Shown piece by piece: positions 1 to 64,000 of a stretch of 64,000 nucleotides of DNA. A model generated the notes under the pieces. The model searched no databases and had not been told where the DNA came from. It saw nothing but the letters and a program-made list of their open reading frames with translations. Within the stretch, counting starts at the first letter, position 1; each line of letters opens with the position of its first letter. Both the position numbers and the translations under genes were made by a program. This DNA comes from Colwellia sp. (GTDB taxonomy: Bacteria > Pseudomonadota > Gammaproteobacteria > Enterobacterales > Alteromonadaceae), in contig JABSOY010000009.1 of assembly GCA_013215385.1 (NCBI GenBank), positions 1 through 64,000 on the forward strand. The letters run 5' to 3'.

Positions 1-1400
1 TAGAACAAATCAAAGCGTGTATCCGTACTGGTACTCGTGATATGACTTTCTTCCCAACTTACGGTGCATCTGCATTTAAAAACAAAGGTATTCAATTAAT
101 TCTTGATGCTGTTGTTGATTACTTGCCTTCACCTACAGATGTTAATCCACAACCACTTACTGATGAAGAAGGTGAGCCGAATGGTGAATACGCAATCGTT
201 ACTGCAGATGCAACATTCAAAGCATTAGCATTCAAAATCACTGATGACCGTTTTGGTACATTAACTTTCGTACGTATCTATTCAGGTACTTTGAAGAAAG
301 GCGATACAATTCTTAATGCTGCTACAGGTAAAACTGAGCGTGTTGGTCGTATGTGTGAAATGCAAGCCGATGAACGTAACGAACTTACTTCAGCGCAAGC
401 TGGTGATATCATCGCGATTGTTGGTATGAAAGGTAACGTTCAGACAGGTCACACATTATGTGATCCTAAAGATCCAATCATCCTAGAAGCTATGGTATTC
501 CCTAAGCCTGTAATTTCAATCTCTGTAACACCAAAAGATAAAGGTTCAACTGAGAAAATGGGTATTGCTATCGGTAAAATGGTTGCAGAAGATCCTACTT
601 TTAAAGTTGAAACTGATCAAGATTCAGGTGAAACGATTTTATCTGGTATGGGTGAACTTCACCTAGATATCAAAGTAGATATTCTAAAACGTACCTACGG
701 TGTTGAATTAGAAGTTGGTAAGCCACAAGTTGCATACCGTGAAACAATCACGCAAGAGATTGAAGATTCTTACACACATAAGAAACAATCTGGTGGTTCT
801 GGTCAGTTCGGTAAAATTGATTACCGTATCAAGCCCGGCGAACCTGGTTCTGGTTTCGTATTCACATCAAAAGTTGTTGGTGGTAATGTACCTAAAGAAT
901 TCTTCCCGGCAATCGAGAAAGGCTTCAAAGGCATGATGGATACTGGTGTTCTTGCTGGTTTCCCTGTATTAGACGTTGAAATTGAATTATTTGATGGTGG
1001 CTTCCATGCTGTCGATTCATCTGCTGTTGCATTTGAAATCGCTGCTAAAGGTGCTTTCCGTCAGTCAATTCCTAAAGCTGGTGCCCAGTTAATCGAACCT
1101 ATCATGAAAGTTGATGTGTTTACGCCTGATGATCACGTTGGTGATGTTATTGGTGATTTAAACCGTCGTCGTGGCATGATCGCAGGCCAAGAAGCGGGTG
1201 TTTCTGGTGTTCGTATTAAAGCTGACGTTCCTCTTTCAGAAATGTTCGGTTACATCGGAACGTTACGTACAATGACATCTGGTCGTGGTCAATTCTCTAT
1301 GGAATTCTCTCACTACATGCCTTGTCCTAACAACGTAACAGAAGTTGTTATTGCTGAAGTTAAAGCAGCTAAAGCAGCTAAAGATGCCGCTAGAAAATAA
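1..1400 (+). CDS. fusA: Elongation factor G, C-terminal part (5' end outside window)
   Basis: The reading frame is open from base 3 and enters the window inside the G domain region, so the GTP-binding motifs are not visible. The roughly 466 visible residues cover EF-G domain II ([14 protein letters not shown]), domain III ([14 protein letters not shown]) and domains IV-V to a normal C-terminus. EF-G is the ribosomal translocase GTPase. The gene is not next to rpsL/rpsG/tuf: a pseudouridine synthase follows. It may therefore be a second EF-G copy of the kind many Alteromonadales carry, which is inference. A strong terminator follows the stop codon. The family call is very secure; which paralogue it is remains open. 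Confidence 0.95.
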
Positions 1401-1421
1401 TGAGTAGTTAATTACTCATAT

Positions 1422-1450
1422 AAAAAAAGGACGCTTATGCGTCCTTTTTT
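1422..1450. terminator. Bidirectional rho-independent terminator after EF-G
   Basis: The stem GGACGC/GCGTCC with loop TTAT (1429-1444) is flanked by seven A on the left and six T on the right. It can therefore stop the rightward EF-G transcript and also transcripts arriving leftward from rluF. Confidence 0.9.
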
Positions 1451-1495
1451 ATTGCCTAAAATCAACCAAAATAGGCGTTTACAGGTATTTATATT

Positions 1496-2311
1496 TTACT
1501 TTGCTATATCATCTTTTATGTCGTTGACCGCAATGACAGTTGCCCATGGGTCAGCAGATTCATCATCTTCTTTCGGTAAAGCCGTTTTCGTTGACGTTGC
1601 TACCGCTCTGTTAATTTCAGCCATTTCTTCTGTTGTTAAATCTCGCCATTGCCCTGGTCTTAAAGTGCCCAGTTCTACACTCATAATACGTGAACGTTTC
1701 AGTTTCAAGACTTCATAATCTAAATATTCACACATGCGACGAATTTGGCGATTCAAACCTTGGGTAAGAATAATGCGAAACTCAAATTTACTTTGCACTT
1801 TAACAATGCAAGGTTTGGTAATTGTGCCAAGAATAGGTACGCCTTTTGACATACGTAGAATAAAGCGCTCACTGATAGGTTTATCAACCGTGACAATATA
1901 TTCTTTATCGTGGGAGTTTTCAGCGCGTAATATCTTGTTAACGATATCGCCGTCACTGGTCAGGAAGATTAATCCTTCTGAAGGTTTATCTAATCGCCCT
2001 ATCGGAAAAATACGGTCTGGGTGACCAATGGCATCAATAATATTGCCTCTAACATGTAACTCTGTCGTACAGGTAATACCAATAGGCTTGTTATAAGCGA
2101 TATACACCCTGTCAGACTTATTATCTGGCATAGCACCAATAAGTTTACCGTCGACAAAGACAACGTCGCCTGGTTGCACTTTAGTACCTAATTCAGGGAT
2201 TTGACCATTTATTTTAACGCGACTTTCTTCAATAAGCTTATCGGCAGCTCGTCGTGAGCAGTAACCAGATTCACTGATAAATTTATTGAGTCGTTTTTGT
2301 TGATCGCTCAC
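1496..2311 (-). CDS. rluF: 23S rRNA pseudouridine(2604) synthase RluF
   Basis: The protein belongs to the RsuA/RluB/RluE/RluF family. An N-terminal S4 RNA-binding domain (RLNKFISESGYCSRRAADKLI region) is followed by the catalytic domain with GRLDKPSEGL, whose Asp near residue 110 is the family's catalytic residue. RluF modifies U2604 of 23S rRNA. I place the start at a GTG (2311) because GGAAA lies five bases upstream. A TTG four codons earlier would swallow that Shine-Dalgarno sequence. The C-terminal tail is acidic and low in conservation. It is convergent with EF-G across the shared terminator. RluF is preferred over RluB/E by the N-terminus and overall length of about 271 residues. Confidence 0.88.
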   Translation of the reverse strand: MSDQQKRLNKFISESGYCSRRAADKLIEESRVKINGQIPELGTKVQPGDVVFVDGKLIGAMPDNKSDRVYIAYNKPIGITCTTELHVRGNIIDAIGHPDRIFPIGRLDKPSEGLIFLTSDGDIVNKILRAENSHDKEYIVTVDKPISERFILRMSKGVPILGTITKPCIVKVQSKFEFRIILTQGLNRQIRRMCEYLDYEVLKLKRSRIMSVELGTLRPGQWRDLTTEEMAEINRAVATSTKTALPKEDDESADPWATVIAVNDIKDDIAK

Positions 2312-2363
2312 AAGGTTTTCCAAAAGTAGTACGGAGTAATGGCAAGTATTTTACCTTAAATTT

Positions 2364-2398
2364 AACCTTACAGTGAAAAAGCTTTTCATTGTAAGGTT
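2364..2398. repeat. Inverted repeat at the 3' end of the 483-residue gene
   Basis: A 16-bp stem (AACCTTACAGTGAAAA against TTTTCATTGTAAGGTT, one G-T pair) overlaps the stop codon of the gene ending at 2397. No T-run follows on either strand, so it is only a weak terminator candidate. It may instead protect the 3' end or act in RNA processing. Confidence 0.5.
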
Positions 2399-3848
2399 AA
2401 TTAGCTTTGTTCCACAGTTTTTGATGAGCCTTTAATGTGAAAAACTCGGTTGGTTGCCAACAGCGAGGTACTAAATCAAGCTGTTTGCGTTCGTGGTAAT
2501 TTGACGCAAGTAACTCTAAAATTTCATGGAGGCGATCTTTGCTGATGGTAGAAAAGTTTTTCGCTGTTTCCACAAAATATAAATTACAGCACTTTTTAAT
2601 TTCAATCTCTTGTCCATGTCCCATGAAAGCCAGATTACGAGTTGTCATACGACAAATAGGTTGTTCTAAATTTTTAGGGTAGAGTTGACAAACAACTGCA
2701 TATTCATAGCGATCATCTATGTCTTGATCATAAGGAATGTAAGTAACTCCAAAACCTTGAGGGAATTGTCCTGTTATTTTAGCAAGCGCGTCAACCACAA
2801 CTTGACTACAGGCACCTCTTTCAGCATTTTGATTAAGCGCTTGGAATACTTTCGGTAATAACTTGTAGTTATAACTAGCTTTAGTAGACAATATAATCGA
2901 GCTATAAATTTGTGGAACTTTTAATAAATTGCCAATGCCCTCTTTAGGACTAACTGAACTTTTCAATAAATGTTTAATGAACAATAATTTTTTATGTTCT
3001 ACAACATTAAATTTATCACGATCTGCTTTGGAGTTACCTATGTACATTCCTGCACCAATACCATCAACAAGGTACTTTACCGTTTCTCGGTAATTAACCT
3101 GCAGTAATCTTTTGCGATCTTGAACAGGCAAGGTTCGATTGGGATCTTCCCTTCCCGCTTTACCGTGCAAAATAACTAAAGACTCGGCATGATTATTACC
3201 TATGTCTTGTATTAAGGCTGCCATAACTAATGGAATCTTTACTTGGTCAACAAACTTCTTATAAGCGTTGGGATTATCTATACCAAATGTTTGAAATTTT
3301 TCTGGGTTCACCTCAGCCAATGCTAGCTTTATATAAGGTTCAACAATTTCTTTGTCTATACACAGCCGGTCAAGTAATCGTAAACACAACACACTTTTAT
3401 AAAGCGGCTTATGTTCTTCATTCATTAAAGCGACTTTATTCCCTTCGGTTGGGCTGAGTAATTGAATAGTCCCTAGTACTTGTGCTGATTTTCGATTACT
3501 TTCAGCGAAAGTGTCCCCTTCGCATAAATTAATGATTTCGTGACTGAGTTTGAATAAATATTGGTAACGTTCATGACGGTCAAAACGTAACTCTTCTTGA
3601 AAGCTTCTTTGCTCTCGCTCTAAACGAATTATATGCTGTTTTGCTTTATCTGTGAGAGTTTGCGCCGAAATCTTTTCAATATTGACTTTCAACTCAGCAA
3701 GTTTATGCTCTATTAGTGGTTGTTTTTCATAATATTCTATAGCGCGTTCTAAAACAGAGTCTTGCAGCTGGCTCCGACCATAAGTTCTGCTTAATAAGCT
3801 TTTCACTTGTACGGTAAAGTTTGTGTCACTATAGGTTTTATTTGTCAT
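2397..3848 (-). CDS. Conserved-looking protein of unknown function (483 aa)
   Basis: I do not recognise this protein. It has no signal peptide or membrane segment and should be cytoplasmic. Residues 45-110 are charged and helical, probably coiled coil. A middle stretch around residue 215 (AALIQDIGNNHAE) looks distantly like the HD of HD-GYP proteins, but the expected HD pair reads QD, so any phosphodiesterase activity is doubtful. The C-terminal third has a beta-rich look with PICRMTTRNL, which might be a PilZ-like barrel. It is transcribed alone: rluF downstream is separated by a hairpin and metL upstream has its own terminator. Length and codon use are those of a real gene. Confidence 0.7.
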   Translation of the reverse strand: MTNKTYSDTNFTVQVKSLLSRTYGRSQLQDSVLERAIEYYEKQPLIEHKLAELKVNIEKISAQTLTDKAKQHIIRLEREQRSFQEELRFDRHERYQYLFKLSHEIINLCEGDTFAESNRKSAQVLGTIQLLSPTEGNKVALMNEEHKPLYKSVLCLRLLDRLCIDKEIVEPYIKLALAEVNPEKFQTFGIDNPNAYKKFVDQVKIPLVMAALIQDIGNNHAESLVILHGKAGREDPNRTLPVQDRKRLLQVNYRETVKYLVDGIGAGMYIGNSKADRDKFNVVEHKKLLFIKHLLKSSVSPKEGIGNLLKVPQIYSSIILSTKASYNYKLLPKVFQALNQNAERGACSQVVVDALAKITGQFPQGFGVTYIPYDQDIDDRYEYAVVCQLYPKNLEQPICRMTTRNLAFMGHGQEIEIKKCCNLYFVETAKNFSTISKDRLHEILELLASNYHERKQLDLVPRCWQPTEFFTLKAHQKLWNKAN

Positions 3849-3944
3849 AAATATAAAGCACTACGCCTGATGTTGAGTTCGATATTTCTATTATACGAAT
3901 GCTAGTAAATATTACGATTACAGACAAGTATTTATTTTATTCCA

Positions 3945-3980
3945 AGCAATAAAAAGCACAACCTAAATGATTGTGCTTTT
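3945..3980 (-). terminator. Rho-independent terminator of the metBL operon
   Basis: The stem AAAAGCACAA/TTGTGCTTTT (3952-3961 and 3971-3980) with a 9-base loop is followed on the minus strand by a T-rich run. It lies about 35 bases past the metL stop. Confidence 0.88.
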
Positions 3981-4013
3981 ATCAAATGACTCATTGTATA
4001 CTTAGCAGTTTAC

Positions 4014-6464
4014 TTAGCTTATACCTTTAATTTTCACTTGATGTTTTTTACCAGCAAGCTGCTGACAGATATTCACTAAGTCAGAATGTAACCCACCTGC
4101 GGTAACATCACGACCGGCACCAGGCCCTCGAATGATTAATGGATTATCTTGGTACCACAAACTTTTGATTTGAAAAATGTTATCGCACGGTGTCAAACTT
4201 GCAAAAGCATCATTGTTAGGTAACACGGCAAGGTGAACTTTTGCGGTTAGCGTATTCTGTTTATCAATAGAAAATTTAGCCACATAACGTATACATGCTT
4301 GGTTGTCATTTGCTGACTTTAGCTGATTTTCAAAAAACTCATCTAATTGATCTGCTTGTTCTAAAAAGGCTTCTGTTGATAAAGCCTGTAATGATTCAGG
4401 CACTAAATTTTGACAATCAATATCTTCCAGTGATAATTCAAAACCGGCCATACGCGCTAAAATAAGTAATTTTCGCTGAACATCTCGTCCTGATAAATCT
4501 TCGCGTGGATCAGGTTCAGTAATGCCCTGTGACAAGGCATCTAACAACAAGCTTGAAAATGGTACACTGCCATCATAAGTTTCAAATAACCATGAAAGTG
4601 TACCGGAAAATATCCCCGATATTTCGGTAATACTATCGCCACTATTAAGCAAATCATTTATCGCAAAGTTAATAGGTAAGCCTGCTCCGACGGTAGTATT
4701 TCCTAACCATAAGCTTTTATTTGCAACGGCTGTTGCAACTAAGTCATTATAATGTGCAGTGCTAGCAGATGCTGCCCACTTATTCGCACCAATTACATGA
4801 ATACCTTCTTTAAAAAACTCTTTATATAAGTTGCTGAAATGTTCACTAGGCGTAATATCAACCACAATTAATTCATCATACGGATGATTCGTTAACCATG
4901 ACATTAATAACTCATTGTCATAAGGCTGTGCATCACGCTGATATAAGGTCATCGCTTGGGTAACATCTATTCCATCGGTATTTATTAGCGCTTGTTTAGA
5001 CGTAATCAAGCCTACTAAGTGCAGATTTTCAAGTGCTGAAACACGATTTAACTGTGAAGGTAATAGTTCTAAGAAGCGTTGGCCAATATTGCCTAGACCA
5101 GCCACAACGACACCAATATGGCGAGCATCTTTGGTCATATCATGATGAATATTATTAAGTATTTCGCCAGTACAATTTTGATTAAGTATAGCAATAACAC
5201 TATGTTCACTGACAGAGTTAACAATATGCAGCGTTTGAGTATGCTTTAATGCCCGCTTAAAACGTGCCTGAATATCACCTTGGTTTACCACACTATGCCC
5301 GACAATGGCCAAAATAGAAATTGGTGTAAAAGAGACCTCGGTATCGTGACTTGTTAACCACTGGCTTACCGATTTTTGTTGTTCTTGGCTAATAACAATA
5401 AAGCCCTGCTGAATATCTGCGCATATTGTCGAAAATTCAGTAATGGCTTGCTCACCGAGTGAGCCTAATAAACTTGTCGATTTAACCAGTAATAAATTGT
5501 TAAGCGAAGTAACCGATAATTCTTGTTTAGCAATTTGCCCAAACTTACCAATTTCGGTACCACTAATTTCTGGAGCAAAACTACTTGCTACATGTAAATT
5601 TGTATTGTGGTTTGTTAATGGTTGCAACGTTTTAGCGTGTAAAACCGGATTACCTAAACGGCCAAGCTCTTTCGCAACCCCCTTAGGTAAACGGTGGATC
5701 TTACGGGCAAGGGGTACTATACGAGGGTCTGCACTATAAATTCCGTCGACATCGGTCCAGAGTGTAACATTCAAGGCTCCAGATAATGACGCCATTATGG
5801 TCGCCGTATAATCACTGCCATTACGACCTAAGGTACAGGTTTCACCTTTAGCGTTTTTGGTAATATATCCAGTAATTACTGCGAGCTTTCCTTTTTGTAA
5901 TTGTTGCTGAAATTGCAGACTACTTTGCTGGTTGTCTACAGCACAATCTTTTTCGTTGTTGATCACTAAGAAGTCTCGAGCATCCAGAGGATAACTTGGA
6001 CAAACTTGTGCACTTAACACCGCAGATAATAGTCTAGCTGACCAGAGTTCACCAAAGGCAAGCATATCTGCCTGATGATCTGCAGGTTGCTTAGTTAGCC
6101 AAGTAGTTAATTGTTCAATATCGCCAGATAAGTCTTCAATTAGACGCGCAGCACTAGTGCTATTTAATAATTCAGTAATTAATATACTTTGCGTTTGTTG
6201 CAAATTATTTATAGCTGATAAGAGTTCAGTACTGTTTTCAAGCGCTAGCCGATAAATACTGAATAATTCATCGGTGGTATTACCATTCGCTGAAACAACT
6301 ACTAAGTCGTTTAACTGACAGTTTTGACGAATAATATTAACAACACGTTCTATACACTGTGCTGTTGCTAAACTACTACCACCAAATTTATGCACATGTA
6401 TAGCATGTTTGGCAAGTTGATTATTTCCAGCAGAAAGCTGGTCTGCTACATTTAACTGGCTCAT
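4014..6464 (-). CDS. metL: Bifunctional aspartokinase II / homoserine dehydrogenase II
   Basis: This 816-residue fusion catalyses the first and third steps from aspartate toward methionine and threonine. The aspartokinase half begins with HKFGGSSLA near residue 25 and contains the aspartyl-binding region FGELWSARLL and the motif LGRNGSDYTA. The homoserine dehydrogenase half starts near residue 460 with the Rossmann motif GLGNIGQRFLELL and continues with GANKWAAS and LSGRDVQRKL. Together with the adjacent metB, 32 bases upstream, this identifies MetL rather than ThrA. The start is supported by GAGGGA just before the ATG. Control by MetJ through the boxes upstream of metB is expected. Confidence 0.95.
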   Translation of the reverse strand: MSQLNVADQLSAGNNQLAKHAIHVHKFGGSSLATAQCIERVVNIIRQNCQLNDLVVVSANGNTTDELFSIYRLALENSTELLSAINNLQQTQSILITELLNSTSAARLIEDLSGDIEQLTTWLTKQPADHQADMLAFGELWSARLLSAVLSAQVCPSYPLDARDFLVINNEKDCAVDNQQSSLQFQQQLQKGKLAVITGYITKNAKGETCTLGRNGSDYTATIMASLSGALNVTLWTDVDGIYSADPRIVPLARKIHRLPKGVAKELGRLGNPVLHAKTLQPLTNHNTNLHVASSFAPEISGTEIGKFGQIAKQELSVTSLNNLLLVKSTSLLGSLGEQAITEFSTICADIQQGFIVISQEQQKSVSQWLTSHDTEVSFTPISILAIVGHSVVNQGDIQARFKRALKHTQTLHIVNSVSEHSVIAILNQNCTGEILNNIHHDMTKDARHIGVVVAGLGNIGQRFLELLPSQLNRVSALENLHLVGLITSKQALINTDGIDVTQAMTLYQRDAQPYDNELLMSWLTNHPYDELIVVDITPSEHFSNLYKEFFKEGIHVIGANKWAASASTAHYNDLVATAVANKSLWLGNTTVGAGLPINFAINDLLNSGDSITEISGIFSGTLSWLFETYDGSVPFSSLLLDALSQGITEPDPREDLSGRDVQRKLLILARMAGFELSLEDIDCQNLVPESLQALSTEAFLEQADQLDEFFENQLKSANDNQACIRYVAKFSIDKQNTLTAKVHLAVLPNNDAFASLTPCDNIFQIKSLWYQDNPLIIRGPGAGRDVTAGGLHSDLVNICQQLAGKKHQVKIKGIS

Positions 6465-6496
6465 TTTCCCTCATTAATTATTTCACGGGTTGTTTA

Positions 6497-7654
6497 CTAA
6501 ATCTGGCTCGCAGACAGCGCTTGTTCTAAGTCACTGATAATATCTTCAATGTCTTCAATACCTATTGAAATACGGACCAGTGATTGACTAATGCCTGCTG
6601 CAATTTGTGCTTCTATCTCCATCCCTGCGTGGGTCATGGTTGAAGGATGGCTGATTAAACTTTCAACGCCACCTAATGACTGCGCTAAAGTAAAAAGTTC
6701 TAATTTATCAAATAAAACTTTAACCGCTTCAAGACCACCCTTAATTTCAAAGCTCATCATTGCGCCAAAGTCGCTTTGCTGTCGCTTCGCTATTTCATGA
6801 CCTGGGTGATCGGTAAAACCAGGAAAGTACACGGCTTCAATTGCATGATGATTTTTCAAGTATTCTGCAACTTGGTTAGCATTTATTTGATGCTGTTTCA
6901 TTCGTACAGGCAATGTTTTTAAACCACGCAGCGCTAAATAACTATCAAATGGCGAGCCCGTAATACCGATACAATTGGCCCACCAAGCTAGTTCTTCTCC
7001 AAGGGTTTTATCTTTAGTAACTAATACGCCACCAACAACATCACTATGACCATTAATATATTTTGTGGTTGAATGAAAAACAATATCTGCACCCAATAAT
7101 AAGGGTTGTTGTAACAGTGGTGAAAGGAAGGTGTTATCTACTGCAACTAAAGCGCCAACATTATGACATTGTTTCGTTACTTTTTCAATATCAACTAAAC
7201 GTAATAGTGGATTGCTCGGTGATTCAAGCAATACTAATTTTGGTTTATTTGATAAGGCATCAGCTAATGCTTGAGCATTATTTTGATCAACAACAATAAC
7301 TTTAAACTGCCCACGTTTTGCTAAGTGAGTAAATAATCGATAACTTCCCCCATAACAGTCATGAGGAATAACAATAGTATCTTTAGTACTTAACAATTGA
7401 CAAATTAAATGTACTGCTGACATGCCAGTACTGGTAACAATTCCTACAGCACCTTGTTCTAAATCAGCAATCGCTTGTCCAAACGTAGCACGTGTTGGGT
7501 TACCGGTACGAGAATAATCAAATTGACGCTTTTCATTAAAGCCTTTTAACGCATAGGTACTTGATAAATGAATTGCAGGAATTACTGCACCATGATGCTT
7601 ATCACTATTAATACCGGCTCTAACCGCCAGCGTAGCTGATTTTTTACTTATCAT
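6497..7654 (-). CDS. metB: Cystathionine gamma-synthase
   Basis: MetB is a pyridoxal-phosphate enzyme that joins O-succinylhomoserine (or an acyl analogue) and cysteine to give cystathionine. The sequence follows the family closely: DYSRTGNPTR, the substrate loop PHDCYGGSYRLF, ESPSNPLLR, and the PLP lysine in HSTTKYINGHSD. I use the ATG at 7654 because GGAG stands six bases before it. An in-frame TTG four codons upstream would include that ribosome site. It is the first gene of the metB-metL operon, divergent from metJ, with MetJ boxes in between. The length of 385 residues is normal. Confidence 0.95.
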   Translation of the reverse strand: MISKKSATLAVRAGINSDKHHGAVIPAIHLSSTYALKGFNEKRQFDYSRTGNPTRATFGQAIADLEQGAVGIVTSTGMSAVHLICQLLSTKDTIVIPHDCYGGSYRLFTHLAKRGQFKVIVVDQNNAQALADALSNKPKLVLLESPSNPLLRLVDIEKVTKQCHNVGALVAVDNTFLSPLLQQPLLLGADIVFHSTTKYINGHSDVVGGVLVTKDKTLGEELAWWANCIGITGSPFDSYLALRGLKTLPVRMKQHQINANQVAEYLKNHHAIEAVYFPGFTDHPGHEIAKRQQSDFGAMMSFEIKGGLEAVKVLFDKLELFTLAQSLGGVESLISHPSTMTHAGMEIEAQIAAGISQSLVRISIGIEDIEDIISDLEQALSASQI

Positions 7655-7685
7655 TTTTTGCTCCAATCGGGCAGTAAAATCAAAT

Positions 7686-7717
7686 GGATGTTTGGACGTC
7701 TATAACTCTAAACGCTT
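7686..7717. promoter_or_regulatory. MetJ box array 1 (metB side)
   Basis: Four contiguous 8-mers can be compared with AGACGTCT: GGATGTTT (5/8), GGACGTCT (7/8), ATAACTCT (5/8) and AAACGCTT (5/8). MetJ binds tandem met boxes cooperatively, so the array beside metB is the expected operator of metBL. The match counts are by eye. Confidence 0.8.
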
Positions 7718-7732
7718 TGTATTTACCGGTCA

Positions 7733-7756
7733 AGAACTTTAGACTTCTAAACTTCT
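7733..7756. promoter_or_regulatory. MetJ box array 2 (metJ side)
   Basis: Three contiguous 8-mers resemble the met box: AGAACTTT (5/8), AGACTTCT (7/8) and AAACTTCT (6/8). They lie closer to metJ and would allow autoregulation of metJ or extend repression over both promoters. Confidence 0.7.
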
Positions 7757-7837
7757 ACACATTCACTGTTGACTCGGCGCATACAACTAGTAAAATCTAG
7801 CCTATAAAAATAATTTTTCCTAATTAAAGGTAACTGT

Positions 7838-8167
7838 ATGGCACAGTGGAATGGCGAGTATATTAAACCATACGCCGAACATGGTAAAAAAAGTGAGCAA
7901 GTAAAAAAAATTACTGTGTCTATACCTTTGCGTGTCTTAAAAGTATTGACCGATGAACGCACCCGCCGACAAGTAAATAATTTACGTCATGCGACGAATA
8001 GTGAATTGTTGTGTGAAGCATTTTTACATGCTTTCACTGGACAGCCTTTGCCTGATGATGAAGATTTAACGAAAGACAATACAGAGAAACTGCCTCGAAG
8101 TGTGCGAGAGGCATTAGCGGCTCAGGGTATAACAGACTTTAGTCAATTTGAAGTTGAAGACGAATAG
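7838..8167 (+). CDS. metJ: Methionine repressor MetJ
   Basis: The protein is 109 residues long, close to the 105 of E. coli MetJ. The ribbon-helix-helix DNA-binding segment is evident in [15 protein letters not shown], and the family stretch [25 protein letters not shown] is nearly unchanged. With S-adenosylmethionine as corepressor it binds met boxes upstream of methionine genes. It faces metB across 183 bases containing two met-box arrays. AAGGT precedes the ATG at a normal distance. A strong terminator follows. Confidence 0.97.
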
Positions 8168-8180
8168 CTAAACCTGTTAG

Positions 8181-8534
8181 TTAAGAAGACGCATTAGCGT
8201 CTTTTTTTATACCGGAACGATAGGCGTCAATAATTCCCACCAGCCAACACGTTATCAAAATATAAGTGAGTGTACTGACAAGCTGAGGATCAAGAATAAT
8301 TGGATTTTTGGATATTTCAAAGGCAAGCGCTTGGCTATTAAGCCCGACTTCACCTGATGTTACCTTATCAATAAGCGGCTGATATTTACTGACGACTTCT
8401 TTAACATAGTAATAAACGGCTACAGAGAAAACAGCCACCAATAAAAAAGCTCGCCAATATGCCTGGTATAGCAGTTGACCTACGCCCGGATAAACCAATG
8501 CAGAGAGCAAGGCAGCTTTCGTTGCTTTCTTCAT
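8181..8534 (-). CDS. Small two-helix inner-membrane protein of unknown function
   Basis: The 117 residues contain an N-terminal hydrophobic helix (about residues 8-50, with a Gly-rich ALVYPGVGQLL start typical of small TM2-like proteins), a soluble middle of about 45 residues, and a second hydrophobic helix (TYILITCWLVGIIDAY) ending in a short basic tail. The start at 8534 has a perfect AAGGAG five bases upstream. An earlier in-frame start would add 12 unsupported residues. The 3' end overlaps the metJ terminator hairpin. The C-terminal IDAYRSG resembles proteins annotated as TM2-domain or DUF5683 family, but I cannot assign a function. Confidence 0.75.
   Translation of the reverse strand: MKKATKAALLSALVYPGVGQLLYQAYWRAFLLVAVFSVAVYYYVKEVVSKYQPLIDKVTSGEVGLNSQALAFEISKNPIILDPQLVSTLTYILITCWLVGIIDAYRSGIKKDANASS
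8186..8208. terminator. Terminator shared by metJ and the convergent membrane-protein gene
   Basis: The stem AAGACGC/GCGTCTT with loop ATTA is followed by seven T on the plus strand, a classic terminator for metJ. The hairpin sequence is also the last codons of the minus-strand gene that ends at 8181. Confidence 0.88.
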
Positions 8535-8589
8535 TATCGCTCCTTTAAAAATATCGTCACTCTCTACCATCTCGGTAATTGCTCCTGCG

Positions 8590-8653
8590 TTACTCTACTT
8601 CCTGCATCCATGCCGTCACAGCAACGTGACAGTACCTCCAAGGATGGAGGTAC
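8590..8653. repeat. Double-hairpin intergenic element downstream of the malic enzyme gene
   Basis: Two adjacent GC-rich hairpins stand out from an AT-rich intergenic: GTCAC-N6-GTGAC (8615-8630) and GTACCTCC-N6-GGAGGTAC (8632-8653), preceded by a C/T-rich strand at 8590-8611. Neither is followed by a T-run on the minus strand. The layout looks like a dispersed extragenic palindrome rather than a simple terminator, though no second copy occurs in this window. Confidence 0.5.
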
Positions 8654-8667
8654 TTATGATTTTCTTA

Positions 8668-9909
8668 TTACGCCATGTAATTTTCAGGTAACTCTAATGC
8701 AGCAACACCTGAGTCAACTGCAGCCTTTGCGACCGCATAAGCTACTCGCCCACATAAACGTGGATCCATTGGTTTTGGAATAATGTAGCCTTTACCAAAA
8801 GTTAAGCTAGTTTCACAGCTTGCATCAAGTACCTCTTGCAATACGGGTTCTTTGGCCAATTCACGAATAGCATGTACGGCTGCTACTTTCATTTCATCAT
8901 TAATTCTTCTGGCTCGTACATCCAGTGCACCACGGAAAATAAAAGGGAAACATAAAACATTATTCACTTGATTCGGATAATCAGAACGCCCAGTAGCAAT
9001 AATAAGATCATCACGAGCAGAGAGCGCTAATTCAGGTTTTATTTCAGGGTCTGGATTAGAGCAAGCAAAAATAATCGGGTTATCTGCCATTAATTTAACA
9101 TTTTCAACTGACAAAACGTTAGGACCAGAAACACCAATAAAGACATCAGCACCATCAATGACATCTTCTAAAGTACGTTTATCAGTATTGTTAGCAAATA
9201 AGCGCTTATATTCATTTAAATCATCACGGCGCGTGTGAATAACACCTTTTGTATCGAGCATATATATTTTTTCACGTTGCGCTCCACACTTTAATAACAG
9301 TTCCATACAGGCAATGGCTGCAGCTCCAGCTCCCATGCAAACGATGTTTGCATGTTTGATATTCTTGCCTTGAATCTCTAAGGCATTAAGCATAGCGGCT
9401 GCAGTAACAATGGCTGTACCATGTTGGTCGTCGTGAAAAACGGGGATTTTACAACGTTCAATCAAGGCTTTTTCAATCGCAAAACATTCTGGCGCTTTAA
9501 TATCTTCTAAATTAATACCGCCGAAGCTATCAGCAATATTAGCAACAGTGTTAACAAATTCTTCGACCGTTTTGTGTTTCACTTCGATATCGAATGAATT
9601 GATGTTTGCAAAGCGTTTGAATAACAATGCCTTACCTTCCATAACAGGTTTTGATGCCATACCGCCTAAATTGCCCAAACCAAGGATAGCAGTACCATTA
9701 GTAATAACGGCCACGCAATTACCTTTACCGGTATATTTGTATACATCATCAGGGTTCTCAGCAATTGCACGTACTGGCTCAGCAACACCTGGACTGTATG
9801 CTAATGATAGATCTAGGCTAGTTTCAGCAGAAGTGGTGAGTTCAACGCTAATTTTACCCGGTGTAGGGAATTGGTGATAATCAAGTGCTTGTTGGCGAAA
9901 ATCTGTCAT
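8668..9909 (-). CDS. NAD(P)-dependent malic enzyme, short form
   Basis: Malic enzyme converts malate to pyruvate and CO2 with reduction of NAD(P). The order of motifs is that of the MaeB-type N-terminal module: LAYSPGVAEPVRAI, TNGTAILGLGNLG, HDDQHGTAIVTAAAMLNAL for metal and substrate, then the Rossmann motif GAGAAAIACMELL and CSNPDPEI. At 413 residues it lacks the phosphotransacetylase-like C-terminal half of E. coli MaeB, as is usual for the short enzymes of Alteromonadales and Vibrio. AGGA seven bases before the ATG supports the start. The cofactor (NAD or NADP) cannot be decided from sequence reading alone. Confidence 0.92.
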   Translation of the reverse strand: MTDFRQQALDYHQFPTPGKISVELTTSAETSLDLSLAYSPGVAEPVRAIAENPDDVYKYTGKGNCVAVITNGTAILGLGNLGGMASKPVMEGKALLFKRFANINSFDIEVKHKTVEEFVNTVANIADSFGGINLEDIKAPECFAIEKALIERCKIPVFHDDQHGTAIVTAAAMLNALEIQGKNIKHANIVCMGAGAAAIACMELLLKCGAQREKIYMLDTKGVIHTRRDDLNEYKRLFANNTDKRTLEDVIDGADVFIGVSGPNVLSVENVKLMADNPIIFACSNPDPEIKPELALSARDDLIIATGRSDYPNQVNNVLCFPFIFRGALDVRARRINDEMKVAAVHAIRELAKEPVLQEVLDASCETSLTFGKGYIIPKPMDPRLCGRVAYAVAKAAVDSGVAALELPENYMA

Positions 9910-10411
9910 GGTGATGTCCTGTGCGTTAGGGTGTGGTTTGTTGTTTTAATTTGCCTGGTATGTTTTTTATTATTTTTATATTCGGCATTCGTATATATAG
10001 TATTGTAATAATGCTTGATGTTCCAAAGCTATTTTTATATAAAACAGTCCTATAAGCTATAGTCAACATACTCTTAGCATACAGTTAATGCACATCACAA
10101 AACTAAATATTCGCTATATTGCGTTAACTATTCACCACTCTTTCCTAAACAGCTAATTAATTTCTTTAATCGATTATTTTTTAATTTCAACTTACTGACT
10201 TTTACCTCAAATATAACGACGTTTGCTACGATATTTTACTTTAACAATTTATCTGTATTGAAATTCATCTACTTTTATAATGCTTTTATTCTTCTCCCTG
10301 TGCATTTATATTCAAATAGTTGTTTGAATATAATTTATTTCATGCAAAAAAAAACCACCTTAAAGGTGGTTTTTATGAAGTTATTTAAGATAAGTTATAA
10401 ACTATCTTTCA
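9910..10411. other. 502-bp noncoding stretch between the malic enzyme and purA genes
   Basis: No convincing reading frame is present. It must contain the minus-strand promoter of the malic enzyme gene at its left and carries the purA terminator at its right (10345-10375). A perfect 10-bp AT-rich inverted repeat, TATATTCAAA-N6-TTTGAATATA, lies at 10307-10332. The remainder is very AT-rich. I see no RNA gene I could defend. Confidence 0.6.
10345..10375 (-). terminator. Rho-independent terminator of purA
   Basis: The stem AACCACCT/AGGTGGTT with a three-base loop is followed on the minus strand by a run of about nine T. Confidence 0.9.
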
Positions 10412-11731
<1,320 letters not shown>

Positions 11732-11856
11732 TTAGGCGGGGATTTTATCAAAAAAAAAATCATAGTCCAAGTAATAAATGACTATTTTTACTGCTATTTT
11801 AAAATATTCATTTATCTAAAGGGCTTAGAAAAAAGTTTATTAAACAAATTACTAGA

Positions 11857-12042
11857 TTATTGGAGTAACCATAAAATAAATAACCCAAATATAATTAAAC
11901 TAACACCGATATTACGGATAGATGAAGTTGACTCTCCAGCTAATTTCAGTACATAGTTTCGCCATTTATTGGGGAAAAGAGCAGGAATTAAACCTTCAAT
12001 AATTAATGCGATAGCTAATGCCATGAATAATGTCTCTGCCAT
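11857..12042 (-). CDS. DUF2065 family small membrane protein (YjeT-like)
   Basis: This is a 61-residue protein with two hydrophobic helices (residues 2-22 and 43-60) joined by a basic loop. The motif LIIEGLIPALFPNKWR is characteristic of DUF2065. It sits between hflC and purA exactly as yjeT does in E. coli. The molecular role is not known. A strong terminator after hflC (12132-12159) means it needs its own promoter in the 90 bases before it. Confidence 0.85.
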   Translation of the reverse strand: MAETLFMALAIALIIEGLIPALFPNKWRNYVLKLAGESTSSIRNIGVSLIIFGLFILWLLQ

Positions 12043-12131
12043 CTTTTACTCTCTGATAAATAAGGATTGCGGTGTAATGACTAAATTCATTAAAATTTAA
12101 CAAAATCAATTAAAACCAAATTGCGGATACT

Positions 12132-12159
12132 AAAAAGCCATGACAAGTCATGGCTTTTT
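12132..12159 (-). terminator. Rho-independent terminator after hflC
   Basis: A perfect 13-bp stem AAAAAGCCATGAC/GTCATGGCTTTTT with a two-base loop lies 17 bases past the hflC stop. The end of the stem supplies the T-run on either strand. Confidence 0.9.
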
Positions 12160-12175
12160 CATTACAAACAGTTAG

Positions 12176-13063
12176 CTACTTTATTACTTTAGCGCCATTT
12201 TTTAAATAGTTAAAGAAATCACTATCGGGTTTAACCACTAATATATCGCTTTTACTACTGAAACTTTTTTCATAAGCTTGAAGACTACGGTAAAAGCTAA
12301 AGAACTCAGGATCTTGCCCGTATGAATCAGCATATACTTTAGCCGCTAAGGCATCACCTTCACCACGCATTTCCTGTGCTTCTTTTTGAGCGGTTGCTAA
12401 CATCACGGTTACTTTAGCATCAATCGTTGCACGAATAATCTCAGCTTGTTCTTGTCCCTGAGAACGATGTTCTTTGGCAACAGCTGTACGTTCTGCTCGC
12501 ATACGTTCGTAAATAGATGCACTGACTTCAGCAGGTAAATTAATTGCCTTAATACGTACATCAATAACTTCAATACCTAAGTCTTCACGACTACTTGCCG
12601 CGCTTGCTAGCGCCTTAGCCATAATAGAATTACGATCACCTGAAACGATTTCTTTAATAGTACGTGTACCAAACTCGTTACGTAGACCATTATTTACTTT
12701 TTGTTTCAAAAGTGCGCGAGCATTATCTACAGAGCCACCTGTACGCAAGTAATAGGTTGAAAAATCAACAATACGCCATTTTACAAATGAGTCGACAATT
12801 AAATCTTTTTTCTCAGAGGTAACAAAACGATCAGGAGTTTCATCAAGGGTTTGAATACGTGCGTCAAGTTTACGAACCGTGTTAATAAACGGAACCTTGA
12901 AATGTAAACCCGGTTCATATACTTTCATCTGCCCGCTGTCAGCGTCACGTTTTATTTTTGAAAATTCAAAAACAATGCCACGTTGACCTTCAAAAATAAT
13001 AAAAACAGAAGAAACCGTTAACACCAAAATTAATGCAATTGTTGCAATTATAAAGTTTTTCAT
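12176..13063 (-). CDS. hflC: FtsH protease modulator HflC
   Basis: The 295-residue protein has an N-terminal membrane anchor (residues 4-22) followed by an SPFH/band-7 domain in the periplasm (VFEFSKI, ARIQTLDETPDRFVTSEKKDL, DVRIKAINLP). HflC forms a large cage with HflK around the membrane protease FtsH and tunes its activity. It starts four bases after hflK, with GGGAG upstream. The C-terminal GQDPEFFSFYRSLQAYEKSF is the family's usual ending. Confidence 0.96.
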   Translation of the reverse strand: MKNFIIATIALILVLTVSSVFIIFEGQRGIVFEFSKIKRDADSGQMKVYEPGLHFKVPFINTVRKLDARIQTLDETPDRFVTSEKKDLIVDSFVKWRIVDFSTYYLRTGGSVDNARALLKQKVNNGLRNEFGTRTIKEIVSGDRNSIMAKALASAASSREDLGIEVIDVRIKAINLPAEVSASIYERMRAERTAVAKEHRSQGQEQAEIIRATIDAKVTVMLATAQKEAQEMRGEGDALAAKVYADSYGQDPEFFSFYRSLQAYEKSFSSKSDILVVKPDSDFFNYLKNGAKVIK

Positions 13064-13066
13064 TGC

Positions 13067-14212
13067 TTAATTTCTCCCGTTATTAAATCTGTCTGCACGC
13101 CCTGACAAAGCAGGAGCAGAACTTGACGTATTAATCGGTTGATTTATACGTGACTGACTTTGTGGCAAAGTGCGCTGGCCAGAAGACTGGTTTTGCATCA
13201 TTTTATCTAACGGTAAGTACATCATGTTATTACCACCTTCCACATCAACCATTACTTTACTGGTATTAGCGTAAACGCTTTCCATCGTTGATAAATACAT
13301 GCGCTGACGCGTAACTTCTGGCGCTGCGTGATATTCTGGTAATAATTTATTAAATTTAGCAACTTCACCTTGAGCATCTAATACTGTTTGCTGTTTATAC
13401 GCTAAGGCTTCTTGTTCCATACGTTTTACTCGGCCACGGGCGCGCGGTTCAATACCACGTTCATAAGCTTCAGCTTCACGTTTAAAACGAACTTCATCTT
13501 CTTGTGCTGAAATCGCATCATCAAAAGCGTCTTTTACTTCTTCAGGAGGACGTGCATCTTTAAAGTTAACGTCAACAACAATCAAACCTAAATTATAAGG
13601 AGCAATAATTTTATCGAGCTCTTGCCATACGTCTTGACGAACCTGTTCACGGCCGCTGGTTAAGATGTCATCCATTTTGGCATGACCAACAACATAACGT
13701 AAGGCACTGTCTAATGACTGGCTTAAACTGTCATCAGCATTAGTTACACTAAAGATGTAATTGCGCGGGTCAACAACACGATATTGTATTTGCATTTCTA
13801 CACGCACAACGTTTTCGTCTTGCGTCAGCATAAACCCAGCTGCAGGTAACACACGCGTTGTTTGAATATCTACAGGAATGATGCGTTCTGCAAATGTCCA
13901 CTTCCAACGTAAACCTGGCTCTACGGCTCCTGAATATTGACCAAAGCGTAACACGATACCTTGCTCTGCTTCTTTAATAGTATAGAAACCACTAAAACCA
14001 TACACGAGAATACCAACGATAAGTGCAATAACAAGACCGACACTCGATATGCCTTTCTTGCCGCCACCATTTGATGATTTACCACCAAAAATTCCGCCAA
14101 CTTTATTACCAATATCTTTTAGTAAATCGTCTAAGTCTGGTGGCCCTTGATTCTTGTCACCTTTCTTTTTCCAGGGGTCTTTATCATTATTCCCCGGTTC
14201 ATTCCACGCCAT
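13067..14212 (-). CDS. hflK: FtsH protease modulator HflK
   Basis: HflK partners HflC in regulating FtsH. The N-terminus MAWNEPGNNDKDPW is the family signature. A Gly-rich cytoplasmic segment follows, then a transmembrane helix (about residues 58-80), the SPFH domain (EQGIVLRFGQY onward), and a helical region ending in a Ser/Gln/Asn-rich tail. I start at the ATG at 14212, since GGAG lies six bases upstream. The in-frame GTG four codons earlier overlaps that site. It is the first gene of the hflK-hflC pair and follows hflX by 74 bases. Confidence 0.95.
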   Translation of the reverse strand: MAWNEPGNNDKDPWKKKGDKNQGPPDLDDLLKDIGNKVGGIFGGKSSNGGGKKGISSVGLVIALIVGILVYGFSGFYTIKEAEQGIVLRFGQYSGAVEPGLRWKWTFAERIIPVDIQTTRVLPAAGFMLTQDENVVRVEMQIQYRVVDPRNYIFSVTNADDSLSQSLDSALRYVVGHAKMDDILTSGREQVRQDVWQELDKIIAPYNLGLIVVDVNFKDARPPEEVKDAFDDAISAQEDEVRFKREAEAYERGIEPRARGRVKRMEQEALAYKQQTVLDAQGEVAKFNKLLPEYHAAPEVTRQRMYLSTMESVYANTSKVMVDVEGGNNMMYLPLDKMMQNQSSGQRTLPQSQSRINQPINTSSSAPALSGRADRFNNGRN

Positions 14213-14286
14213 GGTCTTCTCCACTTACGGTAAGTTTAAATAAGTTCTAAACTGATTTCACTCAATTACGGTAATATATCAGTCTG

Positions 14287-15573
14287 TTAACGTTCAATAA
14301 AGCCTTCTATATCAGCTTCATTGAGTTTAATTAGTCTATTCCATTCTCTTGCTGGTAATTTTATCTCTAATAAACAGTTTCCATGTTCATCATAACTTTC
14401 TTTATCAATACAATTTAACTGATAAAACACGCCACGAATTTTACCTGCTTCAGGTGGTAAACATAAGTGATGCTTAACTATTTCTCTTCCTAAGCGTTCA
14501 GCTAAGGCTTGAAAAAGCAAATCGATACCCAAACCTTGTTGAGCTGACAACCAGACTCTAATCGGTAAACCCATATCGTCTCGATCTATTCGAGGTTGAA
14601 TATTTTCTAGGGCATCTATTTTGTTACAAATTAATAATTGCGGGACTTCACCTGCAGCAATTTCTTTTAATACCGCTTCAACTTGCTCAATATTTTCAGT
14701 GCGCCGCTCGTCGGAAACATCAATAACATGCAGTAATAATTCAGCTTCACGAGTTTCTGTTAGCGTTGCTTTAAATGCCGCGACCAGATCATGGGGTAAA
14801 TGACGAATAAAGCCTACGGTGTCAGCTAAAATTGCTCGCCCCACATCTTCAATTTCAATTTTTCGCAAGGTTGGATCTAAAGTAGCAAAAAGTTGATCCG
14901 CCGCATATACATTTGCCTGCGTTATTTTGTTAAATAATGTAGATTTACCTGCATTGGTATAACCAACTAGAGAGATCGTAGGTATTTCAGCACGATTTCT
15001 TGCTCGTCGTCCCTGTTGTCGTTGTTTTTCAACTCTTGCCAAGCGCTTACGAATATTGACCATACGATCACGCAATAATCGTCTATCTGTTTCTAACTGC
15101 GTCTCGCCTGGGCCACGAAGTCCAATTCCCCCTTTTTGTCTTTCAAGGTGAGTCCAACCACGGATCAATCGAGTACTCATATGACGAAGTTGAGCTAATT
15201 CAACCTGCAACTTGCCTTCATGAGTACGGGCTCGTTGTGCAAAAATATCCAAAATAAGCGTGGTACGGTCAACAACCCTACATTTACACAAGGCTTCAAT
15301 ATTCTTTTCTTGTGACGGTGAAAGTGCATGATTAAAGAGCACAACGTCTGCTTGATAAAGAGAGACTGCTTCAGCGACTTCTTCAGCTTTGCCGCTACCG
15401 ACAAAAAATTTGATATGGGGAGTATTACGCTTACCTGTAATTACCGTAAGTGCATTAATACCCGCGGAACTTACAAGCATTTCAAATTCTTGTAAGTCTT
15501 CGCGTGCATTTTCATCAGGGAAATCAAGGTGAACAAGTATCGCTTGTTCACCAGCTTCATAACGATCAAACAA
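14287..15573 (-). CDS. hflX: Ribosome-associated GTPase HflX
   Basis: HflX is an OBG-HflX GTPase that splits stalled ribosomes after stress. The N-terminal HflX domain contains GSGKAEE, and the linker contains [14 protein letters not shown] and [12 protein letters not shown]. The G domain has [12 protein letters not shown] (P-loop), DTVGFI and CNKID. The 428-residue length is standard. The start codon is TTG, as in E. coli hflX, giving [11 protein letters not shown]. It lies between hfq and hflK, the conserved gammaproteobacterial order. Confidence 0.96.
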
Positions 15574-15661
15574 TTAAGTAGTACCTATAAACTAAATAAC
15601 TATACCAAAATAGACTTTCGGCGAATAAATATTTGGCCTATAACCAAACTCAATGAAATCA

Positions 15662-15919
15662 TTAATCTTGTTGTTCCTGATTATAGTCACCGGATTGCGG
15701 TACCGGCATAGTCGTTACTGCCCGTGAAGGAACAACTGTTGAAATGGCATGTTTATAAACCATTTGACTTACTGTATTTTTAAGTAAGATAACGAACTGA
15801 TCAAATGACTCTACTTGTCCTTGTAATTTTATGCCATTAACTAAATAAATTGCTACTGGAATGCGATCACGACGTAAAGCATTCAAAAATGGGTCTTGTA
15901 AAGATTGCCCCTTTGCCAT
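15662..15919 (-). CDS. hfq: RNA chaperone Hfq
   Basis: Hfq is the hexameric Sm-like protein that pairs small RNAs with messages. The N-terminal [14 protein letters not shown], Sm1 ([22 protein letters not shown]) and Sm2 ([12 protein letters not shown]) are essentially identical to the E. coli core. The C-terminal tail is short (about 20 residues, Gln/Asp-rich), giving 85 residues against 102 in E. coli. The gene is flanked by miaA and hflX. AGGGG precedes the ATG. Confidence 0.98.
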
Positions 15920-16019
15920 TGTTTGGCCCCTTTTTTGTTATTTTTGATTAAAGTATTGTTCTAATGTATGCATAAAGCTAGTTAGCTACTATGCAACTGT
16001 TTTTATTATACATCAAGGT

Positions 16020-16985
16020 TTAAAGTTTGCTCACTTCAGATAAAATTAGTTGTAAATTATTTTCGTCTTCCATATGCAACCATTGTAAATTTGGCCAATT
16101 TCTCAACCAAGTAAGCTGTCTTTTCGCTAACTGGCGAGTAGCACAGATCCCCTTGAATACCATTTCGTCATGGTCTACTTCATTATCTAAGTATTGCCAC
16201 ATTTGTCGATAGCCGACACAACGTATGGATGGTAAATTTTCATGTAAGTCATCACGCTGTTTAAGCTTAACAACTTCGCTTTTAAAATCTTGTGCGATCA
16301 TTTGCTTAAAACGCAGCTCAATTCGTGCATGTAAGTCTTTGCGCTCTTTCGGTGCTATTGCAAATTGTAAAACATCACCGCTAAGTTGCTGACCTTTAAC
16401 TTTCGTTAATTCAGTCATACTTTTACCAGTAATACGATAAACTTCCAATGCACGCATTAAGCGTTGTGGATCATTTTGATGAATACGCTCAGCAGAAACC
16501 GGGTCAACATCCGCTAATTGCTGATGCAGATATGCCCAACCGTGCTCACTCGCTTCATTTTCAATTACTTGGCGTATTTCAGTATTTGCTGATGGCAAAG
16601 GCGAAATGCCATCGATTAAGCTCTTGAAGTACATCATAGTACCGCCTACCAGCAAAGGTATACGGTTATTCGCTCTAATCTTTTCAATTTCAGCTAATGC
16701 ATCTCGACAAAAGTCAGCGGCTGAGTAGCTTTCACTGGCATCAATTAAATCAATTAATCGATGCGGATACTTAGCGAGTTCTGCTGCGGTCGGTTTGGCT
16801 GTGCCTATGTTCATCTCTCGATAAACTAATGCAGAATCAACACTGATAATATCGCAAGGTAAGGCATCATGAAGTGCCATCGCTAATGCCGTTTTACCTG
16901 AGGCAGTAGGTCCCATTAAACAAATTACTGGCGGTAATTTACTTTGTTTCGCGTCAATACTCGGTATTAATAAGGATTCAGACAT
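16020..16985 (-). CDS. miaA: tRNA dimethylallyltransferase MiaA
   Basis: MiaA prenylates A37 of tRNAs reading UNN codons. The P-loop [11 protein letters not shown] is near residue 25. [44 protein letters not shown] and the C-terminal [12 protein letters not shown] and [13 protein letters not shown] are family hallmarks. Only 7 bases separate it from the mutL stop, so the two are probably translated from one message. The length of 321 residues is normal. Confidence 0.96.
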
Positions 16986-16992
16986 GAATTCA

Positions 16993-18882
16993 TTAGGTGT
17001 TAGTTAACTTCGTTATAGCTGATGTAAGGTCTACTTCCACAGAATTCAAGCGTAACACCTGTTCAAATGATGAATTATATTGCTGTTCAGCTGCGATTAA
17101 TAAGCCTTTCGCTTGTTGCAGAGAGTACTCCTGTGCCACCAATAACCCTGCAAAGGCCTGCTGCCAATCATTATCAGCTAAATTAACATCTTCATCATTT
17201 AGATTTATCATTAAGCTTTTTAATAATTGCGTAAAGCTAAAATTAACATCTTTATTCCGTAACAATGCAGGAAACTGCCGTATTTGGACACTAGTTTTAC
17301 CTAGCACGGTCAAAACGATACCGAGTTTGACTAAATATTCTTGCTGGTTTTCAACAAAGTTTATCTGCTGCTGCGTTAAGGATATTTTTAACGGCAGTAA
17401 AAGCGGCTGACTGACAAAGTCTTGCTGCCAACGTTTTTCCATTTCAATCAACTTAAGCGCTAATTCTACTTTATTAAGCGCTAATAAATTCAGTTTATCG
17501 TCAAGCATAATCAGAGCATATTTTTCATCAATGACTTTAATTAGCTTTGATGTTTCACTGCTCATTGCTAGTTGAACTTCCGAGTCAGTACTGTTTCCCT
17601 GCGAAAGCGGTGTCATTAATTTTTGATATGCTTGAGCTGCATTACGGCTAACTTGATTATTGGCATGTGTATACGAAGCATGCTTTTGCTGGTTATTACT
17701 TTCATATGGCTGGGCAACATCGGTAACTTTCGATAACGGCTTAATATAATCTCTTGTTGCTTGGTGCGCATGAGTATGCACTTCATCCTGGCTTTGTTGT
17801 GTATATTCAACGGGATTAACCGATGTTCTAGCTTGTGTAAAATCAGCTGTAGGATTTTCAGTATCAGAGTGAAAATCACCGGTAATGTTGTCGCTCAAGG
17901 CTTTATGACAAACAGAATAAATAAAATCATGAATATAACGGCCTTGATGAAAACGTACTTCATGTTTTGCTGGGTGAACATTAACGTCGACTTCTCGAAC
18001 ATCAAGCGTTAAAAAAAGTACAAATGCTGGATAAGTATCGCTAGGCAACATGTCACTATAAGCTTGACGTATAGCATGATTAATTAATTTATCCCGCATC
18101 ATCCGGCCATTAACGTAGCTAAAACACAAATCATTTTGATTACGTGAAAAGCTGGGTAACCCTACCCATCCCGATAAATGTAAATCTCCATGCTGACAAT
18201 CAATTTCTAAGGCGTGATCAATAAATTTTTGTCCACAAATTTGAGCAATACGTTTACTGTGTTGGCTTTTATTAGCAGCGGCTTTAAAGTGCTTTATAAC
18301 TTTATGGTTATGCGACAAAATAAAACTAACATCGAAACGCGCTAGTGCCATACGTTTGATAACTTCTTCAATATGTGAAAATTCAGTTTTTTCTGTGCGC
18401 ATGAACTTGCGCCTTGCTGGTGTATTGAAAAACAAATCGACAACGTCAATCGTTGTACCATTTGGGTGAGCTGCAGGCTGTAATGTTACTGCCATATCTC
18501 GCCCTTCAGCGATTGCTTGCCAAGCAGATTCTTGTTGAACAGGTTTTGAGGTCAATGTTAAACGAGCAACAGAACTAATACTGGCAAGCGCTTCACCACG
18601 AAAGCCTAAGCTACAAATACCTTCTAAGTCCGTTAAATTTTTAATTTTACTGGTCGCATGACGACTTAACGCTAACGATAATTCACTTTCAGGAATACCT
18701 GAGCCATTATCAGTGATACGAATGCGTTTTGCGCCGCCTTTTTCGATATCTATTTTAATGGTAGTGGCGCCAGCATCTAGGCTATTTTCAACTAACTCTT
18801 TAACGACAGATGAAGGCCGCTCTACCACTTCGCCAGCGGCAATTTGGTTAGCAAGACGTGCAGGAAGAATTTCTATGGTCAT
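16993..18882 (-). CDS. mutL: DNA mismatch repair protein MutL
   Basis: MutL couples MutS mismatch recognition to MutH/UvrD. The N-terminal GHKL ATPase has all three motifs: [11 protein letters not shown] (ATP/Mg site), DNGSGI and [11 protein letters not shown], followed by [10 protein letters not shown] and the [13 protein letters not shown] segment of the transducer domain. A low-complexity His/Gln/Ser-rich linker spans about residues 340-440, and the dimerisation domain ends the 629 residues. No DQHAAxER-type endonuclease motif is apparent at the C-terminal domain start, as in E. coli MutL and consistent with a MutH-using system. Confidence 0.96.
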
Positions 18883-18914
18883 AGGTTTTTATTATTTACA
18901 GTGGGGTCTTAACA

Positions 18915-20219
18915 TTAATCGGCACGGGGTATTGTCAGTGTTTGCCCAATACGAACAGTGTTCGAGGTTAGATTATTCTCGGTTTTTAATTGTCCAACAG
19001 AAATATTATAACGTTGCGCAACCACGGACAAAGACTCGCCACGGGTTACTTTATGTTGACGTTGTACAATTGACGCATAATAAGTTCCCATCGGAGGGCG
19101 CGATAAAAAATAACCTTTGATGCCATTAAATATGCCTTTCGCCAATTTTTTTTGATGTATGCTTGAATTAAGGTTTTTCTCTTCTTGATGATTAGAAATA
19201 AAGCCTGTCTCGACCAAAATTGAAGGGATATCTGACGATTTTAAGACACCAAAATTACCCTGCTGTGGTATTTTTTTATGCATTTTGGTTATTTTTTTTA
19301 ACTGCTTAATGACATTATTTGCCATCTGAATACTAACACCTTGGGTATGATCTTTATTCATATCCGCTAACGTTTTGGCCAAATTATCATCACGAGTATT
19401 TTTAATCACGCCACCACCACCACCTAATAACTCAGAATTTTTAGCCCGGTTGCGTAGCCATTTTGCCATTTCTGACTCTACCCGTTTATGTGATACCACC
19501 CAAACAGAAGCGCCATTAGGCTGTGAGGTACGATAAGCGTCAGCATGAATTGAGACTAAGAAGTCGACCTGGTTCTTACGAGCAATCTCACTACGGCGAC
19601 CAACAGAAACGTAATAATCTCCGGTACGCATTAAGACCGCTTTCATACCTTTTTCGGCATTAATATAACCCGCGAGTTTTTTGGCTATAGCCAAAGTCAC
19701 TCGTTTTTCATAAGTGCCTTTTCCGCCAATAGAACCTGGGTCTTCACCACCGTGCCCAGCATCAATACCAATAACAATATTACGTTTATTATTTTTAGGA
19801 ATGTGGATTCGTTTCGCTATTTTTTTTTGATCAAACAGGTCAATAACTAAACGGTTACCATATTGGCCTGCGGGTGCTAAAGGAAAAACAGCCAGCTGAT
19901 AATTACTAGCAAGTTCTAGCACTAAACGCGTTGTACCTTTGGTTTTTGATTTACTGGTACGAATAAGCTTAATGCGTTTATCTTTGTTCAATAAGTTTTT
20001 AAAAGAAACATTATTGCTGCTATTTTTAAAATCAATGACCAGACGCTGAGGATTTTTTAAACTAAAATATTTGTAATCAGGTTTTTTGCTTAGATCAAAA
20101 ACAATACGAGTATTTTCAGGCGCTGGCCAAACACGAACACCATCAATACTATTGCCATAGGCAGGAAATAAAATCCCGGCGAGTAATAATACGGCTAATA
20201 ATAACAATCGTATGTTCAT
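18915..20219 (-). CDS. amiB: N-acetylmuramoyl-L-alanine amidase AmiB, with LysM domain
   Basis: This exported amidase cuts septal peptidoglycan so that daughter cells separate. The order is a signal peptide (residues 1-20, ending PAYG), an AMIN domain (about 25-120), a zinc-dependent Amidase_3 domain (IGIDAGHGGEDPGS, a VSIHADA His, VETGFISN) and a C-terminal LysM module (VTRGESLSVVAQRY to GQTLTIPRAD). I use the ATG at 20219 with AGGA six bases upstream; an ATG five codons earlier has no such spacing. EnvC, the activator of this enzyme class, is encoded at 47214. Confidence 0.93.
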   Translation of the reverse strand: MNIRLLLLAVLLLAGILFPAYGNSIDGVRVWPAPENTRIVFDLSKKPDYKYFSLKNPQRLVIDFKNSSNNVSFKNLLNKDKRIKLIRTSKSKTKGTTRLVLELASNYQLAVFPLAPAGQYGNRLVIDLFDQKKIAKRIHIPKNNKRNIVIGIDAGHGGEDPGSIGGKGTYEKRVTLAIAKKLAGYINAEKGMKAVLMRTGDYYVSVGRRSEIARKNQVDFLVSIHADAYRTSQPNGASVWVVSHKRVESEMAKWLRNRAKNSELLGGGGGVIKNTRDDNLAKTLADMNKDHTQGVSIQMANNVIKQLKKITKMHKKIPQQGNFGVLKSSDIPSILVETGFISNHQEEKNLNSSIHQKKLAKGIFNGIKGYFLSRPPMGTYYASIVQRQHKVTRGESLSVVAQRYNISVGQLKTENNLTSNTVRIGQTLTIPRAD

Positions 20220-20249
20220 TAAATTTCCTAACATCTCTTTTTAGTTTTA

Positions 20250-20738
20250 CTAATAATCCGCAAGTTCGGCTAATACTTGTTCACCTAAAGCGGTTTTTGC
20301 TTGTACCGATAAGGTTCTTTGTTCATCACTATACGCTAAGTTGATTTGTAAATCAGGTGCCTTAATCATGCCTAGACCTTTTTCTGGCCACTCAATAAAA
20401 CAACAGCAATTATCGGCAAAATAATCACGAATCCCCATATACTCTAATTCTTCTGGATCAGATAAACGATATAAATCAAAGTGATATACTTGCCAGTCAT
20501 TTAACTCATAGGGTTCAACTAAAGTATAGGTTGGACTTTTGACATGGCCATTGTGTCCCATACCTTGCACGAAACCTCGTGTTAAGGTGGTTTTACCTGC
20601 GCCTAAATCACCATATAGATAAACCACAAGACCTTGCTTAAGTGAATTTTTAACAATATCAGCCAACTGTTTACCCATAGCTATCGTTGCTGACTCGTCT
20701 GTTAAATGGTAGTTTTTGTTTGTAAGTATTTCTTTCAT
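20250..20738 (-). CDS. tsaE: tRNA threonylcarbamoyladenosine biosynthesis ATPase TsaE
   Basis: TsaE is the small ATPase that works with TsaB/TsaD to make t6A37 in tRNA. The P-loop YGDLGAGKTTLTRGF is near residue 43, followed by SPTYTLVEPYE, HFDLYRL and FIEWPEKG, all standard for the family. The 162-residue length is typical. It sits between amiB (15 bases away) and nnr (20 bases away) in the conserved minus-strand operon. Confidence 0.96.
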   Translation of the reverse strand: MKEILTNKNYHLTDESATIAMGKQLADIVKNSLKQGLVVYLYGDLGAGKTTLTRGFVQGMGHNGHVKSPTYTLVEPYELNDWQVYHFDLYRLSDPEELEYMGIRDYFADNCCCFIEWPEKGLGMIKAPDLQINLAYSDEQRTLSVQAKTALGEQVLAELADY

Positions 20739-20758
20739 CGATTATTTTCTAAAGTTTA

Positions 20759-22330
20759 TTAAGTTTTATGATTAACTAATTGCCACAGGATGGGCAGTAA
20801 ATCACCCGCCAACATGCCGATTTTACCATGGTTTTGAGCAATAATATCAGCTGCTTTGCCATGAATATAGACAGCGAGACGAGTTGCATTGATTAAGTCC
20901 ACTGATTCTATATTATTTTGATGCTTTGTCTGCATCAATAATGCGCCAATAACGCCCGATAAAACATCTCCCATGCCACCACTTGCCATCCCTGAGTTGC
21001 CGGTATTATTTATCCAAACTGTTTCTCCATCACTGATCAAACTTCCTGATCCTTTTAGCACGCAAATACAATGAAACTGTTTGGCTATTTGTTTTACGGC
21101 TGCGAACCTGTCTTGTTCGATTTCTGCAACAGAACAAGCTAATAAAGCAGCGGCTTCACCTGGATGAGGAGTACAAACCCACTGTCGTTCATGCGCAGAT
21201 GAAAAGGATATTTTTTTTCTGGCTAAAAGCTGCAAACCATCAGCGTCAATTACGCAGGGTTTATTTTGTTTAAGTACTAAATCAAATAAACTTTCTGCCC
21301 AGCTGTCTTTACCTAAACCTGGGCCTAAAATGTAAAGTTTTGCTTTTGCAAATGCTGGTGCATGGCTTAATAATTCAGTATGACTCGGGGCTATCATTAA
21401 TTCAGGTCGCCCATTAGCAACTAAAAGGGTACTTTGTTGATGACAACAAACACTCACGAGCGCGGCACCACAACGCAAGGCGCCTTCGGCTGCCAAACGT
21501 ATCGCCCCAGCAAAACCTTGGTTGCCGCCCACAGCCATTAATAAACCAATATTGCCTTTATGACTCGCTGCGGCTCTAACGGGTAAATATTGTAAAACTT
21601 TCGAACCTTCAATAATAACCTTGCTTGTCACTTGTTGATTAAATGAGTTGCCAAGTATTAAGTCAGCAAAATATAATTTCCCGATATAATTTGCCGCTTG
21701 TCCAGTCAGTAACCCTTGTTTAATCGCGATGAAAGTTACTGTGGTATCGGCTATCACAGCGAAAGAGGTTATCACTCCCGTGTTTGCGCATAACCCTGAA
21801 GGAATGTCGACAGAAACAATAGCAGCTGCATGTTTATTCATCGCCAGCACTAGCTCATGTAACTCGGCCGGCATGCTCCCTTTAAAACCGATACCAAATA
21901 TTGCATCAACAATAATATCAGGATTAAAAGCATTAATTTCGGCTGAGCTTTCACTTCCTCTATTAATTATACCTATATTATAAGGAATATTTTCGAGTGC
22001 GATTAAATCCGCATACGCTTGCTTGGCATCACCTTTTAGCGCTTCCAATGCTTCGGTTTGTATCAGTTGTACTTGCCAGTTTGCTTGTAGCGCAAGGCGA
22101 GCCACAACAAAACCATCGCCAGCATTATTACCTTTACCACAAACGACAAGGAGTTTTTTATAGCTCGGATACTCTTTTTGCATGTGTTGAAAAATGGCCG
22201 AGCCCGCACTTTTCATTAATGAATACATATCAATATTTTGTAATGACGCAACTTTAGCTTCATTTTCTAACACTTGCTTCGCAGAAAAAGCGGCTTGTGG
22301 TAAACTTGCCTCAAATAACTTTACATTCAT
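20759..22330 (-). CDS. nnr: Bifunctional NAD(P)H-hydrate epimerase / ADP-dependent dehydratase
   Basis: The enzyme repairs hydrated NAD(P)H. The N-terminal half is the YjeF epimerase domain (VVCGKGNNAGDGFVVAR near residue 70, DAIFGIGFKG, SVDIPSGL). The C-terminal half is the ribokinase-like dehydratase (LGPGLGKDSW, DADGLQLL, TPHPGEAAALL, SGMASGGMGDVLSG). I use the ATG at 22330 with AGGTG six bases upstream; an in-frame GTG three codons earlier is part of that site. It faces queG across about 60 bases, as in E. coli. Confidence 0.95.
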   Translation of the reverse strand: MNVKLFEASLPQAAFSAKQVLENEAKVASLQNIDMYSLMKSAGSAIFQHMQKEYPSYKKLLVVCGKGNNAGDGFVVARLALQANWQVQLIQTEALEALKGDAKQAYADLIALENIPYNIGIINRGSESSAEINAFNPDIIVDAIFGIGFKGSMPAELHELVLAMNKHAAAIVSVDIPSGLCANTGVITSFAVIADTTVTFIAIKQGLLTGQAANYIGKLYFADLILGNSFNQQVTSKVIIEGSKVLQYLPVRAAASHKGNIGLLMAVGGNQGFAGAIRLAAEGALRCGAALVSVCCHQQSTLLVANGRPELMIAPSHTELLSHAPAFAKAKLYILGPGLGKDSWAESLFDLVLKQNKPCVIDADGLQLLARKKISFSSAHERQWVCTPHPGEAAALLACSVAEIEQDRFAAVKQIAKQFHCICVLKGSGSLISDGETVWINNTGNSGMASGGMGDVLSGVIGALLMQTKHQNNIESVDLINATRLAVYIHGKAADIIAQNHGKIGMLAGDLLPILWQLVNHKT

Positions 22331-22391
22331 TATTTTCACCTAGCGCATTACGCTACTATTCATTTAATTTGCTTATGATAACTTTTCAATT

Positions 22392-23552
22392 ATGACCTCA
22401 ACCCAGATAAACTATCAAGAATTAGCCGAAAAAATTAAACTTTGGGGGCAAGAATTAGGTTTCTCTCAAGTCGGCTTTAGTGATATTGACTTATCAAGCC
22501 ATGAGCAAGCATTAACACTGTGGTTAGAGAATAATTATCATGGTGAAATGGATTACATGGCAAAGCATGGCTTAATGCGCGCGCGCGCTCAAGAACTCGT
22601 CGAAGGTACGACTCGGGTGATCAGCGTACGTATGGATTATTTGCCTACCGATGCAAAATTTGCCCGCACACTTAAACAGAAAGATCATGCCTATATAAGT
22701 CGTTATGCGTTAGGGCGTGATTATCACAAATTAATTCGTAAACGCCTTAAGCAACTTGGCGATAAAATAAGTGAATATTGTGAAAACTTTAACTTTCGCC
22801 CCTTTGTTGATTCTGCGCCTATTTTGGAACGCCCTTTAGCCGAAAAAGCCGGTTTAGGTTGGGTAGGTAAACATTCTTTATTGATTAATAAAAATGCCGG
22901 TTCGTGGTTTTTTCTCGGTGAGCTTTTAGTTGATATTCCCTTACCAATCAATGAAAAATCGACTAATGAATGTGGCAATTGTGTTTCTTGTATAAAAATT
23001 TGTCCTACTCAGGCTATCGTGGCCCCTTATGTTGTCGATGCTCGTCGTTGTATTTCTTATTTAACCATTGAATTAAGAGATGCTATTCCTGAAGAATTTA
23101 GGCCCTTGATTGGTAATAGAATATACGGTTGTGATGATTGCCAGTTAATTTGTCCGTGGAATAAATTTGCAAAAATAACCGCTGAAGACGATTTTTCTCC
23201 ACGGCAAAGTTTCGATGATGTTGAATTACTCACTTTGTTTAATTGGGACGAAAAGTCTTTTCTTAGCAAAACCGAAGGCTCAGCGATTCGGCGTATTGGT
23301 TTTCAGAGTTGGCAACGTAATATTGCTGTTGCGCTAGGGAATGCGTCTTACAACGAAGCGAATATACAAGCTTTAAAGCATAACTTACCAAACGCTCAAG
23401 CTATGGTGGCAGAACACATTGAATGGGCAATCGCTCAGCAACTGACGAAACTTGCCGCCATAACGAAACAGCAAGCACAACAAGAAAAAAACCAACGCTT
23501 AACCGCTCGCTTAATTCGTAGTGTTGAAAAAGGCTTACCCCGTGATGCTTAA
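22392..23552 (+). CDS. queG: Epoxyqueuosine reductase QueG
   Basis: QueG reduces epoxyqueuosine to queuosine in tRNA, the last step of Q biosynthesis. It is cobalamin- and iron-sulfur-dependent. Two 4Fe-4S cysteine sets are visible: CGNCVSCIKICP near residue 195 and CDDCQLICPWNKFA near residue 250. The N-terminal domain carries YGLGRDYHKLI-like and SAPILERPLAEKAGLGWVGK segments, the family signature. The length of 386 residues is normal. It is divergent from nnr and ends two bases before the convergent receiver-TPR gene. Confidence 0.95.
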   Translation: MTSTQINYQELAEKIKLWGQELGFSQVGFSDIDLSSHEQALTLWLENNYHGEMDYMAKHGLMRARAQELVEGTTRVISVRMDYLPTDAKFARTLKQKDHAYISRYALGRDYHKLIRKRLKQLGDKISEYCENFNFRPFVDSAPILERPLAEKAGLGWVGKHSLLINKNAGSWFFLGELLVDIPLPINEKSTNECGNCVSCIKICPTQAIVAPYVVDARRCISYLTIELRDAIPEEFRPLIGNRIYGCDDCQLICPWNKFAKITAEDDFSPRQSFDDVELLTLFNWDEKSFLSKTEGSAIRRIGFQSWQRNIAVALGNASYNEANIQALKHNLPNAQAMVAEHIEWAIAQQLTKLAAITKQQAQQEKNQRLTARLIRSVEKGLPRDA

Positions 23553-23554
23553 AT

Positions 23555-25207
23555 TTAGTGCTCAGTGTGTTCTGCACTAGTCCATTTAAGGTTTAGCTTT
23601 TCAATAGCAGCTAAACCACTCCCTTTAACTTTTGACGATAACAGCATTTCTATTGCGTCATCACCCAGTTTTTTATGTTCAGCCGCAAATTCATTACTTT
23701 GTTTTATCATGATCAATATCTTTAACAGACTCATGGTTAATTTAATGTTATTGGGTGTTAAGCGTAATGCTTGTTCGATAGCATCGAGTGCGGGCTGCAT
23801 ACGCTTTTTCTCAAAATGTTCTGTTGCCATCTCACTCAGTTGTTTTGGAGTGAAATTAATCTCTGCACGTTCAATCGTTTCTTGTTCTATATATTTATTG
23901 ATTACTTGGCTTGTTAGTGAATCACCAGACACTTGATTACGAATTACATCTAACATTTTTATCGCTTCTTCACGCATACCTAATTCATGAAACACTTTCA
24001 CTTTATCTAAGTTGTCTTCAATTTGTGTCGAAGCTTTTAAATTCACGTGATTTTCAACAAGATCTGTGGCTTTGTCACTTTGCTCACGAACATTATATAA
24101 ACGCGCCTTTACTACGAGTAATTGCTGTTTAAACTCATCATCTTCACCGTAGTCACTCTCTAACTGATGAATATATTTATCGGTTTGTAATAATACTTTG
24201 CTTGAGCGTTCATCGGTGATCGCATTGGCTAAATCAATACCTGAGCGAATGACATTCAGAGTGAGTGCTGGAGAATCATGAATTGAATTTTTAGCTTGCT
24301 GAGCAATATTACGAGTGGCGATGTATTGCCCTTCATGGTCGTGATTTAAACGCGCAAGGTCCCATGATTTTTTATTACGCTCAATATTTCTAGGCGACAA
24401 AGCCGTCGCTTTTTTAATTTCGTCATACGCGCAATCGTATTGCTCTTGTTCTATATAGTATTGCGCTAATAGATCATGTACACCAAAACGAGTTTCGGGC
24501 TTTTTAACGAGTTTCTCAAGTAAAGCGTGAATTTCATCAATACGTCCTTGCTTTAATAATGATTTAACATAGCCTAAATAAACCCACGCATATTTATAGC
24601 TTGTGAGTAATTCTTGGAAAAAGCTTTCGGCTGTTTTGAATTCCAACAGATTCAATAACGATTCACCCTTCATACGCATAATATTTGGGTGATATTTTGC
24701 TAAGCTATTATCAAGTAAATATCGGTCGGCAAAATAGACCGCTTTAGAATAGTTTTTTGTATCAATAGCACGATAAAGATTAAAGAGCTGTTTTTTAGTT
24801 TGTAAGGTATGAATAAGGCGTTCTTGTACTTTTTTATAGGCTAAAGGTTTCACCCAAAAGTCATCAGGCTGCAATTCTACAATAGAGTTAACCAAAGCTT
24901 CGCTGGTTTCAGTACTCAAGAAAATCAAGACGGTAGTTTTATTAACATAGCCTTTGAACTTTAATTCTTCGAGTAAATGAAAACCGTCTTTATCGCTATT
25001 AACATTAAATGAACAAATTACCACATGAAACTTGGTTTTTTCACAAAAACGTACACCATAATAAGCATTTTCAGTACATTTTACATACTGGATACCTAAA
25101 TCGCGCAACGCACTTTTTAAAGTGTCGTGCACTAAAAGGTTATCGTCTATTAATAATACTTTAAGCTGAGAAAAATCATCCAGTTCATTTTTTTCAGTAA
25201 TTTCCAT
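23555..25207 (-). CDS. TPR protein with a degenerate response-regulator receiver domain
   Basis: Residues 14-130 form a CheY-like receiver: the acidic pair is present (LLIDDN, residues 21-22) and so is the C-terminal lysine (WVKPL, residue 120). At the phospho-acceptor place the sequence reads VVICSFNV, with Ser66 (codon TCA) where related proteins have Asp in CDFN. The rest, about 420 residues, is helical with recognisable TPR units (for example ALDAIEQALRLTPNNIKL near the end). The start codon directly abuts the stop of the DUF1289 gene, so the two are translationally linked. It probably acts as a phosphorylation-independent scaffold partner of the membrane protein at 25426, which is inference. 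Confidence 0.85.
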   Translation of the reverse strand: MEITEKNELDDFSQLKVLLIDDNLLVHDTLKSALRDLGIQYVKCTENAYYGVRFCEKTKFHVVICSFNVNSDKDGFHLLEELKFKGYVNKTTVLIFLSTETSEALVNSIVELQPDDFWVKPLAYKKVQERLIHTLQTKKQLFNLYRAIDTKNYSKAVYFADRYLLDNSLAKYHPNIMRMKGESLLNLLEFKTAESFFQELLTSYKYAWVYLGYVKSLLKQGRIDEIHALLEKLVKKPETRFGVHDLLAQYYIEQEQYDCAYDEIKKATALSPRNIERNKKSWDLARLNHDHEGQYIATRNIAQQAKNSIHDSPALTLNVIRSGIDLANAITDERSSKVLLQTDKYIHQLESDYGEDDEFKQQLLVVKARLYNVREQSDKATDLVENHVNLKASTQIEDNLDKVKVFHELGMREEAIKMLDVIRNQVSGDSLTSQVINKYIEQETIERAEINFTPKQLSEMATEHFEKKRMQPALDAIEQALRLTPNNIKLTMSLLKILIMIKQSNEFAAEHKKLGDDAIEMLLSSKVKGSGLAAIEKLNLKWTSAEHTEH

Positions 25208-25423
25208 TTAATACTTATCCTGCGATAACTTCATTTCTGTCGACTTTCTTCGTTGTTCACATAAAATGATTACTGTTTTTTTTACGCTATTTTTACAGTT
25301 TTTCCATGCAAGTATTTCATCAATATGACGAAAACACCCCATACAAATGTCATCGTTGTTTAAACAGCAGTTTCTAATACAAGGACTCGCCACTTCTATT
25401 TCTTTTTTACTATCAATATTCAT
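25208..25423 (-). CDS. DUF1289 domain protein
   Basis: The protein has 71 residues with the DUF1289 signature SPCIRNCCLNNDDICMGCFR, where four cysteines (CxxxC plus CxxC) could bind iron-sulfur or zinc, followed by the family's HIDEILAW. The biochemical role is unknown. It is sandwiched between the degenerate sensor (2 bases upstream) and the receiver-TPR gene (0 bases downstream), so all three should be one message. The basic C-terminal half is poorly conserved. Confidence 0.85.
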   Translation of the reverse strand: MNIDSKKEIEVASPCIRNCCLNNDDICMGCFRHIDEILAWKNCKNSVKKTVIILCEQRRKSTEMKLSQDKY

Positions 25424-25425
25424 TT

Positions 25426-28400
25426 TTATATTGCCTCAGCAAACTGGTTTAACAATTGTTGCTGATTTTCTAATGCTTCGAACAAACCCGATATACTGTT
25501 ATTTTCTTGCTTAAGAGCTATTTGTAATTGCTGACATAGGTCGGTAAAATTTTCAGCAGCGATAATTAAACTCACTTTAATTATCGCTGCTAATAAGCTT
25601 ATACCTTGTGAATAATTTTGCTCATTAATTGCTTGAGTTAATTCGCGCATACCTTGATTTATATCACCAATATACTCATCAAGCATTAAGACAGCTAGTT
25701 CTGCTGAACCTTGATTTTTAGCGTATTGCTCTAAATTAAATACGTGTTCTTGAACATTTTTAACTACCGGCGTTAAATCTAGTGCTGATAATACCCTGTC
25801 TAGTTTTTCACTGGCTTGTGCTGTTTCCCGTATTTGCGATGCTGGTAAAGGCGCAGGTTTGCTTTGCTTTGCTATATTTAAGCCTTTAATTTCAACAGTC
25901 TTTTCTAGTTTGGTTATCTTGCTACGTTTGGCTTTTAACCAAGGTTGCAATAAAGCAACTAATTTATCGATCTCACTTAATTTCGGTACTTCAGCGAACA
26001 ACCATTGCTCAGCAATAGCTTCGCTACTTTCTTGGATAAACTGATTCTCTGTAAAAGTAAAAATACCGCGGCGTACTCCTTTACCTACCGATAAATCTAT
26101 GCAGGGAGATTGTTCGAATTCAGTAAATATTAATAAATAACGTCCTGATTGCCAGAATTTTTCCATAGCTTGTGACTGACAAACGACTTGTACCTGCATG
26201 CCTAACCATTGTAATAGTCGGATCACACTTTGATGCTTGGCAGGTTCATGTACTGCAAATAATACTTCCACTTGTGTCGGTAAGTACTGGTGTTCGACAA
26301 GCACACTCGAGTCGAGTAGTTGATTACTCTTCGCCGGTGTTGTTAATAAAGTATGCAAAGCTTGCTGCAAGTGTGGCGTTTGCAATGGATTGGCTGCTTG
26401 TTCATACAAACCATGACGATGCAATGAGGCATTAAAACTTGGCTGTATCACAAATATTTTTGGTCGCAGGTTACTTGCCAAATTGGCTATGTGTTTGGTG
26501 AGAACATCAAGTGAAGCGACATAGCTATCACTCGCGACTAAGACGAGATCAACTTTTTTAGTTAATAACTCTTGTTCGCTTAATGGTCCTTTATCAGCAT
26601 CTATTACAACTAGGTTTTCAACTCGACCATTAGCATCGACAATCGCATCATTGACTAAAGAGCGAATATTTTCATCACTAGAAAGCACACAAATATTGGC
26701 TTGTTGTAAATCGAATATATTTACCCGACTTTGATGACTATGGTCTGAAAAAGCCAGTGGCAAGGTTAGCGACAACTGATAACCATTTGCCAGTAATTGT
26801 GCATTTTTTTCGCTAACATGTAAGGTTTTTAGTAGTACTAATAAATAAGTACTTGTATCATTTTCTGCGGTATTATCGGTAATCGTGAGTAACTCATCGA
26901 TAACATCAGGCAGTTGTGTCACTTTTTTGTGGGTAATTACAGAAAAGTCGAATCGAACGATTTGCTGCCCTTCATTCTTATCAACAACATGACTACTAAT
27001 GTGTAAACTGGCTTTAAATAAATCAGCCAGCATCAAGCGACATACTCCGTTAAACATTCGATGGAACAAGCGTAAATCTATTTTAGCTTGAGTCAATAAT
27101 TGCTTATCTTGTCGGTAAAATATTTGATTACGTTGGCAGTGCGCATCATTCATTATATTTAATAAGGCCGCATCAATTTCATGATGCAGTGCAACATCAC
27201 TGAGCTTAATTTTGGTTGATGTCGATAAAAATTCACTGCGGATTTTACTTTGGCGACACCAGTCAAAAATACGAGTTAATTGTCGATATACTTGTAAAGA
27301 AGTAACGCCTGAACCAATGGAAACACTTTGACTTTGTAACATCGTTCGCACCACCATGTTACTTAATTTGTCATTGACCTTATCTTCTAACTGGTGTTGA
27401 TGTGCTTTTTGCTCTACATTGGCAGATTTCAACTGGCAAATGCTTTCTTGTAACTGCGCTATCTCATTCATTTTTTTACTTAGTTCATCAATAGCTGTAT
27501 GTTGTTCTGTGACTTGCTGTTGATATTCTTTTTCACTATGTTCAGGCCGACTAATATTTTGCATATTATCAGCAATTCGATCGGCTACTGTTTTATTTTC
27601 ACTGCAATTAAGTTGGCAAGAGCTAAGTTTGCCTTCATTATCGCTCGATAGTTCATCAATGAATGTCGAGAGTAACTCAACACTTTCAATACCATGATGT
27701 TTTATTTTTTTCTTAAGCCTTAAAATCATACTCAATAATGACAGCAATAATAAGCCCACTATGATGATAATGGCACTTTGCATATGCTGATGGTTTAGTA
27801 TTATTTTCTGCTTTATTAACCAGTTATTTATGTTTTGAGGAACGAGATCGATTAATAAAATATTTTTCGTGCTCATAGCCGGTGTAAATTGTGAATATTC
27901 ATTAAAAAACTTTTGTAATTTTTGCTGCTGTTGCTGAATAAATTCAATATAGAGACGAGATAAACGTAACTGGCTACGCCATTTCGCCATGGTGTTTTGC
28001 TGTGAAAATAACAATTGCTCTAGCGTTATTAATTGTTGCGTTAAAACAGGTAACTCTAAACTTCTAGGATTTCTCTCAGCAAGAAATCGCGTTAAGACTT
28101 GTTTAACTTCAACACTTACATCATCAAAACCTAGAATTGAAGTGTGGAAATTTAATTGCTGAAATGCCAATAAAGCACGAATAAGTGTTTGCTGTAATTT
28201 TTCTAGTTTACTGAGTTCATTTAGTAATTTTGTGTAAGCTTTAGCACGAACTATAGTTACCTTGTCGGTTACTTTATCGTTACTAACTTGCCTTAATAGT
28301 TCATTTGTCTTGCTATGCTTATCTTTGATATCAACGGATAGCTGATCATTTAATAGTTGCAGTTGAATAATACTATTTTGTTTTAATTGATTATTTCTAT

Positions 28401-28779
28401 GATGATTCTTACTTAACGTGCCAATTATACCACTAAATTCTTTGTGCCCGACAAACATGAGATCAAGTAATGCTTTTTTATTGTCTACTAACAATGAAAT
28501 ACCATTAATTTGTTGTTGAGCTTGCTGGTAATCTACTGCTAATTTTTTTGCATTTTCTTTTTTACTTAAGTTTTCTAAGCTGAGGTAGGTGGCTAATATT
28601 TGCTTTTGTCGCTCATTTTGTTGCGTCAATAAAGGAATACTTTGACTCGTCAAGAGGGTGACTTGGTTATCTCGAACAAAAAGCATAGCAGTTAGCACAC
28701 TGATTAATAACAAGGTAAATAATACTATCCTGCTAAATCGTCCTGACAGCTGTTGAAAAAAAGGGCGAGAAGAATCCAT
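25426..28779 (-). CDS. Large membrane protein resembling a hybrid sensor kinase without phosphorylation residues
   Basis: The 1117 residues have a transmembrane helix near residues 17-35, a helical periplasmic domain, a second helix near 335-355 and a long cytoplasmic part. That part follows the layout of a BarA-like hybrid kinase: coiled coil (about 420-490), kinase-like region, two receiver-like regions (starting near ANICVLSSDE and VEVLFAVHEP) and a C-terminal helical bundle like Hpt. I find no kinase H-box, no N-box or GxGxG motif and no acceptor Asp in either receiver-like region. The Hpt-like end reads AAIIKV where AHxLKG is expected. The domain calls are by resemblance only. It is the first gene of a three-gene operon. 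Confidence 0.75.
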   Translation of the reverse strand: MDSSRPFFQQLSGRFSRIVLFTLLLISVLTAMLFVRDNQVTLLTSQSIPLLTQQNERQKQILATYLSLENLSKKENAKKLAVDYQQAQQQINGISLLVDNKKALLDLMFVGHKEFSGIIGTLSKNHHRNNQLKQNSIIQLQLLNDQLSVDIKDKHSKTNELLRQVSNDKVTDKVTIVRAKAYTKLLNELSKLEKLQQTLIRALLAFQQLNFHTSILGFDDVSVEVKQVLTRFLAERNPRSLELPVLTQQLITLEQLLFSQQNTMAKWRSQLRLSRLYIEFIQQQQQKLQKFFNEYSQFTPAMSTKNILLIDLVPQNINNWLIKQKIILNHQHMQSAIIIIVGLLLLSLLSMILRLKKKIKHHGIESVELLSTFIDELSSDNEGKLSSCQLNCSENKTVADRIADNMQNISRPEHSEKEYQQQVTEQHTAIDELSKKMNEIAQLQESICQLKSANVEQKAHQHQLEDKVNDKLSNMVVRTMLQSQSVSIGSGVTSLQVYRQLTRIFDWCRQSKIRSEFLSTSTKIKLSDVALHHEIDAALLNIMNDAHCQRNQIFYRQDKQLLTQAKIDLRLFHRMFNGVCRLMLADLFKASLHISSHVVDKNEGQQIVRFDFSVITHKKVTQLPDVIDELLTITDNTAENDTSTYLLVLLKTLHVSEKNAQLLANGYQLSLTLPLAFSDHSHQSRVNIFDLQQANICVLSSDENIRSLVNDAIVDANGRVENLVVIDADKGPLSEQELLTKKVDLVLVASDSYVASLDVLTKHIANLASNLRPKIFVIQPSFNASLHRHGLYEQAANPLQTPHLQQALHTLLTTPAKSNQLLDSSVLVEHQYLPTQVEVLFAVHEPAKHQSVIRLLQWLGMQVQVVCQSQAMEKFWQSGRYLLIFTEFEQSPCIDLSVGKGVRRGIFTFTENQFIQESSEAIAEQWLFAEVPKLSEIDKLVALLQPWLKAKRSKITKLEKTVEIKGLNIAKQSKPAPLPASQIRETAQASEKLDRVLSALDLTPVVKNVQEHVFNLEQYAKNQGSAELAVLMLDEYIGDINQGMRELTQAINEQNYSQGISLLAAIIKVSLIIAAENFTDLCQQLQIALKQENNSISGLFEALENQQQLLNQFAEAI

Positions 28780-28888
28780 ACTTGTAAGTGCCTTTGGCGG
28801 TAAATTTCTGCAAAAAGACAGTGTAGGGAATTATCACTAAGAATCAACGATTTTTAGTGTTTACCGAAAGGTTTATTAACTTAAGAGC

Positions 28889-29374
28889 TTAGGTTCTTTT
28901 TGTTACCCAAGCCCACTCCATTTCACAGACAATAGGTTGTATCTCTGACTCATCCATAATTTCGACTTTAACCATCAAACTCCCCTTTCCCCCAGCTTCT
29001 ATTAGTTTGATATCATCCTCACTTAATTTTGCCACCGCAGTTAAATTACCTTGCATTCGTCTTTGGTAATGCACTGTCATACTTTTTAACAGCGGAATAC
29101 AGCTGTCTGGCACGTTCATTCCAAAAACGATACCTGTGGCCGACTCTGCTAATAAGGCTGCTGCAATAGCATGAATACCCCCTATGTGGTTCTGTACTTT
29201 CTTTTTATTTTCGAGTGATAAGATTGTTTTAGTCGGAGAAACCGAGATGAGTTTTATTGATGATGTACCGGCAAATTTTACTTGCGAACAAAATATTTTA
29301 GTGAGCAAAAATGAACGCATACCTCGAGGCATTCTATTTACTTTATTAATTATTTTTCTAAATTTATTTGTCAT
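28889..29374 (-). CDS. DUF4442 hot-dog fold protein (thioesterase-like)
   Basis: This is a 161-residue single-domain protein. The central NHIGGIHAIAAALLAESATG is typical of DUF4442, a PaaI/YiiD-like hot-dog thioesterase relative. The Asn-His at the start of the long helix and the Glu within it are in the usual catalytic area of such folds. The substrate is unknown. The ATG at 29374 gives the conserved N-terminus. It is transcribed alone between the degenerate sensor gene and orn. Confidence 0.8.
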   Translation of the reverse strand: MTNKFRKIINKVNRMPRGMRSFLLTKIFCSQVKFAGTSSIKLISVSPTKTILSLENKKKVQNHIGGIHAIAAALLAESATGIVFGMNVPDSCIPLLKSMTVHYQRRMQGNLTAVAKLSEDDIKLIEAGGKGSLMVKVEIMDESEIQPIVCEMEWAWVTKRT

Positions 29375-29470
29375 CTGTTACACACCATAAATAATTCGGA
29401 TAAACAGTGTTGCGCAAACTGGTCAGACCTGCAAGTTCTTTTATTATTTCATTTAAGATTTGCAGCCAAA

Positions 29471-29500
29471 AACAAAAAAACGCCACTGGCGCTTTTATTT
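29471..29500 (-). terminator. Rho-independent terminator of orn
   Basis: On the minus strand a GC-rich hairpin (GCGCC-AGT-GGCG) is followed by seven T. It lies about 20 bases after the orn stop. Confidence 0.8.
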
Positions 29501-29518
29501 AATAACGGTGAACAAGGT

Positions 29519-30064
29519 TCACAGTTTAAAGAAGTGTTGTTGATACACCTTCATTTCAGCGATTGACTCTAAAATATCATCAAGGGCTAAATGAGCACCG
29601 GTTTTTACTACTTTATCTAAAACTTCTGGTTTCCAGCGGCGGGCTAGTTCTTTAACCGTACTGACATCAAGATTACGATAATGAAAGTAGTCTTCAAAGT
29701 CCGGCATATATTTATTAATAAATCGTCGGTCTTGCCCTATGCTATTACCACACATAGGTGATTTTCCTTTGGGTACATATTGTTCAACAAACTTCAACGT
29801 CGCAGCGGTTGCATCAGCTAACGAACTGACACTTTCTTGGCAACGCTTGGTTAAACCTGATTTGCCATGGTGCTCTATACACCACTCATTCATGTTATCT
29901 AACACATCGTCATTTTGATGAATGGCAAACACAGGTCCTTGAGCTAAAATATTTAATTGGCTGTCGGTGATTATGCTAGCAATCTCTAAAATCACATCAA
30001 CATCTGGCTCTAATCCTGTCATTTCCAGATCTAACCAAATTAAATTTGTGTCGCTACATGTCAT
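29519..30064 (-). CDS. orn: Oligoribonuclease
   Basis: Orn degrades 2-5 nucleotide RNAs and pGpG and belongs to the DEDDh exonucleases. The motifs are visible: [12 protein letters not shown] near residue 10, [17 protein letters not shown] near 105, and [11 protein letters not shown] near the C-terminus. The length of 181 residues is exactly typical. GGAAG precedes the ATG. It is divergent from rsgA, the conserved gammaproteobacterial arrangement. Confidence 0.97.
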
Positions 30065-30231
30065 ACCGCTTCCTTAAAATGCCAATTGTTTCACTTGCTG
30101 TTACAAGTATATTAGATGAATTGTGATTTAGTCAGTATAATACGTGACAATTAACTGTGATAAAAACTTTTTGTTGCATTTTCCTTTAATAAACAATAGT
30201 GAAATATACATAATTAACATGATAAAACTGC

Positions 30232-31269
30232 ATGTCTAAGTTAAAAAAACTGACTAAAGGTCAGACAAGACGTATTAAAGATAATCAAGCCAAGAAACTT
30301 CGTAATAAACCTGAGCAAGTAAAATGGCAGGATAACGAACTCGGTGAAGCTGAAAATGGCACTATTTTAAGTCGTTTTGGTCAGCATGCTGATGTTGAAG
30401 CCGAAAATGGTGATTGCGTGCGTTGTAATATTCGCCGTGGTGTAAAATCTTTAGTGTGTGGTGATAAAGTTTTATGGCGCCGAGGTAAAGAAACTCAACA
30501 TAGCATTTCAGGTGTTATTGAAGCAGTACACGAACGCGTTTCAGTATTAAGCCGCCCAGATGTTTATGATGGTGTTAAACCTATAGCTGCCAATATCACC
30601 CAAATACTTATTGTTTCTTCAGTGTTGCCTGCTTTTAATCCCGATATTATCGATAGGTATTTAGTCGCAGCAGAGCAAACAGGTATTACACCCGTTATTC
30701 TACTTAATAAAACCGATTTATTTGATGAAGCCAGTAAAGCCGACATTGAGCAGCAGCTCAACATTTATCGTGATATTGGTTATCAGGTTATTTATGTCAG
30801 TAATGAATCTCAAGATGGTATTGAAGAGCTAAAAACACAGCTTAGTGAACATACCAGTATTTTTGTTGGTCAATCTGGCGTTGGTAAGTCAACACTTACT
30901 AACACGTTAATGCCTGAATTAGGCTTAATGACAAAAATAGTGTCGGAAAATTCAGGCTTAGGCCAGCACACCACAACCGTTGCCCGTTTATATCACTTCA
31001 AACAAGGTGGCGACTTAATTGACTCACCCGGTATTCGTGAATTTGGCTTGTGGCATTTAACTCCTGCAGAAGTTTACGGTGGTTTTATTGAGTTTGAAGA
31101 TTATTTAGGTGGTTGCAAATTTAGAGATTGTAAACATCAAAAAGATCCCGGTTGTGCGTTAATCGCGGCAGGGGAAGCGAAGAAAATACATCCGAAACGT
31201 TTAGCCAGTTTTCAGCGAATTCTTGCGAGCTTGGGTGATAATAAATTAACCTCTAGGTTTAACGATTAA
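30232..31269 (+). CDS. rsgA: Small-subunit ribosome maturation GTPase RsgA
   Basis: RsgA is a circularly permuted GTPase that checks late 30S assembly. The order is an OB-fold (about 60-105), G4 NKTDL, then G1 GQSGVGKSTLTN, then G3 DSPGIREFGL. A zinc knuckle CKFRDCKHQKDPGC follows near residue 290. The N-terminus is basic (KKLTKGQTRRIKDNQAKK), as usual in this group. It is followed by psd with 36 bases between, as in E. coli. Confidence 0.96.
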   Translation: MSKLKKLTKGQTRRIKDNQAKKLRNKPEQVKWQDNELGEAENGTILSRFGQHADVEAENGDCVRCNIRRGVKSLVCGDKVLWRRGKETQHSISGVIEAVHERVSVLSRPDVYDGVKPIAANITQILIVSSVLPAFNPDIIDRYLVAAEQTGITPVILLNKTDLFDEASKADIEQQLNIYRDIGYQVIYVSNESQDGIEELKTQLSEHTSIFVGQSGVGKSTLTNTLMPELGLMTKIVSENSGLGQHTTTVARLYHFKQGGDLIDSPGIREFGLWHLTPAEVYGGFIEFEDYLGGCKFRDCKHQKDPGCALIAAGEAKKIHPKRLASFQRILASLGDNKLTSRFND

Positions 31270-31305
31270 CAAATGAAAGATTGAATTAAAATAAAGGAAT
31301 TTTAA

Positions 31306-32178
31306 GTGCTTTTAAATAAATTAAAAATTACCCTGCAATACCTTATGCCAAAACATATCATTTCTCGTTTAGCGGGGAAATTTGCTGATGCCGAATGTGG
31401 CTCGTTAACAACGAAAGCGATCAAAGCATTCATCAAAAATTACGATATTAATATGTCAGAAGCAAAACTTAAAAATGCAGAAGACTTCAAAACCTTTAAC
31501 GACTTTTTTACCCGTGAACTTGAAGAGGGTGCTCGCCCTATTGATGCCGATGAAAATACTCTTTGTTACCCTGTTGATGGTGCGATTAGCCAACAAGGAG
31601 ATATTGAAGATGGTCGTTTAATCCAAGCTAAAGGTTTTGATTATTCATTAGAAACACTATTAGGTGGTTTATATAACACCGCAAAGCCATTTCAAGGTGG
31701 TAAATTCTCGTGTATTTATTTAGCACCGAAAGATTATCATCGTATTCATATGCCCATGGCAGCAACATTACGTGAAATGATTTTCGTCCCTGGTGACTTA
31801 TTCTCAGTAAACCCATTAACAGCAAATAACGTTCCTAATTTATTTTCACGTAATGAACGTGTAGTCGCTATATTTGATACTAAAGCAGGGCCTATGGCGA
31901 TGGTATTGGTCGGCGCAACTATTGTTGCGAGCATTGAAACCACTTGGGCTGGTACGATTACTTCACCAAGCAAACGAGGTATTTTCAGAGAAAGTTACCC
32001 TAGCGATGGCGCTGATGCAATTACCTTTGAAAAAGGCGATGAAATGGGCCGCTTCAAACTGGGTTCTACTGTTGTATCAGCCTTTGCACCGAATATGGTT
32101 GAATTTAATGCAGATGCTAACTCGGGCACGGTAACCCGCCTAGGTGAGCATTACGCTGATATCGTTAACGAAAGTTAG
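31306..32178 (+). CDS. psd: Phosphatidylserine decarboxylase proenzyme
   Basis: Psd makes phosphatidylethanolamine at the inner membrane. The self-cleavage motif LGST is present (FKLGSTVV, Ser near residue 254), and the Asp/His active-site segments ([22 protein letters not shown]) are intact. The start codon is GTG with AAAGGA seven bases upstream. The length of 290 residues is normal. It is in the rsgA-psd order common in gammaproteobacteria and is followed after two bases by a glycerophosphodiesterase gene. Confidence 0.96.
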
Positions 32179-32180
32179 CG

Positions 32181-32912
32181 ATGAAAATTATTGCTCATCG
32201 CGGTGCCAGTGGAGAGTTTCCAGAAAATACCCTGTTGGCATTTGAACAAGCAATAATACAGCAAGCCGATGGTATTGAACTTGATGCTCGATACCATCAC
32301 CAGTCTGGTCAGTTTCTCTTACTACATGACGATTACATTAGCGATGAAAATGGCGAGGAGTTTCATTATAACGATATAACTCTATCATCATTACTAACAA
32401 TGACCGTAGGCTCTCAGCCAATCACCACACTTGGTAATGCGCTTACGGCAATTGACGGTCGCTGTTTAGTTAATATCGAGTTAAAGGTAGCGTCGACAAA
32501 AAGTACTGATTTAAAAGAAATTACCTCAGCTCTGCACCTTTTATTCAGCAACTTTATTCAAAAACAACATTTCTGTAATTCGCAACTTGTTATCTCTTCA
32601 TTTAATCATCATTTACTCGCACGAATAGATCAAGAATTCCCTCAACTTAATACAGCTGCTTTAATCGCTTGTTGCCCTTTACAGCTTGCAAAGTTTGCTC
32701 AAGACCTAGGTGCACAATCAATTAACCCATCAATTAATTGCTTACACAACGCCCTAATAGAAGATGCTCATCAAAAAGGTATAGAAGTTTGGGTTTATGT
32801 AGTTGATCGTAAAAGAGATATAGCTAGATGTTTACAACTAGGGGTTGATGCTATTTTTACCAACCATCCCAATCGTACTAAGTTAATCGTTGAAGAACTG
32901 TTAAAAACATAA
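32181..32912 (+). CDS. ugpQ: Glycerophosphodiester phosphodiesterase, UgpQ-like
   Basis: The enzyme hydrolyses deacylated phospholipid headgroup diesters to glycerol-3-phosphate. The N-terminal HRGASGEFPENTLLAFEQA, the metal-binding GIELDAR, LLHDD and the later NIELK segment match the GDPD TIM barrel, and the C-terminal VDAIFTNHPN is typical. There is no signal peptide, so it is cytoplasmic like UgpQ. It starts two bases after psd and is surely cotranscribed, which links phosphatidylethanolamine synthesis to phospholipid turnover. Confidence 0.9.
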   Translation: MKIIAHRGASGEFPENTLLAFEQAIIQQADGIELDARYHHQSGQFLLLHDDYISDENGEEFHYNDITLSSLLTMTVGSQPITTLGNALTAIDGRCLVNIELKVASTKSTDLKEITSALHLLFSNFIQKQHFCNSQLVISSFNHHLLARIDQEFPQLNTAALIACCPLQLAKFAQDLGAQSINPSINCLHNALIEDAHQKGIEVWVYVVDRKRDIARCLQLGVDAIFTNHPNRTKLIVEELLKT

Positions 32913-32995
32913 TATTAAAAACCTTTACTATCAAAGTGATATAGATAAATTGCAGTAGTTCCCATAAAAGGTGTTGCTCATTTAATCAACACGAG

Positions 32996-33013
32996 ATACG
33001 ATTAGATTCGTAT
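32996..33013. promoter_or_regulatory. Candidate BlaI-type operator
   Basis: A perfect dyad ATACGA-N6-TCGTAT lies 35 bases before the BlaI-family gene, and a further TCGTAT half-site follows near 33031-33036. BlaI/MecI repressors bind dyads of this length and autoregulate. The assignment is inference from position and symmetry. Confidence 0.55.
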
Positions 33014-33048
33014 AACAACTTACCATATCATCGTATTAAGGAATTTTA

Positions 33049-33429
33049 ATGGCTCGTGATAACTGTAATATCAAGCCTACTGAAGCAGAGCTAACTCTGC
33101 TTAATATCCTCTGGAAAATTGGTCCAGCAACCGTTCGTCAAGTACATGACGCCATAAGTAAAACACAAAAAACAGGCTATACTACTGTTTTAAAGATTTT
33201 ACAAATAATGCATGGAAAAACATTAGTGATCCGAGACGAAAGTAATCGTGCGCACGTTTATGCTCCCTCTAATAGTGAAACATATACACAATCTTCGCTA
33301 TTGAAAGATTTAGCTACAAAAGCTTTTGGTGGCTCGACCTCAAAATTAGTGATGCGCGCTTTAGATGAGTCGACCAGTAAAGAAGAAATTGCTGACATTC
33401 GACAATTACTGAATGAGTTAGACAAATAA
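33049..33429 (+). CDS. BlaI/MecI/CopY family transcriptional repressor
   Basis: This is a 126-residue winged-helix protein. LTLLNILWKIGPATVRQVHDAI and the recognition segment TGYTTVLKILQIMHGKTLV match the BlaI/MecI N-terminal domain, and the acidic helical C-terminus is the dimerisation part. Such repressors are inactivated by proteolysis triggered by a BlaR1-type partner, and a gene for an M56 peptidase begins 54 bases downstream. No beta-lactamase is nearby, so the regulon is not resistance by this evidence. AAGGA precedes the ATG. Confidence 0.9.
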   Translation: MARDNCNIKPTEAELTLLNILWKIGPATVRQVHDAISKTQKTGYTTVLKILQIMHGKTLVIRDESNRAHVYAPSNSETYTQSSLLKDLATKAFGGSTSKLVMRALDESTSKEEIADIRQLLNELDK

Positions 33430-33483
33430 CAATATTTTTTACGCTTTATATAAAAACAGAATCTGTTAGTTAGTCATGGGAAT

Positions 33484-35451
33484 ATGATGCAGGATAGCTT
33501 AGTTAGTAGTCCATTTTTATACAATTTATCGTTAACTCTTATCCATTTTATTTGGCAAGGGTTTTTCGTTGCTCTGGTATTAAAAGTAGCATTGTCATTT
33601 ACTTCCTATAAAAATCCCCAGTGGCGCTATGCATTTTCGTCACTAGCCATGAGCGCTAATTTATTATTACCCTTCATTACTTTTTTTATTATTTATCAAC
33701 CTGACTTTCAACAGTTCAGCCCGCTAGTAAATAATAATTTTTTACTCAGTGATGCGATTAATAATGCATCTCAAACGAATGATGCTTGGTCTAGCCAGAC
33801 TTTTGAATACTTGCCCTATTTATCGTTAAGTTGGATAGCCGTTAGTTTTGTTTTAGCCGTAAAACTATGCATTGAGCTCTACAATGTTAACCAACTGCAT
33901 AAAACAGGAACGTCTCCGGTAAATGACATATTAGAAGCACGTTTTCAGCAACTCGTTTTACAAATTGGTTTAAAAATCGCACCGCGCATTTTAATTTCAC
34001 TTAAAAATGATGTGCCTATGGCAATAGGTTGGATAAAGCCGGTCGTGCTTATTCCTGTAAGTATGCTTTCAGGTTTAGCACCGGCGCAACTAGATATGTT
34101 AATTTTACATGAATTAGCTCATATTCGTCGTCACGATTACCTGGTTAATTTTATGCAGACATTAGTGGAATTGTTATTATTTTTCCATCCGAGTGTTCGT
34201 TGGGTTTCTAAACAAATGCGCAATGAACGCGAATATTGTAGCGATGATATTGCAGTTCAACATTGTGGCAATCCAATAGCTTATGCACACACACTTGCTG
34301 ATACGGCATCGATATGTGAAAAACGTCGTCATCATTCCATTCCCGCTATGGCAATGGCAGCTTCGGGTGGGGATCTAAAACAGAGAGTCGTACGTCTAGT
34401 TGATCAAAACCATCATTGTGCAAGCGATAACAATACAGGGAAGTGGTTAGCGTCGATTGCCATTATTCTATCAATGGTTGGCATTGCCAGCGAAAAACAC
34501 CTTCAGTTGCCTATATTTGATCTTAGTTCTGGAACAATTTCGATATACAAACATGCAAACGATAGTTTCAATAATTATAATAAAACAGCTAATGCAGTAT
34601 TATTACCTGAATTAGCACAGCAATTACTACACAATGATGTTAAAACTGACCGCAGTGAATTACCAACCTCACTAACACTTTTGCCTGAGCCTCCGCTAGC
34701 AATTGGTCAAAAAGTTGCATCTTTACCGATTACTCCGTTAGGTAATAGCACCATAAATAACGCACCTGCCTTTGCAGTACAGAGCCAACAAATAGCAGCC
34801 GCTACCACTGTTGCTAATTTCGAGCCGCATGCCAATATCATTGCAGGTAACAAAACTGAAACGCCAGCTACAACATTGCCAATTGATAGCTTAATAGAAG
34901 CTTTAGAAATTACCAGCCAAGTAGCAACCACTGCAAATAACATAACCTTGAGTGAAAATTTAGAGACAAAGCCGATAATTACGATAAATAAACCAATTAA
35001 AAAGTCGATGTCAGATATTGCTTTTGAACGTACTGATTCAAGATTAAAAAGCTCAGTATTGAATACCCCATACACTCAACAAGTTATCGATTTAGCAAAC
35101 CAAGCTGCTGACAATTATATTGAAATTGAACAACCACTTTCATTAGTGGATGATTCAATAATCACCTTCCAACCGATACGTTTACCGGCACAACTACTTT
35201 CTTTTGCCTCACCTAAATATCCATCACTAGCCAAACGTAAAGGAATTGAAAAAGACATATATATTACCTTTACCATAGACAAAAATGGCTATGTACGTGA
35301 TATACATTATGAAGGCAAAGGCAAAGTAAGTTATTTCCGCAGCAGTATACGTTCAGCTTTAGAAAAATGGCGTTTTACACCGGCTAGTTATAATAACCAG
35401 CCAATAGAAAGCACCATGTCTAAAATATTTTCTTTTAGCTTAACTAAATAA
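33484..35451 (+). CDS. M56 (BlaR1-like) membrane metallopeptidase with C-terminal TonB-like domain
   Basis: The 655-residue protein begins with transmembrane helices (about 15-35, 40-65, 105-130) and a cytoplasmic zinc peptidase domain containing HELAHIRRHDYLVN near residue 218. A further helix (about 320-335) leads to a long Thr/Asn/Ala-rich periplasmic linker. The last 90 residues (SPKYPSLAKRKGIEKDIYITFTIDKNG, cited by position near 575-600) form a TonB C-terminal domain instead of the penicillin sensor of BlaR1. By analogy, a periplasmic signal would activate the peptidase to remove the BlaI-type repressor encoded upstream. Two ATG codons in a row leave the first residue uncertain. Confidence 0.88.
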   Translation: MMQDSLVSSPFLYNLSLTLIHFIWQGFFVALVLKVALSFTSYKNPQWRYAFSSLAMSANLLLPFITFFIIYQPDFQQFSPLVNNNFLLSDAINNASQTNDAWSSQTFEYLPYLSLSWIAVSFVLAVKLCIELYNVNQLHKTGTSPVNDILEARFQQLVLQIGLKIAPRILISLKNDVPMAIGWIKPVVLIPVSMLSGLAPAQLDMLILHELAHIRRHDYLVNFMQTLVELLLFFHPSVRWVSKQMRNEREYCSDDIAVQHCGNPIAYAHTLADTASICEKRRHHSIPAMAMAASGGDLKQRVVRLVDQNHHCASDNNTGKWLASIAIILSMVGIASEKHLQLPIFDLSSGTISIYKHANDSFNNYNKTANAVLLPELAQQLLHNDVKTDRSELPTSLTLLPEPPLAIGQKVASLPITPLGNSTINNAPAFAVQSQQIAAATTVANFEPHANIIAGNKTETPATTLPIDSLIEALEITSQVATTANNITLSENLETKPIITINKPIKKSMSDIAFERTDSRLKSSVLNTPYTQQVIDLANQAADNYIEIEQPLSLVDDSIITFQPIRLPAQLLSFASPKYPSLAKRKGIEKDIYITFTIDKNGYVRDIHYEGKGKVSYFRSSIRSALEKWRFTPASYNNQPIESTMSKIFSFSLTK

Positions 35452-35473
35452 GTTTGCAACACTTTATTTAGCA

Positions 35474-35944
35474 CTACTCAGAAAAGTTATTCCCTCTCAT
35501 TCTGCTTTTTTTCATTGTCATCATTTTATCTTTTTGCTCTTCCGTTAATATTTGCATAAAGCTGTGCTTGGTTTTGACCTTAATAAGTGCCATTTGCGCA
35601 AAACTATCTTGAAACTGTCTTTGTAAATTGATGAAGGCTTGTTCATCGAATTGTTCTGCCATAACTAGCGTACGACTTTGTTGATGAAAGCTTTCTAAAC
35701 TAGGTTTTAGCGCTCCTCTGCTTTCTTTAGCCTGTTGGTGAATTACTTTTACTTGTGTGCGTTGCTCTTTCGTTAACGCTAAAAATTTCGCTATTTTTTT
35801 AAATTTGTGCTGCATAACACCTTGGCTACTTTCCCCTCTATGCATGTTATGTCCGACATGATCCTCTTTCGCAAAAACTGTGTTACTGCTTAAAGACATA
35901 ACGAATAACGTACTTACTAATAAAAGTGATAATTTATTTTTCAT
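35474..35944 (-). CDS. cpxP: CpxP/Spy-family periplasmic protein
   Basis: The protein has 156 residues with a signal peptide (about 1-25, ending VFA) and an all-helical mature part containing the LTxxQ-type motif LALTKEQRTQVK and a second copy-like ILTEEQKDKM. CpxP and Spy are dimeric periplasmic proteins; CpxP inhibits the sensor CpxA. It is divergent from cpxR across 191 bases with an array of CpxR half-sites, exactly the cpxP/cpxRA layout of enterobacteria. His- and Met-rich stretches in the N-terminal region (HVGHNMHRG) could bind metal. Confidence 0.82.
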   Translation of the reverse strand: MKNKLSLLLVSTLFVMSLSSNTVFAKEDHVGHNMHRGESSQGVMQHKFKKIAKFLALTKEQRTQVKVIHQQAKESRGALKPSLESFHQQSRTLVMAEQFDEQAFINLQRQFQDSFAQMALIKVKTKHSFMQILTEEQKDKMMTMKKSRMRGNNFSE

Positions 35945-36015
35945 CGTTGAACCCTTTTTTGTATATGTTGAATAGACTGTTTAACTCATAACTCATTTAC
36001 TATAATCATTACGAT

Positions 36016-36051
36016 GCAAAGAAACGCAAACCAGTGTAAAGATTCTGTAAA
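36016..36051. promoter_or_regulatory. Array of four CpxR-like half-sites
   Basis: GCAAA (36016), GCAAA (36026), GTAAA (36036) and GTAAA (36047) are spaced 10, 10 and 11 bases apart. CpxR recognises direct GTAAA repeats one helical turn apart. The array lies between cpxP and cpxR and could control both. Confidence 0.75.
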
Positions 36052-36135
36052 GATATTATCGAAATGGGCTTTATAGAAAAAACTACGTTAATATGAAACT
36101 TATACCGAACTAATCTTAATAAAGTATTCACATTT

Positions 36136-36849
36136 ATGAGCAAAAAAAAAATACTCATTATCGATGATGATAAAGAGCTGACCGAGTTGTTGAGCGAATA
36201 TTTATCCTACGAAGGTTTTGAAGTAGCAGCTTGTCATGATGGTGTTAGTGGTTTAGCACGTGCTTATGATATGTCATTCTCATTGATTTTACTTGATGTC
36301 ATGATGCCGAAATTAAATGGTTTTGAAGTATTAAAAGCACTCGGTGGTCAGCACAAGATACCTATTTTAATGCTCACGGCTAAAGGTGATCATGACGACC
36401 GCGTCCTCGGTTTGGAGCTCGGTGCAGATGACTATTTAGCTAAACCTTTTCAGCACCGTGAATTATTGGCCCGCATAAATGCTATTTTGCGTCGTATTAC
36501 TATTGTTAAGCAAAATGACAACAACAATGTGAGTCAGAAAATTAATAATGTCAGACTTGAACACGCAACACGTGAAGTTTTTTGCCACCAGCAATTAGTT
36601 GAACTAACTGGTACTGAGTTTCAAATTTTAGATTTATTAATGAATAATGTCAGTAAAATTGTCAGTAAAAATGAAATTTCAGAACAAGTGATGAACAGGA
36701 AACTAAGTGCGTTTGATCGCAGTATCGACATGCACATTAGTAATATACGCCGTAAATTATTAGCCTTTTGTCCTGCTGATAAATTAAAAACCATCCGTGG
36801 TGCTGGTTATATTTTTCTTAGTGGCGAAATCGATGGAGATAAAGGGTAA
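36136..36849 (+). CDS. cpxR: CpxR-like response regulator
   Basis: This is an OmpR-family regulator of 237 residues. The receiver has IIDDDKELTELL (acidic pair), the acceptor Asp in LLDVMMPKLNGFE near residue 55 and the conserved Lys in DYLAKPFQHREL. The C-terminal winged helix ends in DMHISNIRRKL and IRGAGYIF. Its stop codon overlaps the cpxA start (TAATG). With a CpxP-like gene facing it and CpxR-type half-sites between, it should run the envelope-stress response. Confidence 0.92.
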   Translation: MSKKKILIIDDDKELTELLSEYLSYEGFEVAACHDGVSGLARAYDMSFSLILLDVMMPKLNGFEVLKALGGQHKIPILMLTAKGDHDDRVLGLELGADDYLAKPFQHRELLARINAILRRITIVKQNDNNNVSQKINNVRLEHATREVFCHQQLVELTGTEFQILDLLMNNVSKIVSKNEISEQVMNRKLSAFDRSIDMHISNIRRKLLAFCPADKLKTIRGAGYIFLSGEIDGDKG

Positions 36850-38246
36850 TGCTTAACATCATTCGCCGGTCTTTTTCCTCAATCGGTTTTAAAATATTTC
36901 TCTGGTTTTGGTTATTCGCACTATCATCAATTATCGCTACACGGTTTATTTCTATACAATTCTCCCAAGACAGTGTTATTTTACCGGCTCACCCTAGTGA
37001 CCATAAAAAGCTAAATCGCCTCGTAATACGGATAAAAAATGAAGATATGTCGATAAGAGATGTATTGCATAATGCCCCATTACTTTCTCATGAGTCCGTC
37101 ATCATAAAAGATGTTGCTACAGGAAGAATAAGGTCAGGTAAAAAACGTTTTGTTCGTCACTTGGCCCATTACCTGAAAGAAAATAGTTTCTCATCGCTAA
37201 CCAGTATTCAGTTTCCATTTGGCCGGATCACAGGGCCAAAGTTTTTGACCTTAGGAAAAAAGAAGGTCCAGTTATATTTAGTCAGTCGCGGGAAGTCGGA
37301 TCACTTTAATTCATTTATTATGCAACTCCCCTATTGGCTAAAGCTGGCGATTCCCTTCATGGTCAGTATGTTGTTAGCCTGGTTACTTGCTCGAACCTTG
37401 AGTAAGCCAATATTAGCAATAAAACAAGCAGCAACGGCTATCGGTAACGGGCAACTTGATGCACGCGTTGAAAATGCGAACAACCGCAATGACGAACTTG
37501 GCTCATTATCTAAAAGCTTCAATACCATGGCAGAAAAACTTTCACAAAACTTAACGGCAAACCAACGCTTGCTTGCCGATGTATCCCACGAACTTCGCTC
37601 GCCAATGACGCGTTTGCAACTTGCTGTCGGTTTGGCACAACAAACAAAACATAACCCTGAGTTACAGGCAAAACACTTAGCCCGCTGTGAGTTAGAAGTC
37701 ACTCGTTTAGATAAAATGATCGATGATGTATTATCACTTTCTCGTTTGGAAAACAGTTTTCAAAAAATACACCTTCAATCAGTAGTACTCGATTCTTTAT
37801 TAGCCGATATCTGTCAAGACTGCCAATATCTTGCTAATGAGAAACATATGCTGATCACTATGAAAGATTTTAACCGAGTTAAACTGTTAGCCGATCGAAA
37901 CTTACTCAATAGTGCATTGAGTAATGTAATTATTAACGCTATTAAATATAGCCCTGAAGAAAGTGAAGTTATTATTTCGTTGAAACATGTTATTGACCCA
38001 CAAGAATGTATCAGTATTATCATTGCCGATAGTGGTTCAGGCGTACCCTCTGACGCCATAGCGAAACTTTTTCAGCCTTTTTATCGTATTGATGAAGATA
38101 GAGACAGGAAAAGCGGTGGCACAGGTTTAGGCCTTGCCATAGCGCAACAGGCTGTATTAGCGCATAATGGCAATATAACAGCTAAAAATAACGATAATGG
38201 TGGTTTAACGGTAACGATAACTTTACCGCTAAATAATAGTGACTAA
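36849..38246 (+). CDS. cpxA: CpxA-like sensor histidine kinase
   Basis: The protein has 465 residues: transmembrane helices near 12-32 and 165-185 enclose a periplasmic sensor of about 130 residues. HAMP follows (SKPILAIKQAATAIGNGQLDAR region), then the H-box VSHELRSPMTRL, N-box SNVIINAIKYSP, and G-boxes ADSGSGVP and GGTGLGLAI. All catalytic residues appear intact. It starts within the cpxR stop codon and its own stop overlaps the next start, so cpxR-cpxA-lysophospholipase form a translationally coupled operon. Confidence 0.93.
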   Translation: MLNIIRRSFSSIGFKIFLWFWLFALSSIIATRFISIQFSQDSVILPAHPSDHKKLNRLVIRIKNEDMSIRDVLHNAPLLSHESVIIKDVATGRIRSGKKRFVRHLAHYLKENSFSSLTSIQFPFGRITGPKFLTLGKKKVQLYLVSRGKSDHFNSFIMQLPYWLKLAIPFMVSMLLAWLLARTLSKPILAIKQAATAIGNGQLDARVENANNRNDELGSLSKSFNTMAEKLSQNLTANQRLLADVSHELRSPMTRLQLAVGLAQQTKHNPELQAKHLARCELEVTRLDKMIDDVLSLSRLENSFQKIHLQSVVLDSLLADICQDCQYLANEKHMLITMKDFNRVKLLADRNLLNSALSNVIINAIKYSPEESEVIISLKHVIDPQECISIIIADSGSGVPSDAIAKLFQPFYRIDEDRDRKSGGTGLGLAIAQQAVLAHNGNITAKNNDNGGLTVTITLPLNNSD

Positions 38247-39349
38247 TGTTTAACGAAATAAAACTAAGTAGCTTGCTCTTTTTAGGACTATTCTTCATGC
38301 CCTTACCCGAAGCACAATCAATTGAATATACAAAAGAAGCGCAATTAACAGCACGCTTATCCAATGAGATAAAGCACTTCTGGCAGCAAGGATTATTCGC
38401 TTCATTTAATGGCCTAGACAAAATAAGAATTAATTACGCTGCATTTACCCAAGCTGATGAAGCAGAGTGCATAGTGGTTGTTACAGGTCGTTCAGAAAGC
38501 TATCTAAAATATCAAGAGCTTACCTTTGATTTGCACCAACAAGGTTTTAATGTTTTTCTTATAGATCATCGTGGGCAAGGCCTTTCACAGCGCTTACTGC
38601 AAAATCGCTATAAAGGTTACATAAAGAATTTTGATCACTATGCGCTAGATCTTCAACAGTTTATCAGCGAAATAGTTAATCCTACTTGTCACAATGCATT
38701 CAACAATGGACTTAATAATGTGAAGCAGACAAAGCCTCATTTGTTAGCCCACTCAATGGGAGGCGCTATTGCAATTAGAATGATGCAACTATTTCCTACA
38801 ACCGTAAAGTCTGCAGTACTCACCTCTCCGATGATTGCAGTAAACAATGGCAATATTCCTAACTGGCTAGCTAAAACCATTATTTATAGTGGTAACAAGC
38901 TTGATTCATGGTTTAGTGATGAAGCAAATTATTTTATCGGACAAACAGGATTCGCTAGTACGCCCTTCGTTGAAAATGAGTTAACGCAATCTAGTGTCCG
39001 ATATCAACACTTTATTGAGCTTTATCAAAATAACGAAACGATTCAATTAGGTGGTGTCACAACTCATTGGCTCGCGGAGTCTATCGCGGCCAATAAAAAT
39101 ATTTTTACCGATTTAGAGAAACTTTCTACACCAATATTATTATTGCAAGCGGGTAGCGACACGGTTGTTTCTAATGAAGCACAGAATGAATTTTGTCAGC
39201 AATTACATCAAATAAATACCAAATATTGCCCTGATGGTAAGCCTTTTGTCATCAATAACGCATTCCATGAATTATTGTTCGAACAAGACCAATATCGTAC
39301 GTTAGCAATAAACCAGGCCTTAACTTGGTTTAGAACACATTCAAATTAA
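38246..39349 (+). CDS. Exported alpha/beta hydrolase, lysophospholipase PldB-like
   Basis: The 367 residues have an N-terminal hydrophobic signal (about 5-25) and an alpha/beta hydrolase fold. The nucleophile elbow is AHSMGGAIAI (Ser near residue 174), the oxyanion region VVTGRSESYLKY, and the typical DHRGQGLSQR. A late Asp (QAGSDTVVS) and His (NNAFHELLFE) complete the triad. The closest described family is lysophospholipase L2 (PldB). Coupling to cpxA by a TAATG overlap suggests phospholipid clean-up under envelope stress, which is inference. The last four bases overlap the convergent cation-efflux gene. Confidence 0.85.
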   Translation: MFNEIKLSSLLFLGLFFMPLPEAQSIEYTKEAQLTARLSNEIKHFWQQGLFASFNGLDKIRINYAAFTQADEAECIVVVTGRSESYLKYQELTFDLHQQGFNVFLIDHRGQGLSQRLLQNRYKGYIKNFDHYALDLQQFISEIVNPTCHNAFNNGLNNVKQTKPHLLAHSMGGAIAIRMMQLFPTTVKSAVLTSPMIAVNNGNIPNWLAKTIIYSGNKLDSWFSDEANYFIGQTGFASTPFVENELTQSSVRYQHFIELYQNNETIQLGGVTTHWLAESIAANKNIFTDLEKLSTPILLLQAGSDTVVSNEAQNEFCQQLHQINTKYCPDGKPFVINNAFHELLFEQDQYRTLAINQALTWFRTHSN

Positions 39350-40266
39350 TTCTTTTCATTGCCCGTAAGCTCATTTTGTACAACTGAGCTTGGGTCATGA
39401 TGAATAAAGACTTCACAAGGTGAAAATTTAGCTTTTATTTCTTTCTCTATAGCTTCACCGATACTATGCGCTTCAAGTAAAGATAAGCTGTCATCAAGCT
39501 CTAAATGAAACTGAATAAAACGCTGAGGCCCTGATTGTCTTGTTCTGAGTTCATGCACACCTAAAGTGGCATCGTGGGCAATAACAATCTCGGTAATTTG
39601 TCTTACTTCTTCTTCACTTAATTCATGATCCATTAGATTATGAACACTCAGAAAAATGATTTTGATTGCCCCAACCAATAAGAATAACCCTACTGCGCAA
39701 GTAAAAATACCATCAGCATGTTTTGAATAGCCACTACTTAAAATTAATGCGGCTAAGACGCCTAAGTTCAAAACAAGATCAGACTGGTAATGTAAAGCAT
39801 CAGCACGTATGGCGACCGAACGCGTTTTCGTAATAACAAATTTTTGCAATAGTACCAATAATAAGGTCATTACTATGGCAACAATCGTAACGTAAATACC
39901 CACTTCGGTTTTAACAACCACTTGTGGATTGAAGATTCGGTCAATACCATGAAATACCAATAACAGCGCTGAGCCAGTAACAAAAGCAGCTTGTACTAAA
40001 CCTGCTAAGCTTTCTGCTTTACCATGACCAAACTTGTGCTGGTCGTCTGCAGGTGCCAACGCATAATGTAAAATAACGACATTCATTAAAGAGGCAAATA
40101 AATCGAGCATGGAATCAGTTGCTGATGCCAGCATCGAACTTGCGTCAGTAGCCATCCAAGCATACAGTTTTATAACAACAAGCAGCAGTGCTGTACTCGT
40201 TGCAGCAAAGGCTGCAAGCTTTACCCAGAAACCATAATCATTTTTATTTGCTAAAACTTCACTCAT
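39346..40266 (-). CDS. fieF: Cation diffusion facilitator, FieF-like
   Basis: This is a six-helix inner-membrane antiporter exporting divalent metals (Fe2+/Zn2+) from the cytoplasm. The metal-site motifs are ATDSMLDLFAS in helix 2, DDQHKFGHGKAESLAG after it, and RADALHYQSDLVLN in helix 5. The C-terminal cytoplasmic domain contains GVHELRTRQSG and HLELDDSLSLLEAH. An ATG at 40266 is preferred over a GTG three codons upstream because it fits the usual FieF start. The 3' end overlaps the convergent hydrolase gene by four bases. Confidence 0.92.
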   Translation of the reverse strand: MSEVLANKNDYGFWVKLAAFAATSTALLLVVIKLYAWMATDASSMLASATDSMLDLFASLMNVVILHYALAPADDQHKFGHGKAESLAGLVQAAFVTGSALLLVFHGIDRIFNPQVVVKTEVGIYVTIVAIVMTLLLVLLQKFVITKTRSVAIRADALHYQSDLVLNLGVLAALILSSGYSKHADGIFTCAVGLFLLVGAIKIIFLSVHNLMDHELSEEEVRQITEIVIAHDATLGVHELRTRQSGPQRFIQFHLELDDSLSLLEAHSIGEAIEKEIKAKFSPCEVFIHHDPSSVVQNELTGNEKN

Positions 40267-40353
40267 GATTTTCACTTATTCTCGAGAGAACATTCCTCAA
40301 TACATCTAAGCAAGATATAATACCTTATCACCTTCGAAATTAAGTATTATTTT

Positions 40354-40818
40354 ATGTTAGACGTTGTTTTATTTCAGCCACAAATTCCACCGAATACAGG
40401 CAATATCATTCGACTTTGTGCCAATACTGGCTGTAGATTACATCTTATTGAGCCATTTGGTTTTGATCTTGATGATAAGAAACTACGCCGAGCCGGATTA
40501 GACTATCACGAGTTTGCCGCTATTAAGCGCCATAAAAACTATGCAGCATTTATTGCAAGTGAGCAACCAAAGCGTGTCTTAGCAATTACTACTAAAACAA
40601 CGAATTATTATGGTGATGTAAAGTTTGAATCTGGTGACTATTTACTGTTTGGCTCTGAGACCAGCGGTTTACCTGAAGAAGTAAGACAGCAAATACCCGA
40701 TGAAGATAAAATTCGGATCCCTATGGTGCCAGATAGTCGTAGTATGAATTTGTCGAATGCCACAGCGGTTATAATTTTTGAAGCATGGCGACAAATGGGT
40801 TTTGAAGGGGCCGTTTAG
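40354..40818 (+). CDS. trmL: tRNA (cytidine(34)-2'-O)-methyltransferase TrmL
   Basis: TrmL methylates the wobble base of tRNA-Leu and is the smallest SPOUT-class enzyme. The 154 residues include [18 protein letters not shown] at the start, [10 protein letters not shown], and the knot motif [22 protein letters not shown] (positions about 122-145), all canonical. It is divergent from fieF. The PEP-CTERM promoter region begins immediately after its stop. Confidence 0.96.
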
Positions 40819-40823
40819 TAAAC

Positions 40824-40842
40824 GTCTATATTTTTTACACTT
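40824..40842 (+). promoter_or_regulatory. Candidate activator site (UAS) of the PEP-CTERM regulon, copy 0
   Basis: GTCTATATTTTTTACACTT matches 18 of 19 bases of the element upstream of the third tandem PEP-CTERM gene, and ends 61 bases before the GG of the sigma-54 promoter. The spacing and recurrence before every PEP-CTERM gene suggest an enhancer-binding-protein site. Confidence 0.65.
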
Positions 40843-40902
40843 TCATCAAACCATAATACGCGTGATCACGTAAACAGTTGAAATAAATATACATTTATCT
40901 TT

Positions 40903-40918
40903 TGGTTTACTTTTTGCA
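40903..40918 (+). promoter_or_regulatory. Sigma-54 promoter of the solitary PEP-CTERM gene
   Basis: TGG at 40903-40905 and TTGCA at 40914-40918 give GG-N10-GC, matching the RpoN consensus TGGCAC-N5-TTGCW in its invariant bases. It is 40 bases before the start codon. Confidence 0.8.
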
Positions 40919-40957
40919 TTACTGTTTAATAATAATTTAGTCTATAAGGGTGAACAG

Positions 40958-41554
40958 ATGAAAAAATTAATTTTAGCTTTATTTATGTTTGTTGGTATGA
41001 ACATGTCAGCTAATGCAGCTCATATCGATCAATTAGGCATTAATATCACTTTAGTAAGCAGTGATGGCAATGGCAGCTTCAGCGTTTTATATCAAGAGTA
41101 TTTTGGTGCTGATGGTTGGATGTGGAATAATGGCGCTAATGCATGGAATGCTACGTATGGTGCTACATTATCTTCGTCATTATTTGCAGGTACTGGCACA
41201 TTATCAAACCCTGGCAGTTTTACCACTTCATTTGATGGTCTTGTAGATTCAAATGCGGTTCAAACTGCTGGCTTCGGCGCAGGACAACTAAATACACACT
41301 TTGTCAATGGCTTAAGCGATGCAGCAGTTTATAGTGCAGTCATTGATTACACGATTACTGGTTTTGATAACAGCCAACAATACATAGTAGATATAGTAGC
41401 GAACGATTGTTGTTATGTTTCCGGTGGTGGTGGTACATCTTTTGGTGGTCAATTACAGTTTGATATAACACAAACCGTTCCTGAACCAGCAACACTAAGT
41501 ATTATGTTACTCGGTATCATAGCTTTGTTTAGACACCGTTTTAGCAAAAAATAA
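40958..41554 (+). CDS. PEP-CTERM sorted exported protein
   Basis: The 198 residues comprise a signal peptide (1-20, ending ANA), a Gly/Ser/Asn-rich beta-type body, and a C-terminal sorting signal: VPEP at 174-177, a hydrophobic helix and a basic tail (FRHRFSKK). This tripartite tail is recognised and processed by exosortase, whose gene starts at 63442. The body has no recognised domain; a cysteine pair CC occurs near residue 150 (NDCCYVSGGGG). The sigma-54 promoter and upstream element are shared with the tandem PEP-CTERM genes 12 kb away. A strong terminator follows. Confidence 0.9.
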   Translation: MKKLILALFMFVGMNMSANAAHIDQLGINITLVSSDGNGSFSVLYQEYFGADGWMWNNGANAWNATYGATLSSSLFAGTGTLSNPGSFTTSFDGLVDSNAVQTAGFGAGQLNTHFVNGLSDAAVYSAVIDYTITGFDNSQQYIVDIVANDCCYVSGGGGTSFGGQLQFDITQTVPEPATLSIMLLGIIALFRHRFSKK

Positions 41555-41573
41555 TTTTGGTTTTAAAGTTATA

Positions 41574-41601
41574 AAGGTGGTTTTTACCGCCTTTTTTTTT
41601 T
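41574..41601 (+). terminator. Rho-independent terminator after the solitary PEP-CTERM gene
   Basis: The stem AAGGTGG/CCGCCTT (one G-T pair) with a six-base loop is followed by ten T. It lies only 18 bases before the start of the next gene. Confidence 0.88.
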
Positions 41602-41618
41602 GTAAAAAGGAACGTTCG

Positions 41619-43022
41619 GTGAAGTTATTCAACCAATTATTTATCCTTGTCATCATTTCAAGTAAATTCGCTGTTGCTGACATTATCACTAATCCAACTG
41701 ACGACAATATCTTTAATAACAGTGCCTTTAATGAAAGACAGTTTCTTCAGCAACTCACTAGCCAAGTAGAAAAATTACTGGCTGAAAAGAAGAACCTCCA
41801 AGCGCTAATATATGCTAAAAACGCTTCAACAAAAGTGCCCCGATCAGAAAAGACCCAACTGTTTTACGCTTCTTTGTTAGTGTTTTTAAAAGAAGAAGAT
41901 AAAGCTATTAAGCACTTAGCTACTATAAAAAATTCATTTCCAAATAATGGCAAGGGTTTCTTTATGTCTGCGGTATTATTATGGCAGCAAGGTAACACAA
42001 CCACTGCGATTGATGATATGAAAAAAGCCACTCAACTAGCTCCTTCACAATTGAAATACTGGTTAATGCTTTCTCAAATGAATCATGATGGTGAAGGCCA
42101 TGGGCTTAATGTTCATAAAGGCTCATTACAGGCATTACTCTCTGCTGAAGAACATCATCCAAATAATATAGATTTACTTTATAGAATTGCTGCAACATAC
42201 GATGAAGAAAGTAAATCGCAATTTGCACTTAAATATTATGCAAAAGTACTCGCCTTGGATTCTTCACATAATAATGCCAACACAGCTTCAGCTATTAATT
42301 CATTAAAAATAAATAATAAAATTAATGTAAATAAATGGATTAATAATATTCAATCACCGACATACCGTACTTATATTCATGCTATTAAATCTATTTACGA
42401 TAAAGCTTACCTACGAGCACACGATCAACTTGAAAAAATAAAAGCTGAACTCGTTGACAATGGTCATGTTGATTATTATTTAGCTAAAGCAAACCTAGGT
42501 TTAAATAATAATAAACAGGCAATAACATTTGCTAGCTCCTCTATTGAAAAAGGGATTTTCCCAAGTGAACAAGCTGAAATGATAAGCCTTATTTCATCAA
42601 CACAAAGTGCAAACTTTACTTTTCAGGTGAATAAAATTAGCCTTGATGGCATCCAAGAAAGCATTGGGGTAATAGATATTATTGAATTATCAAAGGGCAT
42701 TATTATCAAGCCTAATCTTTCAGGTTTAAATCCTGGCAGCCATGGTTTTCACGTTCACCAGGAAGGTACGTGTGACAATGTCCTAGTTGATGGACAGATT
42801 GTAGCAGGAGGAATGGCTAAAGGACATTATATGGGACATCAACACCATGGTTCACCTGCAGGTGATTTACCAAATATAGTTTTTGATAATAATAAAACAG
42901 CCCGCGACGCATTTCTTGTCCCACAGCTTACCCTTGCGGAAATAGAAGGAAGATCATTTATGATCCATGCAACAGCGGAAAATGATGCAAATATCAGAAT
43001 AGCCTGTGGTGTAGTAAAATAA
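41619..43022 (+). CDS. Exported TPR protein fused to a Cu/Zn superoxide dismutase-like domain
   Basis: From a GTG with AAGGAA six bases upstream, the 467 residues start with a signal peptide (about 1-20, ending AVA), continue with TPR-type helical repeats (about 50-320) and end in a SodC-like domain (about 337-467). That domain keeps the copper ligands His378/His380 (GFHVH) and His450 (MIHA), the disulfide cysteines 385 and 463, the GDLP Asp416 and the late Arg460 (RIACGVVK). The zinc loop is about six residues shorter than E. coli SodC, and the usual GGH and HLGD histidines are replaced. It should be periplasmic or surface located. Initial transcription may come from readthrough of the PEP-CTERM unit. 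Confidence 0.85.
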   Translation: MKLFNQLFILVIISSKFAVADIITNPTDDNIFNNSAFNERQFLQQLTSQVEKLLAEKKNLQALIYAKNASTKVPRSEKTQLFYASLLVFLKEEDKAIKHLATIKNSFPNNGKGFFMSAVLLWQQGNTTTAIDDMKKATQLAPSQLKYWLMLSQMNHDGEGHGLNVHKGSLQALLSAEEHHPNNIDLLYRIAATYDEESKSQFALKYYAKVLALDSSHNNANTASAINSLKINNKINVNKWINNIQSPTYRTYIHAIKSIYDKAYLRAHDQLEKIKAELVDNGHVDYYLAKANLGLNNNKQAITFASSSIEKGIFPSEQAEMISLISSTQSANFTFQVNKISLDGIQESIGVIDIIELSKGIIIKPNLSGLNPGSHGFHVHQEGTCDNVLVDGQIVAGGMAKGHYMGHQHHGSPAGDLPNIVFDNNKTARDAFLVPQLTLAEIEGRSFMIHATAENDANIRIACGVVK

Positions 43023-43079
43023 CTTATATTTTAAATAGTTTCATTTAAAATATAAGTTATATAAGCTTTAAATGAAACT
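43021..43079. repeat. Two mutually exclusive inverted repeats between convergent genes
   Basis: A perfect 16-bp stem (43021-43036 with 43043-43058, loop AGTTTC) competes with a perfect 13-bp stem (43037-43049 with 43067-43079). The loop and right arm of the first form the left arm of the second. T-rich tails are weak. It may serve as terminator for both the superoxide dismutase fusion and gpsA. Confidence 0.6.
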
Positions 43080-43086
43080 ATATTTA

Positions 43087-44109
43087 TTATTCGACAGTAC
43101 GATCACGTGACAATAAATCAGCGGCTGCTAACTTAGCCGCTTTACCGCAATAAAGCACTTTATAGACTTGCTCAACTATCGGCATTTCCACACCCAAGCG
43201 CTGTGCTAGCATATAAACTTCTTTAGTATTTCTATAACCTTCAACAACTTGACCAATATTAGCTATCGCCTCATCAACACCTGCTCCACCGCCAAGTGCT
43301 AAACCAAAACGTCGATTTCTCGATTGATTATCAGTACAGGTAAGCACTAAATCACCTAAGCCAGCCATGCCCATGAAAGTACTAGGATCAGCATTTAATG
43401 CCGTGCCCAAACGGGTCATTTCAACTAAACCGCGGGTAATTAATGCCGTACGCGCATTCGCGCCAAAGCCTATACCATCGGCCATTCCAGCACCAATAGC
43501 GATAACATTTTTAACCGCTCCGCCAAGCTGTACACCAATAAAGTCTTTATTAGCATAAACGCGGAATTTTTTTTCACAATGTAATAAGTCTGAGATCTCA
43601 GCAACAAAATCATCATCGGTTGATGACAATGAAATAGCTGTCGGTAAACCTGCCGCCATTTCTTTCGCAAAAGTGGGCCCAGATAAAACAGCTAAAGAAA
43701 TCTCATCGCCTAAGGTATCACGTGCAACATCTTGCAATAAACGACCAGTCTTATGATCCAAGCCTTTTGTTGCCCAAACTATTTTTGCATTCGCTAATAA
43801 GTAAGGTTTAATTTGGCTCAGTATATCGCCAAAAGCATGACTGGGTACTACCACCAAAATATTATTACTGGCTTTAATTGCACACTCTAAATCATCAGTT
43901 AACACCAATGACGGTGGAAATTTACTACCCGGTAAATACTTCTCGTTAGAATGCGACGATTGCATCTGCGCAACATGTTGAGGATTTCGTCCCCATAACA
44001 CGGTTTTATGACCATTTCGTGCTAAACAAATAGCAAGGGCAGAGCCATAAGACCCTGCCCCCAAAACCGTGATTTTTGCCGACAATTCCGACATATCATC
44101 AATTCTCAT
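43087..44109 (-). CDS. gpsA: Glycerol-3-phosphate dehydrogenase [NAD(P)+]
   Basis: GpsA supplies sn-glycerol-3-phosphate for phospholipid synthesis. The Rossmann motif [18 protein letters not shown] is at residues 17-34. [24 protein letters not shown], the catalytic Lys in [13 protein letters not shown] and [13 protein letters not shown] are all present. An internal ATG five codons in (44094) also has a plausible GAG upstream, so the first five residues are uncertain. It ends the yibN-grxC-secB-gpsA operon, as in E. coli. Confidence 0.96.
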
Positions 44110-44146
44110 TTTATTGTGGCTAAGCAGCCGTTAACAACACAGCTTA

Positions 44147-44659
44147 CTAATGTGTTTCAGTGCTCGCTGGTGCTTGCTCTGCTTGAGCGGCACGTTGCTG
44201 AACATAAGAAGCAAATAACGCTTCAAAGTTTACTGGCGCTAAATTAATTTGTGGGAAAGAACCACGATTAACTAAATTCGCTACCGACTCACGTGCATAT
44301 GGAAATAATGTTGTTGGACAGAATGCACCAATAGTATGAGCAAGTTGTGCTTCAGGTAAATTACCGATAGTAAAGATACCAGCCTGTTGAACTTCAGCTA
44401 AAAAGGCAGTTTGGCCTTCAACGGTTGCAGTAACCGTTACTGAAAGAACGACTTCATAGGTATCATCAGCCAATTTATTTGATTTAGTATCTAAATCTAA
44501 TTGAATTTCAGGTTTCCAATCTTTTTGAAAAATAGCCGGTGAATTTGGCGTTTCAAAAGAAATATCTTTCGTGTAAATACGTTGAATAGCAAATTGAGGA
44601 GCAGCTTGCTCAGTAGTCGCTGGTGATGCTTCCGCATTGTTTTGATTTTCGTCAGACAT
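44147..44659 (-). CDS. secB: Protein-export chaperone SecB
   Basis: SecB is a tetrameric chaperone that holds preproteins unfolded and hands them to SecA. The 170 residues include [19 protein letters not shown] at the start of the core, [25 protein letters not shown] and [11 protein letters not shown](S)V, which are standard. Both tails (Asn/Glu/Ala-rich N-terminus, Ala/Gln-rich C-terminus) are low complexity, as usual. It lies between grxC and gpsA. Confidence 0.97.
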
Positions 44660-44702
44660 GTTCTATTTCCTATTGTTTTTGCTATTTTATTTGATTTTAA
44701 TT

Positions 44703-44957
44703 TTAAGATTTTGCTAGAAGTTCATCTAATTCATTAGCGGCATGTAATGCGAATAAATCATCACAACCACCAACATGCTGTTCACCAATAAAGATTTGCG
44801 GCACAGTGACACCGCCACTGCGCTCAATCATCTTATTGCGTAATTCATTATTGTTATCGATCTTAATTTCATTAAAGCTAACTTCTTTTTGCTCTAATAA
44901 CGATTTTGCTCGCATACAATAAAAACAAGTTACTTTAGTGTAAATATCTACAGCCAT
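44703..44957 (-). CDS. grxC: Glutaredoxin 3
   Basis: This is an 84-residue dithiol glutaredoxin. The active site reads CFYC (residues 11-14) instead of the more common CPYC. The GSH-binding TVPQIFIGEQHVGGCDDL stretch with cis-Pro is intact, including an extra Cys near residue 65 as in E. coli Grx3. It reduces protein disulfides and glutathione mixed disulfides in the cytoplasm. It is in operon with the rhodanese gene (18 bases) and secB. Confidence 0.95.
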   Translation of the reverse strand: MAVDIYTKVTCFYCMRAKSLLEQKEVSFNEIKIDNNNELRNKMIERSGGVTVPQIFIGEQHVGGCDDLFALHAANELDELLAKS

Positions 44958-44975
44958 ATCAAATCTTTCTCATTA

Positions 44976-45404
44976 TTATTTTTTAACTAATGGTAAACCT
45001 GCATTTACCCAAGAATTCATACCACCTTTAAGTAAGCTCACTTTAGTAAAACCAGCTTTCAACATTTGGCTAGCTACAGTGGCAGCAGTTATTCCTGCGG
45101 TACATACAACTATGATGGGTTTATCTTTATAGTTTTCAAGGGTGGCAAAATCATTATTTGTCACTTTCTCTTTAACCAAATTTTTAGAATCTATAATACG
45201 ACTCGCTTTAAATTCTTTTTCTGTACGAATATCAACGATCACACCTTCTTGGCGATTGACTAAGAAGGTAAGTTCTTGTGTTGATATTTTTTTAATTGGC
45301 GACATTTGAATACGAATAGTAATGATAATAATCATCACAACAATAGCGGTCCAAGCGGCACTTAATAACGTGTGGTTACCGGCAAAAGTAATTAATTGAT
45401 CCAT
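44976..45404 (-). CDS. Membrane-anchored rhodanese-like protein, YibN-type
   Basis: The 142 residues have one N-terminal transmembrane helix (about 15-35) and a rhodanese domain with active-site loop VVCTAGITAA (Cys near residue 105). The gene order yibN-grxC-secB-gpsA is that of E. coli. I take the ATG at 45404, which gives MDQLITFAGNHTLL as in YibN; a TTG 12 codons upstream would give an unlikely extension. YibN is described as an inner-membrane sulfurtransferase-like protein; the substrate here is unknown. Confidence 0.88.
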   Translation of the reverse strand: MDQLITFAGNHTLLSAAWTAIVVMIIIITIRIQMSPIKKISTQELTFLVNRQEGVIVDIRTEKEFKASRIIDSKNLVKEKVTNNDFATLENYKDKPIIVVCTAGITAATVASQMLKAGFTKVSLLKGGMNSWVNAGLPLVKK

Positions 45405-45655
45405 AAAACAATAAATCTTTGTTGAATAAAAAGTTGCCAACAGTATACAGAATTACCGAACAAACCCAAAAAGAACTTTTCGTGAACAGCATTTATAGTG
45501 ACGAAAATATTATTTTTGATGCTTTGACTGATGATTAACCAGTGAAGTAACGAAATTTGATGGTAATATTTTGTCGTCAAGCACACAAGCAATTCTTTTT
45601 TTGCCTTGGTATACTGCCGAACAATTCGTTAATTTTCACCGTTATGGAAACTCAA

Positions 45656-47197
45656 ATGCCAAATAAAAAACCTACTGTATTACTTATTTTAGATGGGTGG
45701 GGATACCGCGAGTCTGAAGAGTCCAATGCTATTTTTCATGCTAAGACGCCAGTACTTGATGATTTAAATACTCGTTATCCAAATATGCTTATTGGTACAT
45801 CAGGTATGGCGGTTGGTTTACCTGACGGGCAAATGGGAAACTCAGAAGTAGGTCATGTTAATTTAGGTGCTGGACGTATTGTCTATCAAGACTTTACCCG
45901 TATTACAAAATCAATTGACGACGGAGAATTTAACGAAAACAGTGCACTTAATCATGCGGTAGTTAAAGCGGTAGAAAATGATAAAGCCGTGCATATATTT
46001 GGTTTGTTATCGCCAGGCGGTGTACATAGCCATGAAGAACATATTTTTTCGATGCTCGAACTTGCCAAAGAAAAAGGCGCGAATAAAATATACCTGCACG
46101 CTTTTCTAGATGGACGTGATACCCCACCGCGCAGTGCACAAGCATCATTAATTAAGACACAGGAAAAATTTCAGCAGTTAGGCTGTGGACAAATAGCGTC
46201 AGTTATTGGCCGTTATTATGCAATGGACCGTGATCAACGATGGGATCGTGTCGAGCTCGCTTACAATTTAATGGTAAGTGGCGAAGCACAACATCAATAT
46301 TCAAGCGCAACAGATGCTTTGCAAGCCGCTTATGCCCGTGATGAAAACGATGAATTTGTCGCGGCCTCAGCTATTTTAGACGAAAACAATAATCCGATTG
46401 AAGTAAACGATGGCGACACATTAATTTTTATGAACTTTCGTGCTGACCGAGCTCGTCAATTTACACGCTGTTTTACTGAAAAAGACTTCTCAGGTTTTGC
46501 GCGAAAGAAAATTCCTGCGATTGCTGACTTTGTCATGCTGACCGAATATGCAGCAGATATTGAAGCCAATATTGCTTTCGAAAAAGTTAAACTTGATAAC
46601 GTATTGGGTGAATGGCTAGAGAAGCACAATAAAACACAATTACGTATTTCTGAAACAGAAAAATATGCCCATGTGACTTTCTTTTTTAGTGGCGGAAAAG
46701 AAGATGAATTTATTGGCGAACAGCGAATTTTAGTGCCATCTCCACAAGTGGCGACCTATGATTTACAACCTGAAATGAATTCAACGTTACTGACTGATAA
46801 ATTAGTAGCCGCTATTGAAAGTGGTGAGCATGATCTTATTGTTTGTAATTACCCAAATGGCGACATGGTCGGCCATACCGGCAAATTCGATGCTGCGGTT
46901 GCTGCTTGTGAAGCTGTCGATACTTGTGTTGGTCGTGTGGTCGCTGCTTTAGAGAAAGCCGGTGGTGAATGTTTAATTACTGCCGATCATGGTAATGCGG
47001 AACAAATGATGGACCACAGCTCAGGACAAGTCCATACCGCACATACCTGTGAGCCAGTGCCACTTATTTATATTGGCCGCAATGCTCACCCCGCAGAAAA
47101 AGGTGCCTTAAGTGATATTGCCCCAACCCTGCTGCAATTAATGGGTATGGAACAACCTGAAGAAATGACAGGTCAGTCATTAATGAAATTCATCTAG
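45656..47197 (+). CDS. gpmI: 2,3-bisphosphoglycerate-independent phosphoglycerate mutase
   Basis: This glycolytic mutase interconverts 3- and 2-phosphoglycerate with two Mn2+. It is an alkaline-phosphatase superfamily enzyme with ILDGWGYRE (metal), the phosphoserine in [39 protein letters not shown] and [10 protein letters not shown] choose the ATG at 45656 ([10 protein letters not shown]) because GGAAA stands just before it. The ATG at 45644 is possible; longer starts are unsupported. It is divergent from yibN and followed by envC and a YibQ-like gene, the conserved order. Confidence 0.96.
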
Positions 47198-47213
47198 CCG
47201 GTTATTAATAAAC

Positions 47214-48377
47214 ATGAGTGAAATCGCTAAAAAAATATTGATATTGGCATCGATGTTCAGCTTTAGCTGTATATTGATGTCAGCAAGTTTTGCTCAGCAA
47301 GCCTCATCTAATGACCAAAGCAAGAATAAAGCCGATCAAAAATTGTCTGCGGTACAGCAGCAAATTTCGAAGCAAAAAAACGCGATAGAAAAAACAAATA
47401 CTAAGCGTTCGGTATTAGAGAAGCAGTTAAAAAGTGATGATAATGCCATTGCAAAAATAGCTAAGGCAACTATCGAAACCCAAGCACATTATCAAGTAAG
47501 CCAAAAAAACTTAAAACGCCTTGCACAAGAAGAGATATCGTTAACTCATCAAAAACAACAACAAGAAAAGGTATTAGGTCAACAACTACGAGCTGCCTAT
47601 ACCTCTGGCCATCACGATTATATTAAGCTGTTATTAAACCAAGAAAAACCAGCAAGTGTGCAACGTACCGTCACCTATTATCAATACCTTAATAGTGCAC
47701 GTATTAAAGAAATAGACCAATTTCAAATCGTATTAAGCGATTTAATGGCGGTAACCACAGAGCATCAAGAACAAGCCAACACACTAAAGATATTAAAGCA
47801 GCAACAAGCAGAACAGAAAAAGACGTTTGTGCATATCAAGCGCGAACGAACCAAAACCATTAAAGCGTTAAATAAAAAACTGCTTAGCAGTAAACAACTA
47901 CTGGTAAAACTCATTGCAGAAGAAGAAAATTTAGTAGCGGCTTTGCAACGTATTGCGACCTTATCGCAACAAAACATTGAATTAACCGGCTTAAAAAGAC
48001 TTAAAAATAAACTTTCATGGCCAATAAAAGGCAAAGTTAAACATAGCTTTGGTACGCGAAAACAAGGTTACTTAAAATGGAAAGGTATTCTCTTAACCGC
48101 TCCCGTCGGACGACAAGTTAAAACTATACATAACGGAACGGTATTATTTTCGGATTGGCTAAAAGGTTATGGTTTAGTGACAGTAATTGACCATGGCGCA
48201 GGTTATATGAGTTTATATGGACATAATCAAGCGTTATTAAAAGCCGTTGGCGACCGAGTTGAAACCGGTGAACCCATTGCCCTTGTCGGCCAAAGTGGCG
48301 GCCAAGCACAGTCAGGTTTATATTTCGAAATACGTAGAAACGGACAAGCGGTTAATCCTAAAGCTTGGTTTAAATAA
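47214..48377 (+). CDS. envC: Murein hydrolase activator EnvC
   Basis: EnvC is a periplasmic activator of the AmiA/AmiB amidases at the septum. The 387 residues have a signal peptide (about 1-27), a long coiled coil (about 35-245) and a C-terminal LytM/M23 domain (about 265-387). The LytM domain lacks the HxGxD zinc motif (the place reads LKWKGILL) but keeps SLYGHNQ. That is the known non-catalytic EnvC type, which activates amidases rather than cutting peptidoglycan. The partner amidase AmiB is at 18915. Confidence 0.94.
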   Translation: MSEIAKKILILASMFSFSCILMSASFAQQASSNDQSKNKADQKLSAVQQQISKQKNAIEKTNTKRSVLEKQLKSDDNAIAKIAKATIETQAHYQVSQKNLKRLAQEEISLTHQKQQQEKVLGQQLRAAYTSGHHDYIKLLLNQEKPASVQRTVTYYQYLNSARIKEIDQFQIVLSDLMAVTTEHQEQANTLKILKQQQAEQKKTFVHIKRERTKTIKALNKKLLSSKQLLVKLIAEEENLVAALQRIATLSQQNIELTGLKRLKNKLSWPIKGKVKHSFGTRKQGYLKWKGILLTAPVGRQVKTIHNGTVLFSDWLKGYGLVTVIDHGAGYMSLYGHNQALLKAVGDRVETGEPIALVGQSGGQAQSGLYFEIRRNGQAVNPKAWFK

Positions 48378-48484
48378 CCAACAGGTCATGACACAGCCAA
48401 TATAAAACCAACTTATCCTCGATTTAAACTTTTTCAACTGATAACCTAAAACCATAATAAAAACTCATCACACGAAAGGCTTTT

Positions 48485-49249
48485 GTGCATTCTTTATTCT
48501 TATTATTTTTTACCCTTTTAGCGATCATATTTACCCAGGATGCTTACGCTAAAAATGCCCAAGTTGCGATTATTATTGACGATATAGGTTATCGACAAAG
48601 TGACGCTGCGGCCTTAACCTTACCAGGAAAAGTCAGCTTTGCCATTTTACCTCACACCCCATTCGGAAAAACATTAGCTCAACTGGCCTTTAAGAAGAAT
48701 CAGGACGTGATTCTGCATATTCCAATGGAAGCAGAGAATGGTAAAAAGTTAGGCCCTGGGGCTCTTACTTCAGCAATGAGCGAGCAAGCGATCCGACAAG
48801 AGTTGTCTCGTGCTTTCGCAGAAATACCTTTTGCACTGGGTATAAATAATCATATGGGCAGTAAATTAACCAAACTTTATACGCCTATGGTTTGGACAAT
48901 GCGTTTTTTAAAAGAGCGAAATTTGTTTTTTGTTGATAGTGTCACAACAGGTAGAACCAAAGCAGAACGAATCGCCAACAAATTTGGCGTACCGACCGCC
49001 CATCGACAGTTTTTTTTAGATAATGAATTGAACAGTGATTATATCGACCGACAATTTATGCTACTTATCGAATATGCTCAGCAGCACCAATCAGTGGTAG
49101 CTATTGCACACCCACACCCAGAAAGTATCGCTGCACTCAAGCGCCTAATTCCCTTATTAGCTCAACTAGACATTGATTTAGTACCAATTTCAACATTAGT
49201 TTCACAACAGAAAAGCCGACAAAATGTTACCGCTGTTGGTGAAGAGTAA
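48485..49249 (+). CDS. Divergent polysaccharide deacetylase family protein, YibQ-like
   Basis: The protein has 254 residues with a signal peptide (about 1-22, ending AYA). The NodB-like motifs typical of the YibQ group are present: VAIIIDDIGYRQSD, ILHIPMEAENG, INNHMGSKLT and FFVDSVTTG. The expected product is a periplasmic protein acting on or near peptidoglycan; activity is unproven for the family. The start is GTG with GAAAGG upstream. It follows envC by 107 bases, as in many gammaproteobacteria. Confidence 0.88.
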   Translation: MHSLFLLFFTLLAIIFTQDAYAKNAQVAIIIDDIGYRQSDAAALTLPGKVSFAILPHTPFGKTLAQLAFKKNQDVILHIPMEAENGKKLGPGALTSAMSEQAIRQELSRAFAEIPFALGINNHMGSKLTKLYTPMVWTMRFLKERNLFFVDSVTTGRTKAERIANKFGVPTAHRQFFLDNELNSDYIDRQFMLLIEYAQQHQSVVAIAHPHPESIAALKRLIPLLAQLDIDLVPISTLVSQQKSRQNVTAVGEE

Positions 49250-49253
49250 CCTT

Positions 49254-50030
49254 TTAATTTTTCGCTAGATAATCAATCTTATGTTTTTTCAATAACTGAG
49301 ATAAATATTTAACCGGAATAGCATAAGTAATACCACTCGGCTTGCTAATCACAGCTTCTTTTGTTTCCTGTACAAACACCTTATTAATAATCCCAATGAC
49401 GGCACCTGATTCAATATCGTATAAAGCACTACCGCTGTTTCCTGGATACGCGGTGGCATCAAGTTGATAAACTAAATAAGGGTTACGTAACATCTTCAAC
49501 ATCTTGATGCTTATTTTACTGACGTCATCAACTGGGATTATTGTTGGGGTAATACTCGCAATAATACCACGATGCGTTACCGGATAGAGCCCGAGAACAG
49601 CTCCTATAGGAAAGCCACTAAACGCGACATAGCTGCCTTCACGACGAAAGGCATCTTCCGCGAGTTTCATTGCCGGTAAAGGGGAACCATTAATTTTCAA
49701 CACCGCAAGATCATGGAGTTGAGAACTGGCAACAATCTCGGCAGTACGCACTTTTGCTGTTTTTCCTGAACCGGTAAAAATTGCCATTTTCTGCAGCAAG
49801 TTATCGTCTAATTCTTTAGGTAAAACATGATGATTGGTTACTACATACTGACCATTTCCAATAACAAAACCACTACCATTCAAACTGTTTTTTTGTCGTG
49901 CAGTCGGTGTATGCACACCAATACCGACAATTGACGGTTTCACTTTAGCAACAGTATCGGCAAGTTCAGCGATAACAGAATTTGTAAACAAAGATAAAAT
50001 CACAAAGGTTAACAGGGATCCGTAGCGCAT
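49254..50030 (-). CDS. Exported trypsin-like serine protease without PDZ domain
   Basis: The 258 residues have a signal peptide (about 1-21, ending VIA) and one S1C-type protease domain. The triad is visible: His in VVTNHHVL (about residue 66), Asp in LHDLAVLKI (about 106) and Ser in YPGNSGSALYD (about 200). DegP/DegS relatives carry PDZ domains after this point, but here the protein stops after TYAIPVKYL. A GGAG site lies seven bases upstream of the ATG. It converges with the YibQ-like gene and is divergent from the patatin gene. Confidence 0.9.
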   Translation of the reverse strand: MRYGSLLTFVILSLFTNSVIAELADTVAKVKPSIVGIGVHTPTARQKNSLNGSGFVIGNGQYVVTNHHVLPKELDDNLLQKMAIFTGSGKTAKVRTAEIVASSQLHDLAVLKINGSPLPAMKLAEDAFRREGSYVAFSGFPIGAVLGLYPVTHRGIIASITPTIIPVDDVSKISIKMLKMLRNPYLVYQLDATAYPGNSGSALYDIESGAVIGIINKVFVQETKEAVISKPSGITYAIPVKYLSQLLKKHKIDYLAKN

Positions 50031-50111
50031 TTTACAACTCCATTTTTATTAAATTTATTTTATAATCAGTAAGTTTACTGCGTTTTTCTCTCAAAAACAG
50101 CTATCATTACG

Positions 50112-50127
50112 GGTAATTATAATTACC
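50112..50127. promoter_or_regulatory. Perfect 16-bp palindrome between divergent protease and patatin genes
   Basis: GGTAATTATAATTACC is fully symmetric and lies in the 156-base divergent intergenic, 59 bases before the patatin start. An operator for a dimeric regulator is plausible; no regulator gene is adjacent. Confidence 0.5.
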
Positions 50128-50186
50128 TGAAAAAATCAGTGTATTTTACAGGGCAGTGATTATTCACTCAAAGGTTTACTTACTAT

Positions 50187-51014
50187 ATGACAACAAGAAA
50201 AACCGTCGTTCCTATATTTGCAGGAGGAGGCACTCGCCTACCAGCTCACGTCGGAATTTTGTACGCCTTAAAAGAATTTGACGTAGATTTTACCCATCTG
50301 GTCGGTGTATCGGGTGGTAGCATTGTTAGTAGCTTATTTGCCGCAGGATTAACCCCAAAAGAAATCAAAGATATTGCATTAACAACAGACTACAAGCAAT
50401 TTAGAGGTTTTTCACTTTTTAAACTAATAAGATATGGTGGCTTAAGCTCTGGCGATCGCTTTGAACAATGGATGGATGAATTACTAGGTGGAAAAACCTT
50501 TGCTGAGCTTGACTATAACCTTCACATTGTCGCTACGGATGTTGCCAATGGGGCACCCGTTATTTTTGATAAAGAAAATACTCCTGATGTAAAAGTATCC
50601 CTTGCTGTCAGGTTTTCTATGTCAATTCCTTTGGTTTTTAGTTTTAAATCTTTTGGCGATCACGTTATGGTTGACGGAAGTATCTTGTCTGAAGATGCTC
50701 TACATCGTGATTGGGCTAAAGACGGAACACCGGTATTGTGTTTTAGACTTAAAGGTGAACATGAAAATAATGCCGTTGAAATTAAAGGTTTTTTTCCTAT
50801 TTATAAGTACGTAACCTTGCTGATACGCACTTTTATGACCACAATTTCACGCGAATATATTAACGATGCTTTTTGGCACAACACGGTTGTAGTAAATATT
50901 GGCAATCATTCTGCCGTCGATTTCAATATGACAATAGAGCAAAAACAAACCTTATTCGATATTGGCCTTAAAACAGCAGAACAAGTATTACCGATAAAGT
51001 TGGGTAAAAACTAA
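50187..51014 (+). CDS. Patatin-like phospholipase family protein
   Basis: This is a 275-residue cytoplasmic hydrolase. The glycine-rich oxyanion loop is FAGGGTRLPAHVGIL (residues 11-25), the nucleophile Ser is in GVSGGS (about residue 43), and the dyad Asp is in MVDGSIL (about 163). Patatin-type enzymes cleave acyl chains from phospholipids. It stands just upstream of an acyltransferase gene of the exosortase type, so it might supply or remove acyl groups in that pathway; this link is inference. No signal peptide is seen. Confidence 0.88.
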   Translation: MTTRKTVVPIFAGGGTRLPAHVGILYALKEFDVDFTHLVGVSGGSIVSSLFAAGLTPKEIKDIALTTDYKQFRGFSLFKLIRYGGLSSGDRFEQWMDELLGGKTFAELDYNLHIVATDVANGAPVIFDKENTPDVKVSLAVRFSMSIPLVFSFKSFGDHVMVDGSILSEDALHRDWAKDGTPVLCFRLKGEHENNAVEIKGFFPIYKYVTLLIRTFMTTISREYINDAFWHNTVVVNIGNHSAVDFNMTIEQKQTLFDIGLKTAEQVLPIKLGKN

Positions 51015-51097
51015 AGTATTCTCAGTTATTAGTAATAATTTTTAAATATTCAGTATATTATTAGCTATACTGGTTGAGTGAGGTAAAGTTCTATTCA

Positions 51098-51116
51098 GAT
51101 AGAGTATCACTCTATC
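51098..51116. repeat. Inverted repeat upstream of the acyltransferase gene
   Basis: GATAGAG-TATCA-CTCTATC lies 55 bases before the start codon. It could be an operator or a leader hairpin. No sigma-54 promoter or PEP-CTERM upstream motif is present here, so this gene seems to be controlled differently from the sorted proteins. Confidence 0.45.
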
Positions 51117-51171
51117 GCGAAGAAATTTACTTTAACGCGAACATAAAACATGACGACAAACGGATGAGCAC

Positions 51172-51978
51172 ATGAGTCTTGGTAGATTAATATTGAATTC
51201 ACCTATTATTGGCGACGTAGCAAAGAAAGTTGCTTCGCTAAAGGTGAACCATGATGCAGGAAACATTGCCCAGCACTTTACTAAGTTTCTCAAGCCTCAA
51301 TATGCGTCTTCAGAGCGGCTTAAAGAAGAAGTTTTTAAAATTCGCCATAATGTTTATTGCGAAGAGTTAGCCTTTGAACACCAAAAAGATGATGGTATGG
51401 AAATGGACGAATTTGATCCACATTCCATTTTCGCACTGATTAAGCATAAACCAACTAATAATTATACAAGCTGTGTGCGAATCGTTTGTTCCAGTTCTGA
51501 TGATGAATTGCTCCCGATAGAAAAATTTTGCTTTGACGCAATTCAAGACGATAATTACAATCCCAGAAATTTCAAACGTTCCGAAATTGGCGAGTTTTCA
51601 CGTTTAGCAGTAAAAGCTGATTTTAGACGTCGTAAATCAGATCGCTTTAAGGGATCTGCAGTTGGTGCAATTCATGAAAGTACTTATTCTGAATCAGAGT
51701 TACGTTGCTTCCCTTTTATCGCCATCGGCTTATATATGGTTGCAGGAACATTAGCCATTGATAAAGGTATCAAACACGCTTTTGTAATGATGGAGCCACG
51801 CTTAGCTCGCAGTATGAAGTTCGTCGGCATAAAGTTTGTTCAAATAGGTGAGCCAATTGAATACCATGGCCTACGTGCACCCTACTATATAAATGCAGAA
51901 ATATTTTTAGATAACTTAACTAGCGGCTTTAAAAGTTTGTATAAAGAGATACAAAAAGAAATTCGTAGTCAGTTTTAA
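51172..51978 (+). CDS. PEP-CTERM/exosortase system-associated acyltransferase
   Basis: The 268 residues resemble the GNAT-like acyltransferases found only with exosortase systems, related to N-acyl amino acid synthases such as FeeM. The recognisable parts are VFKIRHNVYCEELAFE near residue 55, an acidic DEFDPHSIFALI, EIGEFSRLAVKADFRRR near 140-155 and a C-terminal MMEPRLARSMKFVGIKF. The reaction is not established; transfer of a fatty acyl group to an amine is the family expectation. It is followed by a ThiF-family gene and the PEP-CTERM tandem. Confidence 0.85.
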   Translation: MSLGRLILNSPIIGDVAKKVASLKVNHDAGNIAQHFTKFLKPQYASSERLKEEVFKIRHNVYCEELAFEHQKDDGMEMDEFDPHSIFALIKHKPTNNYTSCVRIVCSSSDDELLPIEKFCFDAIQDDNYNPRNFKRSEIGEFSRLAVKADFRRRKSDRFKGSAVGAIHESTYSESELRCFPFIAIGLYMVAGTLAIDKGIKHAFVMMEPRLARSMKFVGIKFVQIGEPIEYHGLRAPYYINAEIFLDNLTSGFKSLYKEIQKEIRSQF

Positions 51979-51995
51979 TTAACTATTTCTATCTC

Positions 51996-52021
51996 TTATT
52001 TTAGTTTTCCTACTAAAATAA
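51996..52021. repeat. Inverted repeat between acyltransferase and ThiF genes
   Basis: TTATTTTAGT-N6-ACTAAAATAA is a perfect 10-bp stem 18 bases after the acyltransferase stop. No T-run follows, so it may reduce or process the transcript rather than end it. Confidence 0.5.
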
Positions 52022-52071
52022 AGCCAAGATAACCTCTATAACCTCCATTGATTGATATAAAAAGGATCCTC

Positions 52072-52962
52072 ATGTTCAACTATGAAGAAGCATTCTCACG
52101 TAATATTGGCTGGGTAACTAAAGAAGAGCAACAAGTACTTAGAAACACTAAAGTAGCAATAGGTGGTTTAGGTGGCGTTGGCGGTGATCACACGATTGTT
52201 TTAGCTCGATTAGGCATCGGGAATTTTCATATATCAGACCTTGATGATTATGATGTAGCTAATTTTAATCGTCAAGCCGGTGCTAATATGTCTACTATAG
52301 GCCAGGCTAAAGCAGCGGTTATGGAAGAAACTATTAGAGGTATTAATCCTGAAGCCACCATCAAAAACTTCGATTCAGGTATCAATGAAGAAAACCTAGA
52401 TGATTTTCTAGAAGGTGTCGATATCTATGTGGATAGCTTAGATATTTTTGTTTTAGAAATTAGACGGAAAGTTTTTCGACGTTGTTATGAAAAGGGTATT
52501 CCTACAATAACAGCAGCTCCAATGGGAATGGGTACAGCTTTCTTAGTATTCATGCCGGGTAAAATGTCTTTCGATGAATACTTTGCCATAGTCGACGCTG
52601 CAGCGAATGCCAGCGAAGATGAAAAGGCCAAAATATTCAATGACAATATTATTCGTTTTGTTATCGGTGTTTCACCTTCAGTACAGCAACGTCACTATTT
52701 AGTAGATAGGTCTTCTGTAAATTTCCTCAAAAAGAAAGTACCTTCAACCTGTATGGGCATTTCTTTAGCCGCAGGAACACTCTGTACTAATGTATTGAAA
52801 ATACTATTAAAACGTGGCGATGTCATTCACGCACCTCATGGTATGCACTTTGACGCGTATAGAAACAACTTGATTAAAACGTGGCGACCTTGGGGTAATA
52901 GAAATTGGTTGCAGCGCTTTATGTTTTGGCGAGTTAAAAATTTGTTAAAAGAGAATTCTTAA
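52072..52962 (+). CDS. ThiF/E1-family adenylyltransferase
   Basis: From the ATG at 52072 (AAGGA six bases upstream) the protein has 296 residues. The nucleotide site AIGGLGGVGGDHTIVLARLG (residues 27-46), the NFNRQAG Arg and the YVDSLD Asp match the ThiF/MoeB/E1 superfamily, which adenylates C-terminal carboxylates. The CxxC zinc pairs of MoeB/ThiF are absent. Cysteines in STCMGISLAAGTLC near residue 230 are candidates for a thioester role. The C-terminal tail is basic and aromatic. Its place between the exosortase-associated acyltransferase and the PEP-CTERM tandem suggests a role in modifying an acyl or protein substrate, which is inference. Confidence 0.85.
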   Translation: MFNYEEAFSRNIGWVTKEEQQVLRNTKVAIGGLGGVGGDHTIVLARLGIGNFHISDLDDYDVANFNRQAGANMSTIGQAKAAVMEETIRGINPEATIKNFDSGINEENLDDFLEGVDIYVDSLDIFVLEIRRKVFRRCYEKGIPTITAAPMGMGTAFLVFMPGKMSFDEYFAIVDAAANASEDEKAKIFNDNIIRFVIGVSPSVQQRHYLVDRSSVNFLKKKVPSTCMGISLAAGTLCTNVLKILLKRGDVIHAPHGMHFDAYRNNLIKTWRPWGNRNWLQRFMFWRVKNLLKENS

Positions 52963-52963
52963 T

Positions 52964-52982
52964 GTCAGCTTTTTTTACGCTT
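52964..52982 (+). promoter_or_regulatory. Candidate activator site of the PEP-CTERM regulon, copy 1
   Basis: GTCAGCTTTTTTTACGCTT matches the copy-0 element at 14 of 19 positions. It starts immediately after the ThiF stop and ends 59 bases before the sigma-54 GG. It is the most divergent of the five. Confidence 0.55.
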
Positions 52983-53040
52983 GCTTTATAAAAAGTAAAA
53001 CACCTAAATTAACCACTTAGAATACAACAAGATACAAACA

Positions 53041-53056
53041 TGGCACGATAGGTGCT
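53041..53056 (+). promoter_or_regulatory. Sigma-54 promoter of tandem PEP-CTERM gene 1
   Basis: TGGCACGATAGGTGCT contains GG (53042-53043) and GC (53054-53055) with exactly ten bases between. The -24 half TGGCAC is the full consensus. Confidence 0.85.
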
Positions 53057-53105
53057 ATGAGTTACATCATTATAATATAGTAAATCATACACATTAGGGA
53101 ATAAA

Positions 53106-53966
53106 ATGAAATTCATAAAATCAATTGCATTAACAACTGCATTGCTAGCAACTAGCGTAAGTGCATCACAAATCGAAGTAGACCTGAATGACGCAGGCGC
53201 TACATCTACAGCAGCTATGGATTACTTAACAGTTAACTATGCATCTCACACATCAGTCAACGTAGTTACTAGTGCTGTTACTACTTATGCTGGCGTTAAT
53301 GCTATCGGTGTTGACTTTGGTTTTTTAGCTGCACCTGTTGTTGCTGATTTTGGTTCTCTTGTTGGCTGCCCAAGCTGTGGCGTTGAAAACACACTTAGCG
53401 GTGTACCTGACTTTTTAGGCTCAGGCTTTACCTCTGAATACTTCACTTCAGGTATGGGTTTAACTTACGGCATCTCATTAACGGGTTCTTTAGTGGCAGG
53501 CGAATTAGTTTACACTGGCGGTACATTAGACATGTACAGCTACGACTTCCTAGGTGCTGCAGCAGCTCCAACAACTTACATGCCAACCAAATTGTTCTCT
53601 TCTGAGTTTGTTTCTGGTGGTGTTTTTGCTGGTGAACAAGTAGTAAGAACTACCATAACAAGCATAGAAGCAGCCGGTGAAGATACATTTTTCCTTACGG
53701 ATTATAATGAGAGTTTCGAAGACTACATAGCAAGAACGTTAGCGGATATCGATTTGTACATAGTGCAAACCGTTGCTGCTGGCCAATTAGCTGCTGATAT
53801 CGTAGATGCACTTTCAGATAACACTGTGAATGACGGATTTGGTACGGTCTACGTATCTGCTGAGCACAATGCTTCAATCACATTTTCTGTTCCAGAGCCT
53901 ACAAGTATTGCTATCTTAGGCTTAGGTTTATTAGGACTTGCAAGCACAAAACGTCGCAAGTCATAA
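53106..53966 (+). CDS. Tandem PEP-CTERM protein 1 (type A)
   Basis: The 286 residues have a signal peptide (1-20, ending VSA), a beta-rich Gly/Thr/Val body with a Cys pair GCPSCG (Cys88, Cys91), and the sorting tail: VPEP at 262-265, a Gly/Leu helix and KRRK at 282-285. The protein is predicted to be exported, cut by exosortase and placed at the cell surface or in the extracellular matrix. The body matches no domain I can name. The A and B types differ at about 37 positions by my count. AGGGA precedes the ATG. It is controlled by its own sigma-54 promoter and ended by its own terminator. Confidence 0.92.
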   Translation: MKFIKSIALTTALLATSVSASQIEVDLNDAGATSTAAMDYLTVNYASHTSVNVVTSAVTTYAGVNAIGVDFGFLAAPVVADFGSLVGCPSCGVENTLSGVPDFLGSGFTSEYFTSGMGLTYGISLTGSLVAGELVYTGGTLDMYSYDFLGAAAAPTTYMPTKLFSSEFVSGGVFAGEQVVRTTITSIEAAGEDTFFLTDYNESFEDYIARTLADIDLYIVQTVAAGQLAADIVDALSDNTVNDGFGTVYVSAEHNASITFSVPEPTSIAILGLGLLGLASTKRRKS

Positions 53967-53990
53967 TCTGACAAAGCTACAAACTAAAAG

Positions 53991-54016
53991 CCAGTTACTG
54001 AGTAACTGGTTTTTTT
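53991..54016 (+). terminator. Terminator of tandem PEP-CTERM gene 1
   Basis: The stem CCAGTTAC/GTAACTGG with loop TGA is followed by seven T. Confidence 0.92.
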
Positions 54017-54080
54017 ATACCTAAAATAATCCCCCTTCTCTTTATTATCAATTACCTCCAATGCGCCCTGCTAAATTAAT

Positions 54081-54099
54081 GTCGATATTTTTTACAGTT
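54081..54099 (+). promoter_or_regulatory. Candidate activator site of the PEP-CTERM regulon, copy 2
   Basis: GTCGATATTTTTTACAGTT matches copy 0 at 17 of 19 positions and ends 60 bases before the sigma-54 GG. It is followed by CTAAAATAAAGATA, also present after copy 3. Confidence 0.65.
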
Positions 54100-54158
54100 G
54101 GCTAACTCTAAAATAAAGATAAAGTTTAAAATACAATAGAATCAGCCCAATAGAGCCT

Positions 54159-54174
54159 TGGCACTACAAATGCA
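54159..54174 (+). promoter_or_regulatory. Sigma-54 promoter of tandem PEP-CTERM gene 2
   Basis: TGGCACTACAAATGCA has GG (54160-54161) and GC (54172-54173) ten bases apart, with a consensus TGGCAC -24 half. Confidence 0.85.
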
Positions 54175-54219
54175 TTACCAAACTATAGAAGCAAAGCATG
54201 CGCAACCTGAGGAAATAAA

Positions 54220-55080
54220 ATGAAGTTTATAAAATCAATTGCATTAATAGCTACATTATTAGCAACTAGCGTAAATGCATCACAAATCGAAGTAGACCTA
54301 AATGACGATGGCGCTACATCCACAGCGGCAATGGATTACTTAACCATTAACTATTCATCACATACAACTGTCAACGTAGGCACTAATGTTGTCACTACTT
54401 ATGCTGGTGTTAATGCTATCGGTATTGACTTTGGCTTTTTAGCTGCACCTGTCGTTGCTGATTTTGGGGCGCTTGTAGGCTGCCCAAATTGTGGTGTTGT
54501 AAATACATTTAGCGGTGTTCCTGACTTTTTAGGCTCAGGATTTACCTCTGAATATAATACCTCAGGCTTGGGTTTGACTTACGGCATCTCGTTAACGGGC
54601 TCTTTAGTGGCAGGCGAATTAGTTTATACTGGTGGTACATTAGACATGTATAGCTACGACTTCCTTGGGGTTGCTGCAGCACCAACAACCTATATGCCAA
54701 CTAAATTATTCTCTACTGAATTTGTTTCTGGTGGTGTTTTTGCCGGGGAACAGGTCATAAGAACCACTATCACAAGCGTGGAAGTTGCCGGTGAAGATAC
54801 ATTCTTCCTCACGGATTATAATGAGAGTTTTGAGGACTACATGGCGAATACATTAGGGGGTATTGACTTGTACATAGTACAAACCGTTGCTGCCGGTCAA
54901 TTAGCCGCTGATATCATAACCGCACTTGGAGATAGTGATGTAAATGACGGTTTTGGTACCGCCTATATATCTGCTCCTCATAATGCTTCAATTACTTTTT
55001 CTGTTCCAGAGCCTACCAGTATTGCTATCTTGGGTTTAGGGTTATTAGGACTTGCAGGCGCAAAACGTCGTAAATCTTAA
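54220..55080 (+). CDS. Tandem PEP-CTERM protein 2 (type B)
   Basis: The 286-residue paralogue of type A has the same layout: signal peptide ending VNA, GCPNCG cysteine pair (88, 91), VPEP at 262-265, hydrophobic helix and KRRKS end. Substitutions against type A cluster in the signal peptide, residues 43-57, 84-116 and 234-254, while 117-165 and the sorting tail are nearly constant. GAGGAA precedes the ATG. It is flanked by its own sigma-54 promoter and terminator, so each tandem gene is a separate transcription unit. Confidence 0.92.
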   Translation: MKFIKSIALIATLLATSVNASQIEVDLNDDGATSTAAMDYLTINYSSHTTVNVGTNVVTTYAGVNAIGIDFGFLAAPVVADFGALVGCPNCGVVNTFSGVPDFLGSGFTSEYNTSGLGLTYGISLTGSLVAGELVYTGGTLDMYSYDFLGVAAAPTTYMPTKLFSTEFVSGGVFAGEQVIRTTITSVEVAGEDTFFLTDYNESFEDYMANTLGGIDLYIVQTVAAGQLAADIITALGDSDVNDGFGTAYISAPHNASITFSVPEPTSIAILGLGLLGLAGAKRRKS

Positions 55081-55104
55081 TCTAACAATGTTATAACTTA
55101 AAAA

Positions 55105-55130
55105 CCAGTTACTGTGTAACTGGTTTTTTT
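55105..55130 (+). terminator. Terminator of tandem PEP-CTERM gene 2
   Basis: The stem CCAGTTAC/GTAACTGG with loop TGT is followed by seven T. Confidence 0.92.
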
Positions 55131-55208
55131 ATGCATGAAAATAATTTCGAATAGCATTCAATGCGCCTTCATTTTCTACCTCTCCTTTAAATGCCCGCCT
55201 AAATTATT

Positions 55209-55227
55209 GTCTATATTTTTTACAGTT
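55209..55227 (+). promoter_or_regulatory. Candidate activator site of the PEP-CTERM regulon, copy 3
   Basis: GTCTATATTTTTTACAGTT matches copy 0 at 18 of 19 positions and ends 59 bases before the sigma-54 GG. It lies outside the duplicated unit, so its match to copies 0 and 2 is not explained by the recent duplication. Confidence 0.65.
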
Positions 55228-55285
55228 ACTTTTCCTAAAATAAAGATATGCAATTAAACATCATAAAATCAACCGATTACAATAC

Positions 55286-55301
55286 TGGCATGATAGCTGC
55301 T
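55286..55301 (+). promoter_or_regulatory. Sigma-54 promoter of tandem PEP-CTERM gene 3
   Basis: TGGCATGATAGCTGCT has GG (55287-55288) and GC (55299-55300) ten bases apart. It is similar but not identical to the promoter of gene 1. Confidence 0.83.
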
Positions 55302-55356
55302 TTAAGTTAAATCATTGTAATATAATTAAAAATTAATACACAGCTAAGGGAATAAA

Positions 55357-56217
55357 ATGAAATTCATAAAATCAATTGCATTAACAACTGCATTGCTAGC
55401 AACTAGCGTAAGTGCATCACAAATCGAAGTAGACCTGAATGACGCAGGCGCTACATCTACAGCAGCTATGGATTACTTAACAGTTAACTATGCATCTCAC
55501 ACATCAGTCAACGTAGTTACTAGTGCTGTTACTACTTATGCTGGCGTTAATGCTATCGGTGTTGACTTTGGTTTTTTAGCTGCACCTGTTGTTGCTGATT
55601 TTGGTTCTCTTGTTGGCTGCCCAAGCTGTGGCGTTGAAAACACACTTAGCGGTGTACCTGACTTTTTAGGCTCAGGCTTTACCTCTGAATACTTCACTTC
55701 AGGTATGGGTTTAACTTACGGCATCTCATTAACGGGTTCTTTAGTGGCAGGCGAATTAGTTTACACTGGCGGTACATTAGACATGTACAGCTACGACTTC
55801 CTAGGTGCTGCAGCAGCTCCAACAACTTACATGCCAACCAAATTGTTCTCTTCTGAGTTTGTTTCTGGTGGTGTTTTTGCTGGTGAACAAGTAGTAAGAA
55901 CTACCATAACAAGCATAGAAGCAGCCGGTGAAGATACATTTTTCCTTACGGATTATAATGAGAGTTTCGAAGACTACATAGCAAGAACGTTAGCGGATAT
56001 CGATTTGTACATAGTGCAAACCGTTGCTGCTGGCCAATTAGCTGCTGATATCGTAGATGCACTTTCAGATAACACTGTGAATGACGGATTTGGTACGGTC
56101 TACGTATCTGCTGAGCACAATGCTTCAATCACATTTTCTGTTCCAGAGCCTACAAGTATTGCTATCTTAGGCTTAGGTTTATTAGGACTTGCAAGCACAA
56201 AACGTCGCAAGTCATAA
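55357..56217 (+). CDS. Tandem PEP-CTERM protein 3 (type A, identical to protein 1)
   Basis: The protein is identical residue for residue to that of gene 1, and the DNA appears identical by eye. Only its promoter region differs: it keeps the sigma-54 promoter and upstream motif but shares limited sequence elsewhere with that of gene 1. The two identical proteins may thus be expressed at different strengths. Signal peptide, Cys88/Cys91, VPEP tail and basic end are as described for protein 1. Confidence 0.92.
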   Translation: MKFIKSIALTTALLATSVSASQIEVDLNDAGATSTAAMDYLTVNYASHTSVNVVTSAVTTYAGVNAIGVDFGFLAAPVVADFGSLVGCPSCGVENTLSGVPDFLGSGFTSEYFTSGMGLTYGISLTGSLVAGELVYTGGTLDMYSYDFLGAAAAPTTYMPTKLFSSEFVSGGVFAGEQVVRTTITSIEAAGEDTFFLTDYNESFEDYIARTLADIDLYIVQTVAAGQLAADIVDALSDNTVNDGFGTVYVSAEHNASITFSVPEPTSIAILGLGLLGLASTKRRKS

Positions 56218-56241
56218 TCTGACAAAGCTACAAACTAAAAG

Positions 56242-56267
56242 CCAGTTACTGAGTAACTGGTTTTTTT
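56242..56267 (+). terminator. Terminator of tandem PEP-CTERM gene 3
   Basis: This is the same CCAGTTAC/GTAACTGG hairpin and T-run as after gene 1, inside the duplicated unit. Confidence 0.92.
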
Positions 56268-56331
56268 ATACCTAAAATAATCCCCCTTCTCTTTATTATC
56301 AATTACCTCCAATGCGCCCTGCTAAATTAAT

Positions 56332-56350
56332 GTCGATATTTTTTACAGTT
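56332..56350 (+). promoter_or_regulatory. Candidate activator site of the PEP-CTERM regulon, copy 4
   Basis: It is identical to copy 2 because it lies within the duplicated unit; it ends 60 bases before the sigma-54 GG. Confidence 0.62.
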
Positions 56351-56409
56351 GGCTAACTCTAAAATAAAGATAAAGTTTAAAATACAATAGAATCAGCCCA
56401 ATAGAGCCT

Positions 56410-56425
56410 TGGCACTACAAATGCA
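56410..56425 (+). promoter_or_regulatory. Sigma-54 promoter of tandem PEP-CTERM gene 4
   Basis: It is identical to the promoter of gene 2, GG-N10-GC with GG at 56411-56412 and GC at 56423-56424. Confidence 0.85.
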
Positions 56426-56470
56426 TTACCAAACTATAGAAGCAAAGCATGCGCAACCTGAGGAAATAAA

Positions 56471-57331
56471 ATGAAGTTTATAAAATCAATTGCATTAATA
56501 GCTACATTATTAGCAACTAGCGTAAATGCATCACAAATCGAAGTAGACCTAAATGACGATGGCGCTACATCCACAGCGGCAATGGATTACTTAACCATTA
56601 ACTATTCATCACATACAACTGTCAACGTAGGCACTAATGTTGTCACTACTTATGCTGGTGTTAATGCTATCGGTATTGACTTTGGCTTTTTAGCTGCACC
56701 TGTCGTTGCTGATTTTGGGGCGCTTGTAGGCTGCCCAAATTGTGGTGTTGTAAATACATTTAGCGGTGTTCCTGACTTTTTAGGCTCAGGATTTACCTCT
56801 GAATATAATACCTCAGGCTTGGGTTTGACTTACGGCATCTCGTTAACGGGCTCTTTAGTGGCAGGCGAATTAGTTTATACTGGTGGTACATTAGACATGT
56901 ATAGCTACGACTTCCTTGGGGTTGCTGCAGCACCAACAACCTATATGCCAACTAAATTATTCTCTACTGAATTTGTTTCTGGTGGTGTTTTTGCCGGGGA
57001 ACAGGTCATAAGAACCACTATCACAAGCGTGGAAGTTGCCGGTGAAGATACATTCTTCCTCACGGATTATAATGAGAGTTTTGAGGACTACATGGCGAAT
57101 ACATTAGGGGGTATTGACTTGTACATAGTACAAACCGTTGCTGCCGGTCAATTAGCCGCTGATATCATAACCGCACTTGGAGATAGTGATGTAAATGACG
57201 GTTTTGGTACCGCCTATATATCTGCTCCTCATAATGCTTCAATTACTTTTTCTGTTCCAGAGCCTACCAGTATTGCTATCTTGGGTTTAGGGTTATTAGG
57301 ACTTGCAGGCGCAAAACGTCGTAAATCTTAA
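56471..57331 (+). CDS. Tandem PEP-CTERM protein 4 (type B, identical to protein 2)
   Basis: The protein is identical to that of gene 2, with identical promoter region and terminator, since all lie in the duplicated unit. It has the same export and sorting signals (signal peptide, VPEP at 262-265, KRRKS end). It is the last of the tandem. The next genes are on the opposite strand. Confidence 0.92.
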   Translation: MKFIKSIALIATLLATSVNASQIEVDLNDDGATSTAAMDYLTINYSSHTTVNVGTNVVTTYAGVNAIGIDFGFLAAPVVADFGALVGCPNCGVVNTFSGVPDFLGSGFTSEYNTSGLGLTYGISLTGSLVAGELVYTGGTLDMYSYDFLGVAAAPTTYMPTKLFSTEFVSGGVFAGEQVIRTTITSVEVAGEDTFFLTDYNESFEDYMANTLGGIDLYIVQTVAAGQLAADIITALGDSDVNDGFGTAYISAPHNASITFSVPEPTSIAILGLGLLGLAGAKRRKS

Positions 57332-57355
57332 TCTAACAATGTTATAACTTAAAAA

Positions 57356-57381
57356 CCAGTTACTGTGTAACTGGTTTTTTT
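57356..57381 (+). terminator. Terminator of tandem PEP-CTERM gene 4
   Basis: The CCAGTTAC/GTAACTGG hairpin with loop TGT and seven T is the same as after gene 2. Confidence 0.92.
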
Positions 57382-57384
57382 ATG

Positions 57385-57771
57385 TCTAAAAAAGAAGAAG
57401 TAAACATTAGCTTTTTAATATTTTGAGCGTCAGGCAATTATATCTAAGGTGATCACTCCCTTTGAGGCTGGTAAAATTTATTTTATATATTACACAAATA
57501 TTAATTAGCCAAAATTTTCAATCAGAGGTATCGCATCATAAAAAATTCTTACTTAATACTAATGTACATATTGATATTAAATTGGTGCTGCATCACATGC
57601 GTTAAGTTTACTAAAATACAGAAGTAGTAGCGTAAAGCATTGTGTAAATTATCAATTGGAAGTAAAAAGTATTTAATTAACTAGGGCGTGTTATTTGTCA
57701 TCTCAAGTACTGATATATTAATAAAGTATTAGTTGATTAATATATCAGTTAGATTTAACCCTTACGGCACT
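57385..57771. other. 387-bp noncoding stretch between convergent gene 4 and the TPR lipoprotein gene
   Basis: No gene is visible. A perfect 13-bp inverted repeat, CTGATATATTAAT with ATTAATATATCAG (57710-57722 and 57736-57748, 13-base loop), lies 24 bases past the end of the minus-strand gene. It lacks a T-run, so its role as terminator is uncertain. The rest is AT-rich without recognisable promoter or RNA structure. Confidence 0.6.
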
Positions 57772-60423
57772 CTATTGTGCATCCTTTAAATGTTTTTTAA
57801 TGTCAGCATTATCAGGCGCATATAATAATGCCTTTTCTAAGTATTTTAATGCATCAGATTTTTCACCTAAGGCAAGTAAAATAATTCCGGCGGTATCTAA
57901 TATATTCGGATTATTAGGCGATAACTCAAGGGCCTTTTCGATTGTATTTTTTGCTTTTTCATAATGGCCATTTTTATAATCTAACCAAGCCATATTATTT
58001 AGTACTGCATGATTTTTATTATTTTGTTCATAAATGGCACTATAGTGCTGATAAGCTAATGCATCATCATTCTTAGACAGTTTATCAGCAAGAATGTGTC
58101 TTAAAATATGATCAGTGGGGTGGTTTTTGATATGCTCTTGTAAGAATAAAGTAGCATCTTCTTCCATGTTTAAATTGTTATACACAATATATACAAGACC
58201 CGCATTCTTTGTAATTGGACTATTCTCATAACTAACCAACAATTTCGGTAATGCTATGTCATACATTTTTCTATTAGCCCAGACTTTACCTTGCAACCCC
58301 TGCACACTAGGTAGCTCTTGAACTTTTGGATGCAATTTATCAATTAATACTTGAGATTCATCTAAATCATTCACCTGAATATTGAAGTGGATTTGCAATA
58401 AAGCCAATCGAAGATCTTCAGGTATAGCTTTGAGCCCTCGATTGATAAACAAAAGTCCTTTCGTATAATCTTTTTTAATCTCTAAAATCATAGAGGCCCG
58501 AATCCACGAGGTACTATTCTCAGGAGATACTTTAGACCACTTGGTAAAAACCTCTATTCCTTTATCTAACTCTCCTAGGGCTAAATAACTATCACCCAGT
58601 GAGACCCAATACATATTTGGTAATGGTTCGTCATTATTTACAGCGGCAAGTAAGGTAATAACGCCTTGAGCATTACTATCTATCATCAAGGATTTAGCTT
58701 GTAACAAACGGTAGTTTATATCTGAGACATTTCTTTCATATGCATCTTTTATCTTTATTTTGGCCGGTTCTCTATTTCCCATTTTATCTGAAAGTAAGTA
58801 AAAAGAAGATAGGGCCTGGATATGATTAGGCTTATCCTCTAATAAACGAAGAAGTTTATCTTCAGCCTCTGTAAACCTATCATTGTTCATATCTTTTTCA
58901 GCAAAGTACAATAATGACATTGGATTTAATTCATCCAACTCTAACGCTTTAGTTAAAGAGCTTTCGAGCCGACTTTTGTCATTAATCTTGTTGCTAATAA
59001 CAGCCATTAGATTATAAGGTTCAACATTAGTGGGCTCTTTCATAATCCAGTCATTGAGTAAATTCATCGCTTTATTTGGCTCATTATTATCAACATAAGC
59101 CATTGCAAGCATCATTTTTGCTTCAGGTATGCTCTCGTCAATACTTAAAGCTTTCTCTAAACTACCAATGCCATCGATATCGCCAAGTGATAATTGCAAA
59201 AATCCTTTACGAGTAATATCCATCGGTTCACTAAGTTCTATATTAGCCACCTTATTTTGAATATTTCTAGCTAAAGTCGTTTTACCTTGTTTTAAAAGTT
59301 CAAAACTAGCGGCTGTATATAATTCAATATCCTTTGAAGTCAGGTTTGAAAAGCTGTCCAAAGTATTACTTGCTTCACTACTGTAACCTAGCTTTAGCTG
59401 AGCTATAGCTAGTAACTTCAAAGCAAGGTGATTTTTAGGTAAATCCTTTTTTACAGAGTTCAAGTAGCTATAGCTTTGTTCGTAGTTTTTTAAATGGAAA
59501 GCACTAATTCCAGCAAGAACCTTGTTACTTATTGAATTTATTCCCCCTTGAATAGCCTTTTCTATAAATAAAGTTCCTTTAATAAAGTCTTGTTTTTGAA
59601 AACGAATACTTCCCTTCAATTGGTTTGTAAAAGCATGATTAGGTACAATTTGAAGAACCTCATCAATTAGAATTTCAGATTTATCAAAACTTCTTCCTTT
59701 AAAGTACGCATTGGCTAACATTAATTTCATTGTTAAATCCTCAGGCTGTAGATCTAAATATTGCCTAAACGCAATTCCTGCTGATTCAAAATCTTTATTA
59801 GAGAACGATAACTGTCCTTTTAAAATCAGTGCATCTATAAAATTTGGATTTTCCTTAAGCAAATCATCAACAATAGTTAAAGCTTCATTGTTTTTCTGCT
59901 CTCTTGTAGCTAAATATGCAGCACCTAACTTTCCATAAGCAGATTCACCCGAAACCTCAATGGCATTATTTATAGCCCTGTTTGCTAAGTCTTCCTTCTC
60001 TAATTTAAAAAATGATAATGCTTTATATACTTCAACCAGAGCCCAGTCTTCTGATTCATTTAAAGATAAACCTGTTGATAGCTCAATAATTTCATCATAT
60101 TTATTTTGTATTTTATAAGCTCTTAACAAAAGGATAGCGGCTTCTCTATTACCTAGTTCATAAGCTTTTAATAATTCTTTTTCTGCATTTACGCCAGAAC
60201 CTGATTCAAGGTATATTTTACCCAGCAAAAGTCTTGCTTGAGGATTATTAGCATCTTTCCTTAACACATTTTTTAAATTTATGACCGCAGTTTGAACATC
60301 ACCATGGTCTAAGGCCACTACAGCTGAAGCAACATACTCCTCTGCAGTTTTATTTTCACTACATGCACTTAATAATAAAGCTACCATTAAAATTGGAATC
60401 GCTAATTTTGAGTTATTTCCCAT
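57772..60423 (-). CDS. prsT: PEP-CTERM system TPR-repeat lipoprotein, PrsT-like (second of two)
   Basis: The 883 residues have a lipoprotein signal with lipobox LLSAC (Cys21) and then TPR units throughout, such as ARLLLGKIYLESGSGVNAEKEL near residue 63 and the final YEKAKNTIEKALELSPNNPN near 820. The N-terminal EYVASAVVALDHGD and length match the PrsT family of TPR lipoproteins found with exosortase. It would sit on the periplasmic face of a membrane and probably assists export or sorting of PEP-CTERM proteins or exopolysaccharide. It is 45 bases downstream of its paralogue and probably cotranscribed. AAGGA lies about 12 bases before the ATG, a long spacing. Confidence 0.87.
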   Translation of the reverse strand: MGNNSKLAIPILMVALLLSACSENKTAEEYVASAVVALDHGDVQTAVINLKNVLRKDANNPQARLLLGKIYLESGSGVNAEKELLKAYELGNREAAILLLRAYKIQNKYDEIIELSTGLSLNESEDWALVEVYKALSFFKLEKEDLANRAINNAIEVSGESAYGKLGAAYLATREQKNNEALTIVDDLLKENPNFIDALILKGQLSFSNKDFESAGIAFRQYLDLQPEDLTMKLMLANAYFKGRSFDKSEILIDEVLQIVPNHAFTNQLKGSIRFQKQDFIKGTLFIEKAIQGGINSISNKVLAGISAFHLKNYEQSYSYLNSVKKDLPKNHLALKLLAIAQLKLGYSSEASNTLDSFSNLTSKDIELYTAASFELLKQGKTTLARNIQNKVANIELSEPMDITRKGFLQLSLGDIDGIGSLEKALSIDESIPEAKMMLAMAYVDNNEPNKAMNLLNDWIMKEPTNVEPYNLMAVISNKINDKSRLESSLTKALELDELNPMSLLYFAEKDMNNDRFTEAEDKLLRLLEDKPNHIQALSSFYLLSDKMGNREPAKIKIKDAYERNVSDINYRLLQAKSLMIDSNAQGVITLLAAVNNDEPLPNMYWVSLGDSYLALGELDKGIEVFTKWSKVSPENSTSWIRASMILEIKKDYTKGLLFINRGLKAIPEDLRLALLQIHFNIQVNDLDESQVLIDKLHPKVQELPSVQGLQGKVWANRKMYDIALPKLLVSYENSPITKNAGLVYIVYNNLNMEEDATLFLQEHIKNHPTDHILRHILADKLSKNDDALAYQHYSAIYEQNNKNHAVLNNMAWLDYKNGHYEKAKNTIEKALELSPNNPNILDTAGIILLALGEKSDALKYLEKALLYAPDNADIKKHLKDAQ

Positions 60424-60468
60424 GAGATTTTATGTCCTTAATTTTATTATTTATGTCACTAATATTTT

Positions 60469-63243
60469 CTATGCTTGTGAATTAATCAGTTTACTTAATT
60501 GCTTTTTTCTTTTGATTATTTCAATATTTTCACTTTGGATATTTCGTAAAACTTTAATGGCTTCTTCATTTTTATCATTTGCAATTAACACCTCTACATA
60601 ATTCAGAGATATACTTGGATTTTTACCTTTCGTTATATTGTACGCTTTGATAATGGTTTTCCAGGCATCAACTTTACGCCCAGCCCTAAGTAAGACCATG
60701 CCTCTAGTATCAATAACATTAGGGTACTCTGGTGCTAGTTTTAGTGCTTTGGCTGAATATTTCAATGCTAATTCTAAATTACCCTTATCAAGATTTAACC
60801 ACGCCAAATTATTTAGAAAAACAACATTGTCTGGCTTAGTCAACAGCATATTTTCATAAAGAGGTATAGCTTTAATTGGATGTTTTTCCAGATAATAATT
60901 AGCTAACAAAGAGCTGATTTTGGTATCCGAAGTGTTTTTTTCAAGAAAAACCTCTAAAGAAGTTATCGCCTCTTTATCTTTTTGCGCACCTTTTAGTGCG
61001 ATAGCAAGTAATATTATATTTTGACTTGACGGAACGTTTTCATAAAGACTTTTTAAAAGTGGCACAGCCTCTTTGTAGTTCTTTTCTAACAGAAATATTC
61101 GCCCATCAAAACCTCGGAGAACTTTTTCATTCATTTTATTAGCTGAAAACTCAGGATAAAAGTCTTTAGCTTCTTGCAACTTTCCGCTATCAAGTAGTAT
61201 TTTCATTTTTGTAACTTTTAATATTACGTTATTTTTTTGATAACCTCTAAGCGCTCGATCTATAACCCTCAAAGCCGAGTCAGCTTCCCGTTTACGGATA
61301 TGCTGATCTACAAGTAATAGAACCGGCTCTAATGTATAGGGATTAGTTTTGGCCCATTGCTCTATAACAGTAAATAACCTTGTGCCTTCATTCAAATTAC
61401 GATGAGCTATAACTTTTAGCTGCCAAAGCTTATTAGGAGAACGTATGGATGTTTTAAATGAATCAAGAATACTAAGGGCTTTTTTATAATTTTTTTGATC
61501 GATTAAAACCTCAGCATACAAAAGTCCGAGTTTTAAGTTCTCACTTTTCGACTCAAACAAGGCTTTAATTTTCGAAGTAGCAACAGCCTTTTTTTCAACG
61601 TCTACTCTGGCCACTACATAATACTGCTTTAACATCTTTTCATCTTCAGGAAACAGCCTAACACCTAATTCAGATAATCGATTAGCTTCAGCTCTTTCAT
61701 TTTTTATCAAAGCAATCTTCATTAAATTTGAAATAGCAAAGTGATTTACAGGTAATATTTTCAGGCTTTTATTCAAATTTATTTTAGCTAAATCTAATTT
61801 CCCTTGCTTTAAATAGATAGTAGCCAAAACATTAAAGGCTGCCGGTTTTTCAGGATATTTTTCTTGCCATTTCTTAGATATTTCAAGTGCTTTATCAAAA
61901 TCATTAACTTGTATAGCTGCTGAAACTAAAGCAAGTTCGGCAGAAAGCATATCAGGTTTTAATGTCAGGGCATTTTGCAAGTTTGTTATGCCCGATGGAT
62001 CGTTTAGCATCAACTTTAAGATGCCAGTTCTTATATTTTCTTCTGCATTATCAGACTGTTTACTTGTTACTTTTTCCGCAAGTAATTTGGCATCTTCAAT
62101 TGCGCCGATCCCAGCTAATTGTATACTTAATGAAGATAGAAATTTTTCATCTTGTTTATTGGTAACAGTAAAATCATTTAATGTGTCTGTAATATCACCA
62201 ATTAAACCTAATTGAAGCTGACTAATTGCAAACATTTTCTTTCCAGGATGCTCTGCAGGTAAATACTTAATAACTGAGTTTAAATGATGATAGCTTTGCT
62301 CGAAGTTTTCTAAAAAGTATGAACTAGCTCCTGCAACGAGCTTAAGTTGAGGAGAGTTAAAGCCAAATAACTCAGCTTGTTCAGCATACATACTTGCTTC
62401 TTTGTAATCTTGGGCCTCAAACCTCGCCACAGACTTTATATAATTAGCAAAAGGTTGTTTTGGAATTTTACGCAAAATAACGTCTGCATATTTCTCAGCA
62501 TTATCATAATTTTTATCTTTTAATGCTGAATCAGCTAATAGCAGAACAATCATGCTTGATTTCGGCTGTAATTCAGCATATTTCAAATAATTTTCACTCG
62601 CTTTATTATGAAGTCCTAAAGCCGTATTAATTTGGCCTAAAAGCATTACTGAATCTGGATTTTCAGGAGATAGCTCAAGTGATAACTTCACTTTAACCTT
62701 TGCAGCTTCAAGAGCATTTTCAGACAAGAGAATATATGCCGATGCAAGATAAGAATACGTTGTTATCGTCGCTAATTGATTAGACAGTAATTCTGATTTT
62801 TTCGCAGACACACTGTCTTGAGTACGAATATTGGCCAGTGTGTTATAAGCTAAATACTGAGACTTTACTTCGTCAGGTAATTTAAGCGCTTGTTCATTTA
62901 ATGCTATAACATCTTCATCAGACTTAACAATCGAGTAAGCCCTAGCCAGTAAAGGGATAACCTTACCACTTGTATATTTTAGGTTCTGTGCTTTTTCTAG
63001 TTCTTTTATCGCTTCAAAGCCACTGCCTTGTTGCAAATAAAGTTTACCTAATAAAAATCGAGCTTCTTTATTCTTTGGTGCCTTCTTAATTGCATTTTTT
63101 AATTCAATAATGCCTTCAGCAATTTTCTTTTCATTAATGAAAGTATTTGCCTTATTAATATGAGCATCAGCTGTTTCATTTTTGCTACAGCCCCCAACAG
63201 TCGTCAATATACTGCAGCAAACTAAAATACTTAACCATTTCAT
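60469..63243 (-). CDS. prsT: PEP-CTERM system TPR-repeat lipoprotein, PrsT-like (first of two)
   Basis: The 924-residue paralogue of the protein at 57772 has lipobox VGGC (Cys19), then DAHINKANTFINEKKIAEG and TPR units to the end (VVFLNNLAWLNLDKGNLELAL near residue 810). I use the ATG at 63243 with AAAGGA eight bases upstream; an in-frame TTG two codons earlier falls in the spacer. The two lipoproteins share repeat phasing and phrases such as LLGKLYLQQGSG and HLNSV but are clearly diverged. It is divergent from the exosortase gene, with about 198 bases between. Confidence 0.87.
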   Translation of the reverse strand: MKWLSILVCCSILTTVGGCSKNETADAHINKANTFINEKKIAEGIIELKNAIKKAPKNKEARFLLGKLYLQQGSGFEAIKELEKAQNLKYTSGKVIPLLARAYSIVKSDEDVIALNEQALKLPDEVKSQYLAYNTLANIRTQDSVSAKKSELLSNQLATITTYSYLASAYILLSENALEAAKVKVKLSLELSPENPDSVMLLGQINTALGLHNKASENYLKYAELQPKSSMIVLLLADSALKDKNYDNAEKYADVILRKIPKQPFANYIKSVARFEAQDYKEASMYAEQAELFGFNSPQLKLVAGASSYFLENFEQSYHHLNSVIKYLPAEHPGKKMFAISQLQLGLIGDITDTLNDFTVTNKQDEKFLSSLSIQLAGIGAIEDAKLLAEKVTSKQSDNAEENIRTGILKLMLNDPSGITNLQNALTLKPDMLSAELALVSAAIQVNDFDKALEISKKWQEKYPEKPAAFNVLATIYLKQGKLDLAKINLNKSLKILPVNHFAISNLMKIALIKNERAEANRLSELGVRLFPEDEKMLKQYYVVARVDVEKKAVATSKIKALFESKSENLKLGLLYAEVLIDQKNYKKALSILDSFKTSIRSPNKLWQLKVIAHRNLNEGTRLFTVIEQWAKTNPYTLEPVLLLVDQHIRKREADSALRVIDRALRGYQKNNVILKVTKMKILLDSGKLQEAKDFYPEFSANKMNEKVLRGFDGRIFLLEKNYKEAVPLLKSLYENVPSSQNIILLAIALKGAQKDKEAITSLEVFLEKNTSDTKISSLLANYYLEKHPIKAIPLYENMLLTKPDNVVFLNNLAWLNLDKGNLELALKYSAKALKLAPEYPNVIDTRGMVLLRAGRKVDAWKTIIKAYNITKGKNPSISLNYVEVLIANDKNEEAIKVLRNIQSENIEIIKRKKQLSKLINSQA

Positions 63244-63441
63244 TATCAAAATCCTTTAAGAGCTTGTATAGCTTTTATTATTTCGAATATACTACCCATT
63301 TAACAAACGGCTTACAATTGTTAGTAAAATTAACTTATAGGAATATTCATTAACTTTTTTTCTGAAGAAAAAAACAAGTATCACTGACTAGCTATTCTAA
63401 GTACTATAAGGTTAAGACAATATGGACATCCACGCTGAGTA

Positions 63442-64000
63442 ATGAATATAAATTCCTTTTTTAATAAATTCAAAATCAATACCCCCTTCCTTGGTATATT
63501 AATACTTTTCACTGCTATTTGTGCTCTGAACATTCCTATTCTAATTACGTTATGGCGGCATGGATTTGATGACGGTACATACTCACACGCATTTATAATA
63601 CCTTTTATCAGTTTATACCTATATTACGAATTATCACAAAATGGAAAGTTGCGGTTTAGAGATAGACTCTCAACTCCTTCAGCAGTATTTCTAGTATTAA
63701 GTTGTTTAACGCTTTTTATGACCAGTAATGCGCAAATAAGTATTGGTTATTGGGGTGCATTGTTAGCCGTATTTATAACCAGTGTAACAATGTTTTATAG
63801 ATTCAACTGGTATATTGTTTTTCCTGCTGCCTTCCTTATTTTTATATTCCCTTTTTGGGGAAGTCTTACCTATTACCTTCAAAATATTTCAGTCGCATCA
63901 GTAAGCTTCATGATGGATTTTACCAATATCCCCACATATGTAGAAGCAGAATTTGTTCAGATCCCGGCTGGAACATTTGAAATAGCTGATGGTTGCAGTG
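63442..64000 (+). CDS. Exosortase, N-terminal part (cut by window end)
   Basis: A frame open from ATG at 63442 to the last base encodes 186 residues of a polytopic membrane protein. Hydrophobic helices occur near 15-38, 48-65, 80-95, 100-118 and 125-145. The family features are the early HGFDDGTYSHAFIIPFISLYL and, at the very end, EIADGCS, which contains the exosortase active-site Cys (residue 185). Exosortase is the transpeptidase-like enzyme that cuts PEP-CTERM tails at the inner membrane. The His and Arg of the active site, and the subtype (XrtA or other), lie beyond the window. It is the only exosortase candidate here and is divergent from the TPR lipoproteins. Confidence 0.9.
   Translation, partial: MNINSFFNKFKINTPFLGILILFTAICALNIPILITLWRHGFDDGTYSHAFIIPFISLYLYYELSQNGKLRFRDRLSTPSAVFLVLSCLTLFMTSNAQISIGYWGALLAVFITSVTMFYRFNWYIVFPAAFLIFIFPFWGSLTYYLQNISVASVSFMMDFTNIPTYVEAEFVQIPAGTFEIADGCS

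Follow-up and report, generated by a model that had tools for sequence, protein, structure and literature searches.

The upstream activator sequence of NifA, TGT-N10-ACA, works through an IHF-assisted DNA loop. At sigma-54 promoters in general, IHF has likewise been described (PMC7057263). For PEP-CTERM genes, Haft et al. (2006; PMC1569441) reported a 17-nt motif 1, a sigma-54 box (motif 2) and a predicted activator, PrsR. Their spacer is 62.8 ± 10.6 nt (range 32–92), and C. psychrerythraea is among the genomes they pooled; a term search of their text for helical spacing, dyads, IHF or loops at these sites came back empty. The pepA gene of Aquincola tertiaricarbonis, located beside prsT, is RpoN1-dependent and has a mapped start with -24/-12 motifs, and a previously predicted enhancer was noted upstream (PMC9850573). 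In D. vulgaris, DAP-chip of DVUA0057, a predicted PEP-CTERM regulator, enriched its five predicted PEP-CTERM targets and several other sites; a figure legend states that no motif was validated for its group of regulators (PMC3333781); one motif is predicted to be common to the activators DVU0110 and DVUA0057 (PMC4641369). LuxO–sigma-54 qrr enhancers of Vibrio (61, all from a single genus and gene group) have average loops of about 80–120 (PMC4740811).

The window analyzed here comprises 64,000 nucleotides of a Colwellia sp. contig (JABSOY010000009.1). As in the sites of Haft et al., a 17-nt motif with 3′ TTTACA and a sigma-54 box precede PEP-CTERM genes in a genome encoding PrsR, PrsK and PrsT, and the interval from 17-mer to TGG, 61–63 bases in the window copies, falls inside the published range (PMC1569441). 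The qrr enhancers offer a precedent for activator–promoter loop lengths that cluster about 11 bp apart with an NtrC-type activator. Here, in contrast, the activator is a different one, many families of Proteobacteria are involved, the loops are mostly shorter and an IHF-like site is enriched (PMC4740811). For A. tertiaricarbonis pepA, expression was tested (PMC9850573); the window promoters are predicted from sequence.

Motif copies and promoters in the window

The first-pass annotation had reported five copies of a 19-base motif at 40824, 52964, 54081, 55209 and 56332, and all five positions proved exact. The other four copies match the one at 40824 at 14, 17, 18 and 17 of 19 bases, as it had counted by eye, and between the last base of the 19-mer and the GG lie 61, 59, 60, 59 and 60 bases in copy order, in agreement with its range of 59–61. 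A GG-N10-GC sigma-54 promoter and a PEP-CTERM gene lie downstream of every copy (5/5; Table 1), again as claimed. The consensus GTCNNNWTTTTTTACRSTT occurs five times in the window and never in 100 dinucleotide shuffles, and TTTTTTAC followed by GG-N10-GC at the right distance is found only at those five places (0.27 expected). The 3′ end reads TTTACA in four of the five copies.

Copies 0 to 3 had also been described as lying in otherwise largely different intergenic sequence, so that recent duplication would not by itself explain the conservation. Their independence needs one correction. The 40824 copy is 46–55% identical to those at 52964, 54081 and 55209, which are 52–62% identical to each other when aligned and all precede paralogous genes. 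Copies 54081 and 56332 are identical because both are inside the exact 2,038-base tandem repeat. Given the repeat and the paralogous genes, we infer about two independent lineages in the window and not four. Gene A1 was considered as a member of NF033554 (PepA) and rejected, as its 45.6 bits are below the cut-off of 80.

Table 1. Features of the window, with positions counted from its first base
Feature	Coordinates	Strand	Remarks
Predicted PrsR site (17-nt motif 1), copy 0	40823..40839	+	sequence match
IHF-like site TAAACAGTTGAAA	40871..40883	+	8/9 letters of the IHF consensus; 32 bases upstream of T of TGG
Sigma-54 promoter GG-N10-GC, copy 0	40904..40917	+	
PEP-CTERM protein gene (198 aa)	40958..41554	+	PF07589 21.9 bits, cut-off 20.7
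Predicted PrsR site, copy 1	52963..52979	+	sequence match; most diverged, TTTACG end
Sigma-54 promoter, copy 1	53042..53055	+	
Exact 2,038-base tandem repeat	unit 1, 53096..55133; unit 2, 55347..57384	.	
PEP-CTERM protein gene A1 (286 aa)	53106..53966	+	distant PepA relative
Predicted PrsR site, copy 2	54080..54096	+	sequence match
Sigma-54 promoter, copy 2	54160..54173	+	
PEP-CTERM protein gene B1 (286 aa)	54220..55080	+	
Predicted PrsR site, copy 3	55208..55224	+	in the 213-base stretch separating the exact repeat units
Sigma-54 promoter, copy 3	55287..55300	+	
PEP-CTERM protein gene A2	55357..56217	+	identical to A1
Predicted PrsR site, copy 4	56331..56347	+	sequence match; equals copy 2 by duplication
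Sigma-54 promoter, copy 4	56411..56424	+	
PEP-CTERM protein gene B2	56471..57331	+	identical to B1
PrsT-type TPR protein	57772..60423	-	TIGR02917 612.7 bits, cut-off 312.2
Second PrsT-type TPR protein	60469..63249	-	TIGR02917 656.1 bits
Exosortase, gene start, cut by window end	63442..64000	+	TIGR02602 93.4 bits on the fragment, cut-off 105.55

The regulon in the genome and its candidate activator

A genome scan had been named beforehand as the refuting test for the link between motif and gene class, and all seven exact motif matches in the genome precede PEP-CTERM genes. Allowing up to four mismatches and a gap of 58–61, the motif is present at 17 of the 30 PEP-CTERM genes whose start can be read, a count that includes the five window genes; those beyond the window lend independent support. 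It lies upstream of 21 of the 31 PF07589 matches of the genome and is absent upstream of the other 10. Among those 21, 17 are at gap 58–61 and C4:231586 is at gap 61; C38:417990 and C38:378671 are at gaps 71 and 102, and C14:49370 has a degenerate -24. Six further matches carry one mismatch: three precede PEP-CTERM genes, two are in long open frames and the sixth has no GG-N10-GC box downstream. Scanning the genome with the motif alone at up to three mismatches has no discriminating value (747 matches vs 898 for the reversed control).

With a model combining motif, spacer and promoter, the best 20 genome matches all precede PEP-CTERM genes; 17 of these are training sites (16 distinct and one identical copy) and three are outside the training set. 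Two of those three genes are missing from the genome-wide Pfam match list. Among the eight non-training matches with E up to 0.0032, two are without a recognized PEP-CTERM gene. At C22:3550 only model positions 18–102 matched, with a 401-aa ORF of another kind behind, and C13:57674 combines a motif-like site with a GG-N10-GC box but lacks a recognizable PEP-CTERM gene. Both were rejected, and the model scan established no non-PEP members of the regulon in this genome.

About 30 kb beyond the window, the genome encodes one PrsR (TIGR02915, 735 bits) and one PrsK (TIGR02916, 723 bits) above cut-off; no other protein of the genome passes that of TIGR02915. The domains of PrsR are a receiver, a GAFTGA-containing sigma-54 AAA+ domain and a Fis HTH, and the protein reaches 334.3 bits on the nifA model (cut-off 528.85). 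The sites resemble those of NifA in their TGT...ACA ends, the sigma-54 promoter and, in part of the set, an IHF-like consensus in between; they differ in having N11, short preferred distances and a regulator of another family. Across 369 gammaproteobacterial genomes, PrsR is encoded in 46 of the 49 with sites at gaps 35–96 and in 106 overall (Fisher test, 2e-25), a co-occurrence confounded with the presence of the entire PEP-CTERM system. The exceptions are G157 (73% complete), G272 (77%) and G134 (96%, not counted as incomplete). The exact matches, the single PrsR and this co-occurrence support the earlier suggestion that the motif is a candidate PrsR site. The D. vulgaris DAP-chip data are the nearest evidence for binding of the motif by PrsR, which is the predicted binder here.

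Spacer length and the IHF-like element

The spacer changes in steps of about one helix turn (about 11 bases) across many bacteria. Peaks across Proteobacteria are at about 50, 61, 71, 83 and 94 bases, and few spacers fall in the intervals. In the 369 gammaproteobacterial genomes, all 56 matches at gaps 35–65 fall at 49–51 (5) or 59–63 (51), and 27 of 29 at gaps 66–96 fall at 67–74, 83–85 or 93–95, the other two being at 76 and 79; the control gave 0 in both ranges. In the phylum sample (398 genomes, gaps 54–84), all 51 matches are at 58–63, 70–72 or 81–84 (control, 1), and 42 of them are left once nine rows of two already counted genomes are dropped.

Matches outside 57–65 (46 of 97 pooled) have a period of 10.9 (R 0.59, p ≤ 2e-4, the floor of 5,000 draws), and their fit predicts the main peak at 60.7; the mean of the left-out peak is 60.8 (81 matches, 51 from the class and 30 from the phylum sample). 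With each family reduced to one value per turn (n = 36) the period is again 10.9 (R 0.66, p ≤ 2e-4) and the prediction 60.9. A separate set of named contigs gave a period of 11.3 (43 sites, 23 off the main peak, p = 3e-4). The fitted period differs by set, from 10.8 to 12.05, and off-peak phase fits predict the main peak within 0.1 to 1.5 bases, two of the sets fitted without it giving 59.3 and not 60.8. For gaps 97–127 alone, the periodicity is not significant (n = 12, p = 0.13). Three homologous matches in that range, all at 113 bases, trace to a single conserved coding sequence; the PEP-followed set and the 96 sites described below exclude them, the per-family test counts them once and the pooled test keeps them.

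Both the downstream-gene check and the 96 sites were drawn from 99 loci out of 148 rows of the gap scans and the phylum sample. The check was mechanical: 64 of 99 loci passed, two of these were coding artefacts and 62 were used, while several others run off their stretch. One site collection admitted all taxa and skipped sites with fewer than 130 bases downstream.

Between motif and promoter, a third element lies near -32, which we take, from its consensus letters, to be a putative IHF site. The IHF-like score at -32 is 4.95/9 at the 96 sites vs 3.36 ± 0.14 in shuffled spacers, and 5.02 vs 3.37 ± 0.21 at 43 other sites; the two sets have no identical site in common. Matches of at least 8/9 number 57 in 139 spacers vs a shuffle mean of 13.8 (largest 24), with 37 at -32 ± 1 and 8 at -43 ± 1. 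Spacers of 79–85 in the first set have no peak at -32 (score 4.14, n = 14). Enrichment concerns the letters of the IHF consensus, in a single orientation and at a single position. Only 14% of the 96 sites reach 8/9 and most match partly; the window promoters score 8, 5, 3, 4 and 3 of 9 for copies 0 to 4, strong at copy 0 only. AT content has maxima near -30, -20 and -9.

In the 96-site logo the search pattern fixed most motif letters, leaving only the free positions and the flanks informative. The flanks of the 17-mer carry at most 0.2 bits per column; there is therefore no fixed tandem site, and the idea of a second PrsR site at a set position next to the first was rejected. One locus (L089) has two exact motif copies.

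Proposed loop, alternatives and significance

We estimate a probability of roughly 0.85 that the 19-base motif is the published PEP-CTERM motif 1 and serves a PrsR-driven, helically phased and often IHF-bent sigma-54 loop. The NtrC-type response regulator PrsR, under control of the kinase PrsK, would probably bind the 17-nt element, about TGTCRRNWTTTTTTACA, as a dimer. PrsR may then contact the sigma-54 polymerase waiting at GG-N10-GC, and its AAA+ domain would open the promoter. Its site and the promoter would share a face of the DNA within a short loop, and the spacer would vary only by whole turns of about 11 bases because such a loop needs both sites facing. In many promoters IHF, about 32 bases upstream of TGG, may bend the loop; in some longer spacers its site would be about one turn further upstream.

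The genome could encode a different sigma-54 activator or DNA-binding protein that occupies the motif in place of PrsR, and 18 of its proteins, PrsR included, score at least 240 bits on the sigma-54 activator model; the motif predicted as common to DVU0110 and DVUA0057 points the same way (PMC4641369). However, a single protein passes the TIGR02915 cut-off, PrsR accompanies the sites in nearly all positive genomes, with two of the three exceptions incomplete, and the five PEP-CTERM targets predicted for DVUA0057 were enriched with it (PMC3333781), which makes a different binder improbable. We find it equally hard to attribute the 11-base steps to common descent or an indel bias instead of selection for helical phase. 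Related genomes do have promoters in common, window copies 2 and 4 are duplicates, and the spacer statistics handle kinship by one value per family at most; yet the period survives that reduction, returns in the named-contig set, and the off-peak phase predicts the main peak.

It is possible, though doubtful, that the third element is an AT-rich, UP-like or intrinsically curved segment by the promoter and not an IHF site. The AT maxima, the partial consensus at most sites and the poor match at four of the five window promoters would fit such a segment, whereas the enrichment of consensus letters in one orientation at one position, and the excess of strong matches over shuffles, argue for IHF.

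The motif, spacer, sigma-54 box and predicted PrsR link are already published, and the motif is a confirmation in another genome of the 2006 prediction; the stepped spacer and the IHF-like site look new. This promoter type governs proteins linked to floc and matrix formation. A sharper rule for regulon searches is suggested, namely motif, phase-allowed spacing and promoter, and two PEP-CTERM genes absent from the Pfam search list already emerge from the model. The stepped spacer and the IHF-like site also make DNA looping cheaply testable, as whole- and half-turn insertions should act oppositely. We consider it reasonably probable that a phase-locked three-part enhancer of PrsR site, IHF bend and sigma-54 promoter, with both intervals in whole turns only, extends across Proteobacteria. 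If so, the natural spacers would be a phylum-wide record of the helical repeat of DNA in the cell, and genome sequences alone would reveal the geometry of one regulator's loop.

The motif, its predicted regulator and PEP-CTERM genes

The first-pass annotation was right about the five copies of the motif in the window, the number of matching bases in each and how far they lie from the GG-N10-GC sigma-54 promoters. The consensus, which occurs five times in the window, occurred in none of 100 shuffles. The copies are less independent than had been claimed. Copies 2 and 4 are identical because they belong to an exact tandem repeat of 2,038 bases with two PEP-CTERM genes per unit, and copies 1 to 3 (52-62% identity among themselves, 46-55% with copy 0) each precede paralogous genes. 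The 213 bases separating the repeat units have their own predicted PrsR site and promoter, outside the duplication. An exact repeat around an unduplicated middle points to gene conversion or unequal exchange in the recent past.

Haft et al. (2006; PMC1569441) described a 17-nt motif ending in TTTACA, followed by a spacer of 62.8 ± 10.6 nt and a sigma-54 box, and a phylogenetic profile of PrsR, PrsK and PrsT that matches the motif. Thus, the element in the window is a new instance of a published one. In D. vulgaris, a DAP-chip experiment with DVUA0057, the regulator predicted to act on PEP-CTERM genes, enriched its five predicted PEP-CTERM targets and several other sites (PMC3333781); later work predicts that DVUA0057 and DVU0110 have one motif in common (PMC4641369). 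The pepA gene of Aquincola, with a mapped start and -24/-12 motifs, needs RpoN1 (PMC9850573). The interpretation of the motif as a predicted PrsR site is supported, its core having been published already.

One PrsR gene and one PrsK gene lie ~30 kb past the window on the same contig. In this PrsR, a receiver domain is combined with a GAFTGA-bearing sigma-54 AAA+ domain and an HTH of the Fis type. Motif and promoter combined, at gaps (19-mer end to GG) of 35-96, were found in 49 of 369 gammaproteobacterial genomes, and 46 of these have a PrsR above the family cut-off versus 106 of the 369 overall (Fisher 2e-25). The three without are G134 (96% complete), G157 (73%) and G272 (77%). At gaps of 97-127, PrsR is present in 8 of 9 site-bearing genomes.

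A genome scan, as the first-pass annotation had proposed, found that all seven exact motif matches in 5.1 Mb precede PEP-CTERM genes. The genome has 31 matches to PF07589, the PEP-CTERM Pfam family. The start can be read in 30 of the PEP-CTERM genes. Motif and GG-N10-GC stand at a gap of 58-61 ahead of 17 of these (all with at most four mismatches in the motif, in a search permitting up to five), and ahead of three further genes the motif goes with a different promoter or spacer length. The motif is absent upstream of 10 of the 31 PF07589 matches, which may have other promoters, be operon members or be fragments. A sequence model trained on 16 sites of this genome ranked these and one identical copy as its first 17 matches. 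The next three each precede a PEP-CTERM gene, judged by eye or Pfam, two of them missing from the PF07589 list. Up to an E-value of 0.0032, six of eight non-training matches precede PEP-CTERM genes (one, C11:963, aligns to the promoter half of the model only); for the other two, such a gene was not found downstream.

Features in the window and elsewhere in the genome (C-numbers, contig:position)
Feature	Location	Motif	Promoter, gap or remark
Copy 0	40824	present
Copy 1	52964	present
Copy 2	54081	present
Copy 3	55209	present
Copy 4	56332	present
Tandem repeat units	53096-55133 = 55347-57384
Predicted TPR repeat-Cu/Zn superoxide dismutase domain fusion	41577-43022		adjoins first PEP-CTERM gene
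Two PrsT-type TPR proteins, side by side	57772-63249		both far above TIGR02917 cut-off
PEP-CTERM gene	C14:49370	present	degenerate -24
PEP-CTERM gene	C38:417990	present	gap 71
PEP-CTERM gene	C38:378671	present	gap 102
Apparently frame-broken gene	C4:231586	present	gap 61
Apparently frame-broken PEP-CTERM gene (L209)	C4:230888		PrsR-site promoter well kept
PF07589 match	C10:31026	absent
PF07589 match	C10:31389	absent
PF07589 match	C1:226948	absent
Small protein (L211)	C22:27685, minus strand		full PrsR-site promoter ahead

Steps in spacer length

In 59 related genomes, the exact motif pattern had 23 matches in 15 genomes (one control match). GG-N10-GC follows 19 of them, the nearest at 48, 58-61, 71, 81-82, 85 or 94, and two of the other four lie inside long open frames. 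Across the 369 genomes, searched in three gap ranges with no control matches, gaps of 35-65 gave 56 matches (5 at 49-51, 51 at 59-63, none elsewhere), gaps of 66-96 gave 29 (17 at 67-74, 7 at 83-85, 3 at 93-95 and single matches at 76 and 79) and gaps of 97-127 gave 12 (102, 106 twice, 113 three times, 115, 116, 117 twice, 124 and 126). The 46 matches outside 57-65 have a period of 10.9 bases (R 0.59, p ≤ 2e-4; 5,000 uniform draws, periods 8 to 14 scanned). Their phase, 6.2, predicts a peak at 60.7; the left-out main peak has a mean of 60.8 (sd 1.2; 81 matches, 51 gammaproteobacterial and 30 from a phylum sample). One value per family and turn (n = 36) gave the same period and a predicted peak at 60.9.

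In the phylum sample (398 genomes, gaps 54-84, one control match), all 51 matches fell at 58-63, 70-72 or 81-84; 42 were analysed, nine rows of G000 and G379 having been counted already. A mechanical downstream test found a PEP-CTERM-like gene behind 64 of 99 fetched loci (from 148 rows). The steps persist in 62 of these, two coding artefacts having been removed (35 outside the main peak, period 11.4, p ≤ 2e-4). A separate scan of named contigs (at least 43 sites, promoter score 10 or more) gave, among the matches listed, a period of 11.3 (p = 3e-4, 23 sites outside the main peak). These last two sets, the latter among the matches listed, predict the main peak at 59.3; it was observed at 60.8. 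Taken by themselves, gaps of 66-96 have a best period of 12.05 and the phylum sample one of 11.8 (n = 12); periodicity at gaps of 97-127 is not significant (n = 12, p = 0.13). Spacer steps of about one helical turn are well supported by sequence comparison.

In Vibrio, the loops of 61 qrr enhancers driven by LuxO cluster at lengths ~11 bp apart, and tolerance of whole-turn indels was proposed to mark enhancers of this kind (PMC4740811). The steps at PEP-CTERM promoters, where the predicted activator is a different one, are a second and phylogenetically wider case. The available text of Haft et al. (PMC1569441) nowhere uses IHF, integration host or loop. In searches of the openly licensed literature, no title or abstract listed dealt with IHF or with spacing by helical turns at PEP-CTERM promoters.

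An IHF-like site in the spacer

Aligned on their promoters, 96 spacers (the 99 fetched loci minus three coding matches) show, as a group, YAA-N4-TTGATW 32 bases before the T of TGG and in a single orientation. This is the IHF consensus read on the opposite strand. Its mean score at -32 is 4.95 of 9 versus 3.36 ± 0.14 in shuffled spacers, and a score of 8 of 9 is reached there by 14% of the sites versus 0.16%. A second set (at least 43 sites, no identical site in common with the first) gave 5.02 versus 3.37 ± 0.21, and the 16 sites of the Colwellia genome 5.56 versus 3.57 ± 0.35. In the first set, the peak at -32 occurs for gaps of 58-63 and 67-76 and is absent for gaps of 79-85 (4.14, n = 14). 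In the second, among the matches listed, gaps of 79-84 peak at -42 (5.5, n = 8). Scores of 8 or better occur 57 times in 139 spacers versus a mean expectation of 13.8 (second set among the matches listed); among these, 37 are at -32 ± 1 and 8 at -43 ± 1, seven of the latter in spacers of at least 81. An IHF site is likely for the set as a whole. In the window the match is strong at copy 0 only, and an IHF site is uncertain at the other four promoters.

Atypical genes behind the motif

The L211 protein, with ~59 residues (or 72 if it begins at an upstream ATG), comprises little beyond a signal-peptide-like N-terminus and a PEP-CTERM tail. At three loci of the same genus (L054, L058 and L066), the motif precedes, at a gap of 82, a family of small secreted-looking proteins with called lengths of 162 to 169 aa; if an internal ATG is the start, those of L054 and L066 have 133 to 140 aa. 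The PEP-CTERM tail is absent from all three, which are possible non-PEP targets of PrsR. Six further loci (L050, L053, L060, L318, L319 and L320) have the motif ahead of genes with variant tails, in which SAP, PTP, PGP or PAP replaces PEP. Such tails behind the motif suggest that the promoter can uncover atypical exosortase substrates.
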